In this document: piece by piece, positions 1 through 64,000 of the stretch
How the letters are laid out: every line of letters starts with the position of its first letter
Numbering within the stretch: the first letter of the stretch is position 1
Assembly (NCBI RefSeq): GCF_000246855.1
Contig: NC_016609.1
Coordinates: 5,406,744-5,470,743, forward strand
From: Niastella koreensis GR20-10
GTDB lineage: Bacteria > Bacteroidota > Bacteroidia > Chitinophagales > Chitinophagaceae
Length of the DNA: 64,000 bases
Direction: 5' to 3'
The notes under the pieces: model-generated
Told to the model about the DNA's origin: nothing
Seen by the model: the letters and a program-made list of their open reading frames with translations, nothing else
Database searches by the model: none
Made by a program: the position numbers and the translations under genes

Positions 1-344
1 TCTTTGCCGATGAGAACCTTTCCCCCGGTAACAACCACATCACCGGCTACATTTTTCAGTATGTTCAACTGGCCGCCTGCACAACGGATATCGTCGCCAA
101 CATAACCATTGAAAGTAATGGTGCCTCCACCAGCCAGTATGTCATTGGAAACAGTATCATTTATGGTAACCGTACCACCGGCTACTACCAGATCGCCGTA
201 AACGGGTGCATTTAACATTACCTCGCCACCAGTGATATAAACATCTTCATATACCGGCTTGTCAATAACAACATTTTTACCCATTTGAGCGCCAACCGGG
301 CCCATTGTCACCACCAGCAGCCATAATAACAGTACCTGTTTCAT
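1..344 (-). CDS. Secreted bactofilin-like repeat protein (C-terminus outside window)
   Basis: The reading frame opens at the ATG complementary to 342-344 and stays open to the window edge (114 codons visible). The N-terminus, MKQVLLLWLLVVTMGPVGAQ, is a clear signal peptide. The rest is a series of short beta-strand repeats rich in Gly and Val (GGEVMLNAPVYGDLVVAGG, then GGTITFNGYVGDDI, then GGQLNI), the pattern of bactofilin or polymer-forming beta-helix proteins. Bactofilins proper are cytoplasmic, so the signal peptide suggests an exported relative. The function is unknown, and the missing C-terminus could change the call. Confidence 0.6.
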   Translation of the reverse strand, partial: MKQVLLLWLLVVTMGPVGAQMGKNVVIDKPVYEDVYITGGEVMLNAPVYGDLVVAGGTVTINDTVSNDILAGGGTITFNGYVGDDIRCAGGQLNILKNVAGDVVVTGGKVLIGK

Positions 345-514
345 ACATTCATTTTCCTAAATCTATTTACAAACAACACCAAAAACCTTGACGCCGGCCA
401 TCTTATACCTTGATAATTATCAGGTACGACCCTTGAGGGCACTCATTCAAAACCGCCTCCTGTTTAAAGTAACATTGTGGTGTTCTTATAAACACTCAAT
501 TAAAACTCTTTTAT

Positions 515-1228
515 ATGTCACTGGATAATTTCAATAAAGATTTTACAAAAGCATTCACCCGGAATTGCATTTTGTATTCAGCCACTGAAGAATACAGCTA
601 CGGGAATTTGTTGTTTATGCAATTTACCGGCGATGCCCGGGAAATGAATTCGATAGCCATATCAGTTGTAAATAATATGTACCAGGGTAAACTTATTTCA
701 CGGATAATAAGGGTACTTGAAAATAAAAATCTACCCCAGGTAAACCAGCTATGCAGCACGGCAAACAACCTTATCAATGAATTCAATTCATACATTCAGC
801 AGGAACCTTATACCTCCGCTCACTGCAATGAGCTTATACAAACCATGCGATCCTTTTACGAGCTGGTCAACTCATTGAATCATGATCTTTGCGAACAGGT
901 TTTAAATAAATTAAAAGATCTTAGTTCCTGCATTTATAATGCAGACCGGCATGCCAATGTTGATAGCTATTACCTGTATGAAGCAATTGAGCAGATCAAA
1001 TTCTATTTGAAGAACCTGTTGAAATACTATTATCATTTCCTTATTGTGAAGGAACAGGAGCATGAAAACTGCAAAGGTATTGGGCTTACCACCCAGGTAG
1101 CAGATTATTTGTGGGAACTGATAGGTAAAATAGAAACAGTAAGTGATTATATAGAAGATGTGCTTGAAATGCTTTTAACCTGGGAAATTCGTATGGATAT
1201 GTGCGAAGAGCAGGCGTTATATAATTAA
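515..1228 (+). CDS. Hypothetical helical protein, 237 aa
   Basis: I do not recognise this family. The ATG at 515 lies in a low-GC context after an AT-rich leader. The product has no signal peptide or membrane segment. It is rich in Leu, Asn, Tyr and Glu, with long predicted helices and scattered cysteines, and looks like a soluble all-alpha protein. Codon use is more AT-rich than in the housekeeping genes further on, and it sits in a decayed accessory region. No neighbour suggests a function. Confidence 0.55.
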   Translation: MSLDNFNKDFTKAFTRNCILYSATEEYSYGNLLFMQFTGDAREMNSIAISVVNNMYQGKLISRIIRVLENKNLPQVNQLCSTANNLINEFNSYIQQEPYTSAHCNELIQTMRSFYELVNSLNHDLCEQVLNKLKDLSSCIYNADRHANVDSYYLYEAIEQIKFYLKNLLKYYYHFLIVKEQEHENCKGIGLTTQVADYLWELIGKIETVSDYIEDVLEMLLTWEIRMDMCEEQALYN

Positions 1229-1423
1229 AATCACAATGTCATTCCTATAAAAAGAAAAGAACAATCAGTTACGATAACCGGGTTATTGAACTTACTCGTT
1301 GGCAAAAATGGCAGATTCCTTTTAAAGATCGGGACGAGACAATTTAATAAGGCCGCATCCAGGTTTTTACAAACTTAGAAGACGGCCTCATCGCTGATGT
1401 AATAGCCTAAACTTTAGATACAA

Positions 1424-3685
1424 TTACTTTATCACACTTATCTTACCTGTTTGACTCCAGTCTTTCTTTGCTGCTTTTACAACGATCCGGTAATAATACA
1501 CGCCAATCGGAATATTAGCTACATTAAATTCCACATTGTGTTCACCTGCTGGCTTGGTTGCATCTACCAGTGTTGTTATTTGCCTGTTCATCGCATCAAA
1601 AATCTGAATAGTTACATGGCCATCAACTGGTAATTCATAGTATATTTTCGTCGTGCTGGCTGCCGGATTGGGCGCCACTTTAACCTGGAATTTGCCAGAC
1701 ATCGCACTGTTGTTGCCTTCTGGAACCTGACTCATTCGAACTATATCGTCTTTATGGTCACAGTTCGATAAAGGTTGGGAATATTTAATTGTTGTATAAT
1801 CAGTACCAGAATTAATACCGGTGCCTGATCCGGTAACATATACATTGCCCTGGCTGTCAACGGCTATAGGATGTTTACCTCCGGCGCCGTCGTCACCATT
1901 GGCAGGGCCGTTATATCTTGTAATCCATTGCTCGGCTCCGCTTTTATCATATTTAATGGTCGCAAAATCAGATGCGGTGCAAATACCTTTGCTTGATCCG
2001 GTTACATATACGTTGCCCCTGTAGTCAAGCGCCAGCCCTGTTGCCATATCATCGCCATTTGCAGGGCCATTATACCTTTTAACCCACAACTGCTGCCCGT
2101 TTGCATTGTACGCAACAGTGGCATAATCATAATTTCCCTGATCCGGCAGAGAAGCGCTACGGCCCGTAACGTATACATTTTGTGAGGCATCTACAGCAAT
2201 GGCATTGGGTATATCAAAAGAATTAAAAGGATTATATGTTGCAACCCACTGTCGGTTACCATTGGCATCGTATTTAACAGTTGCATATTCGTTATCACCT
2301 TCACCAGCACCCACAGCAAGACTTCCTGTAACATAAACAAATCCCTGCTTGTCAATAGCTATCGCTTTCGCCTGGGCGCCAATTCTTCCAAACCTTTTTA
2401 CCCAAAGTTCATTTCCCTTTTTATCATACTTAATGGTAGTGAAATCAACAAATTCCTCATTTTCTTTATCGCTTTCACTTGAGCCGGTGACATACACATT
2501 GCCTTTATCATCCAAAGCCAAAGCAGTTGCAAAATCGAAATAACCCGGGCCGGAATACCGGGCAACCCATTCCTGCATTCCATTCGCTTTGTACTTGATG
2601 GTGACATAATCACGGTTAGTTGTGTCGCCATCACTTGATCCGGTAACATACACATTCCCATTGTCATCAACTTTGATATCACTGGGCCCGTCAATATCAT
2701 TCCCCGGACCATTATACCGCCTTATCCATTTTGTAACGCCTGACGAATTATATTTAATTGTCACTATATCAAGGCCGGTTCCGATCCCTATACTCGTTCC
2801 TGTTACATAAACATTTCCTTGCTTATCTACAGCTACAGATTGAGCGGCATCGTCCTGATTAGCTTCTCCATTGTACCGGGCCTCCCATTGTTTAACACCT
2901 GCAGCATTATACTTGATCGTGCTATAATCGGAACCGGTTCCATCTCCGGCACTTTTTCCAGTTATATACACACTTCCCTTATTGTCAACAACAAGTGAGT
3001 TACTTTCATCAGCACCGTTACCAGGGCCGTTAAACCGGGCGACCCATTTCTGCTTAAATTGAGAAAAATCATTTTTACCACATTCTTTGCATAGCTGGGT
3101 TACCTGAACGGTATAAGCGCCACTGTTATCAATAACGAAACCGTCATTGACACCAAATCGTAACATGGAAGGGCCGCCGGGCGGTCGTGTCAGCGTATTC
3201 ATGTCTATAATAAAGGAGTAGGTGTTGTCTGATCGATATGGCGGTACATAAGGCGCTGTAACGGCGGAGTCAGCATCTACATCATAAACAATGTGCCGGT
3301 ACGCATCATCTGGGTCAACCCCAGAGCTAGATGCTCCTGTAGTGATGAACAGTTGAAATGAATTTGGTTCATGGGTGGGGGTTTGTGGGATATTGAAATA
3401 AAACGCATCATTCAACGAGGAACCGGCCGACTGGCCCGTTCCTGAAACTTTTATCAACACCAAACCTGAATAACTATTGGTTGTAATGGCTCCTGCCGTT
3501 GTAGTAAAAAGCGCCACCACTGTCTCGGAAAGGCAGCAAGGAATATATTTAACTCCACCGATAACAAAATTTTGCGCATGGCCCCGCAGAACGCTGCCTG
3601 ACATTAAAAAAGCAAATAATGCACATATCATCTTACCATAAAATCCTTTGGACACTTTGTTCAAAAAGTAAAAATTAGTTGCCAT
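1424..3685 (-). CDS. T9SS-secreted SBBP (beta-propeller) repeat protein, 753 aa
   Basis: The N-terminal ~38 residues form a signal peptide ending near GHAQ. After a ~170-residue N-terminal region come about nine repeats of ~50 residues with the core GNVYVTGSS, DYxTIKY and GxxxWVxRYNGP, typical of the SBBP family and predicted to form beta-propeller blades. The last ~85 residues (PNPAASTTKIYYELP through GVYYYRIV to the final GKISVIK) are a type A type IX secretion sorting domain, so the protein should cross the outer membrane and be anchored or released. The ligand or substrate is unknown. An internal Met at residue 19 is an alternative start. Confidence 0.85.
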   Translation of the reverse strand: MATNFYFLNKVSKGFYGKMICALFAFLMSGSVLRGHAQNFVIGGVKYIPCCLSETVVALFTTTAGAITTNSYSGLVLIKVSGTGQSAGSSLNDAFYFNIPQTPTHEPNSFQLFITTGASSSGVDPDDAYRHIVYDVDADSAVTAPYVPPYRSDNTYSFIIDMNTLTRPPGGPSMLRFGVNDGFVIDNSGAYTVQVTQLCKECGKNDFSQFKQKWVARFNGPGNGADESNSLVVDNKGSVYITGKSAGDGTGSDYSTIKYNAAGVKQWEARYNGEANQDDAAQSVAVDKQGNVYVTGTSIGIGTGLDIVTIKYNSSGVTKWIRRYNGPGNDIDGPSDIKVDDNGNVYVTGSSDGDTTNRDYVTIKYKANGMQEWVARYSGPGYFDFATALALDDKGNVYVTGSSESDKENEEFVDFTTIKYDKKGNELWVKRFGRIGAQAKAIAIDKQGFVYVTGSLAVGAGEGDNEYATVKYDANGNRQWVATYNPFNSFDIPNAIAVDASQNVYVTGRSASLPDQGNYDYATVAYNANGQQLWVKRYNGPANGDDMATGLALDYRGNVYVTGSSKGICTASDFATIKYDKSGAEQWITRYNGPANGDDGAGGKHPIAVDSQGNVYVTGSGTGINSGTDYTTIKYSQPLSNCDHKDDIVRMSQVPEGNNSAMSGKFQVKVAPNPAASTTKIYYELPVDGHVTIQIFDAMNRQITTLVDATKPAGEHNVEFNVANIPIGVYYYRIVVKAAKKDWSQTGKISVIK

Positions 3686-4308
3686 AACTGTGACTTTAAA
3701 GTAAAAAAATGGAATATCTAAAAAACGATGTCATGTGTTGGCGGGGAACAAGAAACTATCTGTCATGGGGTAAGGACCTGATGAAACTGAACAGAAATTT
3801 GTCAAGTACGGAGATGGGCAAATGAAACTTTCAAAACGTAAAAAGGCCAGTTGCTACGTAAGCACATGGTGTTATTGGAATAAATGCCGATGGAGTACAA
3901 AAATACAAATAACGTCTATTCATCCAATATATAGAATGACTTGCGTCCGAATTTTTACTGATATATGTTATTAACGGAGATCATGTCAAATAAAAAGAAA
4001 CGTTCTAGCAAACCTTCTCTTTGTGTAAAGAATGATCAAGGCCGTTAAACGTATATACTTTACGGTTAAATGCCCCGGGAATTTGCTAAGATTCAGAAAA
4101 GTTGATGGCGCTCATTGTATAGTTTCTGCAAATACTGGCGCGGCCCCGAGGAGGGTGGCCTGCGGGAAGAGGCCGTTCGCGTTATCCGGAATAGTGGTGC
4201 ATGGATTCCGGCTATACAAAATGGAAGAAATGTGAAATCCTATAAAAAGCAGGCTGTTGTATTCAAAACTGATGGCCGAATAATGGAGCCTCCGGCATCA
4301 GCCCAAAG
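3686..4308. other. Gene-poor stretch, no supported gene
   Basis: About 620 bases separate the SBBP gene from the NTF2-like gene. Short frames exist on the plus strand (around 4032-4235 and 4115-4420), but they overlap each other, run into the 3' end of the NTF2-like gene, and resemble no family I know. Base composition changes sharply near 4130, where it turns GC-rich. This suggests fragments of a decayed gene, but I cannot name it. Confidence 0.4.
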
Positions 4309-4644
4309 TTATACCAGGTTGGCTTTTGCAGACAGGATCTTGCCATCTTTGAAGATCAGATCAAATACGCCCCCAATTTTTCCTTCGGGGAACTGGCCTG
4401 TGAACTCAACATCAAGATGAACAGCACTATTGCTGATAATTTCTAAATTAATTAGCCTTGTTTTTGTTTTATACCCAATGAAATAATCTTCAAAATATCT
4501 TTTGATGCCCACATGTCCTTTAAAAACCTGCCCTACCGAAGGATCATCAAGTACGGCATCTTTATGCCATTTTTCAAGGTAATTATCAATCTCATATGCA
4601 TTGCTTGCTAACAGCCAGTCATGTACAATTTTTTTGATGTCCAT
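4309..4644 (-). CDS. SnoaL/NTF2-like protein, 111 aa
   Basis: A short cone-fold protein of the NTF2/SnoaL-like superfamily. The N-terminal helix (MDIKKIVHDWLLASNAYEID) and the strand pattern around WHKDAVLDDPSVGQVFKGH are typical, with the central YFEDYFIGY and the closing GVFDLIFKDGKI strand. The length is normal for a single domain. Such proteins often accompany SDR oxidoreductases and AraC regulators, and remnants of both lie directly upstream on the same strand, six bases away. This may be the last intact gene of that set. The substrate is unknown. Confidence 0.75.
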   Translation of the reverse strand: MDIKKIVHDWLLASNAYEIDNYLEKWHKDAVLDDPSVGQVFKGHVGIKRYFEDYFIGYKTKTRLINLEIISNSAVHLDVEFTGQFPEGKIGGVFDLIFKDGKILSAKANLV

Positions 4645-4650
4645 TCTAAA

Positions 4651-4872
4651 TTAATTAAAGGATTGTTTAAATGTTACCGAAGTCAGGTTGGCCTTCTTTT
4701 TGAATAACTTATTGAATGATTGTGGATGTTCAAAGTTCAACCGGTAGGCAACCTCCGCCACTGAAAAACTGCCTGAAGCCAGGTACTCTTAGCCTTTTCG
4801 ATCAATTTCCTGTGAATGTGTTGTATCTGGCTGGTAAACTGAATTTTTCACCCAGGTATTTAAGCGACATGC
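4651..4872 (-). pseudogene. AraC-family regulator, C-terminal fragment, frameshifted
   Basis: Reading the minus strand and changing frame twice recovers an AraC-type DNA-binding end: MSLKYLGEKFSLPA, then IQHIHRKLIEKAK, then YLASGSFSVAEVAYRLNFEH and PQSFNKLFKKKANLT, ending at the stop 4651-4653. This matches the usual helix-turn-helix, including the EIAYxLGFxxxxxFxKxFKK signature. The frame is broken near 4790 and near 4820, and the N-terminal ~200 residues are missing, so it is a pseudogene. The NTF2-like gene starts six bases downstream. Confidence 0.75.
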
Positions 4873-4931
4873 TTCGGATGTAATATTGATAAACATTCCA
4901 CTTTTCTTTTCCCGGAAATAGGGAATAAATG

Positions 4932-5075
4932 AAGTTTGGTTAATTCCTTTTCATTCTCAGGACTTCGCATGGCGGCAATAACGTTCCATCCTTTTGACTG
5001 AAATAATTTTGTCGTTGCTTTTCCCAGACCTGATGAAGCACCGGTTATAAGATTGTCTTTTGCATATATTGTTTT
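4932..5075 (-). pseudogene. Short-chain dehydrogenase (SDR), N-terminal fragment
   Basis: This stretch encodes an SDR Rossmann start: NLITGASSGLGKATTKLF followed by SKGWNVIAAMRSPENEKEL. The TGxxxGxG cofactor motif is intact (TGASSGLG). The similarity stops after ~48 residues, and the catalytic Ser and YxxxK are absent. The frame then runs into the AraC fragment. The simplest reading is one deletion that removed most of the SDR and the N-terminal part of the AraC gene. Confidence 0.75.
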
Positions 5076-5247
5076 TACACTGCAAAAGTCCGAAGAACCC
5101 TCAATTCTTATGTTGCCAAACTGAGTTAGGTTGTAGCCAAAATAACGAGATCTCATTTGCCGCCTCAAATGACAACTCTCATCCCCGGTTATGATCCGCG
5201 TTCTCAAAATAAAGCATCGATCGTATTAAATTCGGGAAAGCAGTTTT

Positions 5248-5694
5248 ATGATCGCAATTAAACATATGGCTTTTGTGCATCAGAAGATCAAAACACTGGG
5301 TACCGCTATTTTTTCAAATGATAGCCGGAACATTCTTAAATTCCCAACCTGCCTGATATATGCTTTAGAGGCAGATGAAAAAGGAAATGTTTGGTTTATT
5401 GTTAGAAAACCATTTGATGACATCAGCGATCTTGATGAAAATTGTCCGGCCGGGTTACAGTTTTACAATAAGAACTGCAACTATCACCTCGATCTATTTG
5501 GTACAGCCACCATAATAGCTGATTATAAAGATGATCACGAAACACTTATTAGGTTCAGCACACTTACATATAAATATCATCATTGTAAAAAGAAAAGAAC
5601 AAGCAGTTACATTACCCGGGGTATTCAATTTATCAACGACTTTTTTTCAATCAGGCCACCACTTCATTTACGCCATTCACTTATTTTAAAATAG
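5248..5694 (+). pseudogene. Pyridoxamine 5'-phosphate oxidase-like FMN-binding protein, C-terminus altered
   Basis: Residues ~5-95 resemble the split-barrel FMN-binding (general stress, PNPOx-like) family: HQKIKTLGTAIFS, FPTCLIYALEADEKGNVWFI, and the late DLFGTATII strand. After about residue 108 the frame becomes Lys/His-rich (YHHCKKKRTSS) and no longer looks like the family. The alternative frame there (VKRKEQAVTLPGVFNL) resembles sequence at about 1249-1290, so a frameshift is likely. The start at 5248 gives a short N-terminus. It is either a degraded gene or a diverged small protein. Confidence 0.5.
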
Positions 5695-5763
5695 CTGGGG
5701 CTGGGGGTACTTCTCTTTATTTTGTCTTTAAGGATCAAGTCAAATTGTTGGGGGATTTGGTTG

Positions 5764-5940
5764 TCAAGCATAGATTTTCTGTAATCTGAATAAGAAGAAA
5801 TTAATATCCCTTACGCCTCTTGCAGATGCCCTGAAAGATTTGATTTTTGCATTAAAGGCTTCAGCCGAAGCGTTGGTGCTTCTGTTGTTAAAGTAGTTGA
5901 GAATGGTCAGATAGTGGATCAGATTGAAAAGTTGGGGGAT
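5764..5940 (-). pseudogene. ISAon1-family transposase, C-terminal remnant
   Basis: The minus strand reads HYLTILNYFNNRSTNASAEA, then FNAKIKSFRASARGIRD, then INFFLFRLQKIYA and a TGA stop at 5764-5766. This is the conserved end of the ISAon1/ISL3-like DDE transposases, including the NRSTNAxAExFNAKIK block with the last catalytic acidic residue. An in-frame stop at 5941-5943 cuts it off, so the other ~85% of the protein is missing. Confidence 0.8.
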
Positions 5941-5989
5941 TTAGAAGAGCCTTTCCACGCCGGATATGCAGGCCAAACGCTTCACTCTC

Positions 5990-6400
5990 TGTTCTCAGTA
6001 CCCCACTATATTCGCAGCCTGATATAAGTCATCAATATTTCTTAATAAGTCATCAATTTCGAACTTTGATGCGTAAGTAGCGAACTTTGACGCGTAAGTA
6101 ACCAACCTTTTACTGTAGATCTTAAACTTTTGCGCCAATGTTTAAAAGTAAAGGCTCCAGGTTCGCTACTTGTGCTCTGAAGTTGTGCAAATAGCCTCAA
6201 ATTCGCAACAAATGCCATAATGTTCAGCGTTAATGAGTCATAGTCAGTTGGAAATGCGGTATAATAAGCAACTTATGTCGAAAAGTTCGCAACAATGGCA
6301 GAAGTTCGCAACTTTTGCCCGAACGTTTACAATAAGATTAGAAAAATCAGTCATTCTATGGGAGAAGTATGGAATTTTTGCTGAAAAGTTCGCAACAACA
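5990..6400. repeat. Non-coding stretch with short repeats inside the IS relic
   Basis: Two near-identical ~22-base units (CGAACTTTGATGCGTAAGTA and CGAACTTTGACGCGTAAGTA) lie in tandem around 6058-6101. The motif AAGTTCGCAAC recurs near 6281, 6303 and 6383, with a looser copy near 6200. No credible coding frame crosses the region. The origin is unknown; it may be slippage-derived filler in the relic. Confidence 0.5.
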
Positions 6401-6486
6401 ATATTTGCACATACCTCTTCAAATCCCCCGATTTTTTCACTTGATCCCTAAAAAAGAAAGCATTGTTGTAAAGTCTCGTAAAAATA

Positions 6487-6513
6487 GAAAAGGACCGCTT
6501 TTCAGCGATCCTT
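6487..6513 (-). terminator. Intrinsic terminator after tRNA-Cys
   Basis: On the minus strand, directly downstream of the tRNA, AAGGATCGCT and AGCGGTCCTT form a 10-pair stem (one G-U-type pair) around a GAAA loop, followed by TTCTATTTTTA. Confidence 0.75.
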
Positions 6514-6520
6514 GATTCTG

Positions 6521-6591
6521 AGGTTCCGAGCAGATTCGAACTGCTGTAAAAGGTTTTGCAGACCTCTGCCTAGCCGCTCGGCCACGGAACC
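6521..6591 (-). tRNA. tRNA-Cys (anticodon GCA)
   Basis: The minus strand folds as a complete cloverleaf. The acceptor stem is GGTTCCG/CGGAACC with discriminator U, expected for tRNA-Cys. The D arm is GCC/GGC. The anticodon stem GAGGT/ACCTT carries the loop CTGCAAA (anticodon GCA). The T stem AGCAG/CTGCT carries loop TTCGAAT. CCA is not encoded. A terminator follows immediately. Confidence 0.95.
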
Positions 6592-6702
6592 ATCTTTTTT
6601 GAACCCAGAAGGTTTGCAACCTCTGTCCCAGAACCACTTCGTTCGGGGTGTGCAAAAGTAGGATATTTGTCGGATATTTGGCCAACCTTTTAATCCTTTT
6701 TT

Positions 6703-7581
6703 ATGCAAAGAATTCCCGAATCGGAACTGATTATCAATAACCGGGGGGCCGTATACCACCTGGACCTGCGGCCCGAAGAACTGGCACATACCATAATTAC
6801 AGTAGGCGATCCTGACCGGGTACCCGCTGTGAGCAAGCATTTCGACCATATTGAACACAAACGCAGCCACCGCGAATTCGTTACCCATACCGGCGTTCTG
6901 GGCAAAAAAAGGCTCACCGTTGTCTCTACCGGTATTGGCCCCGATAATATAGATATTGTGCTGAACGAACTCGACGCCCTGGTGAATATCGACCTCCTAA
7001 CCCGTACCATTAAGCCTCAACTTACCCAATTGAACGTAATCCGGGTCGGTACTTCCGGCGCCCTGCAGGCAGATGTTCCTACCGACAGTTTCGTGGTTTC
7101 TACCCATGGCCTGGGCATAGATAACCTGCTGAACTTTTACCGGTTTGAAGAAAATGAAGAGGAAAAACAGCTGTTACAGTCGTTTATTACCCAAACCCAA
7201 TTGCACCAACGCATCTCCCAGCCTTATATCTGTGGCGGCAGTGCCCATCTTATTAAACATTTCGTAAATAATTTCCACCACGGCATCACTGTAACCTGCC
7301 CGGGGTTTTATGGTCCGCAGGGACGCATTTTGCGGCTTGGATTGAGCAATCCGCACCTGATTGACCGGCTTACCCAGTTTACTTTTGGCCCCCACCGCAT
7401 TACCAATTTTGAAATGGAAACCTCCGGCATTTACGGCCTGGGCAAACTGCTGGGGCACCATTGCCTGTCTATCAGCGCCATTGTAGCCAACCGCGTTACC
7501 AAACAATTCTCCAAAGACAGCCAGGCAACCATTGAACAATTAATTAAAAAACGCTCGATATTATCAACGATTGGTAATTGA
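6703..7581 (+). CDS. Nucleoside phosphorylase (uridine phosphorylase-like), 292 aa
   Basis: A member of the PNP/UDP phosphorylase family, which cleaves nucleosides with phosphate for salvage. The family start is visible: phosphate-binding GDPDRVPAVSKHFD (residues ~44-57), then STGIGPDNIDIVLNEL (~83-98) and RVGTSGALQ (~122-130). The nucleoside-binding FEMETSGIYGLGKLLGHH is near residue 235 and carries the expected Glu-Met-Glu. The length fits this Bacteroidota clade, and the protein is cytoplasmic. It starts about 110 bases from the divergent tRNA-Cys. Uridine versus purine preference cannot be settled by reading. Confidence 0.88.
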   Translation: MQRIPESELIINNRGAVYHLDLRPEELAHTIITVGDPDRVPAVSKHFDHIEHKRSHREFVTHTGVLGKKRLTVVSTGIGPDNIDIVLNELDALVNIDLLTRTIKPQLTQLNVIRVGTSGALQADVPTDSFVVSTHGLGIDNLLNFYRFEENEEEKQLLQSFITQTQLHQRISQPYICGGSAHLIKHFVNNFHHGITVTCPGFYGPQGRILRLGLSNPHLIDRLTQFTFGPHRITNFEMETSGIYGLGKLLGHHCLSISAIVANRVTKQFSKDSQATIEQLIKKRSILSTIGN

Positions 7582-7669
7582 ACCAAGTAAATAACAATCT
7601 GTTATAATAAGCTGGTGCCATTATGGTACTAACCCAGTTTGTAGTAATATTGCAAAGGAACAATCAACT

Positions 7670-8464
7670 ATGGAATTAATCTTTCACAAATACCAGGGAA
7701 CTGGAAACGATTTTGTAATTCTGGACAACCGTGACGAACGTTATAATGGATTGACCAACGAACAGGTTCGCTTTTTGTGCAACCGCCGTTTTGGAATTGG
7801 CGCCGATGGACTTATGCTTTTAAATAATGCCAACGGGTACGATTTTGAAATGAAGTACTACAATGCCGATGGCCGCGAAAGTACCATGTGCGGCAATGGC
7901 GGCCGCTGCCTGGTTAAGTTTGCTTATAATATTGGCATTCGTAAAGATAAATACCACTTTATTGCTGTTGACGGGCCCCATGATGCCGAAATTGACGATG
8001 ACGGCATTGTTAGCCTTAAAATGAAAGATGTGGAGGAGATCAAAGACTTCCACAGCGATTTCATTTTAAACACCGGCTCGCCCCACTACATTAAAATGAC
8101 ACACAATGTGTGGGATTTTGATGTTTACAAAAAAGGGAAAGATATCCGCTACAGCAACACCTTCGCCAAAGATGGCATCAACGTAAATTTTGTTGAGCGC
8201 AAAAATAATGATGAAATAATAGTTCGTACCTACGAACGCGGGGTGGAAGATGAAACCCTTTCCTGCGGCACCGGTGTTACCGCCAGCGCCCTGGTATGTT
8301 ATCATAACGAACGGGGTTTCAACGAAGTAAAGGTTCAAACCAAGGGTGGAAGGCTATCCGTTGAATTCGACCGCACCGACGATGACGTTTATCGCAACAT
8401 CTGGTTATGCGGCCCGGCCGAGAAAGTTTTTGAAGGAAGTCTCTCAATAGCCAATGGCCAATAG
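7670..8464 (+). CDS. dapF: Diaminopimelate epimerase
   Basis: Converts LL- to meso-diaminopimelate for lysine and peptidoglycan synthesis. Both catalytic cysteines are present: Cys74 in STMCGNGGRC and Cys199 in LSCGTGVTASA. The N-terminal FHKYQGTGNDFVILDNR and RFGIGADGLM are diagnostic. The 264 residues are typical of the family, and the enzyme is cytoplasmic. The last residues (SLSIANGQ) and the stop codon are formed by the first copies of a CAATGGCCAATAGG-type repeat that continues into the intergenic space, so the repeat has become part of the protein's tail. Confidence 0.95.
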   Translation: MELIFHKYQGTGNDFVILDNRDERYNGLTNEQVRFLCNRRFGIGADGLMLLNNANGYDFEMKYYNADGRESTMCGNGGRCLVKFAYNIGIRKDKYHFIAVDGPHDAEIDDDGIVSLKMKDVEEIKDFHSDFILNTGSPHYIKMTHNVWDFDVYKKGKDIRYSNTFAKDGINVNFVERKNNDEIIVRTYERGVEDETLSCGTGVTASALVCYHNERGFNEVKVQTKGGRLSVEFDRTDDDVYRNIWLCGPAEKVFEGSLSIANGQ

Positions 8465-8500
8465 GCGATAGGCAAAGGCGATAGGCGATAGGCAAAGGGG
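8446..8500. repeat. Intergenic degenerate repeat (CCAATAGGCGATAGGCAA type)
   Basis: Short units of the form CAATGGCCAATAGG, GCGATAGGCAAAG and GCGATAGGCAAAGG follow one another, starting inside the last codons of dapF. They are one of several families of short-period intergenic repeats in this window. A palindromic AATTGGCAATTG stretch follows at 8540-8570. Confidence 0.75.
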
Positions 8501-8581
8501 ACTCGCGATTAATATGACAGACCGACATTCGGCAATCCTTGCCAATTGTAAATTGGCAATTGTCAATTGGTTTTTGTCAAT

Positions 8582-8589
8582 TACCTTTG
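8582..8589 (+). promoter_or_regulatory. Bacteroidota -7 promoter box (TACCTTTG) of corA-like gene
   Basis: TACCTTTG fits the TAnnTTTG consensus and lies seven bases before the ATG at 8597. It rules out the upstream TTG in the same frame (8567) as start. It implies a very short leader. Confidence 0.65.
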
Positions 8590-8596
8590 CGCGCCT

Positions 8597-9535
8597 ATGA
8601 TCCAGTACTTCAAAAATATTAATTATCAAACCGTAGCGATCGATAAGCCGGAAAACGGCTCCTGGGTGAACATTTTGCCACCATTGAGACAGGAGGAATT
8701 TTCTGAATTATCCAATTCGCTCGATATTCCCCTCGAATTCCTTACCGACTCGCTCGATATAGATGAAAGGACGCGTTTTGAGGAAGCTGATAATGTGAAG
8801 CTGCTGGTAATTAAAACCCCTACCGAAAACAACTCTTTTAACGATAGCGACGCGTTTTATATCACCATTCCGATCTGTATCATTATTACCCACAACCAGA
8901 TCGTAACGGTGAACTCCTTCGAGAACGGAGCTATCAAAAAGTTCCTGAACACCTTCCAGAACCGGCATCCCGATAACCGGAAGATGATGGTGCTGAAGAT
9001 CATTGAAAAGATCATTCAGACCTACCTCGAATCTTTGAAAGAGATCAATCAACGCAGAAATATCCTGGAGCAGAAGTTGTATGCAGCCAGCCGCAACGAG
9101 CACCTATTGCAATTGATGCGCATCCAGAAAAGTCTTGTATACTTTGTAACAGCCCTTCGCTCGAACGAAATGCTGTTGATGAAGATAGAGCGTACCAATT
9201 TTCTGGGTTTGAATGAAGATGAAAAAGAATTTCTGGGTGACCTTATCATCGATAACTCACAGGCGTTGGAAATGGCGAATATCTATACCAACATCCTGAG
9301 CAGTACGCTCGATGCATTCGCCAGCATTATTGCCAATAACCAGAATGAGGTGTTAAGACGTTTATCGGTTATCACCATCGTGCTGTCCCTGCCTGTGCTA
9401 GTAGCCAGTATTTACGGCATGAACGTACCTATCCCCTACGCACATTCGCCCTTTGCATTTTATATACCGGTATTTTTATCATTGGTGATCTCGTTAGTCA
9501 TTGGCTGGTTCTTTTTAAAGAAAAAGTTATTTTAA
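8597..9535 (+). CDS. corA: CorA-family divalent cation (Mg2+/Co2+) transporter, 312 aa
   Basis: An inner-membrane pentameric Mg2+ channel family. A long acidic cytoplasmic N-terminal domain (~250 residues) is followed by two C-terminal membrane helices (about residues 253-275 and 285-305). The loop between them carries the signature YGMN (in ASIYGMNVPIPYA). It ends with a basic tail (FLKKKLF). The ATG at 8597 is chosen because the promoter box ends eight bases before it. The NUDIX gene follows after two bases, so they are probably co-transcribed. Confidence 0.9.
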   Translation: MIQYFKNINYQTVAIDKPENGSWVNILPPLRQEEFSELSNSLDIPLEFLTDSLDIDERTRFEEADNVKLLVIKTPTENNSFNDSDAFYITIPICIIITHNQIVTVNSFENGAIKKFLNTFQNRHPDNRKMMVLKIIEKIIQTYLESLKEINQRRNILEQKLYAASRNEHLLQLMRIQKSLVYFVTALRSNEMLLMKIERTNFLGLNEDEKEFLGDLIIDNSQALEMANIYTNILSSTLDAFASIIANNQNEVLRRLSVITIVLSLPVLVASIYGMNVPIPYAHSPFAFYIPVFLSLVISLVIGWFFLKKKLF

Positions 9536-9537
9536 CC

Positions 9538-9993
9538 ATGTTCAACCTACGTGTATATGGCATCCTGCTCGGCGAAAACAACCAGGTGCTGGTAAGCGAT
9601 GAATTTATCCGTGGCAGTTATTACACCAAATTTCCCGGTGGCGGACTGGAGTTTGGGGAAGGCACCCGTGATTGTTTGAAAAGGGAGTTCATGGAAGAAA
9701 TGAACCTCAACGTGCAGGTGGGCGAACACATTTATACGACCGATTATTTTCAGATGAGCGCGTTCAACCCCGAACACCAGATCATCTCTGTCTACTACTT
9801 CGCACATGCCCTGGAACCTATCACCGCACCGCTTCGCCAGCAACCATTCGATTTCGACGAACGGCAACTGGCTGTTTATAAAGAAAAAGGCGAAACAGAA
9901 ACCTTCCGGTTCATCAGCTGGGATGATTTTTCGGAAGCATCAGTTACCCTGCCTATTGATAAGGTGGTGGCTAAAATGCTGAAGGAGATGTAA
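9538..9993 (+). CDS. NUDIX hydrolase, 151 aa
   Basis: Hydrolyses a nucleoside diphosphate linked to another moiety; the substrate is unknown. The Nudix box is intact: GGGLEFGEGTRDCLKREFME followed by EMNL, matching G-x5-E-x7-REUxEExGU with a conservative end. The Phe/Tyr-rich C-terminal half (YKEKGETETFRFISWDDF) fits the alpha/beta/alpha fold. The gene is two bases downstream of the CorA-type transporter. It ends one base before the convergent secreted JAMM-like gene. Confidence 0.88.
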   Translation: MFNLRVYGILLGENNQVLVSDEFIRGSYYTKFPGGGLEFGEGTRDCLKREFMEEMNLNVQVGEHIYTTDYFQMSAFNPEHQIISVYYFAHALEPITAPLRQQPFDFDERQLAVYKEKGETETFRFISWDDFSEASVTLPIDKVVAKMLKEM

Positions 9994-9994
9994 A

Positions 9995-10894
9995 TTAAAG
10001 CCCGGCAAAATAGGTATCCAATGTTTTCTTCTTTATTTTTTTACCTGAAGCTTTACTCATCTTTTTTACAAATGCAACAGGCAGTGTAGCCTTTACGCCC
10101 GCCTTATCATAAATATAAATGAGCCCGCCATTGGCTTTTATGCCAAACACATAACCTGTTCCCTCTCCTACCGATTCCTGGTCCTGGCGGGAAGGACCCT
10201 GTACATAACTGATTATTTTTACTTCACTGGCCTGTGAAAATTGTACCCGGTTGGTGTTGTGCGCATCAGCGTAGTTATTCGCAATACGTTGTTCTATACA
10301 GGCATCGGGATGACTATGATAATACACCAGCGCTTTTTTGTTTATATACAGGGTGGCGCCCTGTAAGTTTTGCGGATTCGACAAATCACCGGTAATGCAG
10401 GTTACCGTACCATCGGGAAACACCACCCCGCCATGTTCTTTATATTCATGTGCATCATTGGCAGTGCAACGCGAAATGATATTATCATACATGCGACGCA
10501 TGATCCGTTGATCCACGATAGGTACTATGTTCCCTTGCACCAATGGATCATCGACCTTACCATGCCGTATAAGCCAGGCTACTCTTCTGGCTGTTGATCT
10601 TGAAATATTTGTGACTACCGCTGTATCATAACCGGCGCTGAGCTGTACAACGGTACCATCCTCTGGTATATCCTGAAAGATCTCTGCGTTGGTTTTTATT
10701 GTTTTTATTACATAGCTGGCTGGCTGCACAGCGTGTACATCGCACCACAGTAGTTGACCACGTTCGTTAAAATAGTAAGCGGTATCATTCCAGGAAATGT
10801 TTGCAAAAACGATATCAGGATGCAGAATGGAAAATGACAATAAAATGCAAATGGTGAGTTTGACGCATGGGCGTGAGAATAGGTAAAGTTTCAT
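9995..10894 (-). CDS. Secreted JAB/JAMM-like protein, 299 aa (paralogue A)
   Basis: The signal peptide (residues 1-31) ends at IVFA. A conserved N-terminal segment follows: DTAYYFNERGQLLWCD, then SYVIKTIKTNAEIFQD. A second domain carries Glu153 in KEHGG, then HSHPD (His193, His195), and PSRQDQ (Ser235, Asp238). These are the elements of a JAMM zinc-protease motif (E, HxHP, SxxD), but the HxH-to-Ser gap is 40 residues, not the usual ~8. It may be a JAB- or DUF4329-like fold. A paralogue lies next to it on the same strand. The function is unknown, and a periplasmic or secreted hydrolase is an inference. Confidence 0.6.
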   Translation of the reverse strand: MKLYLFSRPCVKLTICILLSFSILHPDIVFANISWNDTAYYFNERGQLLWCDVHAVQPASYVIKTIKTNAEIFQDIPEDGTVVQLSAGYDTAVVTNISRSTARRVAWLIRHGKVDDPLVQGNIVPIVDQRIMRRMYDNIISRCTANDAHEYKEHGGVVFPDGTVTCITGDLSNPQNLQGATLYINKKALVYYHSHPDACIEQRIANNYADAHNTNRVQFSQASEVKIISYVQGPSRQDQESVGEGTGYVFGIKANGGLIYIYDKAGVKATLPVAFVKKMSKASGKKIKKKTLDTYFAGL

Positions 10895-11147
10895 AATGAT
10901 AAGGTTTACAATGGTAAATGAAATTCCTTGTTACCACTCATAGGTTGAGTGATAGCGGTAAATGATTAGTTGAAAAGAAAATAGATCCTGGTAGTGAAGC
11001 AAATCCTGGCTAAGCAATAAACTGTGCAGTAGTATTCAAATCGGGCTGCAATAATATGTTCAATAAATTGTTCAACCAAAAATACAGCTTGCAAAAAACA
11101 CTTATATGACTTTAACATTTCTTAATATATATGTAAGGAACTGATAA

Positions 11148-12026
11148 CTATTTATTAACTGAACCGGGTGGTAAATATTTAAATGGTAGAACAGCCCGCA
11201 CGCCATGTTTATCATATAGGTAGATCAGTTTAGCCTCCATTCCAAAAACATAACCTGTTTTATCCCCTATTGCATCCTGATCTTTATTAGATGGCCCCTG
11301 TATAAAGTAATACTTATGCCCTCTTCTATGTTCTACAAAGTCTACCCGGTTCGGATTGAATGTATGGGCAGAGTCCTTATCTTCTGAGTAATAGCAACCA
11401 TCAGGATGACTATGAAAATTTCCATTTTCACCCAGCTCCATTTCCAACCCTTCGTTTTCTGGTTTACGTGGATCTGTTGCATAGCCGCGTTTGAACCTGA
11501 ATGTTTTATCCCCATTTATCATGCCGCCATATTCTCTGAATTTTCCATCAACGGCATCCTTTATTCTGCCATTCAATATTGAATCCAGCATTATCCTTAA
11601 CAATCGCTTATCTGGTACGGGCACAATGCATCTTTGAACCAGGGTATCATTTACATTCCCACGATGTATAAGCCTTCTTGTTTTTCTCGCCTCCCATCTT
11701 TCTATTCCCAACACTTCTGCGGGTTTATAATCCTTTGAAAACACTGTCGTATCCCTGTCATACCAGTCATCGAAGATCTGACGATGAGTTTTACTGGTTT
11801 TAATCACATAACTCCCAGGTTTAACAGCTTTCGTATCGCAGTATAATTGGGTTCCATGCTCATTGTAATAGTACGCGGTATCACGTACAGAAACAATTCG
11901 TTCATACGCAATTACAGGATGGTTTAATGTTGTTACCAGGCAAGCCAATACCGCGCCTGCGGCCTGCCAGGCAATAGGAATCCCCCTTTTCATAACCGAT
12001 AAAGTTTGAAATAAAAATTTTCTCAA
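11148..12026 (-). CDS. Secreted JAB/JAMM-like protein, 292 aa (paralogue B)
   Basis: A paralogue of the preceding secreted protein. The signal peptide is followed by DTAYYYNEHGTQLYCD and SYVIKTSKTHRQIFDD, aligning without gaps to the partner. The JAMM-like residues are kept: Glu165 in REYGG, HSHPD (His205, His207), PSNKDQ (Ser246, Asp249), then the shared ending TGYVFGMEAKLIYLYDKHGV. A start at Met12 would give a more standard signal peptide (MKRGIPIAW...). The pair is separated by 253 bases, suggesting separate promoters. The catalytic role is unproven. Confidence 0.6.
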   Translation of the reverse strand: MRKFLFQTLSVMKRGIPIAWQAAGAVLACLVTTLNHPVIAYERIVSVRDTAYYYNEHGTQLYCDTKAVKPGSYVIKTSKTHRQIFDDWYDRDTTVFSKDYKPAEVLGIERWEARKTRRLIHRGNVNDTLVQRCIVPVPDKRLLRIMLDSILNGRIKDAVDGKFREYGGMINGDKTFRFKRGYATDPRKPENEGLEMELGENGNFHSHPDGCYYSEDKDSAHTFNPNRVDFVEHRRGHKYYFIQGPSNKDQDAIGDKTGYVFGMEAKLIYLYDKHGVRAVLPFKYLPPGSVNK

Positions 12027-12376
12027 CAGTCAACGACTGTTCATGACTCAGGTGGGCACAGTATTATTCTTGTTTGTATTTGGTACTAAAACGTAAGGTA
12101 ACGGCCTTGCTGATGATGGTACTGTATAATGCAGGAATAACAACTAACGGTAAACAATATTAGTTTTTAAACGGCAGGCGGCCAAATTTTGAATCCCGGA
12201 CTTTATCACGACTCGGGCGTGACTAATTATTGAAAAATAATATTTTTATTTTTTGTTACACAGAACCGGCTAAAAAGCCCCGCTTTATGGCGGCAACCCA
12301 GGCACTATTTTTCCCGTATTGATATGGAAAGCCTGTAAATTCGGGTGTTTTCACCCATACAAAAAGTGACACACAC
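12027..12376. other. Intergenic stretch between divergent genes
   Basis: About 350 bases separate the divergent JAMM-like gene and the ABC exporter. I see a small inverted repeat TCACG...CGTGA near 12206-12222 and an AT-rich AATTATTGAAAAATAATATT hairpin at about 12223-12245. I see no riboswitch pattern or confident promoter box. Confidence 0.45.
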
Positions 12377-14056
12377 GTGATAGCTATTCTCAATAACGTA
12401 TTGACCATATTAACCAATCGCGAAAAAAAGCAGTGGGCCCTGTTCACCGGGTTAACGCTAATAATCAGTATTGCCGATATCGCCTCCCTGGCCTTTTTGC
12501 TTTTCATTATACATTTTTATACCCAGCCCGTTGATGCCATTCACACATTTCCCTTTTTAGGCCAAACAGCCGCCAATACCTTATTCAACCGGTCTTCCCT
12601 GCTGCTGATAACGCTGTTCTTTGTTGTATTCAGCGGGAAGAACCTGGCAGCGTATCTCATCCAGTCCTGGCAAACCCGCTTTGTACACCAGATAGCCAGC
12701 CGAATTTCCCGCAACAATATGTTACATTACCTGGAAGGGAATTATGCTGATTATGTTCATATCGACTCATCGGCATTTACCCGCATCATCAGCTTGCAAC
12801 CGCTGGAATTTTGCCAGCACGTATTGTCACCTCTGCAACAGGTTTTTACCGAAATGGTGCTAATCCTGCTTTCTATTGTGGCCATTCTTTTGTTCAATGC
12901 ACAACTGTTCTTGTTGCTGCTGGTAATTTTGCTGCCACCCGTTATTCTCGCCGGCTGGCTTACCAAACGCAAGCTGCACACAGCCCGCAATTATATAAAA
13001 AACAGCCGTACAGATATGTGGCAACGCCTGCATGAGTCCATTGCAGGTTTTGTTGAAAGTAATTTGTACCACAGAAACGAATACTTTACCGAACGGTATG
13101 CCATCGCCCAGCAACACCTTAACCTGCACCAATCATCGCTGCAATCATTACAAGCGCTACCCGCCCGGCTGGCAGAAGTATTTGCGGTGTTTGGCCTGTT
13201 GATTGTAATGGCCATCAGCAGTTGGTTTGGCAATGGACAATACACCACTCAGTTGGTGACCCTGGGGGCATTTATAGCGGCAGCTTATAAGATCATCCCG
13301 GGTATTGCCCGCATTCTGAATGCCATCGGGCAAATACGTACCTATTCCTTTACCATTAATGACCTGGTTCAACAAAACAAACCGGCAGAAAAGCAACCTG
13401 TCAGTAACGGGTTGCCCTCCATTGCTGACATTTCATTTGAGCAGGTTGGTTTTTCTTACGACCATTACCCGGTGCTGGATAATTTTTCCTGCCGGTTAAA
13501 AGCCGGTGACCTGGTTGGCATTGACGGTCACTCCGGCAAAGGCAAAACCACCCTGCTTAATATTTTGCTGGGATTTATTTCACCTCAAACCGGACAAATA
13601 CGCATCAACCAACAACCGGTTAACAGCCTGCAACGAAAACAATACTGGCAACAAATAGCCTATGTAAAACAACAGCCGTTTTTCCTGTACGATTCGGTGT
13701 TGGCCAATATTACGCTCAACGGGCAACAGCATCATGAGCAACGGCTGCACAAAGCGCTTGATATTGCAGGTATTTCAGAATGGTTGCCCCGGTTGCCGGC
13801 CGGCATCAATACCCAGCTTACTGAAAATGGTAAGAACATCAGTGGCGGCCAGCGCCAACGCATTGCACTGGCGCGTGCACTCTATAAAAAAGCCAATGTG
13901 CTCATATTGGATGAACCCTTTAGTGAACTGGATGAAAAAGCAGAAGAAAAACTATTGCATCATCTGCAACAACTGGCGGCTGCAGGTAAAATTGTTCTCC
14001 TGATTACCCATAACAAAAAAAGCCTGCAGCTTTGTAATAAAATAATTAGCCTGTAG
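12377..14056 (+). CDS. ABC exporter (fused permease-ATPase), 559 aa
   Basis: A type I exporter half-transporter. The N-terminal membrane domain has about six helices (residues ~20-320). The ATPase domain follows, with Walker A GHSGKGKTT (~384-392), signature ISGGQRQRIALARAL and Walker B VLILDEPFSELD, and the H-loop in LLITHNKKS. It resembles MsbA/PglK-type lipid-linked oligosaccharide flippases. It leads a run of glycosyltransferase and radical SAM genes, so export of a glycolipid or glycan is inferred. The start is GTG. The family assignment is firm; the cargo is not. Confidence 0.85.
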   Translation: MIAILNNVLTILTNREKKQWALFTGLTLIISIADIASLAFLLFIIHFYTQPVDAIHTFPFLGQTAANTLFNRSSLLLITLFFVVFSGKNLAAYLIQSWQTRFVHQIASRISRNNMLHYLEGNYADYVHIDSSAFTRIISLQPLEFCQHVLSPLQQVFTEMVLILLSIVAILLFNAQLFLLLLVILLPPVILAGWLTKRKLHTARNYIKNSRTDMWQRLHESIAGFVESNLYHRNEYFTERYAIAQQHLNLHQSSLQSLQALPARLAEVFAVFGLLIVMAISSWFGNGQYTTQLVTLGAFIAAAYKIIPGIARILNAIGQIRTYSFTINDLVQQNKPAEKQPVSNGLPSIADISFEQVGFSYDHYPVLDNFSCRLKAGDLVGIDGHSGKGKTTLLNILLGFISPQTGQIRINQQPVNSLQRKQYWQQIAYVKQQPFFLYDSVLANITLNGQQHHEQRLHKALDIAGISEWLPRLPAGINTQLTENGKNISGGQRQRIALARALYKKANVLILDEPFSELDEKAEEKLLHHLQQLAAAGKIVLLITHNKKSLQLCNKIISL

Positions 14057-14189
14057 ATGCCCTCCCAACCCTTTTTAGTGGAAGCGCGTATAGAATCAAT
14101 CATCTGTTAGCAACCAGACTCCATTTTTTAGCGTATCGACATATAAGAGTGAATAAATAGGTGTGTAATTATAAACCAATCAATTTATT

Positions 14190-15395
14190 GTGCAATTACC
14201 TGCCAACCGAAAACTGGACAAGTACCTTGGTTACTGCCTGATAGGCATATTGCTTCCTGTTACCCGGCTGTTGGGCATTACTATGCGCAGGGATCATTCG
14301 CTGCAACAACCGCCCAAACACCTGCTGTTTATAAAACTACTGGGACTGGGCAGCCTGGTAGTAGCTTCTGACTCCATTGAGGCCATGCGAAAGAAAATGC
14401 CCGATACCCGTTTTATTTTATTGACCGATACCAATATTGCCAGCGGCATTACTCCCTTTCAGGTATTTGATGAAATCTGGACCATCGATACGAGCAGTCT
14501 TTCGATTACCATCAGCACTTCATTGAAATATATCATGCGGTCATGGCTATTGAAAAAACTTTGGGTGGTCGACCTGGAAGTGTATTCAAAACTCACCACT
14601 GTTTATTCTTTATTTACAATGGCACGCAACCGGTTCGGGTTTCATTTAAAACCCGTGTTCTTCCGGAAATTCCTTAACACCCATAACATTCCGTTTAAAC
14701 AAACTGCCTGCCTGGAAGATAATTACTATCACATGGCGCAGGTGATCACGCAGACCGGGATGCAGCCCTCCACAGAAACAGATCCCATTCGTGCAAATGA
14801 ATGGGATAAACCCTATATCATTCTCAATAACACCTGCAGCAGCCTGGCCCCGGTGCGTAAGCTACCCGATGAAACTATGGCGGCCGTTTGTACCTGGATT
14901 ATGACCCACACCCATTTCCGGATTGCATTTTTAGGAACAGGCAGCGACAAAGCCGCCATCGATCAATTCATTGAAGAACATTTATCGGCCTATAAACAAA
15001 AAGGAAAATTAACCAATATTGCCGGTGCGCTCGACTTTGATGCTTATTACCGGTTCATCGCCGGCAAAGGTGTTTGTATGCTCACCATCGATAGTGGTCC
15101 ATTACATATTGCGCGTAAACTGGGTTTGCCTACCATTTCTGTTTGGGGGCCAACCAATCCGGCCAGTTATATAAAAATCCCGGCCGGTCAGGAAAACAGA
15201 CACCAGGTCCTGTATAACAAGGTGGCTTGTTCGCCCTGTGTGCATCACTTTGAACAACTGCCCTGTGGGGGTAATAATTTCTGCATGAAAGACATTGCAG
15301 CCAGCAGCATTATTGAAAAACTCAACGGACTGCTGAAACATTTACAGGAAGAAAAAGACAGAATAGGCATTTCGACTTCGCTCAACGCTTTTTAA
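14190..15395 (+). CDS. Glycosyltransferase family 9 (heptosyltransferase-like), 401 aa
   Basis: A GT-B fold enzyme related to ADP-heptose:LPS heptosyltransferases. The N-terminal LFIKLLGLGSLVVASDSIEA is the acceptor-side motif. The sugar-nucleotide site appears as MLTIDSGPLHIARKLGLPTI followed by SVWGPTNPASY, which is diagnostic of GT9. A Cys-rich stretch (ACSPCVHH...PCGGNNFC) near the end recurs in this family. The start is GTG, 133 bases after the ABC exporter. It probably adds a sugar to the glycan or lipid made by this locus; donor and acceptor are unknown. Confidence 0.85.
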   Translation: MQLPANRKLDKYLGYCLIGILLPVTRLLGITMRRDHSLQQPPKHLLFIKLLGLGSLVVASDSIEAMRKKMPDTRFILLTDTNIASGITPFQVFDEIWTIDTSSLSITISTSLKYIMRSWLLKKLWVVDLEVYSKLTTVYSLFTMARNRFGFHLKPVFFRKFLNTHNIPFKQTACLEDNYYHMAQVITQTGMQPSTETDPIRANEWDKPYIILNNTCSSLAPVRKLPDETMAAVCTWIMTHTHFRIAFLGTGSDKAAIDQFIEEHLSAYKQKGKLTNIAGALDFDAYYRFIAGKGVCMLTIDSGPLHIARKLGLPTISVWGPTNPASYIKIPAGQENRHQVLYNKVACSPCVHHFEQLPCGGNNFCMKDIAASSIIEKLNGLLKHLQEEKDRIGISTSLNAF

Positions 15396-15429
15396 TGAGC
15401 CCTTCAACTCCCTTCAGAGTCAGGGTACA

Positions 15430-16998
15430 TTATTTAAGTGTTATCCCTCGCAAGGTATAAAATCCAAAACCGCGGTTCTTGTCAGATAAATAAATAATAT
15501 CCTTTCCATTCACCAGCATTACCTGCTTTTTGCGATCAGAGGTTGAAGTAAGTGGTTTATCCTTATAATATACCTGGTTGTTTTTTATCTGTACGGCAGA
15601 AGTGGAATAGTCCTGCACCGCATAGCCAGTGCCTGTTTCATGACTTCCCTTATCATCCCAGTAATAATACACCAGCTGATTTTCTTTAATGGCATATTCG
15701 TATACAAAAGGCAATGCCTGAGATAGTAAATAATTGCTGGTATCCGGACGCGGAAACAGTTTACCCGCATCTGCCAGTAATAGCAAGGCAACAAAAGCGC
15801 CGAACAATTTTATGGAGAATTGCATCCTGGCCGCTATAATCAACACTACAAATAAAAATATCATTCCATACAAACGCGGGAATTGCAGCAACAAGGGTTT
15901 TCCTGCTAATGCAGCAACCGGGATAAAACAGATCGGCACCAGCAATGCCATGGCGGTAAACAGATAAACCTGTTTGCAAGTGGCCAGGGCCAGCAACGGC
16001 ATCAGCAGCAGGATCAATGAATAACTGCTGCCATTGGGCGATACCAACATACTGGCTGTTATCCAACCGGCAAAGGCCATAAAATCGGCAGCCTTTTTAT
16101 GTATAGTAATGCCAACGCAACAAGCCAACAGCAGCGCTTTAAACAATACCATACTTATCACAAACGCCGGCATGCTATTTAAAACAGCCTGCGGATTTTG
16201 TACGGCGTCATATACAAACAGGTTCTTCCCTAACATAAATGCCGACTGAAAAAGCCAGGTATAACTATCGTTCAGTTCGCCACTATTAGCGCGGGGGAAA
16301 ATGGTAAACACATAATATTGCCAGGAGGCGAAGCCATTCAGTATAACTGATATCAACCCTAATATTGCACAAACAGCCACACAATACGCCACCTGTTTAT
16401 ATTGCTTTTTGGCCAGCAGAAAAAACAGGATCAGCAAGGGGAATAGTTTAAACACAATAGCTACTCCCCACAATAAAGCGGCCACCACCGATTTGTCTTT
16501 TTTATAAGCCATATATCCTTCCAACAACAACGCAAACAATAACAGGTAGGCCTGTCCAAAAAAGATATTATTGCGTAACGGAATAAAAAAGATCACCGGC
16601 ACTAACCATAACACCCGGGAGGGCAGGGAAAAATATCTAACAGCCCGCGCCAGGACCCAAACAAACAACGCAGCAGAAAATACATTGAACAGGATTTTAG
16701 AAACCGCCACCGGAAATAATAAGAAAGGCGCCAGCACAATTGACGTAAACGGCGGAAAGGGGGTATACGAAACAAAAATCCCGTAATATCCCTTTTGTGC
16801 AATCAACACATTCAGTGACCAGGTATCATATACCTGTTCATAATTCCCATGCAACAGTGCCCCACTGCCAAAATAATAACCGGCATAATCACCAAAAGGT
16901 GCAGCGGTGGCTTTGACTATAAACCAGGCCAGCAAAACTGCCAGCAACAACAAGGGATAATATGGAGCGTACCGTTTAAACATAAGATTGGAGATCAA
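15430..16998 (-). CDS. GT87-type (DUF2029) polyprenyl-phosphate mannosyltransferase-like membrane protein, 522 aa
   Basis: An integral membrane GT-C fold protein with about 11-12 hydrophobic helices. A family-like loop follows the first helix (ATAAPFGDYAGYYFGSGALL), with acidic Asp in FGDYAGYY as the likely catalytic position. The mid-region VFKLFPLLILFFLLAKKQYK is typical of GT87/DUF2029 proteins, which use polyprenyl-phosphate sugars at the outer face. The C-terminal ~100 residues are soluble. It is opposite in strand to the rest of the locus, convergent with GT9 and divergent from GT2. Confidence 0.75.
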   Translation of the reverse strand: MISNLMFKRYAPYYPLLLLAVLLAWFIVKATAAPFGDYAGYYFGSGALLHGNYEQVYDTWSLNVLIAQKGYYGIFVSYTPFPPFTSIVLAPFLLFPVAVSKILFNVFSAALFVWVLARAVRYFSLPSRVLWLVPVIFFIPLRNNIFFGQAYLLLFALLLEGYMAYKKDKSVVAALLWGVAIVFKLFPLLILFFLLAKKQYKQVAYCVAVCAILGLISVILNGFASWQYYVFTIFPRANSGELNDSYTWLFQSAFMLGKNLFVYDAVQNPQAVLNSMPAFVISMVLFKALLLACCVGITIHKKAADFMAFAGWITASMLVSPNGSSYSLILLLMPLLALATCKQVYLFTAMALLVPICFIPVAALAGKPLLLQFPRLYGMIFLFVVLIIAARMQFSIKLFGAFVALLLLADAGKLFPRPDTSNYLLSQALPFVYEYAIKENQLVYYYWDDKGSHETGTGYAVQDYSTSAVQIKNNQVYYKDKPLTSTSDRKKQVMLVNGKDIIYLSDKNRGFGFYTLRGITLK

Positions 16999-17079
16999 TA
17001 CGGTAAATGGAAAAAGGAGGTTGTCTGGCCGAAGAAATTGATAGGCAACGTTAAACCCTCTTTCTACGTAATTTAGGAC

Positions 17080-17949
17080 ATGGTAAGCGTTATTTTAACC
17101 ACCTACAACCGGGCTCATCTTGTTTTGGAAAGCATTTACAGTGTGCTGAACCAAACCTATAAAGAGCTGGAGTTGATTATCGTCGACGACGGTTCTACCG
17201 ACAATACCGGAGCCCTGATAGAAAACATTCCCGATCCACGCATCAGGTATTACAAACTTCCGCATTGCGGCCGCACCGCCATCCTTAAAAATTTTGCCAT
17301 CCGCCAGTCAAAAGGGTCATTGATCGCCTTCAATGATTCCGACGACACCTGGGAAGAACGGAAACTGGAAAAACAGGTACAATTACTATCGCAACATCCC
17401 AATATCGGGTTTTCCATTACGGATGCCGTCAATTATGCCGAAGGAAAAATATTAGGGCGCACCTGGCCCGGAAAGACAGGCGTTGAATTCGCCAATATTT
17501 TCGACCGCATGAAGGAAAACCGCTTTGTGGTATTTACCCAAACGATGGTGGTTCGCCGCGAATGCCTTGATAAAAACGGGCTGTTCGATGAAGATATGCC
17601 TTTTGGCTCCGATTACCATTTCAATATGCGGCTGGCTTTTTACTATGATGCCGCAGTAATTTATGAAGGACTGATATGGCGCTTTCTGCACGATGCCAAT
17701 GAAAGCAACCAGGTACCCGTTGAATACCTGGAAGGATTTGTTTACACTTTTGAATACCTTTTCCAGCACAATATGGTATCTAAAAAATACCTGGATAAAG
17801 CTAAAAGTCATGCATTCCGGCAAATCGGGCACCTGTTTAAACGACAGAAAAAACTGGGCGCCGCCCGCCATCATTACCGCCAATCGCTCAAATACAATCT
17901 GCTGCAACCCCTTTGCTACTGGCAATTGCTGAAAACTTACGGGGCCTGA
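17080..17949 (+). CDS. Family 2 glycosyltransferase, 289 aa
   Basis: A GT-A fold inverting glycosyltransferase. Visible features are MVSVILTTYNRAHLV (residues 1-15), ELIIVDDGSTDNTG (~32-45), the nucleotide-metal motif FNDSDDTWEERKLEKQ (~84-99), and the catalytic-side SDYHFNMRLAFYYD. The C-terminal helical region is rich in Lys and Arg, suggesting peripheral membrane contact. It precedes the first B12-type radical SAM gene by 70 bases in the same direction and probably belongs to the same operon. The transferred sugar is unknown. Confidence 0.88.
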   Translation: MVSVILTTYNRAHLVLESIYSVLNQTYKELELIIVDDGSTDNTGALIENIPDPRIRYYKLPHCGRTAILKNFAIRQSKGSLIAFNDSDDTWEERKLEKQVQLLSQHPNIGFSITDAVNYAEGKILGRTWPGKTGVEFANIFDRMKENRFVVFTQTMVVRRECLDKNGLFDEDMPFGSDYHFNMRLAFYYDAAVIYEGLIWRFLHDANESNQVPVEYLEGFVYTFEYLFQHNMVSKKYLDKAKSHAFRQIGHLFKRQKKLGAARHHYRQSLKYNLLQPLCYWQLLKTYGA

Positions 17950-18019
17950 TAATTTAGCAGGCAACTTAACCGGTCAATTATCCGTATGATTCTCAATGAC
18001 CTGAAAGGTCTGGTGAAAA

Positions 18020-19519
18020 ATGAATAAAGTATTACTATTCAACCCTAGAAGTGCAAGAACCAAACCCAGGATCCCCAATTCCATTCTTTCCGTAGCCGCC
18101 GTTATTGAAGGATTTTATGAGTATGCTATCGTTGATGGCAACCTGGAAACGGATCCCTGGACAAAAATAAACAGCTATCTGGCTACCGGTGAGTTCAAAT
18201 TCTTTGGCTGCACCTGTATGCCAGGGCCGCAATTGCGGCAAGCCATTCCCATTTCAAAGCAAATTCGGGAACAATATCCGGAGGTCAGGATCATCTGGGG
18301 TGGGTACTTTCCATCCAATCAACCCAAGGTGGTGCTGCACTCCGGTTTTGTAGATTTTATTGTAAACGGTCCGGGTGAAAAATGTTTTCCTGCACTGTTG
18401 AAAGCGCTGGAAACCGGCGACAACTGGACCACCATTCCCAATCTTATTTATAAAGGGGAACAGGGCATTGTTAAAACAGGTAAGGATGAGTTATACGACC
18501 AGGACGCGCTCCCTTCCCTGCCCTACGAAACGCTGAATAACTTTTACCCGTTAAAACGCTATTTAGGCAAAACCTACCTGGGCACCCGCACCATCGCCTA
18601 TCACAGCAGCATGGGCTGCCCCTTTAAGTGTTCTTTTTGTGCCGTGGTGCCCATTTACAATGCACGCTGGCGGGGTAAAAGTGCGCAACTGATTTATGAG
18701 GATATTAAATACCTGAAAGATCAACACGGGGGCAACGCCATCGAGTTCCACGACAACAACTTCTTTGTTTCGGAAAAACGTACGGTTGAGTTCTCTAAAC
18801 TCATTCAACCCGAAAATATGATCTGGTGGGGTGAAGGCAGAATTGATACCATTGATAAATACTCCGATAAATCGCTGGAGATAATGCGGGAATCGGGTTG
18901 CAAAATGATCTTCTTTGGCGCCGAAACCGGTAATGATGAAATTCTGGCAAAGATGGACAAAGGCGGTACGCAAAGCAGCGCCCAGATCAGGGCCTTTGCG
19001 GGGCGGATGGCCAAATTCGATATCATTCCTGAATACTCTTTTGTATTGGGCACTCCTGCCGATACCCCGGAGCAGGTAATGAAACAAATTGACCAGGATA
19101 TAGCTTTCATCAAAGAGATCAAAAGCATCAATCCTAAAACCGAAATTATTATTTATCTGTACAGCCCGGTGCCTACCGAGGGGTCTGACTTGTATAAGAA
19201 AGTACTGGAAAGCGGGTTTCATTTTCCGGAGAAGCTGGAAGACTGGATCAGCCCGCACTGGGAGAATTTTGATTTACGTAAGAACCCGCTAACGCCCTGG
19301 TTAACGCCCGAAATGATAGATAAGATCAAAGATTTTGAAACCGTACTGAACAGCTACTACCCTACTGTTTCCGACATCCGGTTATCGGCATTCAAACGCG
19401 GCATTATGCGCAGTCTGTCGGCAGTTAGATACAAAACCGGTTTATACTGGAAACCATATGAATTAAAAGTGTTGCAATTATTGTGGAAATACCGGCAACC
19501 TGAAATTGAAGGATTTTAA
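18020..19519 (+). CDS. B12-binding-type radical SAM protein, 499 aa (first of three)
   Basis: The N-terminal ~150 residues have the Rossmann-like cobalamin-binding layout (IIWGGYFPS at ~91-99, NGPGEKCFPALL). The radical SAM domain binds its cluster with Cys200, Cys204 and Cys207 (MGCPFKCSFC), followed by GAETGNDEILAKMDKG. The usual DxHxxG cobalamin-ligand motif is absent (VDGN instead), so B12 may be bound base-off or not at all. Relatives methylate or rearrange lipids and secondary metabolites. The reaction here is unknown. Confidence 0.85.
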   Translation: MNKVLLFNPRSARTKPRIPNSILSVAAVIEGFYEYAIVDGNLETDPWTKINSYLATGEFKFFGCTCMPGPQLRQAIPISKQIREQYPEVRIIWGGYFPSNQPKVVLHSGFVDFIVNGPGEKCFPALLKALETGDNWTTIPNLIYKGEQGIVKTGKDELYDQDALPSLPYETLNNFYPLKRYLGKTYLGTRTIAYHSSMGCPFKCSFCAVVPIYNARWRGKSAQLIYEDIKYLKDQHGGNAIEFHDNNFFVSEKRTVEFSKLIQPENMIWWGEGRIDTIDKYSDKSLEIMRESGCKMIFFGAETGNDEILAKMDKGGTQSSAQIRAFAGRMAKFDIIPEYSFVLGTPADTPEQVMKQIDQDIAFIKEIKSINPKTEIIIYLYSPVPTEGSDLYKKVLESGFHFPEKLEDWISPHWENFDLRKNPLTPWLTPEMIDKIKDFETVLNSYYPTVSDIRLSAFKRGIMRSLSAVRYKTGLYWKPYELKVLQLLWKYRQPEIEGF

Positions 19520-19521
19520 AA

Positions 19522-19602
19522 GTACAAAGTTGAAAGTTTAATGTTCAAAGGACCTTGAACTAAAAACTGTGAACTGAGAACTGTGAACTATAAACAAAGA
19601 TC
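19522..19602. repeat. Intergenic degenerate repeat (GAACTGTGAAC type)
   Basis: Units such as AAAGTTGAAAGTTTAATG, GAACTAAAAACTGTGAACTG and AGAACTGTGAACTATAAAC run directly up to the start codon of the next gene. No coding capacity is evident. Confidence 0.7.
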
Positions 19603-20262
19603 TTGAGAAGAGCTATCAAACAGTTAACAACCCGATTATACAAACCGCTGCTGGTAAAATACCTGTCGGCCACCCGCCTGTATACGTACAAGGGTATCCG
19701 GTTGGTGATACCGCCGGCAGTTTTTCACCCGGGTTTTTTCTTTAGCACCCGGTTACTGCTGCGGTACATTGCCTCCCTTCCCTTGAAAAACAAATTCTTT
19801 CTTGAATTGGGCGCAGGCAGTGGATTGATAGCCATGTATGCTGCCCGGCAGGAGGCCAGCGTTACAGCTACCGATATTAACCCTGTGGCCATTCATTCAC
19901 TGGAAATGAACGCGCGCAGCAACCGCATTCCGCTGACCATTATAAAATCCGATCTGTTCACCGGTATACCACAACAGGCGTTTGATATCATTGCCATCAA
20001 TCCGCCCTATTATAAAAAGCAGCCACAAACTGGAGCTGAATATGCCTGGTACTGCGGCGAACAGGGTGAATATTTTCAGCAACTGTTCGGCGGATTACAT
20101 CAATATATCCATGAGCAGTCGGTTGTATTGATGGTGTTGTGCGATGGCTGCGATATAGATATGATAAAGGAAATGGCGTTGAATAATGGATTTAAGCTGA
20201 ATTGTGTGTTTACAAAAGGCAATTGGGTAGAGGTGAATTATATTTTTAAAGTTGAAAAGTGA
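19603..20262 (+). CDS. Class I SAM-dependent methyltransferase (PrmC/RsmC-like), 219 aa
   Basis: The SAM-binding motif I is FLELGAGSGLIAMYA (~69-83). Motif II is ATDINPVAIHSLEMNA. The NPPYY tetrad-like catalytic motif (IAINPPYYKKQ) is typical of N- or amino-group methyltransferases such as PrmC and RsmC. The start is a TTG directly after an intergenic repeat, which makes it uncertain; no ATG follows before the conserved core. It lies inside the radical SAM cluster, so it could act on the locus product rather than on a release factor. Confidence 0.8.
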   Translation: MRRAIKQLTTRLYKPLLVKYLSATRLYTYKGIRLVIPPAVFHPGFFFSTRLLLRYIASLPLKNKFFLELGAGSGLIAMYAARQEASVTATDINPVAIHSLEMNARSNRIPLTIIKSDLFTGIPQQAFDIIAINPPYYKKQPQTGAEYAWYCGEQGEYFQQLFGGLHQYIHEQSVVLMVLCDGCDIDMIKEMALNNGFKLNCVFTKGNWVEVNYIFKVEK

Positions 20263-20296
20263 GTAGTGAATGGTCACGATTCACGACTGACAGACA

Positions 20297-21343
20297 ATGA
20301 TCATAAATAAACTATATCATACATATAAACGCTATCGGACCTTACAAACCGACGTTATTTCTTCTTTGCCGATAGCTATCCTGATGCCACACAGCGCCTG
20401 CAATTGCCGTTGTGTAATGTGTGATATCTGGAAGGATAATAAAAACCTGAAGCAACTCACTGAACAGGATATCAAGGGTTTGCTAAGCACCTTTAAAAAG
20501 TTAGGTACGCGGGTAGTAGTTATGTCGGGCGGGGAAGCCTTGTTGAATGCCAACTTCTTCCGGTTTTGTGAGATCCTGAAAAAAGAAGGTATTGCCGTTA
20601 CATTATTATCTACTGGTATTGCACTGGAGAAAAAGACGGATCAGTTGCTGGAATGGGTGAACGACATTATTGTTTCACTGGATGGTGATGAAACCTTACA
20701 CGATAACATCAGGCAACTACCGGGCGCCTTTCAAAAAATGCACCGGGGGGTACAATTGATTAAACACATCGACCCAACATTTCGCATAACTGCGCGTACA
20801 GTTATACATCGCTTGAATTATAAGCGCTGGATCCCTATTGTAAACAGCGCTATGGAGATGGGGCTGGACCAGATAAGCTTTTTACCAGCCGATGTAAGCA
20901 GCAATGCCTTTAACCGCTCCACAGCATGGGATAACGACCGGCAGCAGGAGGTATTGGTGCATGAAGCCGATTTACCAGCTTTACAATCGGCTGTGCATGA
21001 GTTAATCACCTATCACAAAACAGCCATTGAAGAAAGATTCATTGCCGAGCCGGCGGAAAAATTACAAAAGATATACGGCTATTATGCGGCTTTTTATGGC
21101 AAAAATCCATTTCCATATAAAAAGTGCAATGCGCCCTGGGTATCAACAGTAGTTGAAGCTGATGGAACCGTACGCCCCTGTTTTTTTCACGATGCCATTG
21201 GTAATATCCGCCAGCAAAGCCTGGATGCCATTATTAACAGTGCTTCAGCGATCGCATTCAGAAAAAATCTGGATATGGATAAGAACGATACCTGTATGAA
21301 ATGTGTGTGCTATTTGAATTTACCGCCCAGAATGGAAATTTAA
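20297..21343 (+). CDS. Radical SAM/SPASM-domain protein, 348 aa
   Basis: The cluster motif is Cys35-x3-Cys39-x2-Cys42 (in SACNCRCVMCDIW). Next come VVMSGGEALLN (the GGE motif of the family), then DIIVSLDGDETLHDNIR. The C-terminal SPASM-like cysteines are in KKCNAPW, VRPCFFHD and DTCMKCVCYL, able to hold an auxiliary Fe-S cluster. SPASM proteins modify peptides, sugars or aminosugars. No precursor peptide is adjacent, so a small-molecule or sugar substrate is more likely here. Confidence 0.85.
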   Translation: MIINKLYHTYKRYRTLQTDVISSLPIAILMPHSACNCRCVMCDIWKDNKNLKQLTEQDIKGLLSTFKKLGTRVVVMSGGEALLNANFFRFCEILKKEGIAVTLLSTGIALEKKTDQLLEWVNDIIVSLDGDETLHDNIRQLPGAFQKMHRGVQLIKHIDPTFRITARTVIHRLNYKRWIPIVNSAMEMGLDQISFLPADVSSNAFNRSTAWDNDRQQEVLVHEADLPALQSAVHELITYHKTAIEERFIAEPAEKLQKIYGYYAAFYGKNPFPYKKCNAPWVSTVVEADGTVRPCFFHDAIGNIRQQSLDAIINSASAIAFRKNLDMDKNDTCMKCVCYLNLPPRMEI

Positions 21344-21442
21344 AGTTCTTAAGTTATTGAGTTCTTAGTTGGGAAACTAATAAACTCACGAACTAAAGAA
21401 CCTAAGAACTAAAGAACTAAAGAACTAAAGAACTAAGCGACA
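21344..21442. repeat. Intergenic degenerate repeat (AAGAACTAAAGAACT type)
   Basis: Four to five tandem units of AAGAACTAAAGAACT, preceded by AAGTTCTTAAGTTATTGAG and GTTCTTAGTTGGGAAAC, end two or three bases before the ATG of the next radical SAM gene. The left half is the inverted form of the right half, so it can fold as a long imperfect hairpin. Confidence 0.75.
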
Positions 21443-21444
21443 TC

Positions 21445-22908
21445 ATGAATAATAAGATTCTCTTTTCGCATTCATATTTTTTAAGTTTTGATCCCAAACA
21501 ATGGGCTACCGGGCAACCTTATGCCCCGTTGGCTACGTTATTCGCCGCAGCCCTGATGCGTGAAAACGGTTATGAAGTTTCTTTGTTCGATACCATGTTT
21601 GCGCATACGGCGCAGGATGTTCAACCTGCTATTAATGAGCAATCGCCTGACTTCTTTGTGCTGTACGATGACGGTTTCAACTACCTCACAAAAATGTGCC
21701 TGACAAATATGAGGGAGGCGGCATTCGGGATGATGAAACTGGCTAAGGCAAAAGGTTGTACCGTGATCGTATCCAGCTCAGATAGTACCGACCATTTTGA
21801 ACAATATCTTTCCGAAGGCGCCGACTTTGTAATTATTGGCGAAGCAGAAATGACTTTGCTCGAACTGGTTCAGGCCATCAATAATAAAGCGACCGGCTTT
21901 CAACACATAGCCGGACTGGCATTTATGCACGATAAAGGAGTTACCAAAACTCCCAGACGCACCGTCATGAAGGACCTGGATGCACTACCCCAACCTGCCT
22001 GGGACCTGGTTGATCTTGAACCTTACCGCTACATGTGGTTAAAAAGCTCCGGTTATTTCTCCATGAACATCGCTACTACCCGGGGATGCCCTTTCAAATG
22101 TAACTGGTGCGCCAAACCTATTTATGGCAACCGCTACAATGCACGATCCCCCGAAAAAGTAGTGGAAGAATTAAAAATGCTGAAGCAGCAATTCAACTTC
22201 GATCACATCTGGTTCAGCGACGACATTTTTGGATTGAAGCCTGGTTGGGTACACCGCTTCGCTGATCTGGTAGAACAGGAACAATTGAAATTCCGGTTCA
22301 AAATACAAGCGCGGGCCGATCTGCTGTTGCAGGAAGATACGATCAAAGACCTGGCGCGCGCCGGTTGTCATAATATCTGGATGGGCGCCGAAAGCGGTTC
22401 GCAGAAAATCCTGGATGCCATGGATAAAGGCACCACGGTTGAACAAATTTACCAGGCCACTACCCTGCTGAAAAAGAATGGTATTAACCCTTCTTTCTTT
22501 ATACAATTTGGTTACCCCGGCGAAACCCGGGAAGACATTGCCAAAACCATTCGCATGATCAGGGACCTCCTGCCCTACGAAATGGGCATCTCGGTTTCTT
22601 ATCCTTTGCCCGGTACGCTGTTTCATGAACGCGTAAAGGACGAGCTTACCCAAAAAGCCAACTGGACAGATTCTGATGAATTGCTGCTGATGTTCCGCAA
22701 TACGTATCCGCCCGGGTATTATAAAAAACTGCATCGCTATGTACACCATGTATTTCGCAAGCAACAAGGCTGGGTGGCCCTGCGCAATGTGGTAAAAAAT
22801 CCTTTTACGGTTTCACGCACTGATTTTAAAAAGATAGCATCCGCTTGTTTGCATATGCCCTCGTTGCTGCTGGAACGGATGCAATTAAACCGGTATGCAC
22901 ATGAATAA
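21445..22908 (+). CDS. B12-binding-type radical SAM protein, 487 aa (second)
   Basis: The N-terminal ~170 residues follow the cobalamin-binding domain layout (SEGADFVIIGEAEMTLLELV near 123-142), but the DxHxxG His is missing (FDTMFA). The radical SAM cluster ligands are Cys215, Cys219 and Cys222 (RGCPFKCNWC), followed by FSDDIFGL and WMGAESGSQKILDAMDKG. The C-terminal ~100 residues are basic and helical. It is clearly similar to the third gene of this type (23707-25113). The following methyltransferase gene overlaps its last 14 bases, so the two are translationally linked. Confidence 0.88.
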   Translation: MNNKILFSHSYFLSFDPKQWATGQPYAPLATLFAAALMRENGYEVSLFDTMFAHTAQDVQPAINEQSPDFFVLYDDGFNYLTKMCLTNMREAAFGMMKLAKAKGCTVIVSSSDSTDHFEQYLSEGADFVIIGEAEMTLLELVQAINNKATGFQHIAGLAFMHDKGVTKTPRRTVMKDLDALPQPAWDLVDLEPYRYMWLKSSGYFSMNIATTRGCPFKCNWCAKPIYGNRYNARSPEKVVEELKMLKQQFNFDHIWFSDDIFGLKPGWVHRFADLVEQEQLKFRFKIQARADLLLQEDTIKDLARAGCHNIWMGAESGSQKILDAMDKGTTVEQIYQATTLLKKNGINPSFFIQFGYPGETREDIAKTIRMIRDLLPYEMGISVSYPLPGTLFHERVKDELTQKANWTDSDELLLMFRNTYPPGYYKKLHRYVHHVFRKQQGWVALRNVVKNPFTVSRTDFKKIASACLHMPSLLLERMQLNRYAHE

Positions 22909-23710
22909 AGCAACCGCTTTTAATGTACTGGCAGGCAATTACGATGCTGCGTTTACGGAGAGCCTTATTGGCCACGCGCAACGCCGTGTTAGTCATAAAT
23001 GGTTGCAACCGCTGCTTACGGGTAAACCCAATATGCGGTTATTGGAGATCAATTGCGGTACGGGCGCCGATGCGTTCTGGATGGCCAACCTGGGTCATTC
23101 GGTGATTGCAACCGATGGCTCGCCTGCGATGATAGATAAAGCAAAACAAAAAACAGCTGTTATAAACCTGTTTGGTAAGCCCAACTTTCAAACCTGTGCA
23201 TTTGATGCGTTGCATACCACCTTTCAAAACCAGCAGTTCGATGCCATTGTTTCCAATTTTGCCGGTTTGAATTGTGTTTCACCAGCAGACATGAAAAAGT
23301 TGTCGACCCAATTACAATCATTGATCCGCCCCGGTGGTTACCTGGCCGTAGTATTGTTTGGAAAATACTGTTTTTGGGACAGCTTTTATCACCTGTTGAA
23401 AGGCCAACCCGGGCAGGCATTCAGAAGATGGACGAATAAAGAAGTTCTGGTGGAATTATCACCGGGCGTTCAGCAACCTGTTTACTATTATTCCGTAAAG
23501 GTAATTAAACGGTTGTTGTTGCCCATGCAATTGATTGAAAAAAAACCGGTGGGGATAAGCATTCCGCCTTCGTGGCTGGAAGTATACATGCAACAACATC
23601 CACGCCTGTTTCAATCGCTGGTACAATGGGAAGAGATGTTAGGCAACTCATCCCTGGTTACCAGCCTGGCCGATCACGCATTTCTGTTATTTAAAAAAGA
23701 AGCCAAATGA
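22895..23710 (+). CDS. Class I SAM-dependent methyltransferase, 271 aa
   Basis: Motif I is LLEINCGTGADAFWMANLG (~49-67), and motif II is VIATDGSPAMIDKAK. The motif IV region is FDAIVSNFAGLNCV and the post-motif is LQSLIRPGGYLAVV. The fold is that of small-molecule Ubie/COQ5-like methyltransferases. The gene overlaps the upstream radical SAM gene by 14 bases and the downstream one by 4, which indicates a tightly coupled operon. Substrate unknown. Confidence 0.87.
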   Translation: MHMNKATAFNVLAGNYDAAFTESLIGHAQRRVSHKWLQPLLTGKPNMRLLEINCGTGADAFWMANLGHSVIATDGSPAMIDKAKQKTAVINLFGKPNFQTCAFDALHTTFQNQQFDAIVSNFAGLNCVSPADMKKLSTQLQSLIRPGGYLAVVLFGKYCFWDSFYHLLKGQPGQAFRRWTNKEVLVELSPGVQQPVYYYSVKVIKRLLLPMQLIEKKPVGISIPPSWLEVYMQQHPRLFQSLVQWEEMLGNSSLVTSLADHAFLLFKKEAK

Positions 23711-25113
23711 GGATCCTGCTAACACATGGATATTTTATAGAAGAAGATCCCAAGGAACAAGCCATTATGCGGCCCTATGTTCCATTGGGAATCCTGTATA
23801 TTTCCGCTTACCTGGAACAGAATGGCTACGATAACGTGGTATTCGACAGTACTTTTTCTTCCTTCTCTAAATTGTGTGCACAGCTGCAAGAGCAACGTCC
23901 TGATGTGGTGGGTATTTATACCAACCTGATGACGAAGCTGAATGTACTGCGCATTATTACTTATATAAAAAGCCAGCCTGAATTACAACATACCAGAATT
24001 GTGCTGGGTGGCCCGGAGGTAAGGAACCATGCTATTAAGTTCCTGGAACATGGCGCCGATTTTATTGCATCGGGAGAAGGGGAACAAACCATGCTGGAGC
24101 TGGTTCAGTTTGTGGAGGGCACGTTTACCGGTACGCTTACAGATATCGAAGGCGTATCCTTTCTTGACCCCGAAAAAGGATTACAGCAGAATAAAGAACG
24201 CACCAAGGTAAAGAACCTCGATGTATTGCCCATGCCTAACCGCCGTAAAGTAAACCTGTCGCTATACTTTGATGCCTGGAAAGGACGTCATGGCACCAGT
24301 ACCGTTTCCATCAGCACCATGCGGGGTTGCCCATACAGCTGTAAATGGTGCAGCCGCGCCGTTTACGGACAAAGCTACCGGCGCCGGACTCCGGCCAAAG
24401 TGGCTGATGAAATTGAGTACATAAAAACAAATTACAATGTAGACAGCCTGTGGTTTGTTGATGATGTATTTACCGTAAGCCATCAATGGCTGGAACAGTT
24501 TACCAACGAAATGACCAGCCGTAACCTGGTTACGCCTTTTGAATGTATTACGCGGGCCGATAGGATGAATGAAGAAGTGATCATCAATTTAAAAAAGAGT
24601 GGCTGTTTTCGGGTATGGATAGGTGCGGAAAGTGGTTCCCAAAAGATAATTGATTTGATGGACCGGCGTGTGGAAGTGGAACAGGTTCAACAAATGATCC
24701 AACTGGCCCGCAAACATGGCATGCAGGCAGGCACCTTTATTATGGTAGGCTATCCCGGCGAAACCAAGGAAGACATCTACGCCACTGTACAACATTTAAA
24801 GAATGCCGATCCCGACCTGTTTACTATTACAGTCGCCTACCCCATTAAAGGAACGCCTTTATATGCCGAGGTGGAAGACCGCTTTGTAACCAACCTGCCC
24901 TGGGAAAGCAGCACCGACCGCGATATTGATTTTGCCAGAACGTATAACAGGAAGTACTACGACTATGCCATTCAAATGATCAATTACGAAGTGAATTATC
25001 ACAAAGCATTAAAAAAACCTGTAGCCAATTTATTTAAGCTGACCAAGCTGAAATTGCGTTCGACCTTAGCCAAGGGGCATATGTGGATGGAGGAAAGAAG
25101 AAAAGCAGTTTAG
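23707..25113 (+). CDS. B12-binding-type radical SAM protein, 468 aa (third)
   Basis: The N-terminal domain has the cobalamin-binding arrangement (VVGIYTNLMTKLN, IVLGGPEVRNHAIKFLEHGA, ASGEGEQTMLELV), again without the ligand His (FDSTFS). The cluster ligands are Cys208, Cys212 and Cys215 (RGCPYSCKWC), followed by FVDDVFTV and WIGAESGSQKIIDLMDRR. It is a paralogue of the 21445-22908 product (same length scale, same motif spacing), suggesting two related steps in one pathway. The gene ends eight bases before a perfect 14-bp inverted repeat. Confidence 0.88.
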   Translation: MRILLTHGYFIEEDPKEQAIMRPYVPLGILYISAYLEQNGYDNVVFDSTFSSFSKLCAQLQEQRPDVVGIYTNLMTKLNVLRIITYIKSQPELQHTRIVLGGPEVRNHAIKFLEHGADFIASGEGEQTMLELVQFVEGTFTGTLTDIEGVSFLDPEKGLQQNKERTKVKNLDVLPMPNRRKVNLSLYFDAWKGRHGTSTVSISTMRGCPYSCKWCSRAVYGQSYRRRTPAKVADEIEYIKTNYNVDSLWFVDDVFTVSHQWLEQFTNEMTSRNLVTPFECITRADRMNEEVIINLKKSGCFRVWIGAESGSQKIIDLMDRRVEVEQVQQMIQLARKHGMQAGTFIMVGYPGETKEDIYATVQHLKNADPDLFTITVAYPIKGTPLYAEVEDRFVTNLPWESSTDRDIDFARTYNRKYYDYAIQMINYEVNYHKALKKPVANLFKLTKLKLRSTLAKGHMWMEERRKAV

Positions 25114-25158
25114 TTAACACGTTGACAAGTTAACGTGTTAACATGTTAACTTGTCAAC
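25114..25158. repeat. Perfect 14-bp inverted repeat between convergent genes (GTTGACAAGTTAAC type)
   Basis: GTTGACAAGTTAAC at 25121-25134 and its exact reverse complement at 25145-25158 flank a 10-base loop. It sits between the convergent radical SAM and nucleotidyltransferase-like genes. It may act as a bidirectional transcription end, but there is no T-run. The same units recur elsewhere in the window in direct form. Confidence 0.8.
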
Positions 25159-26062
25159 TATGAACTACCTGTGCTGTCTGAAGCTTTTTATTTAAAGCAT
25201 CAAGTACCTTTCTTTGGAAAAATTCAGGATTGGGTTTAGAAAAATGCTTCCCGGTATGCAACCCCATACGAATGCCGTGCGAGTTGATTTTCTTCAATTG
25301 TTCTTTCTTTAACCAGCGGCGGGTGGTAACACGCATGAGCCAGTTATCCAAACTATTTCCTACCTTATTATCGAGCAACCATTCTACGGCTCTTTTCAAC
25401 CTGCCCGGTTTTGCCAACAGGATCGATTCTTTATTCACCGGTTGATTGGGAAAATAGCTGCCTGCCCAATTGTTTTGATCGTAAAACCGGTCCATAGTGC
25501 CATTACCGCAAACCGGTTTCAGGGTAATCAATTCTGTAGCGGTAAATATATTTTGCTCATCGATGCGTAATGCTTCCTCATCGATATAATAATTCATGCA
25601 ATATAAATGCTGGTGCCCTGTAATAAATGTCAGTTTCTTGAACAAATGCATCAGGGTACGGGCAAGCCATAGTCTGTTTGCCTGCGTTATAATAAAATAA
25701 TCTATATCGGTATTTTGATCGGCAAAGTTTTTGGATAATGATCCGGAGATGCCGATGCCCCGCACAAAGGGAAACTGGTATAAAAATCCGCCAACTTTAT
25801 ATCCGGTAGTCAACAATATGCCGGCTTTATGGTTACCATTAGTTCTTCTTGCACGTAAAGAGGGATCCTGCTGCAGGGAATAGAAACTTCCCATGCGAAA
25901 CACCCGGTTATCATCAACCAGTTGTTGCAGAGTTAACAATACATCATCCCTTGAAACGGTTTGATCGAGAAAATGATGTATTTCGTCCAGTGTAAGCGGA
26001 TAATTAAAGATATCAAAATAAGCTAACGCCTTTATGATACTTTGCTCGTGTTGTACAGCCAT
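25154..26062 (-). CDS. Winged-helix plus nucleotidyltransferase-like protein, 302 aa
   Basis: Residues ~1-75 look like a winged-helix domain (IIKALAYFDIFNYPLTLDEI... MGSFYSLQQ). Residues ~98-120 carry a nucleotidyltransferase-like core: GIGISGSLSKNFADQNTDID followed by YFII, i.e. GS-x(n)-DxD, the metal-binding pattern of minimal nucleotidyltransferases. The rest is helical and basic. I do not know a characterised member. Its place beside radical SAM and sugar transferase genes suggests a part in the same pathway. The 3' end lies in the inverted repeat. Confidence 0.65.
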   Translation of the reverse strand: MAVQHEQSIIKALAYFDIFNYPLTLDEIHHFLDQTVSRDDVLLTLQQLVDDNRVFRMGSFYSLQQDPSLRARRTNGNHKAGILLTTGYKVGGFLYQFPFVRGIGISGSLSKNFADQNTDIDYFIITQANRLWLARTLMHLFKKLTFITGHQHLYCMNYYIDEEALRIDEQNIFTATELITLKPVCGNGTMDRFYDQNNWAGSYFPNQPVNKESILLAKPGRLKRAVEWLLDNKVGNSLDNWLMRVTTRRWLKKEQLKKINSHGIRMGLHTGKHFSKPNPEFFQRKVLDALNKKLQTAQVVHS

Positions 26063-26128
26063 GCAATAGAGTATTGTGATTAAAGCAACTGTATTAATGT
26101 AATAACCGTATACTGTAATAAGAATACT

Positions 26129-26929
26129 ATGATTCGTGAAAAAAGGTTGCCTTTGTTGAAAAGGACCGTCCTTCGGAAGTTTATTGATGGCAAAAGAGGT
26201 TATTTCCTCTGCAAACGGATACTTGATGTATTGTTTGCATCGGTAGTTATAATAACCGTGTTGAGTTGGTTATTGCCATTGCTGGCTTTGTTGATAAAAC
26301 TAAGCTCAAAAGGGCCCGTGTTCTTTTTACAAAAACGTACCGGTCGTGGGGGAAAATCGTTTACCTGTTACAAATTACGCACCCTGGCGCATAACCCCGT
26401 AGCCCATACTAAACACATGGATGTAGGGGAGGAAACAGCAACGGCGCTGGGGCGGTTCCTCCGGCAATCAAACCTCGATGAATTGCCCCAGTTTTTTAAT
26501 GTACTGGCCGGCAGTATGAGCCTGGTTGGTCCCCGCCCACACATGCATGCCGATTGCAATGAATTTGCCAGGCTTATTCCCCGATACAAATTCCGCAACC
26601 TGGTAAAACCGGGCATAACCGGACTGGCCCAGGTAAAAGGCTATCATGGAAAGGTGATTAGCCGGGAGTGTATATATATAAGGTATAAATGGGATGTCTG
26701 GTATGTACAATATGCCGGCTTTTGGCTGGATGTTAAAATTATTGCCATTACCGCCGGGCAAACTGTGCTGGCGGTGTTGGGAAAGAAAAAGCCTAAACGT
26801 CCCGCCCCGGTTCGGACTATAAGCTTCAAGCCGCAAGCCACAAGCAAAAAGCCGAAAGCCATAAATCCCAGGCCTAAAGCGGAAGCAAACAAAGAACTGA
26901 GCACTAAGAACTCAGAACTAAAAACCTAA
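26129..26929 (+). CDS. Bacterial sugar transferase (undecaprenyl-phosphate sugar-1-phosphate transferase type), 266 aa
   Basis: A monotopic initiating phosphoglycosyltransferase that loads the first sugar phosphate onto undecaprenyl phosphate at the inner membrane. A membrane helix lies at ~33-58. The family core follows: KGPVFFLQKRTGRGGKSFTC then YKLRT, LRQSNLDELPQFFNVLAGSM, SLVGPRPH, and KPGITGLAQVKGYHG. Residues ~229-266 are a Lys/Pro/Ser-rich tail encoded by the AAGCCGCAAGC and GAACT repeat family and are probably not part of the ancestral protein. It likely initiates the glycan of this locus. Confidence 0.9.
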   Translation: MIREKRLPLLKRTVLRKFIDGKRGYFLCKRILDVLFASVVIITVLSWLLPLLALLIKLSSKGPVFFLQKRTGRGGKSFTCYKLRTLAHNPVAHTKHMDVGEETATALGRFLRQSNLDELPQFFNVLAGSMSLVGPRPHMHADCNEFARLIPRYKFRNLVKPGITGLAQVKGYHGKVISRECIYIRYKWDVWYVQYAGFWLDVKIIAITAGQTVLAVLGKKKPKRPAPVRTISFKPQATSKKPKAINPRPKAEANKELSTKNSELKT

Positions 26930-26930
26930 A
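26820..26930. repeat. Degenerate repeat inside the 3' end of the sugar transferase gene
   Basis: The units AGCTTCAAGCCGCAAGCC, ACAAGCAAAAAGCCGAAAGC, and GAACTGAGCACTAAGAACTC plus AGAACTAAAAACC fill the last ~110 bases of the open frame and include its stop codon. The same units occur in non-coding positions elsewhere. Confidence 0.8.
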
Positions 26931-27051
26931 ACTCACCCTTTTACAGTAATTTTGTATTAAAACAAGGGGATTTCAAATGGCATTCTGAACATATACCATA
27001 TGTTTTTGGTATTTTTTTGCATTTAGCTTTACCTGTTTGCCTGAGAATCCC

Positions 27052-27059
27052 TACCTTTG
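27052..27059 (+). promoter_or_regulatory. Bacteroidota -7 promoter box (TACCTTTG) of the YceD-rpmF-plsX operon
   Basis: TACCTTTG matches TAnnTTTG, 23 bases before the ATG at 27083. It would give a short leader for the operon. Confidence 0.65.
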
Positions 27060-27082
27060 CAAACTCTTTAAAAGGGTAGTTC

Positions 27083-27631
27083 ATGAACAGCCGACGGAAT
27101 TACGATATAGCTTTTGTAGGACTAAAACCAGGCAATCATGAATTTGAATATACCATCGACGATAAGTTCTTTGTAGAGTACCAGGAGCAGGATTTCCGCC
27201 ATTGCACAGCTCACGTAAAACTGACGTTGGAAAAGCAAAACGGCTTTATGTTACTGAAATTTGAAGTAGGTGGCAAACTGGAAGTTACCTGTGACCGCTG
27301 TGGCAATAACCTGCCACTGGAATTGTGGGACGAGTTCAACATTGTAGTAAAAATGGTGGACGAACCGGATGTAATGAATGAACAGGAGGAAGATCCCGAT
27401 GTTTATTATATCTCAAAAGGCGAAAGCCATTTGCACATAGCCGACTGGATATATGAATTCATAAACCTGAGTATTCCTATGCAACGGATGTGTGCAGATG
27501 ATGAAATGGGCGGACCGCACTGTAATAAAGAAGTGCTGGAAATGCTCAGAAAACTGGAAGAACAGAAACAGCCATCCGCCAATCCTTTATGGAAGGGGTT
27601 GGAAAAGTTTAAAGATCTGGAAGACAATTGA
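27083..27631 (+). CDS. YceD/DUF177 family protein, 182 aa
   Basis: The family marker is a Cys pair in the middle (VTCDRCGNNLPLELWDEFNI) followed by an acidic segment (EQEEDPDVYYISKGES) and a second Cys region (MQRMCADDEMGGPHC). YceD proteins are linked to 23S rRNA and ribosome assembly and almost always precede rpmF, as here. The order YceD-rpmF-plsX is conserved in many bacteria and couples ribosome and lipid genes. Cytoplasmic. Confidence 0.9.
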   Translation: MNSRRNYDIAFVGLKPGNHEFEYTIDDKFFVEYQEQDFRHCTAHVKLTLEKQNGFMLLKFEVGGKLEVTCDRCGNNLPLELWDEFNIVVKMVDEPDVMNEQEEDPDVYYISKGESHLHIADWIYEFINLSIPMQRMCADDEMGGPHCNKEVLEMLRKLEEQKQPSANPLWKGLEKFKDLEDN

Positions 27632-27663
27632 TTATTTTTTTTTGAAGTTATAAATTTGAGTGT

Positions 27664-27846
27664 ATGCCTAATCCAAAACGGAGACATTCCCAACAACGGG
27701 GTGCTAAAAGAAGAACACACTATAAGGCTGAAAAAGTAACCTTAAGCAAAGACAGCACTACAGGTGAAACGCATGTACGCCATCGCGCTCACGTGAGTGA
27801 AGGCAAATTATATTATAAAGGAAAAGTAGTTATGGAAAAGGCTTAA
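27664..27846 (+). CDS. rpmF: Ribosomal protein bL32
   Basis: A 60-residue basic protein of the large ribosomal subunit starting MPNPKRRHSQQRGAKRRTHY. The zinc-binding cysteines seen in some L32 proteins are absent, so this is the zinc-independent form. It is 32 bases after the YceD gene and 63 before plsX. Confidence 0.97.
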   Translation: MPNPKRRHSQQRGAKRRTHYKAEKVTLSKDSTTGETHVRHRAHVSEGKLYYKGKVVMEKA

Positions 27847-27909
27847 TTCATTTTAAGCCCTTTTTTTGACTTACTTTATTATTATAACATAATAAGCATC
27901 GTTGCCGGA

Positions 27910-28854
27910 ATGACTATCTGTTTAGACATGATGGGCGGAGACTTTGCACCATTAGAAGCTGTAAAGGGTGTCCGCGATTACCTGACAGAAGCTGCTAATC
28001 CGGCTCTGTTGTTTCTAGTGGGTGATGAAGCGCAGATAAATCCATTACTGCAGCAGTTTGAAATACCTGCCGATAAGGTTAAGGTAATTCACGCACCCCA
28101 GGTAATTGAGTATAACGAATCTCCTACCAAAGCGCTGAAAGAAAAGCAGCAATCGTCTATCGCTGTGGGCTTTCATTTGCTGGCTACAGGAAAAGCGGGC
28201 GCATTTATAAGCGCCGGCAATACCGGGGCCATGCTGGTGGGTGCTATGTATAGCATTAAACCCATGGAAGGCGTTCAGCGGCCTACTATTTCTACCATTA
28301 TTCCAAAAGACAACGGAAACACCGGGCTGCTACTCGATGTTGGCCTTAATGCCGATTGCAAACCCGAGCACCTGAACCAGTTTGCCCTGTTGGGTTCGCT
28401 GTATGCGAAAAACATCCTGGGTATCGACAATCCGCGTGTTGCATTGCTGAATATTGGCGAAGAAGAAGGCAAGGGTAACCTGCTGGCGCAAAGTACCTAT
28501 CCCCTTCTGAAAGAAAATGACCAGATCAATTTCACAGGCAATGTGGAAGGCCGCGATGTGTTTCTCGATAAAGCCGACGTAGTGGTTTGTGATGGATTTA
28601 CCGGAAATGTGATCCTTAAGATGGCCGAGTCAATTTACGAGATCACCCACCGGAAAGAAATAAAACATGAGTACCTCGACCGCTTTAATTTTGAATTGTA
28701 TGGCGGAACCCCGGTACTTGGCGTTGCCAAACCCGTGATCATTGCGCATGGCATTTCCAAAGCCAAAGCATTTGTCGCCATGATAAACCTGGCACAGAAA
28801 ATGATCGAGACCGATCTGATGGGTAAAATGAAAGCCAGTTTCGAATCGAAATAA
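27910..28854 (+). CDS. plsX: Phosphate acyltransferase PlsX
   Basis: Makes acyl-phosphate from acyl-ACP for phosphatidic acid synthesis. Diagnostic segments are MTICLDMMGGDFAPLEAVKG at the start, GAFISAGNTGAMLVGAMY near 97-114, DVGLNADCKPEHLNQFA, LNIGEEEGKGN and VCDGFTGNVILKMAE. The 314 residues are typical. It is a peripheral inner-membrane enzyme and the third gene of the YceD-rpmF-plsX block, closed by a strong terminator. Confidence 0.96.
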   Translation: MTICLDMMGGDFAPLEAVKGVRDYLTEAANPALLFLVGDEAQINPLLQQFEIPADKVKVIHAPQVIEYNESPTKALKEKQQSSIAVGFHLLATGKAGAFISAGNTGAMLVGAMYSIKPMEGVQRPTISTIIPKDNGNTGLLLDVGLNADCKPEHLNQFALLGSLYAKNILGIDNPRVALLNIGEEEGKGNLLAQSTYPLLKENDQINFTGNVEGRDVFLDKADVVVCDGFTGNVILKMAESIYEITHRKEIKHEYLDRFNFELYGGTPVLGVAKPVIIAHGISKAKAFVAMINLAQKMIETDLMGKMKASFESK

Positions 28855-28877
28855 TCCTTCACCTTTCAACATATTAT

Positions 28878-28914
28878 ATACCCCCGGCGCTACTGCCGGG
28901 GGTATTTTTATTTA
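28878..28914 (+). terminator. Intrinsic terminator after plsX
   Basis: ATACCCCCGGC and GCCGGGGGTAT form an 11-pair stem with a six-base loop, followed by TTTTTATTT. The next gene starts only ~10 bases later. Confidence 0.9.
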
Positions 28915-28924
28915 CCTTTCTTCT

Positions 28925-29854
28925 ATGAACGAGATCATTGGTTACCTGCGGAATTACCTTCAATCCATCAACCGCACTGTTTTTATACTCACCACCCTCC
29001 TGGTAGCCATTGCTATTACCTGTAATTATACCCTCAGCATAGAACCCGCCATTGTTGCGCTATCAAGCTGGCCCCTGCGCATAGCTGGGTTCCTGATGCT
29101 GTTTGGGTTTATATTTTCTGCCGCCTGGGTGCTGCAATTCCTGGTTTCCCCTGCTACCATTCCCAATGACCGGTTCTTTTTTGTGTTGTTGCTGGCGGCG
29201 CCCGCCATTTTCGCCATCAAAATTACTTTTAGCGAAGTGGCCATTTATCTGAGCAACCATTTCCCCTACCCCTGGAACGAATACTGGAATAAGGTGCTCG
29301 ACTGGCCCTTAAAATTGCTGGTGGTAGCTATACCAGTCAGTGCCCTTTGGCGCCTTGGGCGTTTTGAAGGCCCGGTGGCGGGCGTACAGGCCAAAGGCTT
29401 TATTGTAAGGCCTTACGTTCTGTTACTGCTGGGCATGGTGCCCCTGATCGCTTTTGCAGCCACACAGAACGATTTTTTGCATACGTATCCCAAAGTGCAG
29501 CGCATTGATGTTATAGATCAATATGTGCAGCATAGCTTTCCCTGGAAAGGGTTGTATGAACTTTCCTATGGGATCGACTTTGTGACTATCGAATTATTCT
29601 TTCGAGGATTTCTGGTGCTTGCGTTTGCCCGTTTGGCCGGTAAACATGCCATTTTACCGGTTGCGGCTTTCTACTGCTCCATTCATTTCGGGAAACCGCT
29701 ATTCGAATGCATAACTTCCTATTTCGGCGGCATTATTCTGGGCGCAGTAGTATACAATACCCGTAGTATCTGGGGAGGATTAATAGTACACCTGGGTATT
29801 GCCTGGCTCATGGAGCTGGCAGGTTACCTGGGGCATGTTTATAAAGGTTGGTAA
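28925..29854 (+). CDS. CPBP-family intramembrane protease (CAAX-type), 309 aa
   Basis: About eight membrane helices. The C-terminal domain carries the CPBP motifs: TIELFFRGFLVLAFARL (Glu and Arg of the ExxxR type, ~residue 221), FYCSIHFGKPLFE (the second, His-containing motif), and GGLIVHLGIAW (third His). Members are glutamic intramembrane proteases or bacteriocin self-immunity proteins. The substrate is unknown. It begins just after the plsX terminator and lacks an obvious partner. Confidence 0.8.
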   Translation: MNEIIGYLRNYLQSINRTVFILTTLLVAIAITCNYTLSIEPAIVALSSWPLRIAGFLMLFGFIFSAAWVLQFLVSPATIPNDRFFFVLLLAAPAIFAIKITFSEVAIYLSNHFPYPWNEYWNKVLDWPLKLLVVAIPVSALWRLGRFEGPVAGVQAKGFIVRPYVLLLLGMVPLIAFAATQNDFLHTYPKVQRIDVIDQYVQHSFPWKGLYELSYGIDFVTIELFFRGFLVLAFARLAGKHAILPVAAFYCSIHFGKPLFECITSYFGGIILGAVVYNTRSIWGGLIVHLGIAWLMELAGYLGHVYKGW

Positions 29855-29866
29855 AGAACCGCGTTA

Positions 29867-30073
29867 CTACAGTATAGCCAGATTAGATTGTTTTATGTAT
29901 GCGCAAAAAGGATATTCCTGCGCAATAGCATTCAAACGTGCTACCGTTTCTTCACTGGGTGGAGTAGGAAGTGTTTTTTCCAACAGAAGTCTTTCGGCCG
30001 TTTTGGCGCTTTCAAAAGTGTGGGTTGAAGTGCTGCCCGTAGCAGAAACCAAATTGAAAGTTTTCTTTTTCAT
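29867..30073 (-). CDS. Small paralogous protein, 68 aa (copy A)
   Basis: I do not know this family. The ATG at 30073 gives MKKKTFNLVSATGSTSTHTF; an upstream TTG two codons earlier is less likely. The C-terminal half shares a conserved block with the small protein at 30378-30605: PPSEE, RLN, then YPFC-x-Y-x-KQ. The N-terminal half differs and is Ser/Thr-rich. Size, a conserved C-terminal block and paralogy suggest a peptide that is processed or acts as a small partner, but no maturation genes lie next to it. Confidence 0.55.
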   Translation of the reverse strand: MKKKTFNLVSATGSTSTHTFESAKTAERLLLEKTLPTPPSEETVARLNAIAQEYPFCAYIKQSNLAIL

Positions 30074-30377
30074 GCACAAAATTTTCAGTAGTGAAAAATG
30101 TAATTAAACAGGCTTTCCTTGGATACGTGCGCTACAATAAAAATCAGAACAGCTAATTCAATAGGCAAGAAAAAGAGAGACTCGTTAATCGTTCATTCAA
30201 ATGGCTGGGAAATCGTGAATCGAAAAGAAGAATATATTACAATTATTTCGATTCATCAAAGATAGATCAAATTCTGCTAAACTGGAAGGTTTTTAACAAA
30301 AAATCCACCTCTTCTTGTAAAAAAACAAGACAATAGGGAATTATACTTATCAAAATCATTAAAATTTATGCCCACAA
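30074..30377. other. Intergenic stretch, nothing recognised
   Basis: About 300 AT-rich bases lie between the two small paralogous genes. I find only a short dyad TTTTCAGTAGTGAAAA near 30082. I see no coding frame and no promoter box of the TAnnTTTG type. Confidence 0.4.
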
Positions 30378-30605
30378 TCATAATGGGTCATGATCTTTCT
30401 GTTTGTAGTAAACGCAAAATGGGTATTGCTTTCCCAATTGGTTCAAACGGTGGATTTCTTCTTCACTTGGTGGCGGAACAGCATTTGATAAATTTTCAAC
30501 TGTTGTTGAGCTGATCCTGGTTCTGTTTGCGCGGCGGATAAGCCTTCTTGAAATGACTGGCAACTCCATTGCAGGAGAATAAATGGTTGCCGATGATTTT
30601 TTCAT
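30378..30605 (-). CDS. Small paralogous protein, 75 aa (copy B)
   Basis: A paralogue of the 68-aa product at 29867-30073. The shared C-terminal block is PPPSEEEIHRLN then QYPFCVYYKQK, ending in DHDPL. The N-terminus (MKKSSATIYSPAMELPVISR) is basic, with an ARG-rich middle (RRLIRRANRTR). The start ATG is at 30605. There is no signal peptide or membrane helix. Function is unknown; conservation of the C-terminal block in two neighbours argues for a real gene. Confidence 0.55.
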   Translation of the reverse strand: MKKSSATIYSPAMELPVISRRLIRRANRTRISSTTVENLSNAVPPPSEEEIHRLNQLGKQYPFCVYYKQKDHDPL

Positions 30606-30875
30606 ACGTTCAACTTTTGTGTGTTATCAGAATAGTGGTCCCAATAAAAATATGTACGGGCTTTTATAGCCTTGCAGAGACTTGCTACCAACCAAACATC
30701 AGATTAACCAAAAGGTTCATTGAGTACAGACCCTGTAAGCGAAATGGGTGAGACTTAACATTTCAGTAGTAAAATTCCAGATTTAAGGTCGTAATAACGG
30801 GGTCAGAAAGTTATCTAAAAATTAAATCTTTTTCTAATGCTATCCAAATAATTTATAGAGACTGCATATAAATAA
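30606..30875. other. Intergenic stretch, nothing recognised
   Basis: About 270 AT-rich bases. A TTTCAGTAGTAAAA word at about 30760 echoes TTTTCAGTAGTGAAAA upstream of copy A. There is no credible gene. Confidence 0.4.
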
Positions 30876-30912
30876 TTACGCCTGATGATAACTGAAAGAT
30901 CATCAGGCGTAA
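30876..30912 (-). terminator. Probable terminator after the DUF4397 lipoprotein
   Basis: TTACGCCTGATGAT and ATCATCAGGCGTAA form a perfect 14-pair stem. The minus-strand tail is AATTATTTA, only weakly T-rich. It lies about 40 bases after the gene's stop. Confidence 0.7.
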
Positions 30913-30951
30913 CAAAAAAATCATTATAAACAATGTTGTTAGTACAACGAC

Positions 30952-31677
30952 TTAATCCACAGATTGCAGGTAATCTACACCAATTGCATTAATGCCGGTA
31001 CCACCTTTCCTACCCCTTAAATATATTGTAAAGGCATTGCCTGCAGAAAGAGTTACTGAGCTTACGCTGGCGATCACAGAATCAACTCCCGCTTTCTTTA
31101 CGATCAGGTTATAAGTTCCCGGCGTAATTGGAGAAAACTGGTTATAATAACCTACTGAAACGTTATCGGCGTAACTGCGGCCTGTAGATGCCTGGTTACC
31201 ATCTAAATACAGATCCACATCATTCATTTCAGGGGCCAGATGAAAAAACCTGATGTATGAAGAGGTGGTGGTCAGCACGCTGTAATCATCAATAATTTTG
31301 GCCGCGCCTACATGTGTTGTATCGAGGTTATACAACAATAAGGTTGAATACTGTGATGAATCGTATATGCTGGAGCTCAATGAGGCTACAACGCTATCGC
31401 CACCGGCTTTTTTGAAACCGATCGCATATACCCCAGGGTCCAGTGCTGAATAAGAACTGGAAACTGATCCCGTACTGATGGCAGATGATGCCTGTTTATT
31501 GTTGAAATAAACTTCAACAGCCGGAGCCCATGGCGCCAGGTGTAAAAGTGAAATGTAAGTTTTGGGCGAGACCGTGGAACTCGAGGATTGTTTTAAACAT
31601 CCACTCAACGCTACGGATACAAAAGCCAGTAATCCCAACACCAGAAATGCATTTTTTCTTACTTGCACAGTTTTCAT
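30952..31677 (-). CDS. DUF4397 lipoprotein, 241 aa
   Basis: A signal peptide with lipobox ALSGC (Cys ~27) predicts a lipoprotein. Two DUF4397-type repeats follow: ISLLHLAPWAPAVEVYFNNK with LDPGVYAIGFKKAGGDSVVA, then IRFFHLAPEMNDVDLYLDGN with ITPGTYNLIVKKAGVDSVIA. Members are extracytoplasmic beta-sandwich proteins of unknown role, common in Bacteroidota. No linked operon partner is evident. Confidence 0.85.
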   Translation of the reverse strand: MKTVQVRKNAFLVLGLLAFVSVALSGCLKQSSSSTVSPKTYISLLHLAPWAPAVEVYFNNKQASSAISTGSVSSSYSALDPGVYAIGFKKAGGDSVVASLSSSIYDSSQYSTLLLYNLDTTHVGAAKIIDDYSVLTTTSSYIRFFHLAPEMNDVDLYLDGNQASTGRSYADNVSVGYYNQFSPITPGTYNLIVKKAGVDSVIASVSSVTLSAGNAFTIYLRGRKGGTGINAIGVDYLQSVD

Positions 31678-31846
31678 TTTTAGTTAACAAATTTTGATTG
31701 TGATCCCAGTTGTAATGCTTGAAACTTGCTCTCAGACCGCAAATTTACCAATAAGTTTAGCCAGATATATCGTTTTTCTGGCCTTTATGACAAATAACCA
31801 GTTACTTACGTTGCACACCTTTATGCCTATTAGCTGATTATAAAGC

Positions 31847-31870
31847 AAAAAGGGCCCGAAGGCCCTTTTT
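31847..31870 (-). terminator. Intrinsic terminator after the DUF6600 gene
   Basis: AAAAAGGGCC and GGCCCTTTTT flank a short CGAA loop. The stem and both T-runs are symmetric, so it would work in either direction. It lies 26 bases after the stop of the gene on this strand. Confidence 0.85.
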
Positions 31871-31895
31871 AATTGAGAAAGATGATTTTTTATTA

Positions 31896-33368
31896 TTAAC
31901 CGTGACGCCAGCCGCCATGTCCCTGGCCCCTGTCCCCAGATCCGCCACCAAACCGGCCGCCTCCACCCTGGTTTTCGTCACGATTTTGCTGAGGCTGAGC
32001 TTGTTGTTGTGGCTGTTGTTGTTGTTGCCCGCCAAAACCGCGGAAACCGCCAAAATGGCCTCCTCCCTGCTGATTCCCCTGCTCCGGATTCCGCCGCTCA
32101 AATTGAGGTTGTTGCTGCTGAGGTTGCGGTTGTTGTTGCTGCTGTCCGCGAAATCCACGGAAGCCGCCATTATTCTGCTGGTTATCAAATTGAGGCCGTG
32201 GCCGCTGTTCAAACTGCCGGCGATTATTCTCCTCATCTGCATTTCTTTGCCGCATCATTTGCTCATGCTGTTGCCGTTGTTCAAACTGGCGGCGGTTATT
32301 TTCTGCATCTGCATTTCTCTGACGCATCATTTGATCCTGCTGCTGCCGTTGTTCAAACTGACGGCGGTTATTCTCCGCATCTGCATTTCTTTGCCGCATC
32401 ATCTGATCCTGCTGCTGCCGTTGTTCAAACTGGCGACGGTTATTTTCTGCATCTGCATTTCTCTGACGCATCATTGGGTCCTGCTGTTGACGTCTTTCTT
32501 CAAAACCACCCATGTTTCCACGGCGATCGTTATTTCCACCAAAACGGTTCCCACGGTTATCAGCTACATCGTTCCGTTGATCCCTGTTGAACCGTTGAAA
32601 CTGGTTTGGTGCATACCGGTTGTTATTGCGATTCACCTGTGGGCGAAAAACAGACACCTCGTTATCGCGGAAACCGGCTCTTCCAGGTCTGCCAACATCC
32701 CTGACGCCTACAGAACGGATCGATTGTCCGGTATACCGTTCTACCTCGCGGCGACCAGGGCCGGTTACATACACATTCCGCTCCCGGCGATAATTATTAA
32801 TAATAGTTGTGTTATTTATGAAGGTTGTATTGCGATTTACCCCATAACAATAGTTATACACCCGTGGTGAGGCAATGTACTGCCGGTCAACAAAACACCA
32901 GTAATTGCTGGGTGGCGAATAACTACCAAAGGAAAGGTTTACGCCTATGCTGAACTGTGGTCCCAATGGAGCCCAGCCGTAATAATCCCCGCCGCTGCGC
33001 CAGCAAACCCAGGCTGGCGACCAGTCATACCCCGGCTCCCAAAGCCAGCCATAATAATCATCGTAAAACCAACGGCCGTAGTGAAAAGGCGCCCAGCCCC
33101 AGGAATAGTCCGACACCCACATCCATTCATATTCGTCGGTCCAAACCCAGTGCCCGTTAGTGCTGTAAGGTCTGAAATCGGGGCCTAATTCAGGCTGCCA
33201 TACGTATCCGTATTCAGGGTAGTCGATCCAGTTTCCATATGGCGACAGCTCATCGTAGAACGTCTGGTACGTAACCTGTTCATCTACCTGGGCAACCGCT
33301 TTATTTTGAAGGCTGCCAAACAGTAATAATAAAAGTATTACCGGTGTATTGATTGCAATTCGTTTCAT
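31896..33368 (-). CDS. DUF6600-type secreted protein with Gln/Arg-rich repeats, 490 aa
   Basis: Signal peptide (residues 1-26, ending AVAQ). Residues ~40-140 are Trp/Tyr/Gly-rich: YGNWIDYPEYGYVWQPELGP, WGWAPFHYGRW, and YYGWAPLGPQ. This is the pattern of the DUF6600/YXWV-type family. The C-terminal half is low-complexity, with four copies of a 24-residue unit (QMMRQRNADAENNRRQFEQR plus QQQD) and then Gln/Gly-rich sequence. It is presumably an extracytoplasmic structural or matrix protein. The repeats make it prone to length change. Confidence 0.75.
   Translation of the reverse strand: MKRIAINTPVILLLLLFGSLQNKAVAQVDEQVTYQTFYDELSPYGNWIDYPEYGYVWQPELGPDFRPYSTNGHWVWTDEYEWMWVSDYSWGWAPFHYGRWFYDDYYGWLWEPGYDWSPAWVCWRSGGDYYGWAPLGPQFSIGVNLSFGSYSPPSNYWCFVDRQYIASPRVYNYCYGVNRNTTFINNTTIINNYRRERNVYVTGPGRREVERYTGQSIRSVGVRDVGRPGRAGFRDNEVSVFRPQVNRNNNRYAPNQFQRFNRDQRNDVADNRGNRFGGNNDRRGNMGGFEERRQQQDPMMRQRNADAENNRRQFEQRQQQDQMMRQRNADAENNRRQFEQRQQQDQMMRQRNADAENNRRQFEQRQQHEQMMRQRNADEENNRRQFEQRPRPQFDNQQNNGGFRGFRGQQQQQPQPQQQQPQFERRNPEQGNQQGGGHFGGFRGFGGQQQQQPQQQAQPQQNRDENQGGGGRFGGGSGDRGQGHGGWRHG
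32204..32490 (-). repeat. 72-bp coding tandem repeat, four copies
   Basis: Four in-frame near-identical 72-base units encode the 24-residue Gln/Arg/Asn block of the DUF6600-type protein. Unit differences are mostly synonymous or Ala-to-Glu type, so the array is recent or actively homogenised. Confidence 0.85.
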
Positions 33369-33545
33369 TTAGGTGAGTTTTAGATTGGGAAGAAGAGCGG
33401 AGCCCGCTTAACCTTCTTCCTGTTCAATTAGAACGAATACAATGCCAGCCGTTTAGGCACTTACACCTTTTAATAATACTTTATGTGAAGGAAGCGATAA
33501 AACCAGATTTTAACTAAACAGGTATGCAACTATTTGAAGAAGGGG

Positions 33546-33579
33546 CAAAAAAAAGTAGTCCCGACAGGTCGGGACTACT
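33546..33579 (-). terminator. Intrinsic terminator after the deacetylase gene
   Basis: AGTAGTCCCGAC and GTCGGGACTACT form a perfect 12-pair stem with a two-base gap, followed on the minus strand by a run of T. Confidence 0.9.
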
Positions 33580-33607
33580 CAATATCTTACTATATGTTGA
33601 CCGGCGA

Positions 33608-34522
33608 TTAATTATAATGAAAACCTTCGTGCATTGATTTATACAATGATGCAGGTTTCATAGCAGGAACAATGATCCGGCGGATGGTGTATAAAGGATC
33701 CTGCTCGTCGCGTTTTGAGTATAACTGGAAGGCGGCGATCATGCCTCTTTTCTTGAGCTCAGGGATAGCCTCATGATTCCACAAACCAAAAGGATAAGCA
33801 AAGTACTGGATCTTTTTACCAGTGATGGATTCCAGCAATTTGGTTGGCTTTTCAATTTGGATTTCCCAATCCTTACCCTGGTATTTCTTTACGTTATGAT
33901 GGTCCCAGGTATGTGAACCTATTACATGGCCATTATCAGAAAGATCTTTGATCTGCTCTTTGCTCATATAATGCGGACGGCCAATTGAAACAGTCATTAC
34001 AAAGAACACGCCTTTGTAACCGTATTTATCCAGCAACGGTTTGGCTACGGTGTATTGGTCCAGATCAGTGTCGTCGAAAGTAAGCATCACCGGTTTTGAT
34101 GGCAATGGCTTTCCTTCATTCAGGTAAGCATATAACTGATCGGGAAGAATGGTGTGATAACCACTGTCGCTGAGCATTTTTATCTGGTCGGCCAGGGAAG
34201 CAGGAGGTATAATGTAATCTTTGGCTGATTTGGAATCAGTAGGCTTCCAGTCGCGGATCTGATGATAACATAAAATAGGAACTTCCGGACGGCCCAAAAT
34301 GGTTTTGGGGTCAGCTACTTTCATTCCATCTACCGATGGCGTGGGTTCAGTATTTGCTGATTTGTCCTTACCCGTTGTTGGAGGTTCTGATTTAGAAGCG
34401 CCGGCTTCATTGGCTACTTTTGCTGAAGGATTCTCGTGACAATTAGCTGCCATAAAGCAGAACAAAGCAATTGTCAGAATAGCGATCAATTCAGGTTTCG
34501 AGCGAAATGTGTGTGTCTTCAT
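33608..34522 (-). CDS. Polysaccharide deacetylase lipoprotein (CE4), 304 aa
   Basis: From the ATG at 34522, the N-terminus has a lipobox FMAANC. A Ser/Thr/Pro linker follows. The NodB-type domain carries PILCYHQI, PVMLTFDDTDLDQYTV (catalytic Asp pair), GSHTWDHHNV (metal His pair) and YFAYPFGLWN. It removes acetyl groups from peptidoglycan or other glycans at the cell surface. The start is fixed by a TAAGTTTG box ten bases upstream; the longer frame to 34621 is excluded. Confidence 0.88.
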   Translation of the reverse strand: MKTHTFRSKPELIAILTIALFCFMAANCHENPSAKVANEAGASKSEPPTTGKDKSANTEPTPSVDGMKVADPKTILGRPEVPILCYHQIRDWKPTDSKSAKDYIIPPASLADQIKMLSDSGYHTILPDQLYAYLNEGKPLPSKPVMLTFDDTDLDQYTVAKPLLDKYGYKGVFFVMTVSIGRPHYMSKEQIKDLSDNGHVIGSHTWDHHNVKKYQGKDWEIQIEKPTKLLESITGKKIQYFAYPFGLWNHEAIPELKKRGMIAAFQLYSKRDEQDPLYTIRRIIVPAMKPASLYKSMHEGFHYN

Positions 34523-34531
34523 AGAATGGAG

Positions 34532-34539
34532 CAAACTTA
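34532..34539 (-). promoter_or_regulatory. -7 promoter box (TAAGTTTG) of the deacetylase gene
   Basis: On the minus strand TAAGTTTG matches TAnnTTTG and ends nine bases before the ATG at 34522. Confidence 0.6.
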
Positions 34540-34719
34540 CGTAAAATAGGCATTCCCCAAACGGATAAAACCCCTTATTTGTTGTAGAATGTACGATATA
34601 CACACCACTTTTTTTGCACATATTGGGTAGAGCTTTTAATCTTTGCGGTTTTTACTATCTATACGTACAAGTTACCCTATATTGAACCGCTAAAAATACC
34701 ATTAACCGAAAAATAACCA

Positions 34720-34800
34720 GTTTTAAGTTTTCGGTTTAAACTTTGAACTGAGAACTTTGAACCGAGAACAGAGAGCCGTGAACCATGAACTGAGAACTGA
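34720..34800. repeat. Intergenic degenerate repeat (GAACTGAGAACTTTGAACC type)
   Basis: The units CTTTGAACTGAGAACTTTGA, ACCGAGAACAGAGAGCCG and TGAACCATGAACTGAGAACT run to three bases before the ATG of the J-domain gene. Confidence 0.75.
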
Positions 34801-34803
34801 AAT

Positions 34804-35451
34804 ATGAACCAGGTAAAAGATTATTACAAAATACTGGAGTTACCCACCACCGCCTCTTTGCAGGACATCAGGCGATCGTTTCGCCGGCTGGCCCAACAAT
34901 ACCATCCCGACAAAAACAATGGCAGTCACCTGGCCGCCGCCCAGTTCCGCGAAGTACAGGAAGCCTATCAAACCCTAAGCGATCCTAAAAAGCGGGAAGC
35001 CTATCATTACCAACGCTGGTATGTACGCAGTACAGGAAAGTCATTTACCCGTGCTCCCCTCACCCCCGCCCATATTTTACAGGAATGCCGCCACCTGCAA
35101 CAATATGTAGCATCAATGAATACCTTCCATCTCCGGTACGATGCAGTAAGCCTGCATATTCGCGAGCTGTTAACAGAAAATGCCATCGGCATGTTACAGG
35201 AACAAAAAGATGTAACTGTTAACCGGGCCATCATACAAAGCCTGCTGACTTCTATAGAACCCTTACCCAGGAAATTCTTTATGCCCATTGCAGACCTGTT
35301 ATTTCAACTGGCCGGTGACGATGCCACAGCCCTTGCAACCATTGAGCAGGCCATCAGCAGTAAAAAACAATACCACATATGGGAGAAATATAAATGGGTG
35401 TTGATGCTGGTTATTACCGCACTTATTTGCTGGTTCATTTACCATTTATAG
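34804..35451 (+). CDS. J-domain protein with C-terminal membrane anchor, 215 aa
   Basis: An N-terminal J domain (DYYKILELPTTASLQDIRRS... LAQQYHPDKNN, with the HPD triad at about residue 37) stimulates DnaK ATPase. There is no G/F or zinc domain, so it is not a classical DnaJ. The C-terminus WVLMLVITALICWFIYHL is a single membrane helix, suggesting a tail-anchored membrane co-chaperone. It starts next to an intergenic repeat. Confidence 0.88.
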   Translation: MNQVKDYYKILELPTTASLQDIRRSFRRLAQQYHPDKNNGSHLAAAQFREVQEAYQTLSDPKKREAYHYQRWYVRSTGKSFTRAPLTPAHILQECRHLQQYVASMNTFHLRYDAVSLHIRELLTENAIGMLQEQKDVTVNRAIIQSLLTSIEPLPRKFFMPIADLLFQLAGDDATALATIEQAISSKKQYHIWEKYKWVLMLVITALICWFIYHL

Positions 35452-35487
35452 CTCCTTCTGTTTTATCTTTAGTAAAACATCACTGGC

Positions 35488-37233
35488 ATGAGAAAATACC
35501 TGTTGCTATACATGTTGCTTTATAGCTCCTTCCTCTGTGCCCAAAACAACACCCCCGGTAAACCCTATCAACAACCGGCCACACCGGTTTGCATTACCCA
35601 CGTTAACGTAGTAAATGTAATTACCCAAAAGACAGATGCCGATCAAACGGTGGTCATTGAAAATAACCGCATCTCGGCAGTTGGTTCAACAAAAAAAGTA
35701 AAGACGCCAGCCAATGCCCAGGTTATTGATGGAACCGGTAAATACCTGATGCCCGGTATGACGGATGCACATATTCACTTTTTTCAAAGCGGTGGTTTGT
35801 ATACCCGGCCCGATGCTGTGAATCTGAACAGTGTATACCCGTATGAAAAAGACCAGCAATGGGTGAAAGACAACCGGGCCGATCTGATGGCGCGTTACCT
35901 GGCCTGTGGCATTACTACGGTTATTGATGTGGGTGGCCCCTTCAGCAATTATGCCATCCGTAGTCAGCTGGACACAACTATACTGGCCCCCAATGCATTT
36001 GTAACCGGTCCGCTGATATCAACATACCTGCCACCCAACCTGGATAAAAACGACCCGCCTATTATAAAGGTAAACAGCGAACAGGAAGCCCGTGACCTGG
36101 TGAAAAAACAACTGCCTTACAAACCTGACTTTATAAAGATCTGGTACATCGTTTTACGCGATCAAAAACCGGAGACTACCTATCCTATTGTAAAAGCGGC
36201 TATAGAAGAAAGTCATGCCAACGGGTTAAAAGTTGCCGTGCATGCCACCCAGTATCAAACCGCTAAACTGGCGGTTGAGGCCGGCGCCGACATTTTGGTG
36301 CACAGCGTTGATGATAAGCCCCTCGACAATGAGATGCTGCAATTGATGAAAAGCAGGAACATTGTCTACATCCCCACCCTGGTGGTTGCCGAAGGCTATC
36401 ACCGCACCTTTACCCAGCAATTTGATTTTACCGCGCACGACCTCACCTGGTCCAATCCATTTATGCTGGGCAGCCTGCTCGATCTGCAACATCTGGGAAC
36501 AAAAGCGCCCTTTGATTATCATACTATGCGCAACCGGTTTCATATTCCGGCCAAAGAAGATACTATAATGGCCACTAACCTGAAACTGGCGCAGCAAGCC
36601 GGCGTATTAATAGTTTCGGGAACCGATGCAGGTAATATTGGTACGCAACACGCGGCCTCGTATGGAGACGAACTGCTGGCCATGCAAAAAGCCGGGCTCA
36701 GTAACTGGGAGATCATTCGTTCTGCGACTATCAATGCAGCAAAAGGATTTGGAAAGGAAAAAGACCTGGGCAGTATTGAAAAAGGAAAACTGGCCGATCT
36801 GTTGTTGCTGGATAGCGATCCCACCAGCAGCCTGCCCACGCCAGCCAGCATTCGCAGCATTTTTCATCATGGCGCAATCATTCAACCGGAAAACTTAATA
36901 CAGCCTTCACCCGAAATGCTGGTACAGCAACAGGTTAATGGTTATAACATTCATAATATTGACGCTTTCCTGGCGCCCTATAGCGACAATGTGGTCATTT
37001 ACGATGCAGATGGCAAGGTATTGATGAAGGGAAAACAGGAGATCCGCGGGGAATACACCAAATATTTCAATAAAACGCCCGATCTGCATTGCCAGATCGT
37101 AAACCGGATGGTAATGGGCAACACCGTTGTTGACCAGGAAAAACTAACCAGCGCCAACCGTAAACCTTCTGAAGGCATAGCTGTTTATAAAATAGATAAC
37201 GGTAAAATTGTAACTGTACACTTTATAGAATAA
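35488..37233 (+). CDS. Amidohydrolase fused to C-terminal NTF2-like domain, 581 aa
   Basis: A signal peptide (MRKYLLLYMLLYSSFLCAQ) is followed by an imidazolonepropionase-like amidohydrolase: TDAHIHFFQSG (HxH), PDFIKIWY (likely carbamate Lys), KVAVHATQY, ILVHSVDD and VSGTDAGN (catalytic Asp). Residues ~485-581 form a separate SnoaL/NTF2-like domain (NIDAFLAPYSDNVVIYDADG, IDNGKIVTVHFIE). The secreted enzyme probably cleaves an amide or lactam; the NTF2 domain may dimerise or bind substrate. The two-domain arrangement is unusual but in frame and intact. Confidence 0.85.
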   Translation: MRKYLLLYMLLYSSFLCAQNNTPGKPYQQPATPVCITHVNVVNVITQKTDADQTVVIENNRISAVGSTKKVKTPANAQVIDGTGKYLMPGMTDAHIHFFQSGGLYTRPDAVNLNSVYPYEKDQQWVKDNRADLMARYLACGITTVIDVGGPFSNYAIRSQLDTTILAPNAFVTGPLISTYLPPNLDKNDPPIIKVNSEQEARDLVKKQLPYKPDFIKIWYIVLRDQKPETTYPIVKAAIEESHANGLKVAVHATQYQTAKLAVEAGADILVHSVDDKPLDNEMLQLMKSRNIVYIPTLVVAEGYHRTFTQQFDFTAHDLTWSNPFMLGSLLDLQHLGTKAPFDYHTMRNRFHIPAKEDTIMATNLKLAQQAGVLIVSGTDAGNIGTQHAASYGDELLAMQKAGLSNWEIIRSATINAAKGFGKEKDLGSIEKGKLADLLLLDSDPTSSLPTPASIRSIFHHGAIIQPENLIQPSPEMLVQQQVNGYNIHNIDAFLAPYSDNVVIYDADGKVLMKGKQEIRGEYTKYFNKTPDLHCQIVNRMVMGNTVVDQEKLTSANRKPSEGIAVYKIDNGKIVTVHFIE

Positions 37234-37235
37234 TT

Positions 37236-37790
37236 ATGGCACGCACTCCATCTGTTATGACACCACTGGGTGAAAAAGCATCCGGGTTTACCTTACCTGA
37301 TACGGTCAGTGGAAAAGAGATCTCACTGGAAGCAGCAAAAGGCGTTACCGCTACGGTGTTGATGTTCATTTGCAACCATTGTCCGTTTGTAAAACACGTA
37401 AATCCTGCATTGGTAAAGCTGGGGAATGATTATAAAGATAAAGGCATCAGTTTTATCGCCATCAGCTCCAACGATGTGGCCAGTTATCCCGAAGACGGGC
37501 CCGAACAAATGAAACAGGTAGCCGAACAACAACAGTATCCCTTTCCTTATTTATACGACGAAACGCAAGCTGTGGCCAAAGCTTATGAAGCAGCCTGTAC
37601 GCCCGATTTCTTTATTTACAATAAAGACCTGTTGCTGGCATACCGCGGTCAGCTCGATGATTCCCGCCCGGGTAACGACAAACCGGTTTCGGGCGCAGAT
37701 ATCCGTAATGCGCTTGACCATTTGATAGCGGGAAAACAGGTGCCGGCCGATCAAAAACCAAGTATAGGCTGTAATATCAAATGGAAATGA
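37236..37790 (+). CDS. Thioredoxin-fold (AhpC/TSA-like) protein, 184 aa
   Basis: A thioredoxin-like peroxiredoxin family protein. The active-site region is MFICNHCPFVKHVNPALV (CNHC), followed by ISFIAISSNDVASYPEDG. The C-terminal CTPDFFIYNKDLLLAYRG carries the cis-Pro analogue. There is no signal peptide. It begins two bases after the amidohydrolase stop and is likely co-transcribed. Confidence 0.87.
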   Translation: MARTPSVMTPLGEKASGFTLPDTVSGKEISLEAAKGVTATVLMFICNHCPFVKHVNPALVKLGNDYKDKGISFIAISSNDVASYPEDGPEQMKQVAEQQQYPFPYLYDETQAVAKAYEAACTPDFFIYNKDLLLAYRGQLDDSRPGNDKPVSGADIRNALDHLIAGKQVPADQKPSIGCNIKWK

Positions 37791-37794
37791 GCAA

Positions 37795-37850
37795 TGAAAG
37801 GCAAGTTGAAAAGTTGACAAGTTAACAGGTTGACAAGGAAAATACATTAA
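37795..37850. repeat. Intergenic degenerate repeat (AAGTTGACAAGTTAACAG type)
   Basis: GCAAGTTGAAAAGTTGACAA followed by GTTAACAGGTTGACAAGG sits between the convergent thioredoxin-like and membrane-methyltransferase-like genes. Confidence 0.7.
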
Positions 37851-38437
37851 AGGCGAGGTAATAACATGGGTACATGCTTTTGGTATGCTTTATACTTCTC
37901 ACCAAACTGGGCGCTCAGCTTTTTTTCTTCCAGTATGGCGCCCCATACCGTATACAGCGTTATTATCAGGCAGGCCAGTAAATTCTTTACAAAAGGGTAA
38001 ATAAAAAACAGCGACCAGATGAGCAGCAACGTACCAAAATATAATGGATGCCGTACATAGCGGTTCATTCCGTCCAATTCCAACTCACCAACCGGCGGCT
38101 GTTCTTTATAAAAAACGCTGATGCCGCTGAGTGCAAAAAAGTATTTTTTAATCATTATACCCATAATAACCAATGCCGTTCCCAACGGTAAACATAACAA
38201 TAACTTTACCCAGGCCGGCGCCACGTATAATAGGTTGCTTTGCAGGTAAACCTGGTACAACAGGATAGCCATAAGCGTAACCGCCGCAAATACCGAGTAG
38301 GAAAAAGCATAATATTTATACCGAAGCCCCAGGCGCCGTTCCATAAACCGCTTCCACCAGTTGGCGGCCAGCACGCTGTGAAAAATGCCAAAAAGCACCC
38401 AGAGCACCACGAGTATAATATGATTAATTAGAAACAT
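37847..38437 (-). CDS. Membrane methyltransferase-like (NnrU/isoprenylcysteine methyltransferase type) protein, 196 aa
   Basis: Five to six membrane helices. The conserved SAM-binding end is GMNRYVRHPLYFGTLLLIWS followed by EEKKLSAQFGEKYKAYQKHV, as in PEMT/ICMT and NnrU-like proteins. It probably methylates a membrane lipid or thiol. The substrate is unknown. Convergent with the thioredoxin-like gene. Confidence 0.8.
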   Translation of the reverse strand: MFLINHIILVVLWVLFGIFHSVLAANWWKRFMERRLGLRYKYYAFSYSVFAAVTLMAILLYQVYLQSNLLYVAPAWVKLLLCLPLGTALVIMGIMIKKYFFALSGISVFYKEQPPVGELELDGMNRYVRHPLYFGTLLLIWSLFFIYPFVKNLLACLIITLYTVWGAILEEKKLSAQFGEKYKAYQKHVPMLLPRL

Positions 38438-38454
38438 AGGTTTGTTAAGTTACG

Positions 38455-38578
38455 GAAACAGCCTCAAGCTGCAATCCCGAACTAACAAACTTAATAACCC
38501 ACGAACCTAAGAACTTAAACTTAGAATCGAGAACAAAGAACTTGGAACTCCGAACTTGGAACTTGAAACTTGGAACCA
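38455..38578. repeat. Intergenic degenerate repeat (GAACTTGGAACTTGAAAC type)
   Basis: A run of ~10 GAACTTGGAACT-like units (for example CGAACTTGGAACTTGAAACT) ends directly at the TATCTTTG promoter box of the ABC-F gene. One of the clearest members of the family. Confidence 0.85.
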
Positions 38579-38579
38579 G

Positions 38580-38587
38580 TATCTTTG
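38580..38587 (+). promoter_or_regulatory. -7 promoter box (TATCTTTG) of the ABC-F gene
   Basis: TATCTTTG fits TAnnTTTG, four bases before the ATG at 38592. It argues for a nearly leaderless transcript and against the longer frame from 38556. Confidence 0.65.
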
Positions 38588-38591
38588 CGCC

Positions 38592-40472
38592 ATGCATTAT
38601 GTATCTGTAGAAGCACTGGGCAAGTCGTTTGGTGTAAAACCGTTGTTTGAGAATATTTCATTTCATGTGGAAGAGGGCGATAAAATTGCCCTGGTAGCCC
38701 GGAATGGCAGTGGAAAAAGTACCCTGTTGCGGATCCTCGCCGGCAAAGAAACAGCCGACAGCGGCACCGCCTGGATCAACAAAGAAGTGACCGTTGCCCT
38801 GTTTGAGCAGGACCCCGTTTTTGACGAAAAAGGGACGATCCTGGATAATATTTTCTATCATAATCACCCGGTTATCAATGCCATAAGGGAATTTGAAGCC
38901 ATTAGCGAAGAGGGCGATCCCGATAAACTAACCGACGCCATTGTAAAAATGGATGACCTGGGCGCCTGGGATTTTGATGCCAAAGTAAAACAGATCCTGG
39001 CCAGGCTGAACATCCATCACCTGAATCAGGCCGTTAATACCCTTTCGGGTGGGCAACGCAAACGCGTGGCGCTGGCAAAAACCCTCATAGATATTGGTTT
39101 TGACCATAAACACGTGTTGCTGATCATGGACGAGCCCACCAACCACCTGGATGTTGAAATGGTGGAATGGCTGGAAAATTACCTCGACCAACAAAACGTA
39201 ACCCTGTTGCTGGTTACCCACGACCGCTATTTTCTGGATGCCGTAAGTGATGAAATCTGGGAGATAGACGGCAGTGAACTATTTGTTTATAAAGGAGATT
39301 ATCAAAATTACATCGAAAAAAAAGCGGCCCGCCAGGAAAGCGATGCCGCCACCATAGATAAAGCCCGCAATACATACCGTAAGGAACTGGAATGGATGCG
39401 CAAGCAACCCAAGGCCCGTACCACTAAAAGCAAAAGCCGCCAGGACAATTTCTATAAAGTAGAAGCTGTAGCCAAACAACGAATAGAAGACGCTCAATTG
39501 GAGCTCTCCATGAAAATGAGCCGGCTGGGTGGTAAAGTGATCGAACTGAAAAAAGTATACAAGAGCTTTGGTGAAAAACCGATCATGAAAGGGTTTGATT
39601 ACACCTTTAAAAAAGGGGAACGCATCGGTGTTGTAGGTAAAAATGGGGTGGGCAAATCTACTTTTCTGAATATGCTGCAGGGTCTTGAACCGGCCGACAG
39701 CGGTAAGATCAATATTGGTGAAACCGTGATCTTTGGTAACTACTCCCAACAGGGTCTGGTGATAAAAGAAGACATGCGGGTAATTGAATTTGTAAAAAAC
39801 ATTGCAGAAAGCTTTCCGCTCGCGAGCGGTGGCGCCTTAAGCGCGGCCCAGTTCCTGCAATTGTTCCTGTTTCCGCCAGAGCAACAGTATACGTATATTT
39901 CTAAACTCAGCGGTGGAGAAAAAAGACGCTTGCATTTATTGTCGATCCTGTTTCGGAATCCCAACTTTTTAATCCTCGATGAGCCTACCAACGACCTCGA
40001 TCTGCCAACGCTGGGGGTGCTGGAAAATTTCCTGAGCGAATACCCCGGGTGTTTACTCATTGTTTCGCACGACCGTTATTTTATGGACCGCCTGGTTGAT
40101 CACCTGTTTGTTTTTGAAGGCGAAGGGGTCATCCGCGATTTTCCGGGTAACTATTCGCAATACCGGTTATGGTTAAAGGATAAAGAAGAGGGAGAAAAAG
40201 AAACCCAACCCGTTAAACAGGAAGTTAAAGCGGCGCCGGTGAAGGAAGCAGAGAAAAAGAAGATGTCGTATAATGAAAAAAGAGAATTCGAACAACTGCA
40301 GAAAGATATCGCCAAACTCGAAAAAGAAAAAGAAACCATCACCGAACAAATGAACGACGGCTCCCTGCCCTTCGATCGGTTGCAACAACTATCGGTGCGG
40401 ATTAGTGAGATAACGGGTTTATTAGATGAGAAAGAGTTGCGTTGGTTGGAATTGAGTGAATTTAATGCATAG
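38592..40472 (+). CDS. ABC-F family ATPase (Uup/EttA-like), 626 aa
   Basis: A soluble protein with two ATPase domains and no membrane segment. Domain 1: Walker A VARNGSGKSTLLR, signature LSGGQRKRVALAKTL, Walker B LLIMDEPTNHLDVEMVEW. A charged linker (KQPKARTTKSKSRQDN) is followed by domain 2: VVGKNGVGKSTFLN, LSGGEKRRLHLLSIL, LILDEPTNDLD. The C-terminal ~80 residues are a coiled coil (EFEQLQKDIAKLEKEKETIT). ABC-F proteins act on the ribosome, in translation or antibiotic protection. The ATG at 38592 is preferred over 38556. Confidence 0.93.
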   Translation: MHYVSVEALGKSFGVKPLFENISFHVEEGDKIALVARNGSGKSTLLRILAGKETADSGTAWINKEVTVALFEQDPVFDEKGTILDNIFYHNHPVINAIREFEAISEEGDPDKLTDAIVKMDDLGAWDFDAKVKQILARLNIHHLNQAVNTLSGGQRKRVALAKTLIDIGFDHKHVLLIMDEPTNHLDVEMVEWLENYLDQQNVTLLLVTHDRYFLDAVSDEIWEIDGSELFVYKGDYQNYIEKKAARQESDAATIDKARNTYRKELEWMRKQPKARTTKSKSRQDNFYKVEAVAKQRIEDAQLELSMKMSRLGGKVIELKKVYKSFGEKPIMKGFDYTFKKGERIGVVGKNGVGKSTFLNMLQGLEPADSGKINIGETVIFGNYSQQGLVIKEDMRVIEFVKNIAESFPLASGGALSAAQFLQLFLFPPEQQYTYISKLSGGEKRRLHLLSILFRNPNFLILDEPTNDLDLPTLGVLENFLSEYPGCLLIVSHDRYFMDRLVDHLFVFEGEGVIRDFPGNYSQYRLWLKDKEEGEKETQPVKQEVKAAPVKEAEKKKMSYNEKREFEQLQKDIAKLEKEKETITEQMNDGSLPFDRLQQLSVRISEITGLLDEKELRWLELSEFNA

Positions 40473-40473
40473 T

Positions 40474-40530
40474 TGATCAGTTGACGGGTTGACAGGTTAA
40501 CAAGTTGACAAGGGTTTAAAGTGATAGACT
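40474..40530. repeat. Intergenic degenerate repeat (GTTGACGGGTTGACAGG type)
   Basis: GTTGATCAGTTGACGGGTTG then ACAGGTTAACAAGTTGACAA, directly after the ABC-F stop codon. Confidence 0.75.
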
Positions 40531-40645
40531 GAGGTCGAACGAGGGCGGTTGATAATGTTGACAGAGTTGCCCACTGCCTTTCCACCATTAAAAATTCACG
40601 TTCACCATTCAACCAAGTATTCTTTCTAATCAAATCCCTCTCAAT

Positions 40646-40653
40646 TACTTTTG
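40646..40653 (+). promoter_or_regulatory. -7 promoter box (TACTTTTG) of the M28 peptidase gene
   Basis: TACTTTTG matches TAnnTTTG. It overlaps the upstream in-frame TTG (40651) and so supports the ATG at 40675. Confidence 0.6.
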
Positions 40654-40674
40654 AAGAAACACAAAAAGCACATT

Positions 40675-42210
40675 ATGAGAAGAACGCTCCTGGTTATGGC
40701 TTTGGCGGCCTCAACAGCCGCCTCGGCGCAAAAGATCGCCGACCCCAGGCCATTTGCCACTACAATAACCCCCGACGACTTAAAAAAGCACTTGTACATC
40801 ATAGCCGGCCCCGGGATGGAAGGTCGCGAAACGGCCACTGAGGGACAACGCAAAGCAGCTGCCTATATTGAAAGCCAGTTTAAGGCACTGAATTTACAAC
40901 CCGGCAATAAAGGCAATTTTCAACTGGGTTATCCCATTTACCAGGATTCAATAGCCAAAGCAGCTATAGATGTGAACGGAAAGCCGTTTGCGATGTTCAA
41001 CGACTTTACGATCAGCCAGGGAATGGGGCATACAAGTACTTTATTCTGCAACCAGGTTGTTTTTGCAGGCGCCGGTATCAGTGATAGTACCCGCAACGAT
41101 TTTAAAGATGTAGCAGGCAAAATTGCACTGGTATTTCAGGCCCCATCTTCACCGGCACAAACCGGTGGTGGCTCCAGCACCCGTAACCGCAGAACTTTTG
41201 GTCCTTACGCGATAATGGAAGCCGCACAGAAAAATGGCGCAGCCGCCATCCTGATAGTGCAAAATGGGTTTCCCCGTCGTAGCGGGATGGGGTCGGGCAA
41301 AAGCTCACCTTACCTCGATGGATTTCAGAAAACAGTTTTCCCAAACACTTTTTTCATCTCTGAAGAGATTGCCAAAGCCATTATGGGCGCTGATTTTGAC
41401 GCAGCTGCTGAATCCGTAAAAACCGGTAATGCGCAACCTAAAACATATACAGCTGAGGTTAAGCTCGAATTCAGAAAAGACAGAATTGAATTATCCAGCA
41501 GCAACGTAGTTGGGTTTATGGAAGGCACCGATAAAAAGGACGAGTTTTTGTTTATCACCGCACATTATGACCACCTTGGCAAACGCGGCGATTCGGTTAT
41601 TTACTACGGCGCAGATGACGATGGTTCAGGCACCGTAAGTGTGCTGGAACTGGCCGAAGCATTTGCAAAAGCAAAAGCATCGGGCAAAGGTCCCCGCCGC
41701 TCCATCGTATTTATGACCGTTTCGGGGGAAGAAAAGGGGTTGTGGGGCTCCGAGTTCTACAGCGATCATCCGATATACCCATTAGACAAAACAACCGCCG
41801 ACCTGAACATCGATATGATCGGCCGTATCGATCCCAAACGCAAGGAAGGCGACAGCACCAACTATGTATATGTGGTAGGCGATGACAAACTCAGTTCTGA
41901 CCTGCGCCCCATCAGCGAGGCCGTGAATAAAAAATACACCAGGCTGGAACTGGATTATAAATACAATGCACCCAAAGATCCTGAACGCATTTACTATCGC
42001 AGCGACCATTATAATTTCGCCCGTAAAGGCGTGCCCATTATTTTCTACTTCAATGGAACGCACAACGATTACCATAAGCCAACTGATACACCCGATAAGA
42101 TCAATTACAACCTGATGGCTAAAAGAGCCCAGCTGGTATTTTATACCGCCTGGGAAATGGCCAACCGCAACGATATGTTGAAAAGAGATATTCCGCTTTC
42201 TGAGCATTAA
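40675..42210 (+). CDS. Secreted M28 zinc peptidase with PA-like insert, 511 aa
   Basis: The signal peptide MRRTLLVMALAASTAASAQ is followed by GPGMEGRETATEGQRKAAAY. A PA-type domain (~residues 110-230, AGAGISDSTRNDFKDVAGKI) precedes the catalytic core: FITAHYDHLG (His ligand), YYGADDDGSGTVSVLELAEA (bridging Asp), TVSGEEKGLWGSEFY (catalytic Glu pair), NIDMIGRID and the C-terminal HNDYHKPTDTPDKINY (His ligand). A two-zinc aminopeptidase acting outside the cytoplasm. Start chosen by the promoter position. Confidence 0.92.
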   Translation: MRRTLLVMALAASTAASAQKIADPRPFATTITPDDLKKHLYIIAGPGMEGRETATEGQRKAAAYIESQFKALNLQPGNKGNFQLGYPIYQDSIAKAAIDVNGKPFAMFNDFTISQGMGHTSTLFCNQVVFAGAGISDSTRNDFKDVAGKIALVFQAPSSPAQTGGGSSTRNRRTFGPYAIMEAAQKNGAAAILIVQNGFPRRSGMGSGKSSPYLDGFQKTVFPNTFFISEEIAKAIMGADFDAAAESVKTGNAQPKTYTAEVKLEFRKDRIELSSSNVVGFMEGTDKKDEFLFITAHYDHLGKRGDSVIYYGADDDGSGTVSVLELAEAFAKAKASGKGPRRSIVFMTVSGEEKGLWGSEFYSDHPIYPLDKTTADLNIDMIGRIDPKRKEGDSTNYVYVVGDDKLSSDLRPISEAVNKKYTRLELDYKYNAPKDPERIYYRSDHYNFARKGVPIIFYFNGTHNDYHKPTDTPDKINYNLMAKRAQLVFYTAWEMANRNDMLKRDIPLSEH

Positions 42211-42212
42211 AT

Positions 42213-42265
42213 CAATAGACAATTGGCAATGGGCAATAGGCAATCGGAGTTTGCTTATTGCCCAT
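42213..42265. repeat. Degenerate repeat with 10-bp hairpin between convergent genes
   Basis: AATCAATAGACAATTGGCAA then TGGGCAATAGGCAATCGG. ATGGGCAATA at 42229-42238 pairs exactly with TATTGCCCAT at 42256-42265. It lies between convergent genes and is followed by a T-rich stretch on the plus strand, so it may end transcription. Confidence 0.75.
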
Positions 42266-42276
42266 TTCTTCTTTAA

Positions 42277-43224
42277 CTACTTCCAGATCTTATAACAGTA
42301 TCTGAATAGTTTACCTTCAAAATCAAATGGCGTGGTGGCGCGGGTGATATCTTTTATTTCAGTGGCATTTATCTGTTCCCTGTCCAGCTCAAACTTCCGG
42401 TAATTGGTACTGAAGTAAATAATGCCGCCAGGCGCTACGGCACGGATGGTTTTATTCAACAATTCAGCATGATCTCGCTGAATGTCCAGGAAGTCTTTCA
42501 TACGTTTGCTGTTGCTGAAAGTGGGTGGGTCCATTACTACCAGGTCAAAGGAAGCAGGCGCCAGTGAATCGAGGTATTGCTTTACATCGGCATGAACAAA
42601 CTCATGCTTCTTTTCATTGTACAGCTCATTCAGCCGCATATTCTCTTCCGCCCATTGCAAATAGGTTTTTGACAAATCAACCGAGGTTACCTGCGAGGCG
42701 CCCCCCGCAGCTGCATATACAGAGAAGGAACCGGTATAACAAAACAGGTTCAATACTCTTTTTTCATTCGCCTCATTGCGTATCATGCCCCGGGTAATGC
42801 GGTGATCGAGAAACAAGCCGGTATCGAGATAATCGCTCAGGTTCACTTTAAATTTCAGTTCCGCTTCTTCTACAACAAAGTTGGCGCCTTCCTCACTCAC
42901 CCGCTGGTACTGGCCCAGGCGGCCTGGTTTGCGTTGCCGTTCCTTGATGTACACATTGTCAACCGGCATTTGCAGTACTTCGCAGATCAGCTCTATACAG
43001 GCTTCCAGCCAGGCTTCATGTTCTGCCTCCGCCATTTCAAATTTCCGCTTGTATTCTGCCAGGTATAAATTATCGCCATACCGTTCAATACATAAAGCAA
43101 ATTCGGGCAGGTCGTGATCGTAGATGCGATAACAGGCAATACCCTGGCGTTTTGCCTGCTTATTTAAATGCCGGTACACTTTGGTGAGCCGGTTGCGGAA
43201 CATTTCGAATTTCTCTGGAGACAT
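42277..43224 (-). CDS. RlmK-like 23S rRNA methyltransferase (class I SAM), 315 aa
   Basis: Resembles the C-terminal (RlmK) half of RlmKL, which makes m7G2069 in 23S rRNA. Segments: FRNRLTKVYRHLNKQAKRQG, CYRIYDHDLPEFALCIERYG, then LNLFCYTGSFSVYAAAGGAS (SAM motif I) and VVMDPPTFSNSKRMKDFLDI (DPPTF catalytic motif). It lacks the N-terminal THUMP/RlmL half. The ATG at 43224 lies four bases from a TACTTTTG box, so the longer repeat-encoded N-terminus up to 43302 is rejected. Confidence 0.88.
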   Translation of the reverse strand: MSPEKFEMFRNRLTKVYRHLNKQAKRQGIACYRIYDHDLPEFALCIERYGDNLYLAEYKRKFEMAEAEHEAWLEACIELICEVLQMPVDNVYIKERQRKPGRLGQYQRVSEEGANFVVEEAELKFKVNLSDYLDTGLFLDHRITRGMIRNEANEKRVLNLFCYTGSFSVYAAAGGASQVTSVDLSKTYLQWAEENMRLNELYNEKKHEFVHADVKQYLDSLAPASFDLVVMDPPTFSNSKRMKDFLDIQRDHAELLNKTIRAVAPGGIIYFSTNYRKFELDREQINATEIKDITRATTPFDFEGKLFRYCYKIWK

Positions 43225-43228
43225 GGCG

Positions 43229-43236
43229 CAAAAGTA
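43229..43236 (-). promoter_or_regulatory. -7 promoter box (TACTTTTG) of the RlmK-like gene
   Basis: On the minus strand TACTTTTG is four bases before the ATG at 43224. It sets the start and implies a very short leader. Confidence 0.6.
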
Positions 43237-43239
43237 AGG

Positions 43240-43475
43240 AAAACAGCTGCAAGCTTCAAGCCGCAAGCCGCAAGCAAATACAGGCCGAAAGCCGAAAGCC
43301 AAAAGCTGAAAGCACTACACCGCTGCACTGAAAACAACCGCAAGCTTCAAACTTTAAGCCATAAGCAATACACTGCTGCGCGTCAATCATCTTCACGGCA
43401 AACCGCGAAACGGGTAACCGGAAACCGGTGACCGGTAACCTGCAACTTGAAACCTGGAACCTGGAACTAATAACT
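43240..43475. repeat. Large composite degenerate repeat (AAGCCGCAAGC, GGTAACCGG and GGAACCTGG blocks)
   Basis: Three blocks in order: AAGC-type (GCTTCAAGCCGCAAGCCGC), then a GC-rich block CGGGTAACCGGAAACCGG, then GGAACCTGGAACTAATAAC. Bases 43388-43439 are repeated, 52 of 52 identical, in inverted orientation at 46446-46497, and the flanking blocks also match in order. No coding value is evident. Confidence 0.9.
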
Positions 43476-44681
43476 TTAAACGCCCATATATTTTTTCAAC
43501 CAAAGAAACCCAATAGCAGTAACAAAGCTTGTTCCCCCCAATACCCACCACAACACATTAAACCCGGCATGTTCGGCAATTTGCGCGCCCAGGAACGGGC
43601 CGGTAGTTTGTGCAATTGACCAGGCAATGGTATATAACCCTGCGTATTGGCCCCGGTTATGATCGGCGCTGCGGGCAGTCCAGAAGGTATTCATGAATGG
43701 CAGCACCAGGATCTCCCCCATTGTCATAACCACCATCATCAGCATGGCCAGCAGGTGATTGATGTGAAAGATGTTCAGCATAAAGTAGGCAGTACCCACC
43801 AACAGGGTGCCTCTTACTATATAAAAAAGGTTGGAGCGACGGCCTTCCAGTTTAAAAATGAGCACCATTTCAATGATCGTGATCATAATGCCATTGAGGG
43901 CCCCTATTAACCCAATAAAGCGTTCATTAAAATGCAGTTCAATTTTATAATAGGCGCTCAGGTTAGTGAACAACTGAAAAAAGCAACTGGCAAATAAGAT
44001 CGTAAGCAGAATGAACCAGAGATAGATCTTATCGCGGTAAGCCGAATGCGAAGGATCGGTAACAACCTGCTTTTTAACCGGCCTTACCTGTTTGGAGGGA
44101 TGCAAAAAATACCACAACAATAAAACAGCCGTGAGGTTGGTAGCGCCATCAACCCAGAACAACAATTCATAATTGATAGCGGCCAGTAAACCGCCAACAG
44201 CACTGCCAACTGCCCAGCCCAGGTTAATGGCCAACCGGTTGAGCGCATACGAACGGGTACGCGTTTCCTCTTTACTATAAGCAACAATAGCGGTAGAATT
44301 AGCAGGCCTGAACGCGTCATTCACCAGGCTTAATAAGAAGGTGCACAAACAGATGAGCGGATAGGACCTCATTTGGCCAAGTATCATGAACATAATGCCG
44401 CCACCACCCAAGGTAATCAGTTGCACCTTATGAAAGCCGATGCGGTCGGTTAGTTTGCCGCCTAAAAAACCACCAGTTACCGCACCCAGGCCAAACAGAG
44501 CCATAACAAACCCTGCCTGTCCAATGCTGTACCCCATTTTCGGACTGGTAAGATAAATGGTCATGAAGGGAAGTACCATGGTGCCGCTGCGGTTCACTAA
44601 CATTACAAACGACAGCCACCAGGTAGATGGAGACAAGCCACTATAGGCATTCCTGTATAGAGAAAGCGTTTTGCTTATCAT
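43476..44681 (-). CDS. MFS transporter (multidrug-type), 401 aa
   Basis: A 12-helix major facilitator. The motif A region GGFLGGKLTDRIGFHKVQLI lies between helices 2 and 3. The N-terminal RSGTMVLPFMTIYL and the SAVGGLLAAINYELLFW helix pair are typical of MDR-type (YdeE/MdtH-like) members. A cytoplasmic loop between the two six-helix halves (PSKQVRPVKKQ) is visible. The substrate is unknown. It is followed on its 3' side by the large composite repeat. Confidence 0.88.
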   Translation of the reverse strand: MISKTLSLYRNAYSGLSPSTWWLSFVMLVNRSGTMVLPFMTIYLTSPKMGYSIGQAGFVMALFGLGAVTGGFLGGKLTDRIGFHKVQLITLGGGGIMFMILGQMRSYPLICLCTFLLSLVNDAFRPANSTAIVAYSKEETRTRSYALNRLAINLGWAVGSAVGGLLAAINYELLFWVDGATNLTAVLLLWYFLHPSKQVRPVKKQVVTDPSHSAYRDKIYLWFILLTILFASCFFQLFTNLSAYYKIELHFNERFIGLIGALNGIMITIIEMVLIFKLEGRRSNLFYIVRGTLLVGTAYFMLNIFHINHLLAMLMMVVMTMGEILVLPFMNTFWTARSADHNRGQYAGLYTIAWSIAQTTGPFLGAQIAEHAGFNVLWWVLGGTSFVTAIGFLWLKKYMGV

Positions 44682-44697
44682 GTGACTGTTGTATTAT

Positions 44698-44726
44698 AAA
44701 AAAATCCCCCGGGTTAAGCGGGGGAT
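44698..44726 (-). terminator. Intrinsic terminator after the DUF4197 gene
   Basis: ATCCCCCG and CGGGGGAT stem, short loop, then TTTTTTT on the minus strand; it lies between the DUF4197 and MFS genes. Confidence 0.85.
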
Positions 44727-44758
44727 GCAATTTATAATAAATCTCCAAGCAGACGAAC

Positions 44759-45502
44759 TTAACTGCCAAACACTTTTTTCAGGATGTCTGTCACACGGGC
44801 GGCAGGATCTTTACGGATCTTCTTTTCTTCCTCAGCTACCTGGTAAAACATTCCACCCAGTGATTTTTCGGTAACATAACCAGCTAAATCGGGGTTGATC
44901 TTTGTAAAGGTAGTTGGGAGTTTATTGTAGGCATCAAATACTGTTTTCCAATATGAGGTAGCAGCTGTTTTTTGCAAAGCGGTGTCAATAACGGGGCGGA
45001 AAGCTGCAGTAAGCGCTGCGGTTGTTTTTCCACGCAGGTAACCGGTAGCAGCGGTATCGGCACCTTTTAAAATACCCAATGCATCGCTTATGCTCATGTT
45101 CTTAATGGCATTCACAAAAATTGGTGCGGCCGATTTGCTGGCGTCTTCAGCAGCCCGGTTCATTGATAATATAGCGTTATCAACCAGTTTGCCCATACCT
45201 GCAGTACGCAGCGCAGTTTCAACTTTCTTTGCTTCGGGGGGCATCAACACTTTAATAGCAGCATTGGCAAAAAAGCCATCCACTGCCGATAATTTACTGG
45301 AGCTGTTTGTTGCGCCAACGCTTAATGCGTCTTTTAAACCTGCCACAATTTCATCTGTAGATAAACCGGTGCCGGTAGAAGTGCTGCCGGTAGCCTTGCT
45401 AAGCACACTGCTTGCTTTCTTCAATAAACTGCTTTGCGCAAATGACGCCACACTGGAAAGAAGTAACAAGGGTAAAACGATTCTTTTCATAGAGATATTC
45501 AT
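44759..45502 (-). CDS. DUF4197 secreted protein, 247 aa
   Basis: The signal peptide (residues 1-22, VASFAQ) is followed by SLLKKASSVLSKATG and the DUF4197 body: LKDALSVGATNSSSKLSAVD, FFANAAIKVLMPPEAKKVET, and FVNAIKNMSISDALGILKGA. The C-terminus GGMFYQVAEEEKKIRKDPAA then RVTDILKKVFGS is conserved in the family. Members are common in Bacteroidota and Proteobacteria and lack a known function. Extracytoplasmic. Confidence 0.88.
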   Translation of the reverse strand: MNISMKRIVLPLLLLSSVASFAQSSLLKKASSVLSKATGSTSTGTGLSTDEIVAGLKDALSVGATNSSSKLSAVDGFFANAAIKVLMPPEAKKVETALRTAGMGKLVDNAILSMNRAAEDASKSAAPIFVNAIKNMSISDALGILKGADTAATGYLRGKTTAALTAAFRPVIDTALQKTAATSYWKTVFDAYNKLPTTFTKINPDLAGYVTEKSLGGMFYQVAEEEKKIRKDPAARVTDILKKVFGS

Positions 45503-45558
45503 TAAATAATTCAGCTAAAATAACGTGTTAAATGATAAAAAGTTGTTAAGCAATAGTG

Positions 45559-45996
45559 TTATTTATCCCACATAAAATGTTCAGCCTTAGGCATATTCTC
45601 AAATACATGTTTTACCGTATCTGGCGGAATCGTGAGTTTGCGCTGCAGCACATCCATCCATGCGCCGTCTACAGTAAGAATGGCGGCCGTTTCATCGCCA
45701 TTTTTCCTAATATTATGCTGAATGCTCCACCGCGAAAAATCGGGCCGGGTTTTCAGCAATTGTACATCGATAGTTATGACGTCACCCATTCTTATTTCCT
45801 TCTTAAAAACACATTCTTCCCTGAATAAAATGGGTCCAAAATGGTGTTTTACCATAAACGATGGGGTTAACCCATGTTCCCCCAGGAATAAAACCCGCAC
45901 ATAGGCACCAAAATCATAATATACAGAATGACGTAAATGAAAATTGGGGTCCAGGTCAGACCAGCGAACTTCCAGAGGTTTAATGTAGGTGCTCAT
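45559..45996 (-). CDS. Acyl-CoA thioesterase (4HBT-like hotdog fold), 145 aa
   Basis: LEVRWSDLDPNFHLRHSVYY carries the catalytic Asp of the 4-hydroxybenzoyl-CoA thioesterase family (WSDLDxxxHxxxxxY). The rest has the alternating strand pattern of a hotdog fold (EIRMGDVITIDVQLLKTRPD). It hydrolyses an acyl-CoA; the chain is unknown. A TAATTTTG box at 46021-46028 on this strand overlaps the longer frame's TTG start, so the ATG at 45996 is used. Confidence 0.87.
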   Translation of the reverse strand: MSTYIKPLEVRWSDLDPNFHLRHSVYYDFGAYVRVLFLGEHGLTPSFMVKHHFGPILFREECVFKKEIRMGDVITIDVQLLKTRPDFSRWSIQHNIRKNGDETAAILTVDGAWMDVLQRKLTIPPDTVKHVFENMPKAEHFMWDK

Positions 45997-46020
45997 AAAA
46001 TTTATATAAAATGATTCCGG

Positions 46021-46028
46021 CAAAATTA
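46021..46028 (-). promoter_or_regulatory. -7 promoter box (TAATTTTG) of the thioesterase gene
   Basis: TAATTTTG on the minus strand fits TAnnTTTG, 24 bases before the ATG at 45996. Confidence 0.55.
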
Positions 46029-46075
46029 GTCAGTTATCGATATTATTAGTATTTTTTCAAAACACACCTTGTTCT

Positions 46076-46402
46076 GTGCGATCATTAACCGCCATCATAT
46101 GCTTAACCGCCTTTTTTGCCCTGCAGTATGGCAAGCTGGTTAGCTATTGGCATTGCCGCATCGCATCTATTTACACATCCACACCCTGCGATTGCGTACA
46201 GCAATTACTGGATACGCACAAAGACACCACACACCATTCAGCAGTCATTTTAAAGGAAAAAACCGAAGAAGTAGTAGTATTGTTTCATGAGCAGCACACC
46301 ACCTGGCAACCCACTGAAACAGCTGCCTCCTACGAAAGAGCCTACATAACTTTTATTCCTGAAACGCACTCCCCTGCTATATTTCAGCCGCCTCGATTGT
46401 AA
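46076..46402 (+). CDS. Small hypothetical protein with N-terminal hydrophobic segment, 108 aa
   Basis: The start is GTG. MRSLTAIICLTAFFALQYGK is a signal peptide or membrane anchor. A Cys-containing stretch (HCRIASIYTSTPCDCVQQL) and a conserved-looking end (YITFIPETHSPAIFQPPRL) follow. Such small proteins occur beside metal or TonB genes in Bacteroidota, but I cannot name a family. It is divergent from the thioesterase gene and overlaps the start of a composite repeat at its 3' end. Confidence 0.55.
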   Translation: MRSLTAIICLTAFFALQYGKLVSYWHCRIASIYTSTPCDCVQQLLDTHKDTTHHSAVILKEKTEEVVVLFHEQHTTWQPTETAASYERAYITFIPETHSPAIFQPPRL

Positions 46403-46590
46403 GTTCCAATTTATTGAGTTCCAGATTCCGGGTTCCAAGTTGCATGTTACCGGTCACCGGTTTCCGGTTACCCGTTTCGCGGTTTGCCGTGAAGATGGTT
46501 GCACGCAGCGGTGTGTTGCTTACAGCTTATAGCTTATGGCTTTCAGCCTGTATTTGCTTGCAGCTGGCAGCCTGAATCTTCGGCTCTCTA
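46395..46590. repeat. Composite degenerate repeat, inverted partner of 43240-43475
   Basis: Read on the minus strand it repeats the block order of the 43240-43475 element: AAGCAAATACAGGCTGAAAG, then CACACCGCTGC, then the identical 52-base block (46446-46497), then CAACTTGGAACCC. The two copies are inverted and ~3 kb apart, with the MFS, DUF4197, thioesterase and small hypothetical genes between them. Confidence 0.9.
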
Positions 46591-46654
46591 TGCCTGTAAG
46601 GTGTAGAATATTTGTATTATTATCCCCATTCCCTCACTCCTCAATTAAATAATC

Positions 46655-47251
46655 ATGAAATCAGTTCATATAACTGTTATAGCTATCTCTATTTTTGTAT
46701 TGGCCGCCTGCACCCCTAAAATGGCTGGCAAACCCGCTCAAACAATTAACCTGGAAGCAACAGATAAAAAAGGTAACCTGATATTACTTGGTAAATGTAC
46801 CCGTGAACGGCTGGTGCGCGCCCCATTCGATGTTTGGTACACTAAAAATTTTGAAGCCTATACGGTTGATAGTACTACCGCCAACCAAATAAAACCCCTA
46901 TTGAAAAATAAACAGTTCCTGTTATTTATGGGAACCTGGTGTGGTGATAGCCGCCGTGAAGTACCCCGCCTGTACAAGATCCTCGATTATTGCCGGGTTA
47001 AACCGTCACAGGTACAATTGATAACCCTTAATAACAGCGATACCGCTTATAAACAGAGTCCCGGCCATGAAGAACGGGGGTTAAACATTCGCCGGGTTCC
47101 TACCCTGCTGATCTTTGAAAACCAGCGCGAGGTAGGCCGGGTGGTCGAATCGCCCGTAACCTCACTCGAAAAAGACATCCTGGCCATTGTAACCGGTCAG
47201 CCGTATGAACATCGCTATAAGGACCCAATTACCCCCAAACCCGCCATGTGA
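46655..47251 (+). CDS. Thioredoxin-fold lipoprotein, 198 aa
   Basis: Lipobox VLAAC (Cys ~19) predicts a lipoprotein. The C-terminal half has a thioredoxin layout: FLLFMGTWCGDSRREVPRLY (single-Cys WCGDS active site, ~88-107), QVQLITLNNSD, NIRRVPTLLIFENQREVGRV (cis-Pro). One active-site Cys (WCGDS) argues against a standard disulfide oxidoreductase. It is an envelope protein of unknown role. Confidence 0.8.
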   Translation: MKSVHITVIAISIFVLAACTPKMAGKPAQTINLEATDKKGNLILLGKCTRERLVRAPFDVWYTKNFEAYTVDSTTANQIKPLLKNKQFLLFMGTWCGDSRREVPRLYKILDYCRVKPSQVQLITLNNSDTAYKQSPGHEERGLNIRRVPTLLIFENQREVGRVVESPVTSLEKDILAIVTGQPYEHRYKDPITPKPAM

Positions 47252-47284
47252 CAATATTTCAACCGGTTTTTCGTTTCATTCACT

Positions 47285-47292
47285 TACTTTTG
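47285..47292 (+). promoter_or_regulatory. -7 promoter box (TACTTTTG) of the FKBP gene
   Basis: TACTTTTG, 18 bases before the ATG at 47311, matches TAnnTTTG. Confidence 0.6.
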
Positions 47293-47310
47293 ATGCCTAA
47301 AATTTAATTA

Positions 47311-48039
47311 ATGAAAAAATATGTGCTGTTGGCTTTAGCCGTTTTACCAGCCACTGCGATGCTGGCCCAGTCTACTGCTAAGAAAAAGCCGGTTGCAGCT
47401 ACTAAAAAAACCGCTACTCCTGTAAAATCTGTCCCCGTTTTGAAAAACGCTGCCGATTCATTTAGTTATGCTATTGGTTTAAGTATCGCCAGCTTTTACA
47501 AAGCCCAGGGCATAAGCAATATAAACGACAACCTGGTGGTGAAAGCCCTTGCTGATTCAAAGGTTGACAAAGCCCTGCTGAACGAACAACAGGTTAATAA
47601 CTGTATTGTTGGTTATATGCAGAAAACACGCAGCGAAAACGCCTCTCCCAATAAAAAAGCAGGTCAGGCTTTCCTGGCTGAAAATAAAAAGAAACCAGGT
47701 ATTGTTACTTTAGCCAGCGGTTTACAATACCAGGTTATAAAAGAAGGTAATGGTCCTAAACCATCTATCGACGACCAGGTAAAAGTTCATTACCATGGTA
47801 CCCTCATCGATGGTACTGTTTTCGACAGTTCTGTTGAACGTGGCCAGCCTATTACCCTGGGTTTAAAAAATGTAATTCCCGGCTGGACAGAAGCGTTACA
47901 GTTGATGCCTGTTGGCAGCAAGTGGAAACTGTTCATTCCTTCTGACCTGGCTTACGGCGATAACCCTGCTGGTCCTACTATTAAAGAAGGTTCAACCCTC
48001 ATCTTTGATGTAGAATTACTCGAAATAGTAAAGCAATAA
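47311..48039 (+). CDS. FKBP-type peptidyl-prolyl isomerase, 242 aa
   Basis: A signal peptide (MKKYVLLALAVLPATAMLAQ) and an N-terminal FKBP-N region (~40-120) precede the FKBP domain: GLQYQVIKEGNGPKPSIDDQ, VKVHYHGTLIDGTVFDSSVE, ITLGLKNVIPGWTEALQLMP and FIPSDLAYGDNPAGPTIKEG. This is the periplasmic FkpA/Mip-like type, assisting folding of exported proteins. A symmetric terminator follows. Confidence 0.93.
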   Translation: MKKYVLLALAVLPATAMLAQSTAKKKPVAATKKTATPVKSVPVLKNAADSFSYAIGLSIASFYKAQGISNINDNLVVKALADSKVDKALLNEQQVNNCIVGYMQKTRSENASPNKKAGQAFLAENKKKPGIVTLASGLQYQVIKEGNGPKPSIDDQVKVHYHGTLIDGTVFDSSVERGQPITLGLKNVIPGWTEALQLMPVGSKWKLFIPSDLAYGDNPAGPTIKEGSTLIFDVELLEIVKQ

Positions 48040-48049
48040 TACATGCATA

Positions 48050-48089
48050 AAAAAATCCCCCCGGCAGTATCGTCGGGGGGATTTTTTTA
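48050..48089. terminator. Bidirectional intrinsic terminator
   Basis: ATCCCCCCG and CGGGGGGAT stem with A-run before and T-run after; it can end both the FKBP gene and the convergent DUF4139 gene. Confidence 0.9.
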
Positions 48090-48097
48090 TTTAGCAC

Positions 48098-49903
48098 CTA
48101 CAGATTAAGCGACTTGTCTTTTGGATACTTCACACTATAACTTACCCGGTATTTCTTTATTTCGCCCGGCGCCAGTTGTGGTTTCCAGGTTAAAATACCC
48201 GTTTCTTCATTTACCGCAGCCCCATCGGATTGTAACAGTTCTACTTCAATATCTTTATTGGTCGATAATGGATATTGGTCCCGCAACTCCATTTGAACGG
48301 CTTCTTTCTTGTTGTTCCGTACCGTTATTTCGTAGGTAAAGGTTTGCTTTTTGTTAGCACCTAAAAATTTCACGCTGCTGAAATCAGTCAGCTTTTCACG
48401 GGTGATCACTACCCTTTTATCTCTACCCAAAGTAAGATTCAGGGTATCCTGCACAGAATTGGCATCAATGGAGGTTTTGCCAATATAAGTTCCCTCAAAA
48501 ATAATATTGGCCTCACCCGGCAACAGGTTCAACGCTTCCCAGTCAACTATTTCACCAACCAGGTAAGCGTCTTTATCCAGGCGGGGAACGCTATAATATT
48601 TGTAATGCGCGGGCACTTTGAAATCTTTCAGGTTTACATTCTGTTCTTTTCCATTCGAAGGCACATCGTAAGGCATATCTATATCAAACACCACGTTCAG
48701 TTCATTGTCTTTAATGTTTACATAATCGCCCATTTCCTTCAGCGTTACCACTACTGCCCCACCCGAAGCCTGGCTGCCATAAATAGCAGCTGCCTGGCCG
48801 GCATTCAACACTTCCTTATTTTTAATGGCCCGCTTTTCAATCTTGTTATATTCAGCTTTGCTAATGATTGATCCATTTACTACATATACCGGTTCCGCCT
48901 GTTGTTTTTTTTCATCTTCATAATCATCTTTAGACTTTCCATAACCAACCACTACCACTTCGGACATAGAGGCAGCAACAGGTGCAGACAACCCAGATAC
49001 TCTTCCTGATAAAGCATTTTCAATCGCATTGGAAGTAAAAGCAAGAAACCATGATTTAATCTCAGGTGCATTGTTATGTTGTGCAGGAACCGAAGTCGAC
49101 AAAGACAGCTTCACCTGTTGCCAGTCGATACCAGTAGACTGCGTTAATTTGGCTTTATAAGCCAATGCAACAGGCTTATTGATATTCTCAACTTTCAGAT
49201 CATAAGAAGGGTTCCAGCCCGCAGCAGGCGTTACATACGATATAGTGAAGTCGTATTGGCCAGCCAGGGGGCAATACAACTGCAACGATAACCTGCCGAT
49301 GGTTTTATTATTTTTCTGTTCTTCTTCTTTTATCTGTTTGGTTATTCTGGCAACCGACCCCAACAGTTTCGTTTCTTTATCTGTGTACCGGCTGATCTCA
49401 CTTTGCAATTCCAGGGTCTTCGTCCGGTAATAATCCATCATTTTCGTGAGCTCAATAACACTCAACCCTGTTTGTTCACCGCGTATTTCTTTATTCGCTT
49501 TTAAAAGATCCAATAACTCTTTATCTGTTTTCAATACTACCTGAACCTTGATTATTTCATCATTCACAGTTTCCAGGGAATCTTCGAGCCTTTTAACAAT
49601 GGGCAATTTTTGTTCGGAGCGCAAAAAGTTGGTGGAGAACTCAACCGATAGTATGGTCACATTGCCGTTGTTGCCTATTTGCAGACTGTTAATATCAAGG
49701 CGGTTGCTGATATCGTCGATTATCAGTTCATTATTTCCCTGGCTCAACGTGGCTTTGGCGCTGTGCGTTAACTCGGCGCCCACCCGGTACACCATGGCCG
49801 ATTTCAATACTGAAGGAACAATATTCTTATCGCCATTGGCCAGTGCCGTACCCACCAGCGACAATGTTATCAAAATGAGGAGCATGCCTTTCATATATTT
49901 CAT
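48098..49903 (-). CDS. DUF4139/MuiA-family protein with SusC-like plug insert, 601 aa
   Basis: A signal peptide (1-22) is followed by the DUF4140/DUF4139 layout: coiled coil (~100-200), GWNPSYDLKVENI, STGIDWQQVKLSLST, and a C-terminal ITREKLTDFSSVKFLGANKK domain, as in 'mucoidy inhibitor A' proteins. Residues ~295-389 (48737-49021) instead look like a TonB-receptor plug: SGRVSGLSAP, MSEVVVVGYGKSK, EPVYVVNGS and YGSQASGGAVVVTLKE. The insert is in frame. Envelope-located, unknown function. Confidence 0.8.
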   Translation of the reverse strand: MKYMKGMLLILITLSLVGTALANGDKNIVPSVLKSAMVYRVGAELTHSAKATLSQGNNELIIDDISNRLDINSLQIGNNGNVTILSVEFSTNFLRSEQKLPIVKRLEDSLETVNDEIIKVQVVLKTDKELLDLLKANKEIRGEQTGLSVIELTKMMDYYRTKTLELQSEISRYTDKETKLLGSVARITKQIKEEEQKNNKTIGRLSLQLYCPLAGQYDFTISYVTPAAGWNPSYDLKVENINKPVALAYKAKLTQSTGIDWQQVKLSLSTSVPAQHNNAPEIKSWFLAFTSNAIENALSGRVSGLSAPVAASMSEVVVVGYGKSKDDYEDEKKQQAEPVYVVNGSIISKAEYNKIEKRAIKNKEVLNAGQAAAIYGSQASGGAVVVTLKEMGDYVNIKDNELNVVFDIDMPYDVPSNGKEQNVNLKDFKVPAHYKYYSVPRLDKDAYLVGEIVDWEALNLLPGEANIIFEGTYIGKTSIDANSVQDTLNLTLGRDKRVVITREKLTDFSSVKFLGANKKQTFTYEITVRNNKKEAVQMELRDQYPLSTNKDIEVELLQSDGAAVNEETGILTWKPQLAPGEIKKYRVSYSVKYPKDKSLNL

Positions 49904-49959
49904 ATTTAAGTTGAAATTTTATGATGGATGCACGTTTCATTTAAATTACATAAATGCGT

Positions 49960-50128
49960 TGAAAAGCTGACCAGTTAACCAGGAAGAAGGGTTGATAGTG
50001 TTGATAACGTTGATATAGGTTGACGGGTTAACAAGTTGACAGGTTAACAGGTTGAATTTTATCGCGAGGCTGTATTGCTCCCCCTGAAGGCCGCGTCACG
50101 GTTTGCGGTTTGCCGTTTGCCGATTCAC
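49960..50128. repeat. Intergenic degenerate repeats (GTTGACGGGTTAACAAG and CGGTTTGCGG types)
   Basis: The first part (to ~50055) consists of GTTGATAACGTTGATATAGG, TTGACGGGTTAACAAGTTGA and CAGGTTAACAGGTTGA. The second part (50093-50125), CACGGTTTGCGGTTTGCCG, resembles the inner block of the 46395-46590 element. Confidence 0.8.
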
Positions 50129-50160
50129 GAAAAAAGACCACCTGAAAAACAGATGGTCCT
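50129..50160 (-). terminator. Intrinsic terminator after the glucan phosphorylase gene
   Basis: Minus strand AGGACCATCTG and CAGGTGGTC form an imperfect stem followed by TTTTTTCG. Confidence 0.8.
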
Positions 50161-50187
50161 TACAATAATATAATGACGTTTTAAACC

Positions 50188-51849
50188 CTACTTATACAAC
50201 AACTCATAGTATTCATTCGCCATTCTGCCCGAATCGAACTGGAAGCGCACATCGCGCATGCCGTTCTTGGCTATCTGGCGCCAGGTATCGTAGCGCTCGT
50301 AGTACATAGGAAGAATATCATGCTCAAGCATGTCATAAATTTTATCCAGATCGTACTGGTCCTGCTCCTGCACATTCATTTTGGCGTAATCGGCTTTAGG
50401 CACTACAAACCCATTATGGCCCTGATCAATAAACTCGGGGATCCAGCCATCATCGGTACTGAAGTTGATGGCGCCGTTCATGGCAGCCGTCATACCACTG
50501 GTGCCCGATGCTTCGCGGGGAACGCGGGGGTTATTCAACCAGGCATCAGCTGCCTGTTTCAATCTTTTTGATAACCCGAGTTCATAACCGATCAGCACGG
50601 CTACGTTTTTATATGCTTTGCTCAGGTTCACCAGGTAATTGAAATCATTGATAGCGGGGTAATCCATTGGGTAAGGTTTACCAGCCCAAATGATCTGCAC
50701 CGGGTGTTTGGTATTGCTTAATAATTTTTCAAAACGGGCTTTATCGCGGGTAATCAATTCTGCACGTTTGTAACCGGCAAAACGGCGCGCCCATACAATG
50801 GTAAATACATTCGGGTTGAACAGCTTACCGGTTTGATCGGCCACAATTTCAAACGACCGGCGTTTAAGGTACTTCTTGCGATCGTCCCACCAGCTGTCAT
50901 TGCCTTCTTCCGCAGCACGGTATAATTGTTTATCGGCCCAGTAACGCCAGTTTTGTGCATTGGTAATGGAAATGATCGGGCAAATGTTTTCATATTTGCC
51001 CCACATGGCTCTTGAAACTTCGCCATGTAATTTTGAAACGCCATTGGCCAGGTGCGCAAAACGCAACGCTACCAGTGAGTGGTTGAACAGATCGTCCTGT
51101 ATACCTGTGAGCTTGCGCACTTCCTCAAGACTGAGCCCGCAGAAGTAACTCATTTTATGACACAGGTTAATATCGTGCTTTTCATTACCTGCTTCCTCGG
51201 GTGTATGTGTGGTGAACACCATACGCTTCTTCACTTCATCAACCTTATTGCCAAATTTCTTGTACAGGTAAAATGCTGATGATACTCCGTGCGCTTCATT
51301 CAGGTGATACAACTCGGGGTTGAACCCTATTTCATCCATCAGCTTGGCGCCGCCCACACCCAGTAAAATAAACTGGGCAACTTTGGTGGCCACATTGGCA
51401 TCGTATAAACGATGGGTAATGGTTTGTGAAATATGATCGTTCTCCGGCAAATCGGTGCTCAGCAAAAACAGCGGCGCTGTTTTAAATGTTTCCGGGTTCA
51501 GATAATAAGCTTTCACCCATACCAAAGCATCGTGGATGGTAATCTGAAACTTGATACCGGTATCTTCCAGGAAATGATAATATTTCTCCAGCCAGGTAAC
51601 CTGCAAGGTATGGTCCTGGTTACGGGCCTGATCATAATAACCATATTTCCACAAGATGCCAATGCCCACCATGTTCTGCTGCAACTCATACGCACTGCGC
51701 AAATGCGAACCAGATAAAAAGCCCAATCCGCCGCTGTATATTTTCAATGGTTGATGCACGGCATACTCCATTGAAAAATAAGCCACTCGCTTGCTGTATT
51801 TCCCTTCAATAGGGTAAGGAACTGTAAAATTGGTAAAACTCATATACAC
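50188..51849 (-). CDS. glgP: Alpha-glucan phosphorylase (GT35), 553 aa
   Basis: Releases glucose 1-phosphate from glycogen or maltodextrin. The N-terminal YFSMEYAVHQPLKIYSGGLG and the PLP-site EASGTSGMTAAMNGAINFST are diagnostic of the short alpha-glucan phosphorylases. VWARRFAGYKRAELITRD and the HLNEAHGVSSAFYL motif (GT35 His) are present. At 553 residues it is the shorter bacterial form. Cytoplasmic. The ATG at 51849 is preceded by only a weak ribosome-binding site, as usual here. Confidence 0.93.
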   Translation of the reverse strand: MYMSFTNFTVPYPIEGKYSKRVAYFSMEYAVHQPLKIYSGGLGFLSGSHLRSAYELQQNMVGIGILWKYGYYDQARNQDHTLQVTWLEKYYHFLEDTGIKFQITIHDALVWVKAYYLNPETFKTAPLFLLSTDLPENDHISQTITHRLYDANVATKVAQFILLGVGGAKLMDEIGFNPELYHLNEAHGVSSAFYLYKKFGNKVDEVKKRMVFTTHTPEEAGNEKHDINLCHKMSYFCGLSLEEVRKLTGIQDDLFNHSLVALRFAHLANGVSKLHGEVSRAMWGKYENICPIISITNAQNWRYWADKQLYRAAEEGNDSWWDDRKKYLKRRSFEIVADQTGKLFNPNVFTIVWARRFAGYKRAELITRDKARFEKLLSNTKHPVQIIWAGKPYPMDYPAINDFNYLVNLSKAYKNVAVLIGYELGLSKRLKQAADAWLNNPRVPREASGTSGMTAAMNGAINFSTDDGWIPEFIDQGHNGFVVPKADYAKMNVQEQDQYDLDKIYDMLEHDILPMYYERYDTWRQIAKNGMRDVRFQFDSGRMANEYYELLYK

Positions 51850-51999
51850 TGTTCATTTTAACTTTCAGGTACTAAATCCGGGCGAATATAACGCAAATTC
51901 CAAAATCGTATTTTGTAGAAATACTTAAGTTATATGATACAGCTACCTTCTACCTGTTACTAATGAGTGTTAGTACGTACTCAGTTAGCAGCCCTGTTG

Positions 52000-52953
52000 T
52001 TATTTTTTAGCTTTGGGTTTCGCTGCTTTTTTCTTAGCATAGCTTCCATTGAAAAAGCATTGGATGTCCCGGAACGTTCCACAACGCCCGTTCTCTTTCA
52101 TGGTTACCTTGCTTCCGGTAAAGGTAAACTCCAGCGAACACGGATTATCACTTTTAACAAATTGTGCAACCGTAGGCGAAATAAAACGCGCGGCACCCTT
52201 CAATTCACCATTGCATTTGCCATCGTTCTTTTCAAAATGTACAAAGAATACCATTTCCGATGGGTTCTTTCCATCGCGGATAGAAATGAAATTTTTCGCA
52301 TCTTCAACATAGTCACCGGAATATTTATGGGTGGCCGCCATTGTATCTATGGGGTTCACAACATCCTCAATAATATCTTCATTTGGTTCAGTTACAATAA
52401 GGGTAAAATTATCCCCGTTCCGGTCATAGAAGTAAATATTCCTTTTAAAAACAATGTCGTCGGCGGTCTTTTTTGTTTCGCGATAGGTAGTTATCTGAAA
52501 CTTGGAATCGAGCATACCATAGGCAGAAGTATATCTTTCAAAACCGGTTTTCAGCAAAGGCATGGCCTTTAAGAATTTGTTATCATTGTTAAAACAGGCC
52601 AGGTAAGCTATTCTTTTGTTCCCGGCCGTTACCTCGGTGAACAGGTAATTTTCTTTTTCCTTTTCTTTTGCCCGGCCCAATGCATAGAATTTAGGCGATG
52701 CATTCTTGCCAAAATCCTTCTTCCAAACGCTGTCGGGTATATACTTGCTTAAGGTATTTAAATCAAGCGCTAATGTCGTATTTGGCTTTCTTGCCAACAT
52801 GGTATCGGCAATAATATGCGGCAGGGGAACTTCAGGGTAAAAGGCAACAAAATCGGCAGCTGTTGTTATTTCACCAGCTTTTATAGTTGCTTTCTTGTCT
52901 TTGCAGGCAAACAATATTACTATCAAACCCAAACATATAAAGTACTTCTTCAT
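52000..52953 (-). CDS. Hypothetical lipoprotein, 317 aa
   Basis: From the ATG at 52953 it starts MKKYFICLGLIVILFACKDK, a lipoprotein signal with lipobox LFAC. The mature part is a mix of beta-rich segments with several Asp/Lys-rich loops and a C-terminal basic tail (KKKAAKPKAKK). No known domain is recognised. The longer frame to 53184 is rejected because its first 77 residues are encoded by the palindromic element upstream. Confidence 0.65.
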   Translation of the reverse strand: MKKYFICLGLIVILFACKDKKATIKAGEITTAADFVAFYPEVPLPHIIADTMLARKPNTTLALDLNTLSKYIPDSVWKKDFGKNASPKFYALGRAKEKEKENYLFTEVTAGNKRIAYLACFNNDNKFLKAMPLLKTGFERYTSAYGMLDSKFQITTYRETKKTADDIVFKRNIYFYDRNGDNFTLIVTEPNEDIIEDVVNPIDTMAATHKYSGDYVEDAKNFISIRDGKNPSEMVFFVHFEKNDGKCNGELKGAARFISPTVAQFVKSDNPCSLEFTFTGSKVTMKENGRCGTFRDIQCFFNGSYAKKKAAKPKAKK

Positions 52954-53007
52954 AAATAATCCAGGAGCTGTTAATGGATAAAAATAAGCATTCATCACCA
53001 TTTCAAA

Positions 53008-53161
53008 AAAAGGGCCCCTCCCGGCCTCCCCCGTTCCCCCTCCGGTGGAGGGGGTGTCAGAAACCTCGCGACTGATTGCTTCGGTTTTTGATTGCAAGAG
53101 TTGGGTGTCCCCAAACTCCTTCCGCCAGTTGGCGGAGAGGTTGGGAGGGGGCCGGGGGGCT
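53008..53161. repeat. GC-rich palindromic intergenic element
   Basis: A ~154-base block much richer in G+C than its surroundings. The outer arms AGGGCCCCTCCCGGCC and GGGAGGGGGCCGGGG are imperfect reverse complements. Inside are two perfect hairpins: CCCCCTCC/GGAGGGGG (53036-53054) and TCCGCCA/TGGCGGA (53121-53136). It resembles REP/MITE-like elements of Bacteroidota. There are no coding genes in it. Confidence 0.8.
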
Positions 53162-53207
53162 AAACGTGTTAAATCAACATGCATTGCTTGGAAGTACCCC
53201 TTTTATT

Positions 53208-53225
53208 TTTTAGATTTGTCTAAAA
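53208..53225 (+). promoter_or_regulatory. Putative DtxR/MntR operator over its own promoter
   Basis: A perfect 7-bp inverted repeat, TTTTAGA-TTTG-TCTAAAA, spans the -7 box TAGATTTG (53211-53218) 29-46 bases before the regulator's ATG. A half site (TTTTAGGT) follows at 53230. Metal-loaded regulator bound here would block the promoter, so autorepression is inferred. Confidence 0.7.
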
Positions 53226-53253
53226 TTTATTTTAGGTAAGCAATAAAAGCAGT

Positions 53254-53919
53254 ATGGGCCCAAAATATTCGAGCAGCAGAGAAAATTACCTGAAAGCTAT
53301 TTTTCACCTGCAGGAAATACATGGCACGGTTACCACCAACCATGTTGCCGGTGAATTGCAAACCCGCCCTGCTTCAGTTACGGATATGTTGAAGAAACTG
53401 AAAGCGCAGAAATTATTATTGTATGAGAAATATAAGGGCTTTAAACTGAATACCGAAGGGCGTAAAGTAGCCCTGCAGATCATTCGTAAACACCGGTTGT
53501 GGGAATACTTCCTGGTGGAAAAACTGCATTTTCGCTGGGATGAGGTGCATGAAATTGCGGAGGAACTGGAACACATCAGCAGCAAAAAGCTGATTGACCG
53601 GCTCGATGAATTTTTAGGTTTCCCTAAAACTGATCCGCATGGCGATCCCATCCCCGACAGCCAGGGCCGCTGGACACTCACCCACCAGGTTGATCTGCTG
53701 AACCTGCCCATAAACCAGGTTGCCGAAGTAAGCGGCATTGGCGATCAGAGTGCTGAAATGCTGGAGCTGTTAAACCATAAGCACATTGCCATGGGCACCC
53801 GGCTGGAAGTAAAGAAAAAGTTTGCCTTTGATAATTCTTTGGAGATAAAGATCAAAAATCAATCCGAAACCATTAGTGAACACGTAGCAAAAAACGTATT
53901 TGTGAAATATGATGACTAG
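53254..53919 (+). CDS. DtxR/MntR-family metal-dependent regulator, 221 aa
   Basis: N-terminal winged helix (SSRENYLKAIFHLQEIHGTV... ASVTDMLKKLKAQKLL) and a dimerisation/metal domain (LWEYFLVEKLHFRWDEVHEI then AEELEHISSKKLIDRL, with the conserved Glu/His metal ligands). The C-terminal ~70 residues are an SH3-like FeoA-type domain (HQVDLLNLPINQVAEVSGIG). The gene overlaps the NRAMP transporter by 11 bases, and a perfect palindrome covers its promoter. It most likely controls manganese or iron uptake. Confidence 0.9.
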   Translation: MGPKYSSSRENYLKAIFHLQEIHGTVTTNHVAGELQTRPASVTDMLKKLKAQKLLLYEKYKGFKLNTEGRKVALQIIRKHRLWEYFLVEKLHFRWDEVHEIAEELEHISSKKLIDRLDEFLGFPKTDPHGDPIPDSQGRWTLTHQVDLLNLPINQVAEVSGIGDQSAEMLELLNHKHIAMGTRLEVKKKFAFDNSLEIKIKNQSETISEHVAKNVFVKYDD

Positions 53920-55798
53920 AATTAAGGGGGAAGCCTCGTTAAGTGATGTACACGAAAGCGTTGATGTATCCCGGAAAAAAATTGGCTGGAAAAAGGCGCT
54001 TGCATTTTTTGGCCCCGCTTACCTCGTTAGTGTAGGATATATGGATCCCGGCAACTGGGCAACCGACCTGGCCGGCGGCAGCCAGTTTGGCTACTCGCTC
54101 CTTTGGGTGTTGTTAATGAGTAACCTGATGGCGTTGTTACTGCAAGGCCTCTCCGCCCGCCTGGGTATTGTGCGTGGGCGCGACCTGGCGCAGGCTAACC
54201 GCGAAGCGTACGCCCGTCCCGTAAACTTAATGCTGTATGTGCTGGCTGAAATTGCCATTGCCGCCTGCGACCTGGCCGAAGTGCTGGGAATGGCCATTGG
54301 GATACAATTGCTCACCGGCCTGCCATTGATCTGGGGGGTAGCAATAACGGTGTTCGATACCATTTTACTGTTGTTATTACAAAAGCTGGGCATTCGCAAA
54401 ATGGAAGCCTTTATAATCGGGCTGATCGCCATCATTGGATTATCGTTCCTTGTGGAGATCCTTATTGCCAGTCCCGCGCCTGCAGCAATAGCAACGGGTT
54501 TCATTCCCCGTTTTGTGAATGATAATGCCCTGTACATTGCTATTGGCATCATCGGCGCCACGGTAATGCCGCATAATTTATACCTGCATTCCGCCCTGGT
54601 GCAAACCCGTAAGATCAACAGAACAAGAGAAGGCATTAAGCAGGCGTTAAAATTCAACTTTATTGATTCAACCATTGCCCTCAACCTCGCCTTCCTGGTA
54701 AATGCAGCCATTTTGATTTTGGCCGCCAAAGTATTTTTTGAAGTAGGCTACACCAATGTGGCTGAAATAAAAGATGCGCACCGGTTGCTGGATGAATTGC
54801 TGGGCAAGAACAACAAATTAGCCCCCATCTTATTTGCACTGGCGCTCATCGCGGCCGGACAAAGCTCAACAGTAACCGGAACACTGGCGGGGCAGATAGT
54901 AATGGAAGGCTACCTGCGCCTGCGCATCAACCCGTGGATGCGGCGGTTGCTCACCCGGTTATTGGCTATTATTCCTGCTATACTGGTAATTGCCATTGCG
55001 GGTGAACATGAGGTGGACAGCCTGCTGGTGCTAAGCCAGGTTATTTTAAGTATGCAGCTGGGTTTTGCCATTATTCCGCTGATCCATTTTGTAAGCGATA
55101 AAAAAACAATGGGCGAATTTGCCATCAAACCCTATGTACAGTTTGTTGCCTGGGTAGTGACCGCAATCCTGGTATACCTGAACATTCGCATGGTGCTTAA
55201 CGAAGCCGGTAAAGTGTTTTCGCAATCAGGTAACCTTGGCTGGGAAATATTGATCATTGTGGGCGGGGCGGCATTTCTCGGTTTGCTGGGGTACATTATC
55301 TTCCATCCCATCATTAATAAAAGAGCAAAGGAAACCTCTATTACCATACACCCGCACCTGGAAGGATTACAACAATTGACCATTCCCGCTTATAAAAAGA
55401 TTGCAGTAGCGCTGGATTTTGGTAAACACGACAATACCTTACTGGCGCATGCCATTGGGCAGGGCCAGGGCAATGCAGAATACCTGCTGATACACGTGGT
55501 GGAAAGCGCCTCGGCACGTTTGCTGGGCAAGGAAAGCGATGATTACGAAACGCAGCACGATGAAGCCCGTTTACAATTGTATGTACAACAATTACACGAA
55601 CAGGGGTTAACCGCCACCTGTCAGTTGGGTTTCCGGCACCGCTCCGAAGAAATAATACGCATCATCAACGAAGCCCAGGCCGATATGTTAGTCATTGGCG
55701 CGCACAGGCATAGCGGGTTGAAAGATTGGTTGTATGGGGAAACGATAAACTCTGTTAGACATGAGTTGAAGATTCCGATACTGGTAGTTAACTTATAA
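53909..55798 (+). CDS. mntH: NRAMP metal transporter fused to a USP domain, 629 aa
   Basis: A Mn2+/Fe2+ importer of the inner membrane with ~11 helices. The metal-site motifs are present: MDPGNWATDLAG (DPGN in TM1) and MPHNLYLHSALV (MPH in TM6). After the last helix, residues ~490-629 form a universal-stress-like nucleotide-binding domain (KKIAVALDFGKHDNTLLAHA, VIGAHRHSGLKDWLYGETIN). The gene shares 11 bases with the upstream DtxR-type regulator, so metal-controlled co-expression is expected. Confidence 0.93.
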   Translation: MMTRIKGEASLSDVHESVDVSRKKIGWKKALAFFGPAYLVSVGYMDPGNWATDLAGGSQFGYSLLWVLLMSNLMALLLQGLSARLGIVRGRDLAQANREAYARPVNLMLYVLAEIAIAACDLAEVLGMAIGIQLLTGLPLIWGVAITVFDTILLLLLQKLGIRKMEAFIIGLIAIIGLSFLVEILIASPAPAAIATGFIPRFVNDNALYIAIGIIGATVMPHNLYLHSALVQTRKINRTREGIKQALKFNFIDSTIALNLAFLVNAAILILAAKVFFEVGYTNVAEIKDAHRLLDELLGKNNKLAPILFALALIAAGQSSTVTGTLAGQIVMEGYLRLRINPWMRRLLTRLLAIIPAILVIAIAGEHEVDSLLVLSQVILSMQLGFAIIPLIHFVSDKKTMGEFAIKPYVQFVAWVVTAILVYLNIRMVLNEAGKVFSQSGNLGWEILIIVGGAAFLGLLGYIIFHPIINKRAKETSITIHPHLEGLQQLTIPAYKKIAVALDFGKHDNTLLAHAIGQGQGNAEYLLIHVVESASARLLGKESDDYETQHDEARLQLYVQQLHEQGLTATCQLGFRHRSEEIIRIINEAQADMLVIGAHRHSGLKDWLYGETINSVRHELKIPILVVNL

Positions 55799-55969
55799 GT
55801 TCAGAGTTCAGGGTTCCGAGTTCCGAGTTCAGAGTTCCGAGTTCAGAGTTCCTAGTTCAGGGTTCCGAGTTCAGAGTTCAGAGTTCCGAGTTCAGAGTTC
55901 CGAGTTCAGAGTTTCGAGTTCAGAGTTCCGAGTTTAAGAAACCTGGAACTTGGAACCTGGAACTCGGAA
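55799..55969. repeat. Large degenerate tandem repeat (GAGTTCAGAGTTCCGA type), foldback
   Basis: About a dozen copies of a ~14-base unit GAGTTCAGAGTTCC run from 55800 to ~55930. They are followed by the opposite orientation (CCTGGAACTTGGAACCTGGA then ACTCGGAACT), so AGTTCCGAGTT pairs with AACTCGGAACT. The element fills the space between the convergent NRAMP and Crp/Fnr genes. Confidence 0.9.
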
Positions 55970-56581
55970 CTATTTCTTCTGTAGCAACAGATGCTTCAAC
56001 CTACTAAAAGTTTCCGGCTTAATATTAAGGTAACTGGCTAAAACTTTCTGCGGAACTCTTTGTAACATATGCGGGTGATTATTCATATAATCTATAAAGC
56101 GATCGCGGGTGGAGGTAAGTAACTGATCAAAATAGCGGGCGTCTTTTTTAATGAACATTTCCATGATGATGATGCGGCCCAGGTTTTCCGCTTCGGGAAA
56201 TTTATTCATGGCCTCGTTCATACGATCGTGGTGGATAGATACCAGCACGGTAGGCTCCAGGGTTTGAATAACCACTTCAGAAGGCACCCGGTGGTGGAAA
56301 GATATTTCAGATTGGATAAAATGCCCTTCGGTGGCCAGTTGCAGGGTTACTTCGCCCCTGATGGAAGAAGGGATATATTTGCGAACGAGGCCCTTTATTA
56401 CCACATTCAGGTAGTCCTCCATTTCGCCCTGGTTTACCAGTTTTCTTTTTTTATCAAATTGGCGGATCTCCAGATAAGGTATCAATTGTTCCATCCCTTC
56501 GCGGCTCACACTTGAAAACCGCTGCAGGTATCCCAGTAGCAGTTCATAACATTCCCGGGCAACAATGTTTTTATCCCCCAT
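55970..56581 (-). CDS. Crp/Fnr-family regulator, 203 aa
   Basis: An N-terminal cyclic-nucleotide-binding-like barrel (KKRKLVNQGEMEDYLNVVIK) and a C-terminal winged helix ([20 protein letters not shown] then LKHLLLQKK). No Fnr-type cysteines are present. The effector is unknown. Its C-terminus is nearly identical to that of the neighbouring Crp/Fnr gene, so these are tandem paralogues. The two genes are nine bases apart on the same strand. Confidence 0.88.
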   Translation of the reverse strand: MGDKNIVARECYELLLGYLQRFSSVSREGMEQLIPYLEIRQFDKKRKLVNQGEMEDYLNVVIKGLVRKYIPSSIRGEVTLQLATEGHFIQSEISFHHRVPSEVVIQTLEPTVLVSIHHDRMNEAMNKFPEAENLGRIIIMEMFIKKDARYFDQLLTSTRDRFIDYMNNHPHMLQRVPQKVLASYLNIKPETFSRLKHLLLQKK

Positions 56582-56590
56582 AAATTTTTA

Positions 56591-57190
56591 TCATTTAAGA
56601 TAAGGAGCATCTGATTTTTTACTTCTCAGCAAATGCTTAAGCCGGCTGAACGTTTCCGGTTTTATGTTCAGGTAAGATGCCAGGTATTTTTGGGGCACCC
56701 GTTGAAACAATTCCGGGTTTTCATTCATAAAACGCAAAAATCGCTCTTTTGTGCTATACCGGATGCGTTCCAGTTCCCACATTTCTTTCTGCAAAAACAG
56801 CTCGGTAATGATCAGGCGGCTCAAACGTTCCAATTTAGGGTAGCGGCTGTATAATTGTTCGGCCCTGTCGTGGGCAAGGGAGTAAAAAGTGGTAGGTTCT
56901 ATGGTCTCAATTACATAGGTGCTCGGCATTCCGGAAAAGTACGATACGGAAGAAGAGATGAGCTCTCCTTCTTTCGCTATCTGGGTTATTATCTCTTCTT
57001 TACCTTTTAGAAAAAATTTTCGGGCTAACCCCTTTATTACGAAGTATAAATACTTCTCAGATTCCCCAATGTCAGTTAGCCGAACTTTTTTATCAACCTG
57101 TCTTACTTCAATCGAATTGATAAGGGCCTCCAGTTCTTCTGCCGGAAGATCGATAAACTGGTCTATATACTTTTGTAATATAGCAACCAT
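56591..57190 (-). CDS. Crp/Fnr-family regulator, 199 aa (paralogue)
   Basis: Same layout as the 55970-56581 product: barrel ([20 protein letters not shown]), then [20 protein letters not shown], then the DNA-binding end [20 protein letters not shown] followed by [11 protein letters not shown]. It is upstream of its paralogue on the same strand and would be transcribed first. Effector unknown. It diverges from icd. Confidence 0.88.
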
Positions 57191-57343
57191 ACTGCAAGTT
57201 AGAATTTATCAACAATTATTAGTTTGGTTTAACCGGGAGCCTCATTTTATTAAGTACAACTATGTACGGGCCGATGGAAAAACATCATACCTGTACGCTG
57301 TTTGGGAGCTAAAAAGCCTTTTGCCCATTTGGCCATTCTGCTG

Positions 57344-57351
57344 TAGGTTTG
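57344..57351 (+). promoter_or_regulatory. -7 promoter box (TAGGTTTG) of icd
   Basis: TAGGTTTG, with a TTTG -33 element at 57320-57323 (20 bases between), gives a complete Bacteroidota-type promoter 32 bases before the ATG at 57384. Confidence 0.75.
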
Positions 57352-57383
57352 CACCCTTATTTGAAGGCAAAAAAAAAGCATCT

Positions 57384-58619
57384 ATGGCACAAAAAATCAA
57401 TGTACAGAATCCTGTTGTAGAACTGGATGGCGATGAAATGACACGCATTATCTGGAAGTTCATCAAGGACAAACTCATCCTTCCCTACGTAAACGTCGAT
57501 ATTAAATACTTCGACCTGGGTGTTGAATACCGCGACAAAACCAATGACCAGGTTACTATTGATGCCGCCAATGCTATCAAACAGTATGGCGTAGGGATCA
57601 AATGTGCTACTATCACCCCCGACGAGGCCCGCGTAAAAGAGTTCTCCCTGAAACAAATGTGGAAGAGCCCCAATGGTACCATCCGTAATATCCTGGACGG
57701 TACAGTTTTCCGTGAGCCCATCGTAATCAACAATATCCCCCGCCTGGTTACCAACTGGACTGCCCCTATTATCGTTGGCCGTCACGCTTTTGGTGATCAA
57801 TATCGCGCTACTGATACTGTTATCAAAGGAAAAGGCAAATTAACCATGACCTTTACTCCTGAAGGCGGTGGCGAACCACAAACTTTTGAAGTATTCAATT
57901 TCAAAGGTGATGGCGTTGCCATGACCATGTACAATACCGATGAAAGCATCGCGGGTTTTGCCCGTAGCTGCTTTAACATGGCCCTCGCAAAAAAATGGCC
58001 TTTGTACCTGAGCACCAAAAATACCATCCTGAAAAAGTACGATGGCCGTTTCAAAGATATTTTTGAAGAGATCTTCAACAACGAATTTAAACAAGCCTTC
58101 GATGCTGCAGGTATCGTGTACGAGCACCGCCTCATCGATGACATGGTTGCCAGCGCCCTTAAATGGAATGGCAATTTTGTATGGGCCTGCAAAAACTACG
58201 ATGGCGACGTACAAAGCGATACAGTTGCACAAGGCTTTGGTTCTCTGGGTTTAATGACGTCTGTATTAATTACTCCTGATGGTAAAACCATGGAAGCGGA
58301 AGCTGCTCACGGCACCGTAACCCGTCACTATCGCGACCACCAGAAAGGCAAACCAACCAGCACCAACCCCATCGCATCTATCTTTGCATGGACAAGAGGT
58401 TTGGCTTTCCGCGGTAAACTGGACGGCAACCAGGCCCTTATCGACTTCTGCAACACATTAGAGTCTACTTGTATAGAAACAGTTGAAAGTGGTAAAATGA
58501 CTAAAGATCTGGCCGTTTGTATTCATGGAAATAAGGTAGAACATGGAAAAGATTTCCTGTATACCGAAGAATTTCTGGATGCAATAGACACCAACCTGAA
58601 AAAGAAAATGAGTCTGTAA
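57384..58619 (+). CDS. icd: NADP-dependent isocitrate dehydrogenase (eukaryote-like homodimeric type), 411 aa
   Basis: Converts isocitrate to 2-oxoglutarate in the TCA cycle. The diagnostic N-terminus is [40 protein letters not shown] and YKDDMVAS-type [14 protein letters not shown] (metal and substrate residues) are followed by [18 protein letters not shown] (NADP) and [17 protein letters not shown]. The start at 57384 is fixed by the promoter; the frame continues ~155 codons upstream without family similarity. It ends in a strong terminator. Confidence 0.96.
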
Positions 58620-58658
58620 TACACATCAGATCAACATAATAAACAGGTTATACATTAA

Positions 58659-58693
58659 TAAAAAGCGTTCCATTTTACCTGGAACGCTTTTTA
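58659..58693 (+). terminator. Intrinsic terminator after icd
   Basis: AAAAAGCGTTCCA and TGGAACGCTTTTT form a perfect 13-pair stem with a seven-base loop and a T-run. Confidence 0.95.
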
Positions 58694-59428
58694 TTTTGCC
58701 CCCAAAATCCACGCTCATGGTTTTTGGGGATTTTTTTTTTCGCCCAAAAAAGAAGGCCCTCCCGAACAGACGGGAAGACCTTTTGTGATGATAATACCCC
58801 TTAACTTACCTATTTTAATCAGTTCCGAGTTCCAAGTTCAGAGTTCTTTGTTGCCGCGCCCTCGTTGCCTTGATGCCTTGTTCCCTCGTTGCCTAGACTA
58901 CATCAATTATGCCCGGCGCCCCTCATTACCGTAGAATTACTGTTAACAAAACCATAAAGGTCTCCTCCCATGGCTGGAACCGGGAGAAGACCAGTAATGA
59001 TTGATTAAACCCTAAACTATGTACAGAAAAGATGCAGGAACCACTTGTTTGCTTAGCGGTTAATCATCACCTTGTTATACAGGGTCGATGATCTATTTTA
59101 ATTGACAGGCCACGCAATAAATCCGTTGCGCCCTCAGTTTAGTAAGAGTGTTAAAGATTCAATAATGTATGTGAAAACATCGAAGCATGCGGGAGAAGCG
59201 GTGTGATTTTTTCTTAAGTTACACCTTGAATGCCAATGTAAAAGGTAGTCAAAAACACGGGCTTAAACATTACGGTAAAAAATATTTTGCCAATAGTTTT
59301 AAAAGCCCGAACGTTAAAGACGGAATGTGAAAAATACTATTCCAGTATAAAAATTTTCTTGCCAGGGGAACGCCTATGTACACGTGAAGGATTAAACAAA
59401 AGTACGGCCGGCGTTCCTATTTTATTTT

Positions 59429-59467
59429 CAAAAAGAAGGCCCGATCGCATCGCGAGCGGGCCTTCTT
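59429..59467 (-). terminator. Intrinsic terminator after the hexosaminidase gene
   Basis: Minus strand AAGAAGGCCCG and CGGGCCTTCTT form an 11-pair stem with a loop, followed by TTTTT. Confidence 0.85.
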
Positions 59468-59469
59468 CA

Positions 59470-59517
59470 TTATCGAATTATCGAATTATCACATTAGCAA
59501 ATTATCACATTAGCTAA
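59470..59517. repeat. Short intergenic repeat (AATTATCACATTAGC type)
   Basis: ATTATCGAATTATCGAATTA then TCACATTAGCAAATTATCAC ends at the stop codon of the hexosaminidase gene. A different unit from the GAAC family, but the same arrangement. Confidence 0.7.
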
Positions 59518-61434
59518 TTATTTCTTCTTGTCAGCCCTGGCTTTGAGGGTCGCTACCGGCATAGTTATCATGCGGCCGATAGGGTTTTTACCTCTGTAAG
59601 TTATTACCCGCATGGTGCTTGCATCTTTAGGCACCAGCACCGGCTGGGTGTATTTGGGGTAGAACCGGTCGGGGAATGAATTATCAAAACTGTAATAAAT
59701 ATCCAGTCCTTCTATTTCGGTGCTCAGGTCTACTTTCAGCAAATCGCCCTCCTTGCTCACATCAAAAATAGGATCATACATACTGGGCGCGTATTTGATC
59801 TCGGCTTCATCAAAACGGCCAAAATGATCTTCAACCCGGCGTATAAAGTCGTTCCAGTTCTTTTTGTCGGCGGGCGTCCAAACACACTCAGCCACCGCAA
59901 AAGCGCGGGGCCAGGTCATATATTGCGCATGACGCATATTGTAGACCTGTTCTGTCCACAGGTTGGCCTGTCCACCCTTAATGTATTTCGGATCCGCGCC
60001 TTCAGGAACCGGCTCAAAAGCATAGCTGCTTTTTAACCGTACGGTTTTATACACGGGAGGCTCAATGGCGCCATCGCCCTGCATCAGGTCGATGTAAACA
60101 TTATTATTAGGGCTCATCACTACATCATGCTGCATTTTGGCTGCTTCTGCCCCACCCGAAGAACCACGCCAGCTCATTACAGCTGCATTGGGGGCCAGAC
60201 CGCCTTCCAGGATCTCATCCCAGCCAATCAGTTTTTTTCCTTTCGATTCAATGATCTTTTCTACCCGTTTTACAAAATAGCTTTGCACCTCATGCATGTC
60301 TTTCAACCCCTCTTTTTGCATCAGTTGTTTTATGGCGTCGCTTTTCTCCCAGAAGTTCTTGGCGCACTCATCACCACCCATATGAATGTATTCAAAGGGG
60401 AACAGCTGCGCGATTTCGCCAAACACTTTATCCAGCAATTCATATACTTTATCATTGGCGGGGCACAGGGTATTATCAACCAGGGCAGAAAAAGTACCAT
60501 CGCCCCACTGCATAAATTTTTCGCCGGCGCTAACGTGGTAAGTTCCCGGTGTACACGACAATTCAGGATAGCTGGCTACCGCAGCCATGCTGTGACCGGG
60601 CACGTCTACTTCGGGCAAAATATTCACAAATCGGTCAGCCGCATATTTTATCAGCTCCTTAATATCATCCTGCGTATAAAACCCGCCATAGGTGCGCGGC
60701 TCATTTTCTGCCGGTGGTGTTAACGTGCCGAATGTACCGGTTCTGTCTACGCGCCAGGCGCCCACCTCGGTTAATTTAGGCAGCGATTTTATTTCAATGC
60801 GCCAGCCCTGGTCGTCGGTAAGGTGCAGGTGCAATAAGTTGTATTTATACTTCACCATATCATCTATATACTCTTTCACCTGTTCTTTGGTAAAGAAGTG
60901 ACGCACCACATCAAACATCAAACCGCGCCAGGCAAAACGCGGGTAATCCATAATATGTACCCCGGGAATAACCCAGTTGGTTTTCTTTACCACTGTTTTG
61001 CTTTCAATTTCTTTGGGCAGCAGCTGAACTAAAGTTTGCATCCCATAAAACAACCCGGCCGGGTCGTTGGCAGAAACCCGCACCCCGGCGGCTGTTACGT
61101 CAATCGTATAACCTTCTTTTCCTATATTTTTATCGGCCGTGTGGTTCAGAGTAAAACTGATTATATTGCTTTTAACTGCCGGCGCCGCCTGCGCCATCGT
61201 AAAACCGGAGGCCTTTTTTACCTGGCTGCTAAAATAACCGGCAACACGTTGCACATCGGCATTTTTAGCATCCGCCACTATTTTGGTTTGATTATTAAGC
61301 ACAAAACGGGCGGTCTTTTTTTCAAGGGAAACCGGCTGCGGAATAATGGAGATGTCTGAAGTGGTTTGAGATACGGCTACAGCAACCATCCAGAAACTGG
61401 CAAATAACAAGCTGAGTGATTTCATTTTAGGCAT
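59518..61434 (-). CDS. Beta-N-acetylhexosaminidase (GH20), 638 aa
   Basis: The signal peptide ends near AVSQ. An N-terminal GH20b domain (~30-155) is followed by the GH20 barrel: PRFAWRGLMFDVVRHFFTKE, HLHLTDDQGWRIEIKSLPKL, DVPGHSMAAVASYPEL and YIHMGGDECAKNFW with the catalytic Asp356-Glu357 pair. A small C-terminal beta domain (FDNSFPDRFYPKYTQPV) closes it. It removes GlcNAc from chitin or host/cell-wall glycans outside the cytoplasm. An internal ATG at 61425 is an alternative start. Confidence 0.93.
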   Translation of the reverse strand: MPKMKSLSLLFASFWMVAVAVSQTTSDISIIPQPVSLEKKTARFVLNNQTKIVADAKNADVQRVAGYFSSQVKKASGFTMAQAAPAVKSNIISFTLNHTADKNIGKEGYTIDVTAAGVRVSANDPAGLFYGMQTLVQLLPKEIESKTVVKKTNWVIPGVHIMDYPRFAWRGLMFDVVRHFFTKEQVKEYIDDMVKYKYNLLHLHLTDDQGWRIEIKSLPKLTEVGAWRVDRTGTFGTLTPPAENEPRTYGGFYTQDDIKELIKYAADRFVNILPEVDVPGHSMAAVASYPELSCTPGTYHVSAGEKFMQWGDGTFSALVDNTLCPANDKVYELLDKVFGEIAQLFPFEYIHMGGDECAKNFWEKSDAIKQLMQKEGLKDMHEVQSYFVKRVEKIIESKGKKLIGWDEILEGGLAPNAAVMSWRGSSGGAEAAKMQHDVVMSPNNNVYIDLMQGDGAIEPPVYKTVRLKSSYAFEPVPEGADPKYIKGGQANLWTEQVYNMRHAQYMTWPRAFAVAECVWTPADKKNWNDFIRRVEDHFGRFDEAEIKYAPSMYDPIFDVSKEGDLLKVDLSTEIEGLDIYYSFDNSFPDRFYPKYTQPVLVPKDASTMRVITYRGKNPIGRMITMPVATLKARADKKK

Positions 61435-61565
61435 TTAATTATAGATGACTATTTTTAAAATTAAGGGAATTTCGCCGCTCCCTTAGCAGAAAATTAATGC
61501 AAACGATTGATCCTCTTTATGGAATGATCATTAATTTGTAACTTCCCAAAAACAATCAAATACAC

Positions 61566-62396
61566 ATGAAGAAACTGCTTGTACCGACTGACTTCTCCGA
61601 CACATCAAAGAACGCAGCTATGTTTGCTGCGCAAATGGCCGCAGACATTCAAAACGCCAAGATTATATTAATTCATGTGTCTGATAAGATCACAGGTGGC
61701 TCAGACGGTTCACCGCTGACTGAAGATGATGATGACCGCCGGGTTATATTATCTCAGGCGCTGGACCAGTTAAAAGAAGAACTGTTGGCCGTAGCACCAA
61801 CGGCGCCCATTGAGTTTGCAATGGAAAAAGGTTCATCCCTGGTGGAGACCTTAACGCGCTATGTTCGCCATCAGGCTATTGACATGGTAGTGATGGGTAT
61901 TACCGGCGCAACCCGCCTCGAACAGATCTTTATGGGCAGCAACACCCTCGATATGGCCAAGGAAGGGGTTTGCCCGGTATTGATCATTCCGCCTGATGCA
62001 AAATACCGCACTATTAAAAACGTGGTACTGGCCAGCGACTTTAAAGAAGTAGATGTTACCATTCCGGTGGCTCCGCTGAAGGCTACGCTCGACCTGTTTA
62101 AACCAGCCCTGCATATTGTGAATGTGGACAGCGAACACTATGTAGAGCTGACCGATGAATACAAGGCAGAAAGAAAAAAACTGGAAACCATGCTCAAGGA
62201 TTATAAACCTGAGTTCTCTTTCATCAGGCAGTATGATTTCTTTGACGCCATCAGCCAGTTCGTGGAAGATAGAAATATCGATCTGATCTTTATTATCCCA
62301 AAAGACCGGTCATTTGTACCCAGTCTGTTCAAAACCAGCCATACAAAAAGACTGGCCTATCACAGCCACGTTCCTATTGTAGCGATACACGAATAA
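61566..62396 (+). CDS. Universal stress protein, two-domain, 276 aa
   Basis: Two USP-like Rossmann domains in one chain. The first (~1-145) carries the ATP-binding VVMGITGATRLEQIFMGSNT motif. The second (~150-276, VVLASDFKEVDVTIPVAPLK) is divergent, with LIFIIPKDRSFVPSLFKTSH in place of the nucleotide motif. Two-domain forms are common in Bacteroidota. Cytoplasmic; role in stress response is inferred. Confidence 0.9.
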   Translation: MKKLLVPTDFSDTSKNAAMFAAQMAADIQNAKIILIHVSDKITGGSDGSPLTEDDDDRRVILSQALDQLKEELLAVAPTAPIEFAMEKGSSLVETLTRYVRHQAIDMVVMGITGATRLEQIFMGSNTLDMAKEGVCPVLIIPPDAKYRTIKNVVLASDFKEVDVTIPVAPLKATLDLFKPALHIVNVDSEHYVELTDEYKAERKKLETMLKDYKPEFSFIRQYDFFDAISQFVEDRNIDLIFIIPKDRSFVPSLFKTSHTKRLAYHSHVPIVAIHE

Positions 62397-62416
62397 AGTG
62401 AGTTTACATTATATTA

Positions 62417-62447
62417 AAAGGCGTAATCATCAGATTGCGCCTTTTTT
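62417..62447 (+). terminator. Intrinsic terminator after the USP gene
   Basis: AAAAGGCGTAATC and GATTGCGCCTTTT form an 11-12-pair stem with a short loop and T-run. Confidence 0.88.
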
Positions 62448-62454
62448 GAATAAA

Positions 62455-62543
62455 AAAGCTGCAAGCTGTAAGCCATAGGCAATACACCCCAGCGCGGCAC
62501 CCGGGAACCCGAAACTCTGAACCTGGAACTCTGAACTAATAAA
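62455..62543. repeat. Intergenic degenerate repeat (GAACCTGGAACTCTGAAC type)
   Basis: An AAGCTGCAAGCTGTAAGCC block, then ACCCGGGAACCCGAAACTCT and GAACCTGGAACTCTGAACTA. It ends one or two bases before the LysR gene start and follows the block order of the 43240-43475 element. Confidence 0.85.
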
Positions 62544-62544
62544 A

Positions 62545-63453
62545 ATGCTTAGTTACAGTCACGAAGTATTTTTCGAGGTAGCCACTAACCTCAGCTTTTC
62601 AAAAGCTGCCGATATCCTGTACATCAGTCAGCCTGCAATTACCAAACACATTCAGTCGCTCGAAAAACATTATAAGATCAGTTTGTTTGAACGCAAAGGC
62701 AATAGCGTATCACTCACCAGCGAAGGAAAGATCCTGCTTGAATATGTGGTAAAAGGCCGCGAACTGCAACGCCAGCTGGAGTTCGACATCAGCAAACAAA
62801 AAGACCTGCAACTGGCCAAAGGATCGTTTACCCTGGGTACCAGCACTACTATATCTTTATACGTCATTCCCCCTGTTTTTTCCGCCTTTCACCAGCAATA
62901 CCCCAATATCGATCTGAAGCTGGTGAACCGCAACTCCGAAAACATATTAAAGGCCCTGCTGGATCATGAAATTGACCTGGCGATTACCGAAGGCCGCAAT
63001 ACCATTACTTCGGTGAAATACCAGTTCTTTTTAACAGATGAAGTAATCCCGGTGTGCAGCGCCAAAAGCAGCCTGGTAAAGAAAAAAAACATTGCCCCCG
63101 ATGAGTTAAAAACCATACCGGTAGCCCTACGCGAAAGAGGTTCGGGCACCTTATCGGCCGTAACAGAAGCTTTACAAAAATGTAAACTCAGCATAGCCGA
63201 CCTGCAACACAAAATTGTTTTAGGCGGCACCGAAGCGTTGAAGAATTTCCTGCTCGACGATACCTGTCTCGGCTTTTTACCATTGCGTTCAGTAGCGCGG
63301 CAACTGAAAAACGGTGAACTGGTTCGGTTAACCATTCCTGGTTTAACCATACATCGTTCCTTTTATTTTATGCAACGCCGCGGCTCCGAAGCAGACCGTA
63401 TCAATCAACTCTTTATAAAACTCGCCACCAGCCATTATAACAAAAAGTTATAG
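62545..63453 (+). CDS. LysR-family transcriptional regulator, 302 aa
   Basis: An N-terminal helix-turn-helix (SYSHEVFFEVATNLSFSKAA, DILYISQPAITKHIQSLEKH) and a C-terminal effector domain (FTLGTSTTISLYVIPPVFSA) as in LysR proteins. The effector is unknown; the fold of the C-terminal part resembles CysL/CbbR-type members. The start lies against the intergenic repeat. It is upstream of thrC on the same strand but 66 bases away. Confidence 0.92.
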   Translation: MLSYSHEVFFEVATNLSFSKAADILYISQPAITKHIQSLEKHYKISLFERKGNSVSLTSEGKILLEYVVKGRELQRQLEFDISKQKDLQLAKGSFTLGTSTTISLYVIPPVFSAFHQQYPNIDLKLVNRNSENILKALLDHEIDLAITEGRNTITSVKYQFFLTDEVIPVCSAKSSLVKKKNIAPDELKTIPVALRERGSGTLSAVTEALQKCKLSIADLQHKIVLGGTEALKNFLLDDTCLGFLPLRSVARQLKNGELVRLTIPGLTIHRSFYFMQRRGSEADRINQLFIKLATSHYNKKL

Positions 63454-63509
63454 CATATAAGCAATCGGTATCGTTTCACTTGCAAGTGGTTATTACTTTT
63501 ACATCGTTA

Positions 63510-63517
63510 TACATTTG
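63510..63517 (+). promoter_or_regulatory. -7 promoter box (TACATTTG) of thrC
   Basis: TACATTTG fits TAnnTTTG and ends two bases before the ATG at 63520. If used, the transcript would be essentially leaderless, or the true start would lie slightly downstream. Confidence 0.5.
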
Positions 63518-63519
63518 CA

Positions 63520-64000
63520 ATGAAAACAGTACACACACTTACATCCTTAACACAACTGACCTGTTCGCAATGCGGACAAGCATACAGTGCATTTGAGCCG
63601 CAAACCTTTTCAACCTGCTGTAATAAACCGCTGGTTGCGCAATACAACCTGGCAGAAGTTCCTGAAAAAACGGTGCTGTATAACCGGGAAGCCACCATGT
63701 GGCGATACAAGGAAGTGCTACCGGTATTTGAAGAAGAGAACATGGTGAGTTTGGGCGAAGGAATGACACCCATTCTTGAACTAAAACGGTTACAGTCTGC
63801 CTACGAATTACCCAACCTGTTTTTAAAGGATGAATCAAAAAACCCAACGGGTTCCTTTAAAGCAAGAGGGTTAAGCGCCGCCGTTTCCAAAGCAAAAGAA
63901 TTCGGGTTTCATACCTGTATAATACCAACTGCGGGTAATGCCGGTGGAGCGCTCGCAGCTTACTGCGCCAAGGCAGATATTAAAGCTATTGTAGTAATGC
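63520..64000 (+). CDS. thrC: Threonine synthase, N-terminal part (runs off the window)
   Basis: The frame from 63520 is open to the edge (160 codons). It starts MKTVHTLTSLTQLTCSQCGQ, a zinc-ribbon-like N-terminus (TCSQCG ... STCCNKPL), then SLGEGMTPILELKRL and the PLP-lysine motif NPTGSFKARGLSAAVSK, then PTAGNAGGALAAYCAKADIK. This is the threonine synthase family with a rubredoxin-like N-terminus, making threonine from O-phosphohomoserine. The C-terminus is outside the window. Confidence 0.9.
   Translation, partial: MKTVHTLTSLTQLTCSQCGQAYSAFEPQTFSTCCNKPLVAQYNLAEVPEKTVLYNREATMWRYKEVLPVFEEENMVSLGEGMTPILELKRLQSAYELPNLFLKDESKNPTGSFKARGLSAAVSKAKEFGFHTCIIPTAGNAGGALAAYCAKADIKAIVVM

What the first reader, a model, noticed from the sequence alone, without database searches (positions are those of the whole stretch)
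8446..62543. A family of composite, degenerate intergenic repeats spread over the whole window
At least seventeen intergenic stretches (for example 8446-8500, 19522-19602, 21344-21442, 34720-34800, 38455-38578, 43240-43475, 46395-46590, 49960-50128, 55799-55969, 62455-62543) are made of short near-repeating units: GAACTTGGAACT, GTTGACAAGTTAAC, AAGCCGCAAGC, GGTAACCGGAAACC, GGCAATAGGCAAT. Several carry more than one unit type in the same order (AAGC block, then GC-rich block, then GGAAC block), which looks like one composite element at different stages of decay or local duplication. They often stop within a few bases of a start codon or promoter box. I do not know a described element with this structure.
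Basis: partly seen in the sequence, partly recalled or inferred. Interest (0 to 1): 0.75.

Follow-up and report, generated by a model that had tools for sequence, protein, structure and literature searches.

The report
Degenerate 7-8-base repeat hairpins between genes
In a soil bacterium and its relatives, many gaps between genes hold imperfect 7- or 8-base repeats, often laid out as the two arms of a hairpin just behind gene ends, where ordinary transcription stop signals are rarer, and whose sequence changes between species more than their layout does.

Summary
In 143 kb of intergenic DNA, arrays at score >=11 number 131 (period 7) and 51 (period 8) against 0.2 and 0.8 in shuffles; 168 of 184 such arrays are intergenic. 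They fall into about 16 overlapping motif classes, each with an invariant core and free bases in every unit (GAACTNN, AAGCYN, GTTRACNN, AATKNGMT...). Of 65 neighbouring same-period pairs 36 are inverted and 10 direct. Each class has a fixed polarity at gene edges: the rule set here held for 37 of 38 stop-side and 7 of 7 start-side arrays within 25 bp in three relatives. Arrays favour convergent gaps and stop codons, and gaps with arrays hold fewer intrinsic-terminator-like sites (odds ratio 0.26 here, 0.27 in relatives), although paired gaps show no one-for-one swap. At matching gaps the class often differs between species. Best explanation: slippage-tolerant 3'-end hairpins of REP-like habit, spread by copying. 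Function in RNA is inferred. Nearest described: heptamer repeats of Xanthomonas/Nostoc and TAACTGA repeats. New variant of a known kind; the polarity rule and class exchange were not found in print in my searches.

The parts
8445..8493 (+). 7-base array, CAATAGG type, overlapping the end of the DAP-epimerase-like gene (7670-8464)
8539..8569 (-). 7-base array, CAATTGN type, weak inverted partner of 8445-8493 (0.74 inverted v 0.68 direct)
19519..19595 (+). two 7-base arrays (AAGTTNA then AACTGTG), weakly inverted (0.67), behind gene 18020-19519
21374..21436 (+). 8-base array AACTAAAG/AACYTAAN, 8 bases before the ATG at 21445
25113..25159 (-). 8-base GTTRACNN hairpin filling a 40-base convergent gap
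26827..26932 (+). AAGC block followed by AACT block, mostly inside the 3' end of called ORF 26279-26929
34719..34808 (+). AACTNNG 7-base array running up to the start of gene 34804-35451
37803..37835 (+). GTTRACNN 8-base array in a convergent gap
38455..38578 (+). AAGC remnant and AACYTAA-like 8-mers (by eye), then an AACTNNG array (38523-38576) abutting a TATCTTTG promoter-like box
40471..40565 (+). GTTRACNN 8-mers, AAGGGTTTAAAGTGA, then GTTGAYRGN 9-mers (recurrent order)
42213..42247 (+). CAATNGG 7-base array in a convergent gap
43245..43467 (+). composite: two AAGC/AAAGC blocks, spacer, AACYGG then AACCTGG blocks
46411..46542 (-). second copy of the same composite, 89% identical over 125 bases to 43349-43473
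49991..50130 (+). GTTGAYRGN 9-mers, GTTRACNN 8-mers, then an AACGGCA array on the other strand
55798..55934 (-). long AACTCNG array (AGTTC on + strand) starting at the stop codon of the Nramp-like gene
55940..55971 (+). AACTTGG array, inverted partner (0.81) of 55798-55934, ending at the opposing gene's stop
58821..58894 (-). AACTCGG 7-base and AGGCAACG 8-base arrays
59469..59520 (-). AATKNGMT 8-base array ending at the stop of gene 59518-61434
62456..62536 (+). AAGC block, GC-rich spacer, AACYC/GAACT block before gene 62545-63453

Best explanation
These are dispersed intergenic hairpin elements with arms built of degenerate 7- or 8-base units. In each unit a core is kept and the rest is free, so the arms keep pairing when whole units are gained or lost by slippage. 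Read inward from a gene edge, each class shows nearly always the same strand, as expected if one arm stands at one edge of the gap and the inverted arm faces it. I think they act as two-way 3'-end structures: as RNA they form long imperfect stems that stop or trim transcripts, or shield the mRNA's 3' end, and so make ordinary intrinsic terminators dispensable. They are copied between gaps by an unknown route, and a gap can exchange one class for another because layout, not sequence, is what is kept. Shown: repeats, classes, core/free pattern, polarity, excess of inverted over direct neighbours, 3' bias, shortage of terminators in array gaps, class exchange. Inferred: the RNA-level function, slippage, and the copying route.
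For: Convergent gaps hold arrays most often (40 of 86; tandem 59 of 272; divergent 17 of 101, three chosen stretches left out). In tandem gaps 44 of 100 arrays lie in the first fifth behind the upstream stop. Neighbours inverted v direct 36:10, 19 unrelated; in three relatives 16:8, 9 unrelated. Inverted-repeat score >=20 in 34% of 44 convergent, 21% of 66 tandem and 16% of 19 divergent array gaps v 5% of 38, 2% of 196 and 2% of 80 without arrays; none in 3 shuffles each. Polarity: 92 of 95 labels within 25 bp of a stop here (rule set by majority); with the rule fixed, 37 of 38 at stops and 7 of 7 at starts in relatives. Terminator-like sites: own convergent 7/38 with v 17/38 without arrays, tandem 3/63 v 32/187; relatives 2/23 v 8/19 and 3/43 v 20/124; pooled odds ratio 0.26 (own), 0.27 (relatives). 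RNA fold z medians: tandem -2.3 (n 56) v -1.0 (136); convergent -4.6 (34) v -3.5 (26). Core positions change less than free ones between matching arrays of related species: 53/497 v 145/510 (semi-fixed 34/155). Gaps with arrays coincide between species (22 v 8.2 expected; 16 v 6.0), with another class in 11 of 22 and 2 of 16.
Against: No expression data. In paired gaps with an array in only one of two species, the partner had a terminator-like site in just 2 of 17, no more than array-free gaps in general, so a one-for-one swap is not seen. In divergent gaps of relatives the terminator trend runs the other way (2/11 with v 2/44 without), and one of the four 3'-side comparisons is not significant alone (p 0.20). 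Most array gaps have inverted-repeat score under 20. The two arms are not matched unit by unit (34 pairs, median p 0.61). Two composites folded alone are only mildly stable (z -1.7). Convergent gaps without arrays are also well folded. Farther than 25 bp from a stop the polarity rule is weak (47 of 74 here, summed; 11 of 20 in relatives). The substitution test leans towards its result: 31 of 34 rows were counted, chosen for staying periodic and fitting a class mask, some loosely.
Confidence: 0.45

Rival explanations
1. Neutral or selfish slippage satellites: 7-8-base expansions arise and spread wherever nothing is broken, which is mostly behind stop codons; the layout is a by-product of hairpin-prone replication errors.
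For: Arrays shun divergent gaps and coding DNA; unit order differs between arms; lengths and classes change fast; array loss is not matched by a terminator in the partner species (2 of 17). Slippage favouring 7-mers is the published idea quoted in PMC4679880 and PMC4692102.
Against: Fixed polarity out of sample, 44 of 45 within 25 bp of gene edges; core v free positions; fewer intrinsic terminators in array gaps, which permissiveness alone does not predict, though loss of a terminator by insertion could.
Confidence: 0.33
2. REP-like elements moved by the conserved Y1 (IS200-like) transposase in the aromatic-pathway cluster.
For: One strong Y1 gene in each of the nine genus genomes searched, G000-G008 (Pfam 81.8 bits, cut-off 23); the gap before it holds GTSAATSG-like heptad arms in 9 of 9, by eye. 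Y1 enzymes act on hairpins (recalled).
Against: NCBIfam REP_Tyr_transpos gives 22.5 bits, cut-off 80, while IS200 passes. Of 28 loci with Y1 relatives in other genera, 3 had an array within 100 bp. About 16 different unit classes are hard to square with one recognition hairpin.
Confidence: 0.1
3. Arrays are multi-site landing strips for a DNA- or RNA-binding protein (a nucleoid protein, Csp, or Rho).
For: Invariant core every 7-8 bases; protein binding was proposed for TAACTGA repeats (PMC4679880).
Against: About 16 cores, many unrelated; no bias of the A-rich strand in tandem gaps (7-mers 38 same v 39 opposite, 8-mers 17 v 13); no protein identified or searched for.
Confidence: 0.08
4. Arrays are banks of backup stop codons, since periods 7 and 8 bring a stop triplet into all three frames.
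For: Sense strand behind stops has 271 stop triplets v 196 in mononucleotide shuffles and 149 antisense, 107 labelled arrays.
Against: The large AACT class goes the other way (15 sense v 39 antisense) and AACYTAA is even (29 v 33); polarity is the same at start codons (15 of 17 here, summed; 7 of 7 in relatives).
Confidence: 0.02

Closest known systems
GGGANTN / GGGGA(C/T)T heptamer repeats of Xanthomonas and Nostoc (PMC4692102; abstract and passages read)
   Same: Heptamer arrays with core and free positions, intergenic, under-represented between divergent genes, close behind stop codons on a preferred strand, pairs of opposite orientation common in Xanthomonas (70 and 75 cases), 83% present at the same genes in a second species with varied length.
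   Different: One G-rich motif able to form quadruplexes, against about 16 classes without GGG in the core and with periods 7, 8 and 9; 16% of their repeats lay between convergent genes; no class exchange at matching gaps and no shortage of terminators was reported in the passages read.
TAACTGA direct repeats of Beggiatoaceae, Cyanobacteria and some Bacteroidetes (PMC4679880; abstract, introduction and passages read)
   Same: 7-base unit containing AACTGA, intergenic, sets of copies; some Bacteroidetes gaps hold other heptamers too.
   Different: One exact heptamer, mostly forward just before start codons, related heptamers rarely repeated; here many degenerate classes, mostly behind stop codons, often inverted.
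STRR / long simple sequence repeats (Calothrix heptamers, Mrazek 2007; known only through passages in the two papers above; the name STRR and Mazel 1990 recalled)
   Same: Heptanucleotide excess in bacterial genomes.
   Different: No hairpin layout, polarity or block order described in what I read.
REP/BIME elements with RAYT transposase (recalled)
   Same: Dispersed imperfect palindromes with a habit for gene 3' ends.
   Different: No fixed palindrome, arms are degenerate tandem units; the Y1 gene at hand does not pass the REP-associated model.

Membership tests
Heptanucleotide simple sequence repeats (STRR/LSSR) | Tandem 5-11-base units beyond chance, mainly intergenic | tested here: met
Heptanucleotide simple sequence repeats (STRR/LSSR) | Near-identical repeated unit | tested here: not met
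   free positions differ in about 30-68% of unit pairs within an array
Xanthomonas/Nostoc G-rich heptamers | G-tract in every unit (quadruplex-capable) | tested here: not met
   no class has GGG in its core
Xanthomonas/Nostoc G-rich heptamers | Preferred strand behind stop codons and inverted pairs | tested here: met
TAACTGA repeats | One heptamer, forward, immediately before start codons | tested here: not met
   37 of 100 within 15 bp of a stop v 11 of a start; many units
REP/RAYT | REP-associated tyrosine transposase in the genome | tested here: not met
   22.5 bits v cut-off 80 for the conserved Y1 protein of G001; the weaker second Y1 hit in the own genome was not tested
REP/RAYT | Hairpin next to the transposase gene | tested here: inconclusive
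   9 of 9 in the genus by eye, 3 of 28 loci of other genera
MITE | Terminal inverted repeats with target duplication and empty sites | tested here: inconclusive
   shorter array-free gaps seen in relatives; target duplications not tested
Known RNA families (Rfam 15) | Match at gathering score in the window | tested here: not met
   only a tRNA
Intrinsic terminators | GC-rich stem followed by a T run | tested here: not met
   rarer in array gaps; some AATKNGMT hairpins enclose an inner stem-loop, which the terminator scan did not call in the one case tried

The most novel reading that the evidence does not exclude
A class of 3'-end elements, widespread in Bacteroidota, in which selection keeps an architecture (core-paired, polarised, 7/8-base periodic arms) while the sequence class is freely exchangeable: slippage-tolerant, self-renewing gene ends that make classical terminators dispensable.
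Probability: 0.3. Interest if true: 0.85.

Novelty: new variant of a known kind. Interest (0 to 1): 0.65.

Why it matters
Heptamer repeats have been noted in several bacteria without an agreed role. Here they come with a rule that predicts orientation in other species, a shortage of classical terminators, and class exchange at constant sites, which makes the question of function testable by 3'-end mapping in a harmless soil bacterium. If they end transcripts, gene-end prediction in part of Bacteroidota needs a new model, and there would be a clear case of selection on layout rather than sequence. A pattern of five AACNNNN units occurs in 166 of 296 Bacteroidota genomes examined (the reversed pattern also occurs in many of them).

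Tried and rejected
Backup stop codons: rejected, classes disagree. One composite element in decay: rejected, classes are exchanged. Recent palindromic duplication or selection for full arm complementarity: not supported, unit order unmatched (2 of 34 pairs at p<=0.1). Strand bias relative to transcription in tandem gaps: none overall for the A-rich strand; the bias appears relative to the gap's interior. One-for-one swap of array and terminator between species: not seen (2 of 17). REP/RAYT membership: not met on the model used. Known RNA families in the window: none but a tRNA. Two composites folded alone: z -1.7. The terminator scan of L031 5200-5500 found none. The reversed-pattern control also catches real CAA-phased arrays (my reading), so it is no clean null. 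Twenty stretches of other genera gave 9 period-7 arrays at score >=11 in about 334 kb, two runs of N left out, against 159 in 864 kb here. In one search the lower-case flanks of minus-strand rows were reversed but not complemented and were not used. Odds: I first drafted 0.50 for the best explanation, 0.30 for the neutral rival and 0.33 for the novel case; the paired-gap recount (2 of 17) made me change these to 0.45, 0.33 and 0.30.
Full report
WHAT IS THERE. The window lies in a 9,033,684-base single-contig genome; that length is the one printed for Niastella koreensis GR20-10 in PMC3751351 (passages read). I sampled 864 kb of it (window plus 40 stretches; three were picked because one search showed matches there) and called genes with a simple hexamer model (coding fraction 0.83). 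In the 143 kb between genes, self-match at lags 7, 14, 21, 28 and 35 (ratios 3.6 to 1.95) and at 8, 16 and 24 (1.75 to 1.5) stands above dinucleotide shuffles. Arrays at score >=11 number 131 for lag 7 and 51 for lag 8, against 0.2 and 0.8 in shuffles; lag 9 gives 16, lag 11 gives 8, lag 10 none. Of 184 arrays in the 804 kb left after removing the three chosen stretches, 168 are intergenic.

CLASSES. By consensus the arrays fall into classes whose units have a fixed core and free positions: for AACT arrays the three bases AAC differ in 3-7% of unit pairs and the next four in 31-46%; for GTTGAC 8-mers G, T, T and A differ in 0-2%, C in 26%, the R position and the last two in 41-56%. Sixteen motif classes were searched by expression; 13 were found 8 to 45 times each against 0 to 3 in the reversed sequence, GAATRT (12 v 7) and AAWCGKS (9 v 4) were weak and AATGAR was rare (3 v 0). 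Some classes are close to each other (AAAGC and HAAGCY; AACT, AACYGG and AACCTGG), and 15 of 265 labels overlap a neighbour by more than half, so label counts hold some doubles. Copies are dispersed: the AAGC block 43240-43314 has relatives at up to 91% identity over 75 bases elsewhere in the genome (44 matches including itself for the whole query), and the block order seen there recurs.

LAYOUT. Among 65 neighbouring same-period arrays, 36 are inverted, 10 direct and 19 unrelated; in three relatives 16, 8 and 9. Labels show fixed order and polarity against 300 label shuffles: GTTRAC8 then GTTGAYR9 9 v 0.40 (the opposite order 3 v 0.37); AACYTAA8 minus/plus 7 v 0.23; AATKNGMT8 plus/minus 5 v 0.08; AAAGC plus/minus 4 v 0.19. 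Measured from the gene edge inwards, labels within 25 bp of a stop codon follow one direction per class in 92 of 95 cases (the direction was set by majority, so this number flatters); summed, 15 of 17 within 25 bp of a start, 52 of 61 farther from starts and 47 of 74 farther from stops. With the rule frozen, the relatives gave 37 of 38 at stops, 7 of 7 at starts, 23 of 25 farther from starts and 11 of 20 farther from stops; some of these loci are matching loci and so not fully independent. The weak figure far from stops may reflect inner arms that face the other way; I did not test this.

PLACE. Arrays occur in 40 of 86 convergent, 59 of 272 tandem and 17 of 101 divergent gaps (convergent against either, p about 1e-5; in gaps of 60-300 bases 29/53, 48/174, 10/56). 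In tandem gaps of 80 bases or more, 44 of 100 arrays lie in the first fifth behind the upstream stop; 37 are within 15 bp of a stop and 11 of a start. Gaps with arrays have fewer terminator-like stems with a T tail although they are longer: own 7/38 v 17/38 (convergent, p 0.025) and 3/63 v 32/187 (tandem, p 0.012); relatives 2/23 v 8/19 (p 0.026) and 3/43 v 20/124 (p 0.20); pooled odds ratios 0.26 and 0.27, and 0.32 and 0.45 within 80-300 bases; divergent 0/18 v 4/68 and 2/11 v 2/44. Paired gaps do not show a swap: where only one of two species has the array, the partner has a terminator-like site in 2 of 17 (summed).

EVOLUTION. At matching gaps the relatives hold other classes: for the gap 55799-55969, AGTTCNN 7-mers here, GTTTATG/GTTTATT 7-mers in G003 and G005, TCAGTTAT-like 8-mers in G006 and G007, a 5-base gap in G001, and no array at the threshold in G004 and G009. 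Between this genome and G009 (85.9% nucleotide identity over the window match), 118 gaps: 77 without arrays, 15 here only, 4 there only, 22 in both (8.2 expected if independent), of which 11 same class and 11 different; between G006 and G007 (85.1%), 67 gaps: 43, 3, 5, and 16 in both (6.0 expected), 14 same and 2 different. A random pair of arrays agrees with probability 0.16, and gaps with several arrays have a higher chance. In 31 counted of 34 aligned array rows the core changed at 53 of 497, semi-fixed at 34 of 155 and free positions at 145 of 510 sites; row selection leans this way. The two arms do not share unit order (34 inverted pairs, median p 0.61).

SPREAD. GAACTNN triple units were found in 13 of 59 genomes: all ten of the genus (own included; from 1 to 465 matches) and three others with one match each. 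Five AACNNNN units in 166 of 296 Bacteroidota genomes. Four GTTRACNN units turned up in named Niastella species, in Longitalea luteola (its contig length 463,548 equals that of G007:C39), in Prevotella, Bacteroides, Parabacteroides and Phocaeicola records, and in some Planctomycetota, Patescibacteria and Proteobacteria records; the scan stopped at its limit. The 13 examples printed show degenerate or plain 8-mers, some with an inverted partner.

MECHANISM. I favour two-way 3'-end hairpins that make terminators dispensable: repeats in phase 7 or 8 let an arm slip by whole units and still pair through its core, which would explain why core and polarity are kept and unit order is not. Steps shown: structure, polarity, place, shortage of terminators, exchange. 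Steps inferred: action in RNA, slippage, and how copies move. A neutral satellite model remains the main rival. A Y1 transposase lies between a DAHP synthase/chorismate mutase gene and a dehydroquinate synthase gene (Pfam) beside a heptad hairpin in 9 of 9 genus loci, yet fails the REP-associated model, and 3 of 28 loci of its relatives in other genera have an array within 100 bp.

KNOWN WORK. Rehm et al. 2015 (PMC4692102; abstract and passages) describe GGGANTN heptamers in Xanthomonas and GGGGA(C/T)T in Nostoc, near stop codons, with inverted pairs in Xanthomonas and no role found; MacGregor 2015 (PMC4679880; abstract, introduction and passages) describes TAACTGA repeats, also in five Bacteroidetes. 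A 2025 survey (PMC12699852; passages) reports enriched 6-9-base repeats in prokaryotic phyla. My searches of the open library listed no paper whose title or abstract start deals with these arrays in Niastella; subscription journals and preprints are not held, so this is weak evidence of novelty.

Noticed in passing
L163:1430-1850 (- strand); G000:C1:5622944-5623369: A 142-residue IS200-like Y1 transposase has one strong copy in each of nine genus genomes, between DAHP synthase/chorismate mutase and dehydroquinate synthase genes (for G001); several homologues in other Chitinophagaceae genera have look-alike flanks by eye. It looks domesticated.
   Followed up: partly
26800-26932: The 3' end of called ORF 26279-26929 consists of AAGC and AACT arrays; tblastn hits in G004 and G001 stop about 40 residues short, while hits in G002, G003, G005, G006, G007 and G009 run nearly to the end. 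Whether an array replaced a stop codon is open.
   Followed up: no
32201-32493: A 72-base tandem repeat (4.1 copies) inside ORF 31896-33368; unrelated to the intergenic arrays.
   Followed up: no
G005:C198:279013-279530: Seven successive matches to the AAGC block at 75-base spacing, a higher-order expansion.
   Followed up: no
L018:6871-6975, L031:5315-5400: AATKNGMT arrays are followed by an inner stem-loop of the type ACAGCTCACGTGAGTGCTTCGCGTGAGCTGT; the terminator scan did not call it in L031.
   Followed up: partly
6060-6400: Repeated GTTCGCAAC / CGAACTTTGACGCGTAAGTAG motifs in a gap, a different repeat type that might explain part of the lag-11 excess.
   Followed up: no
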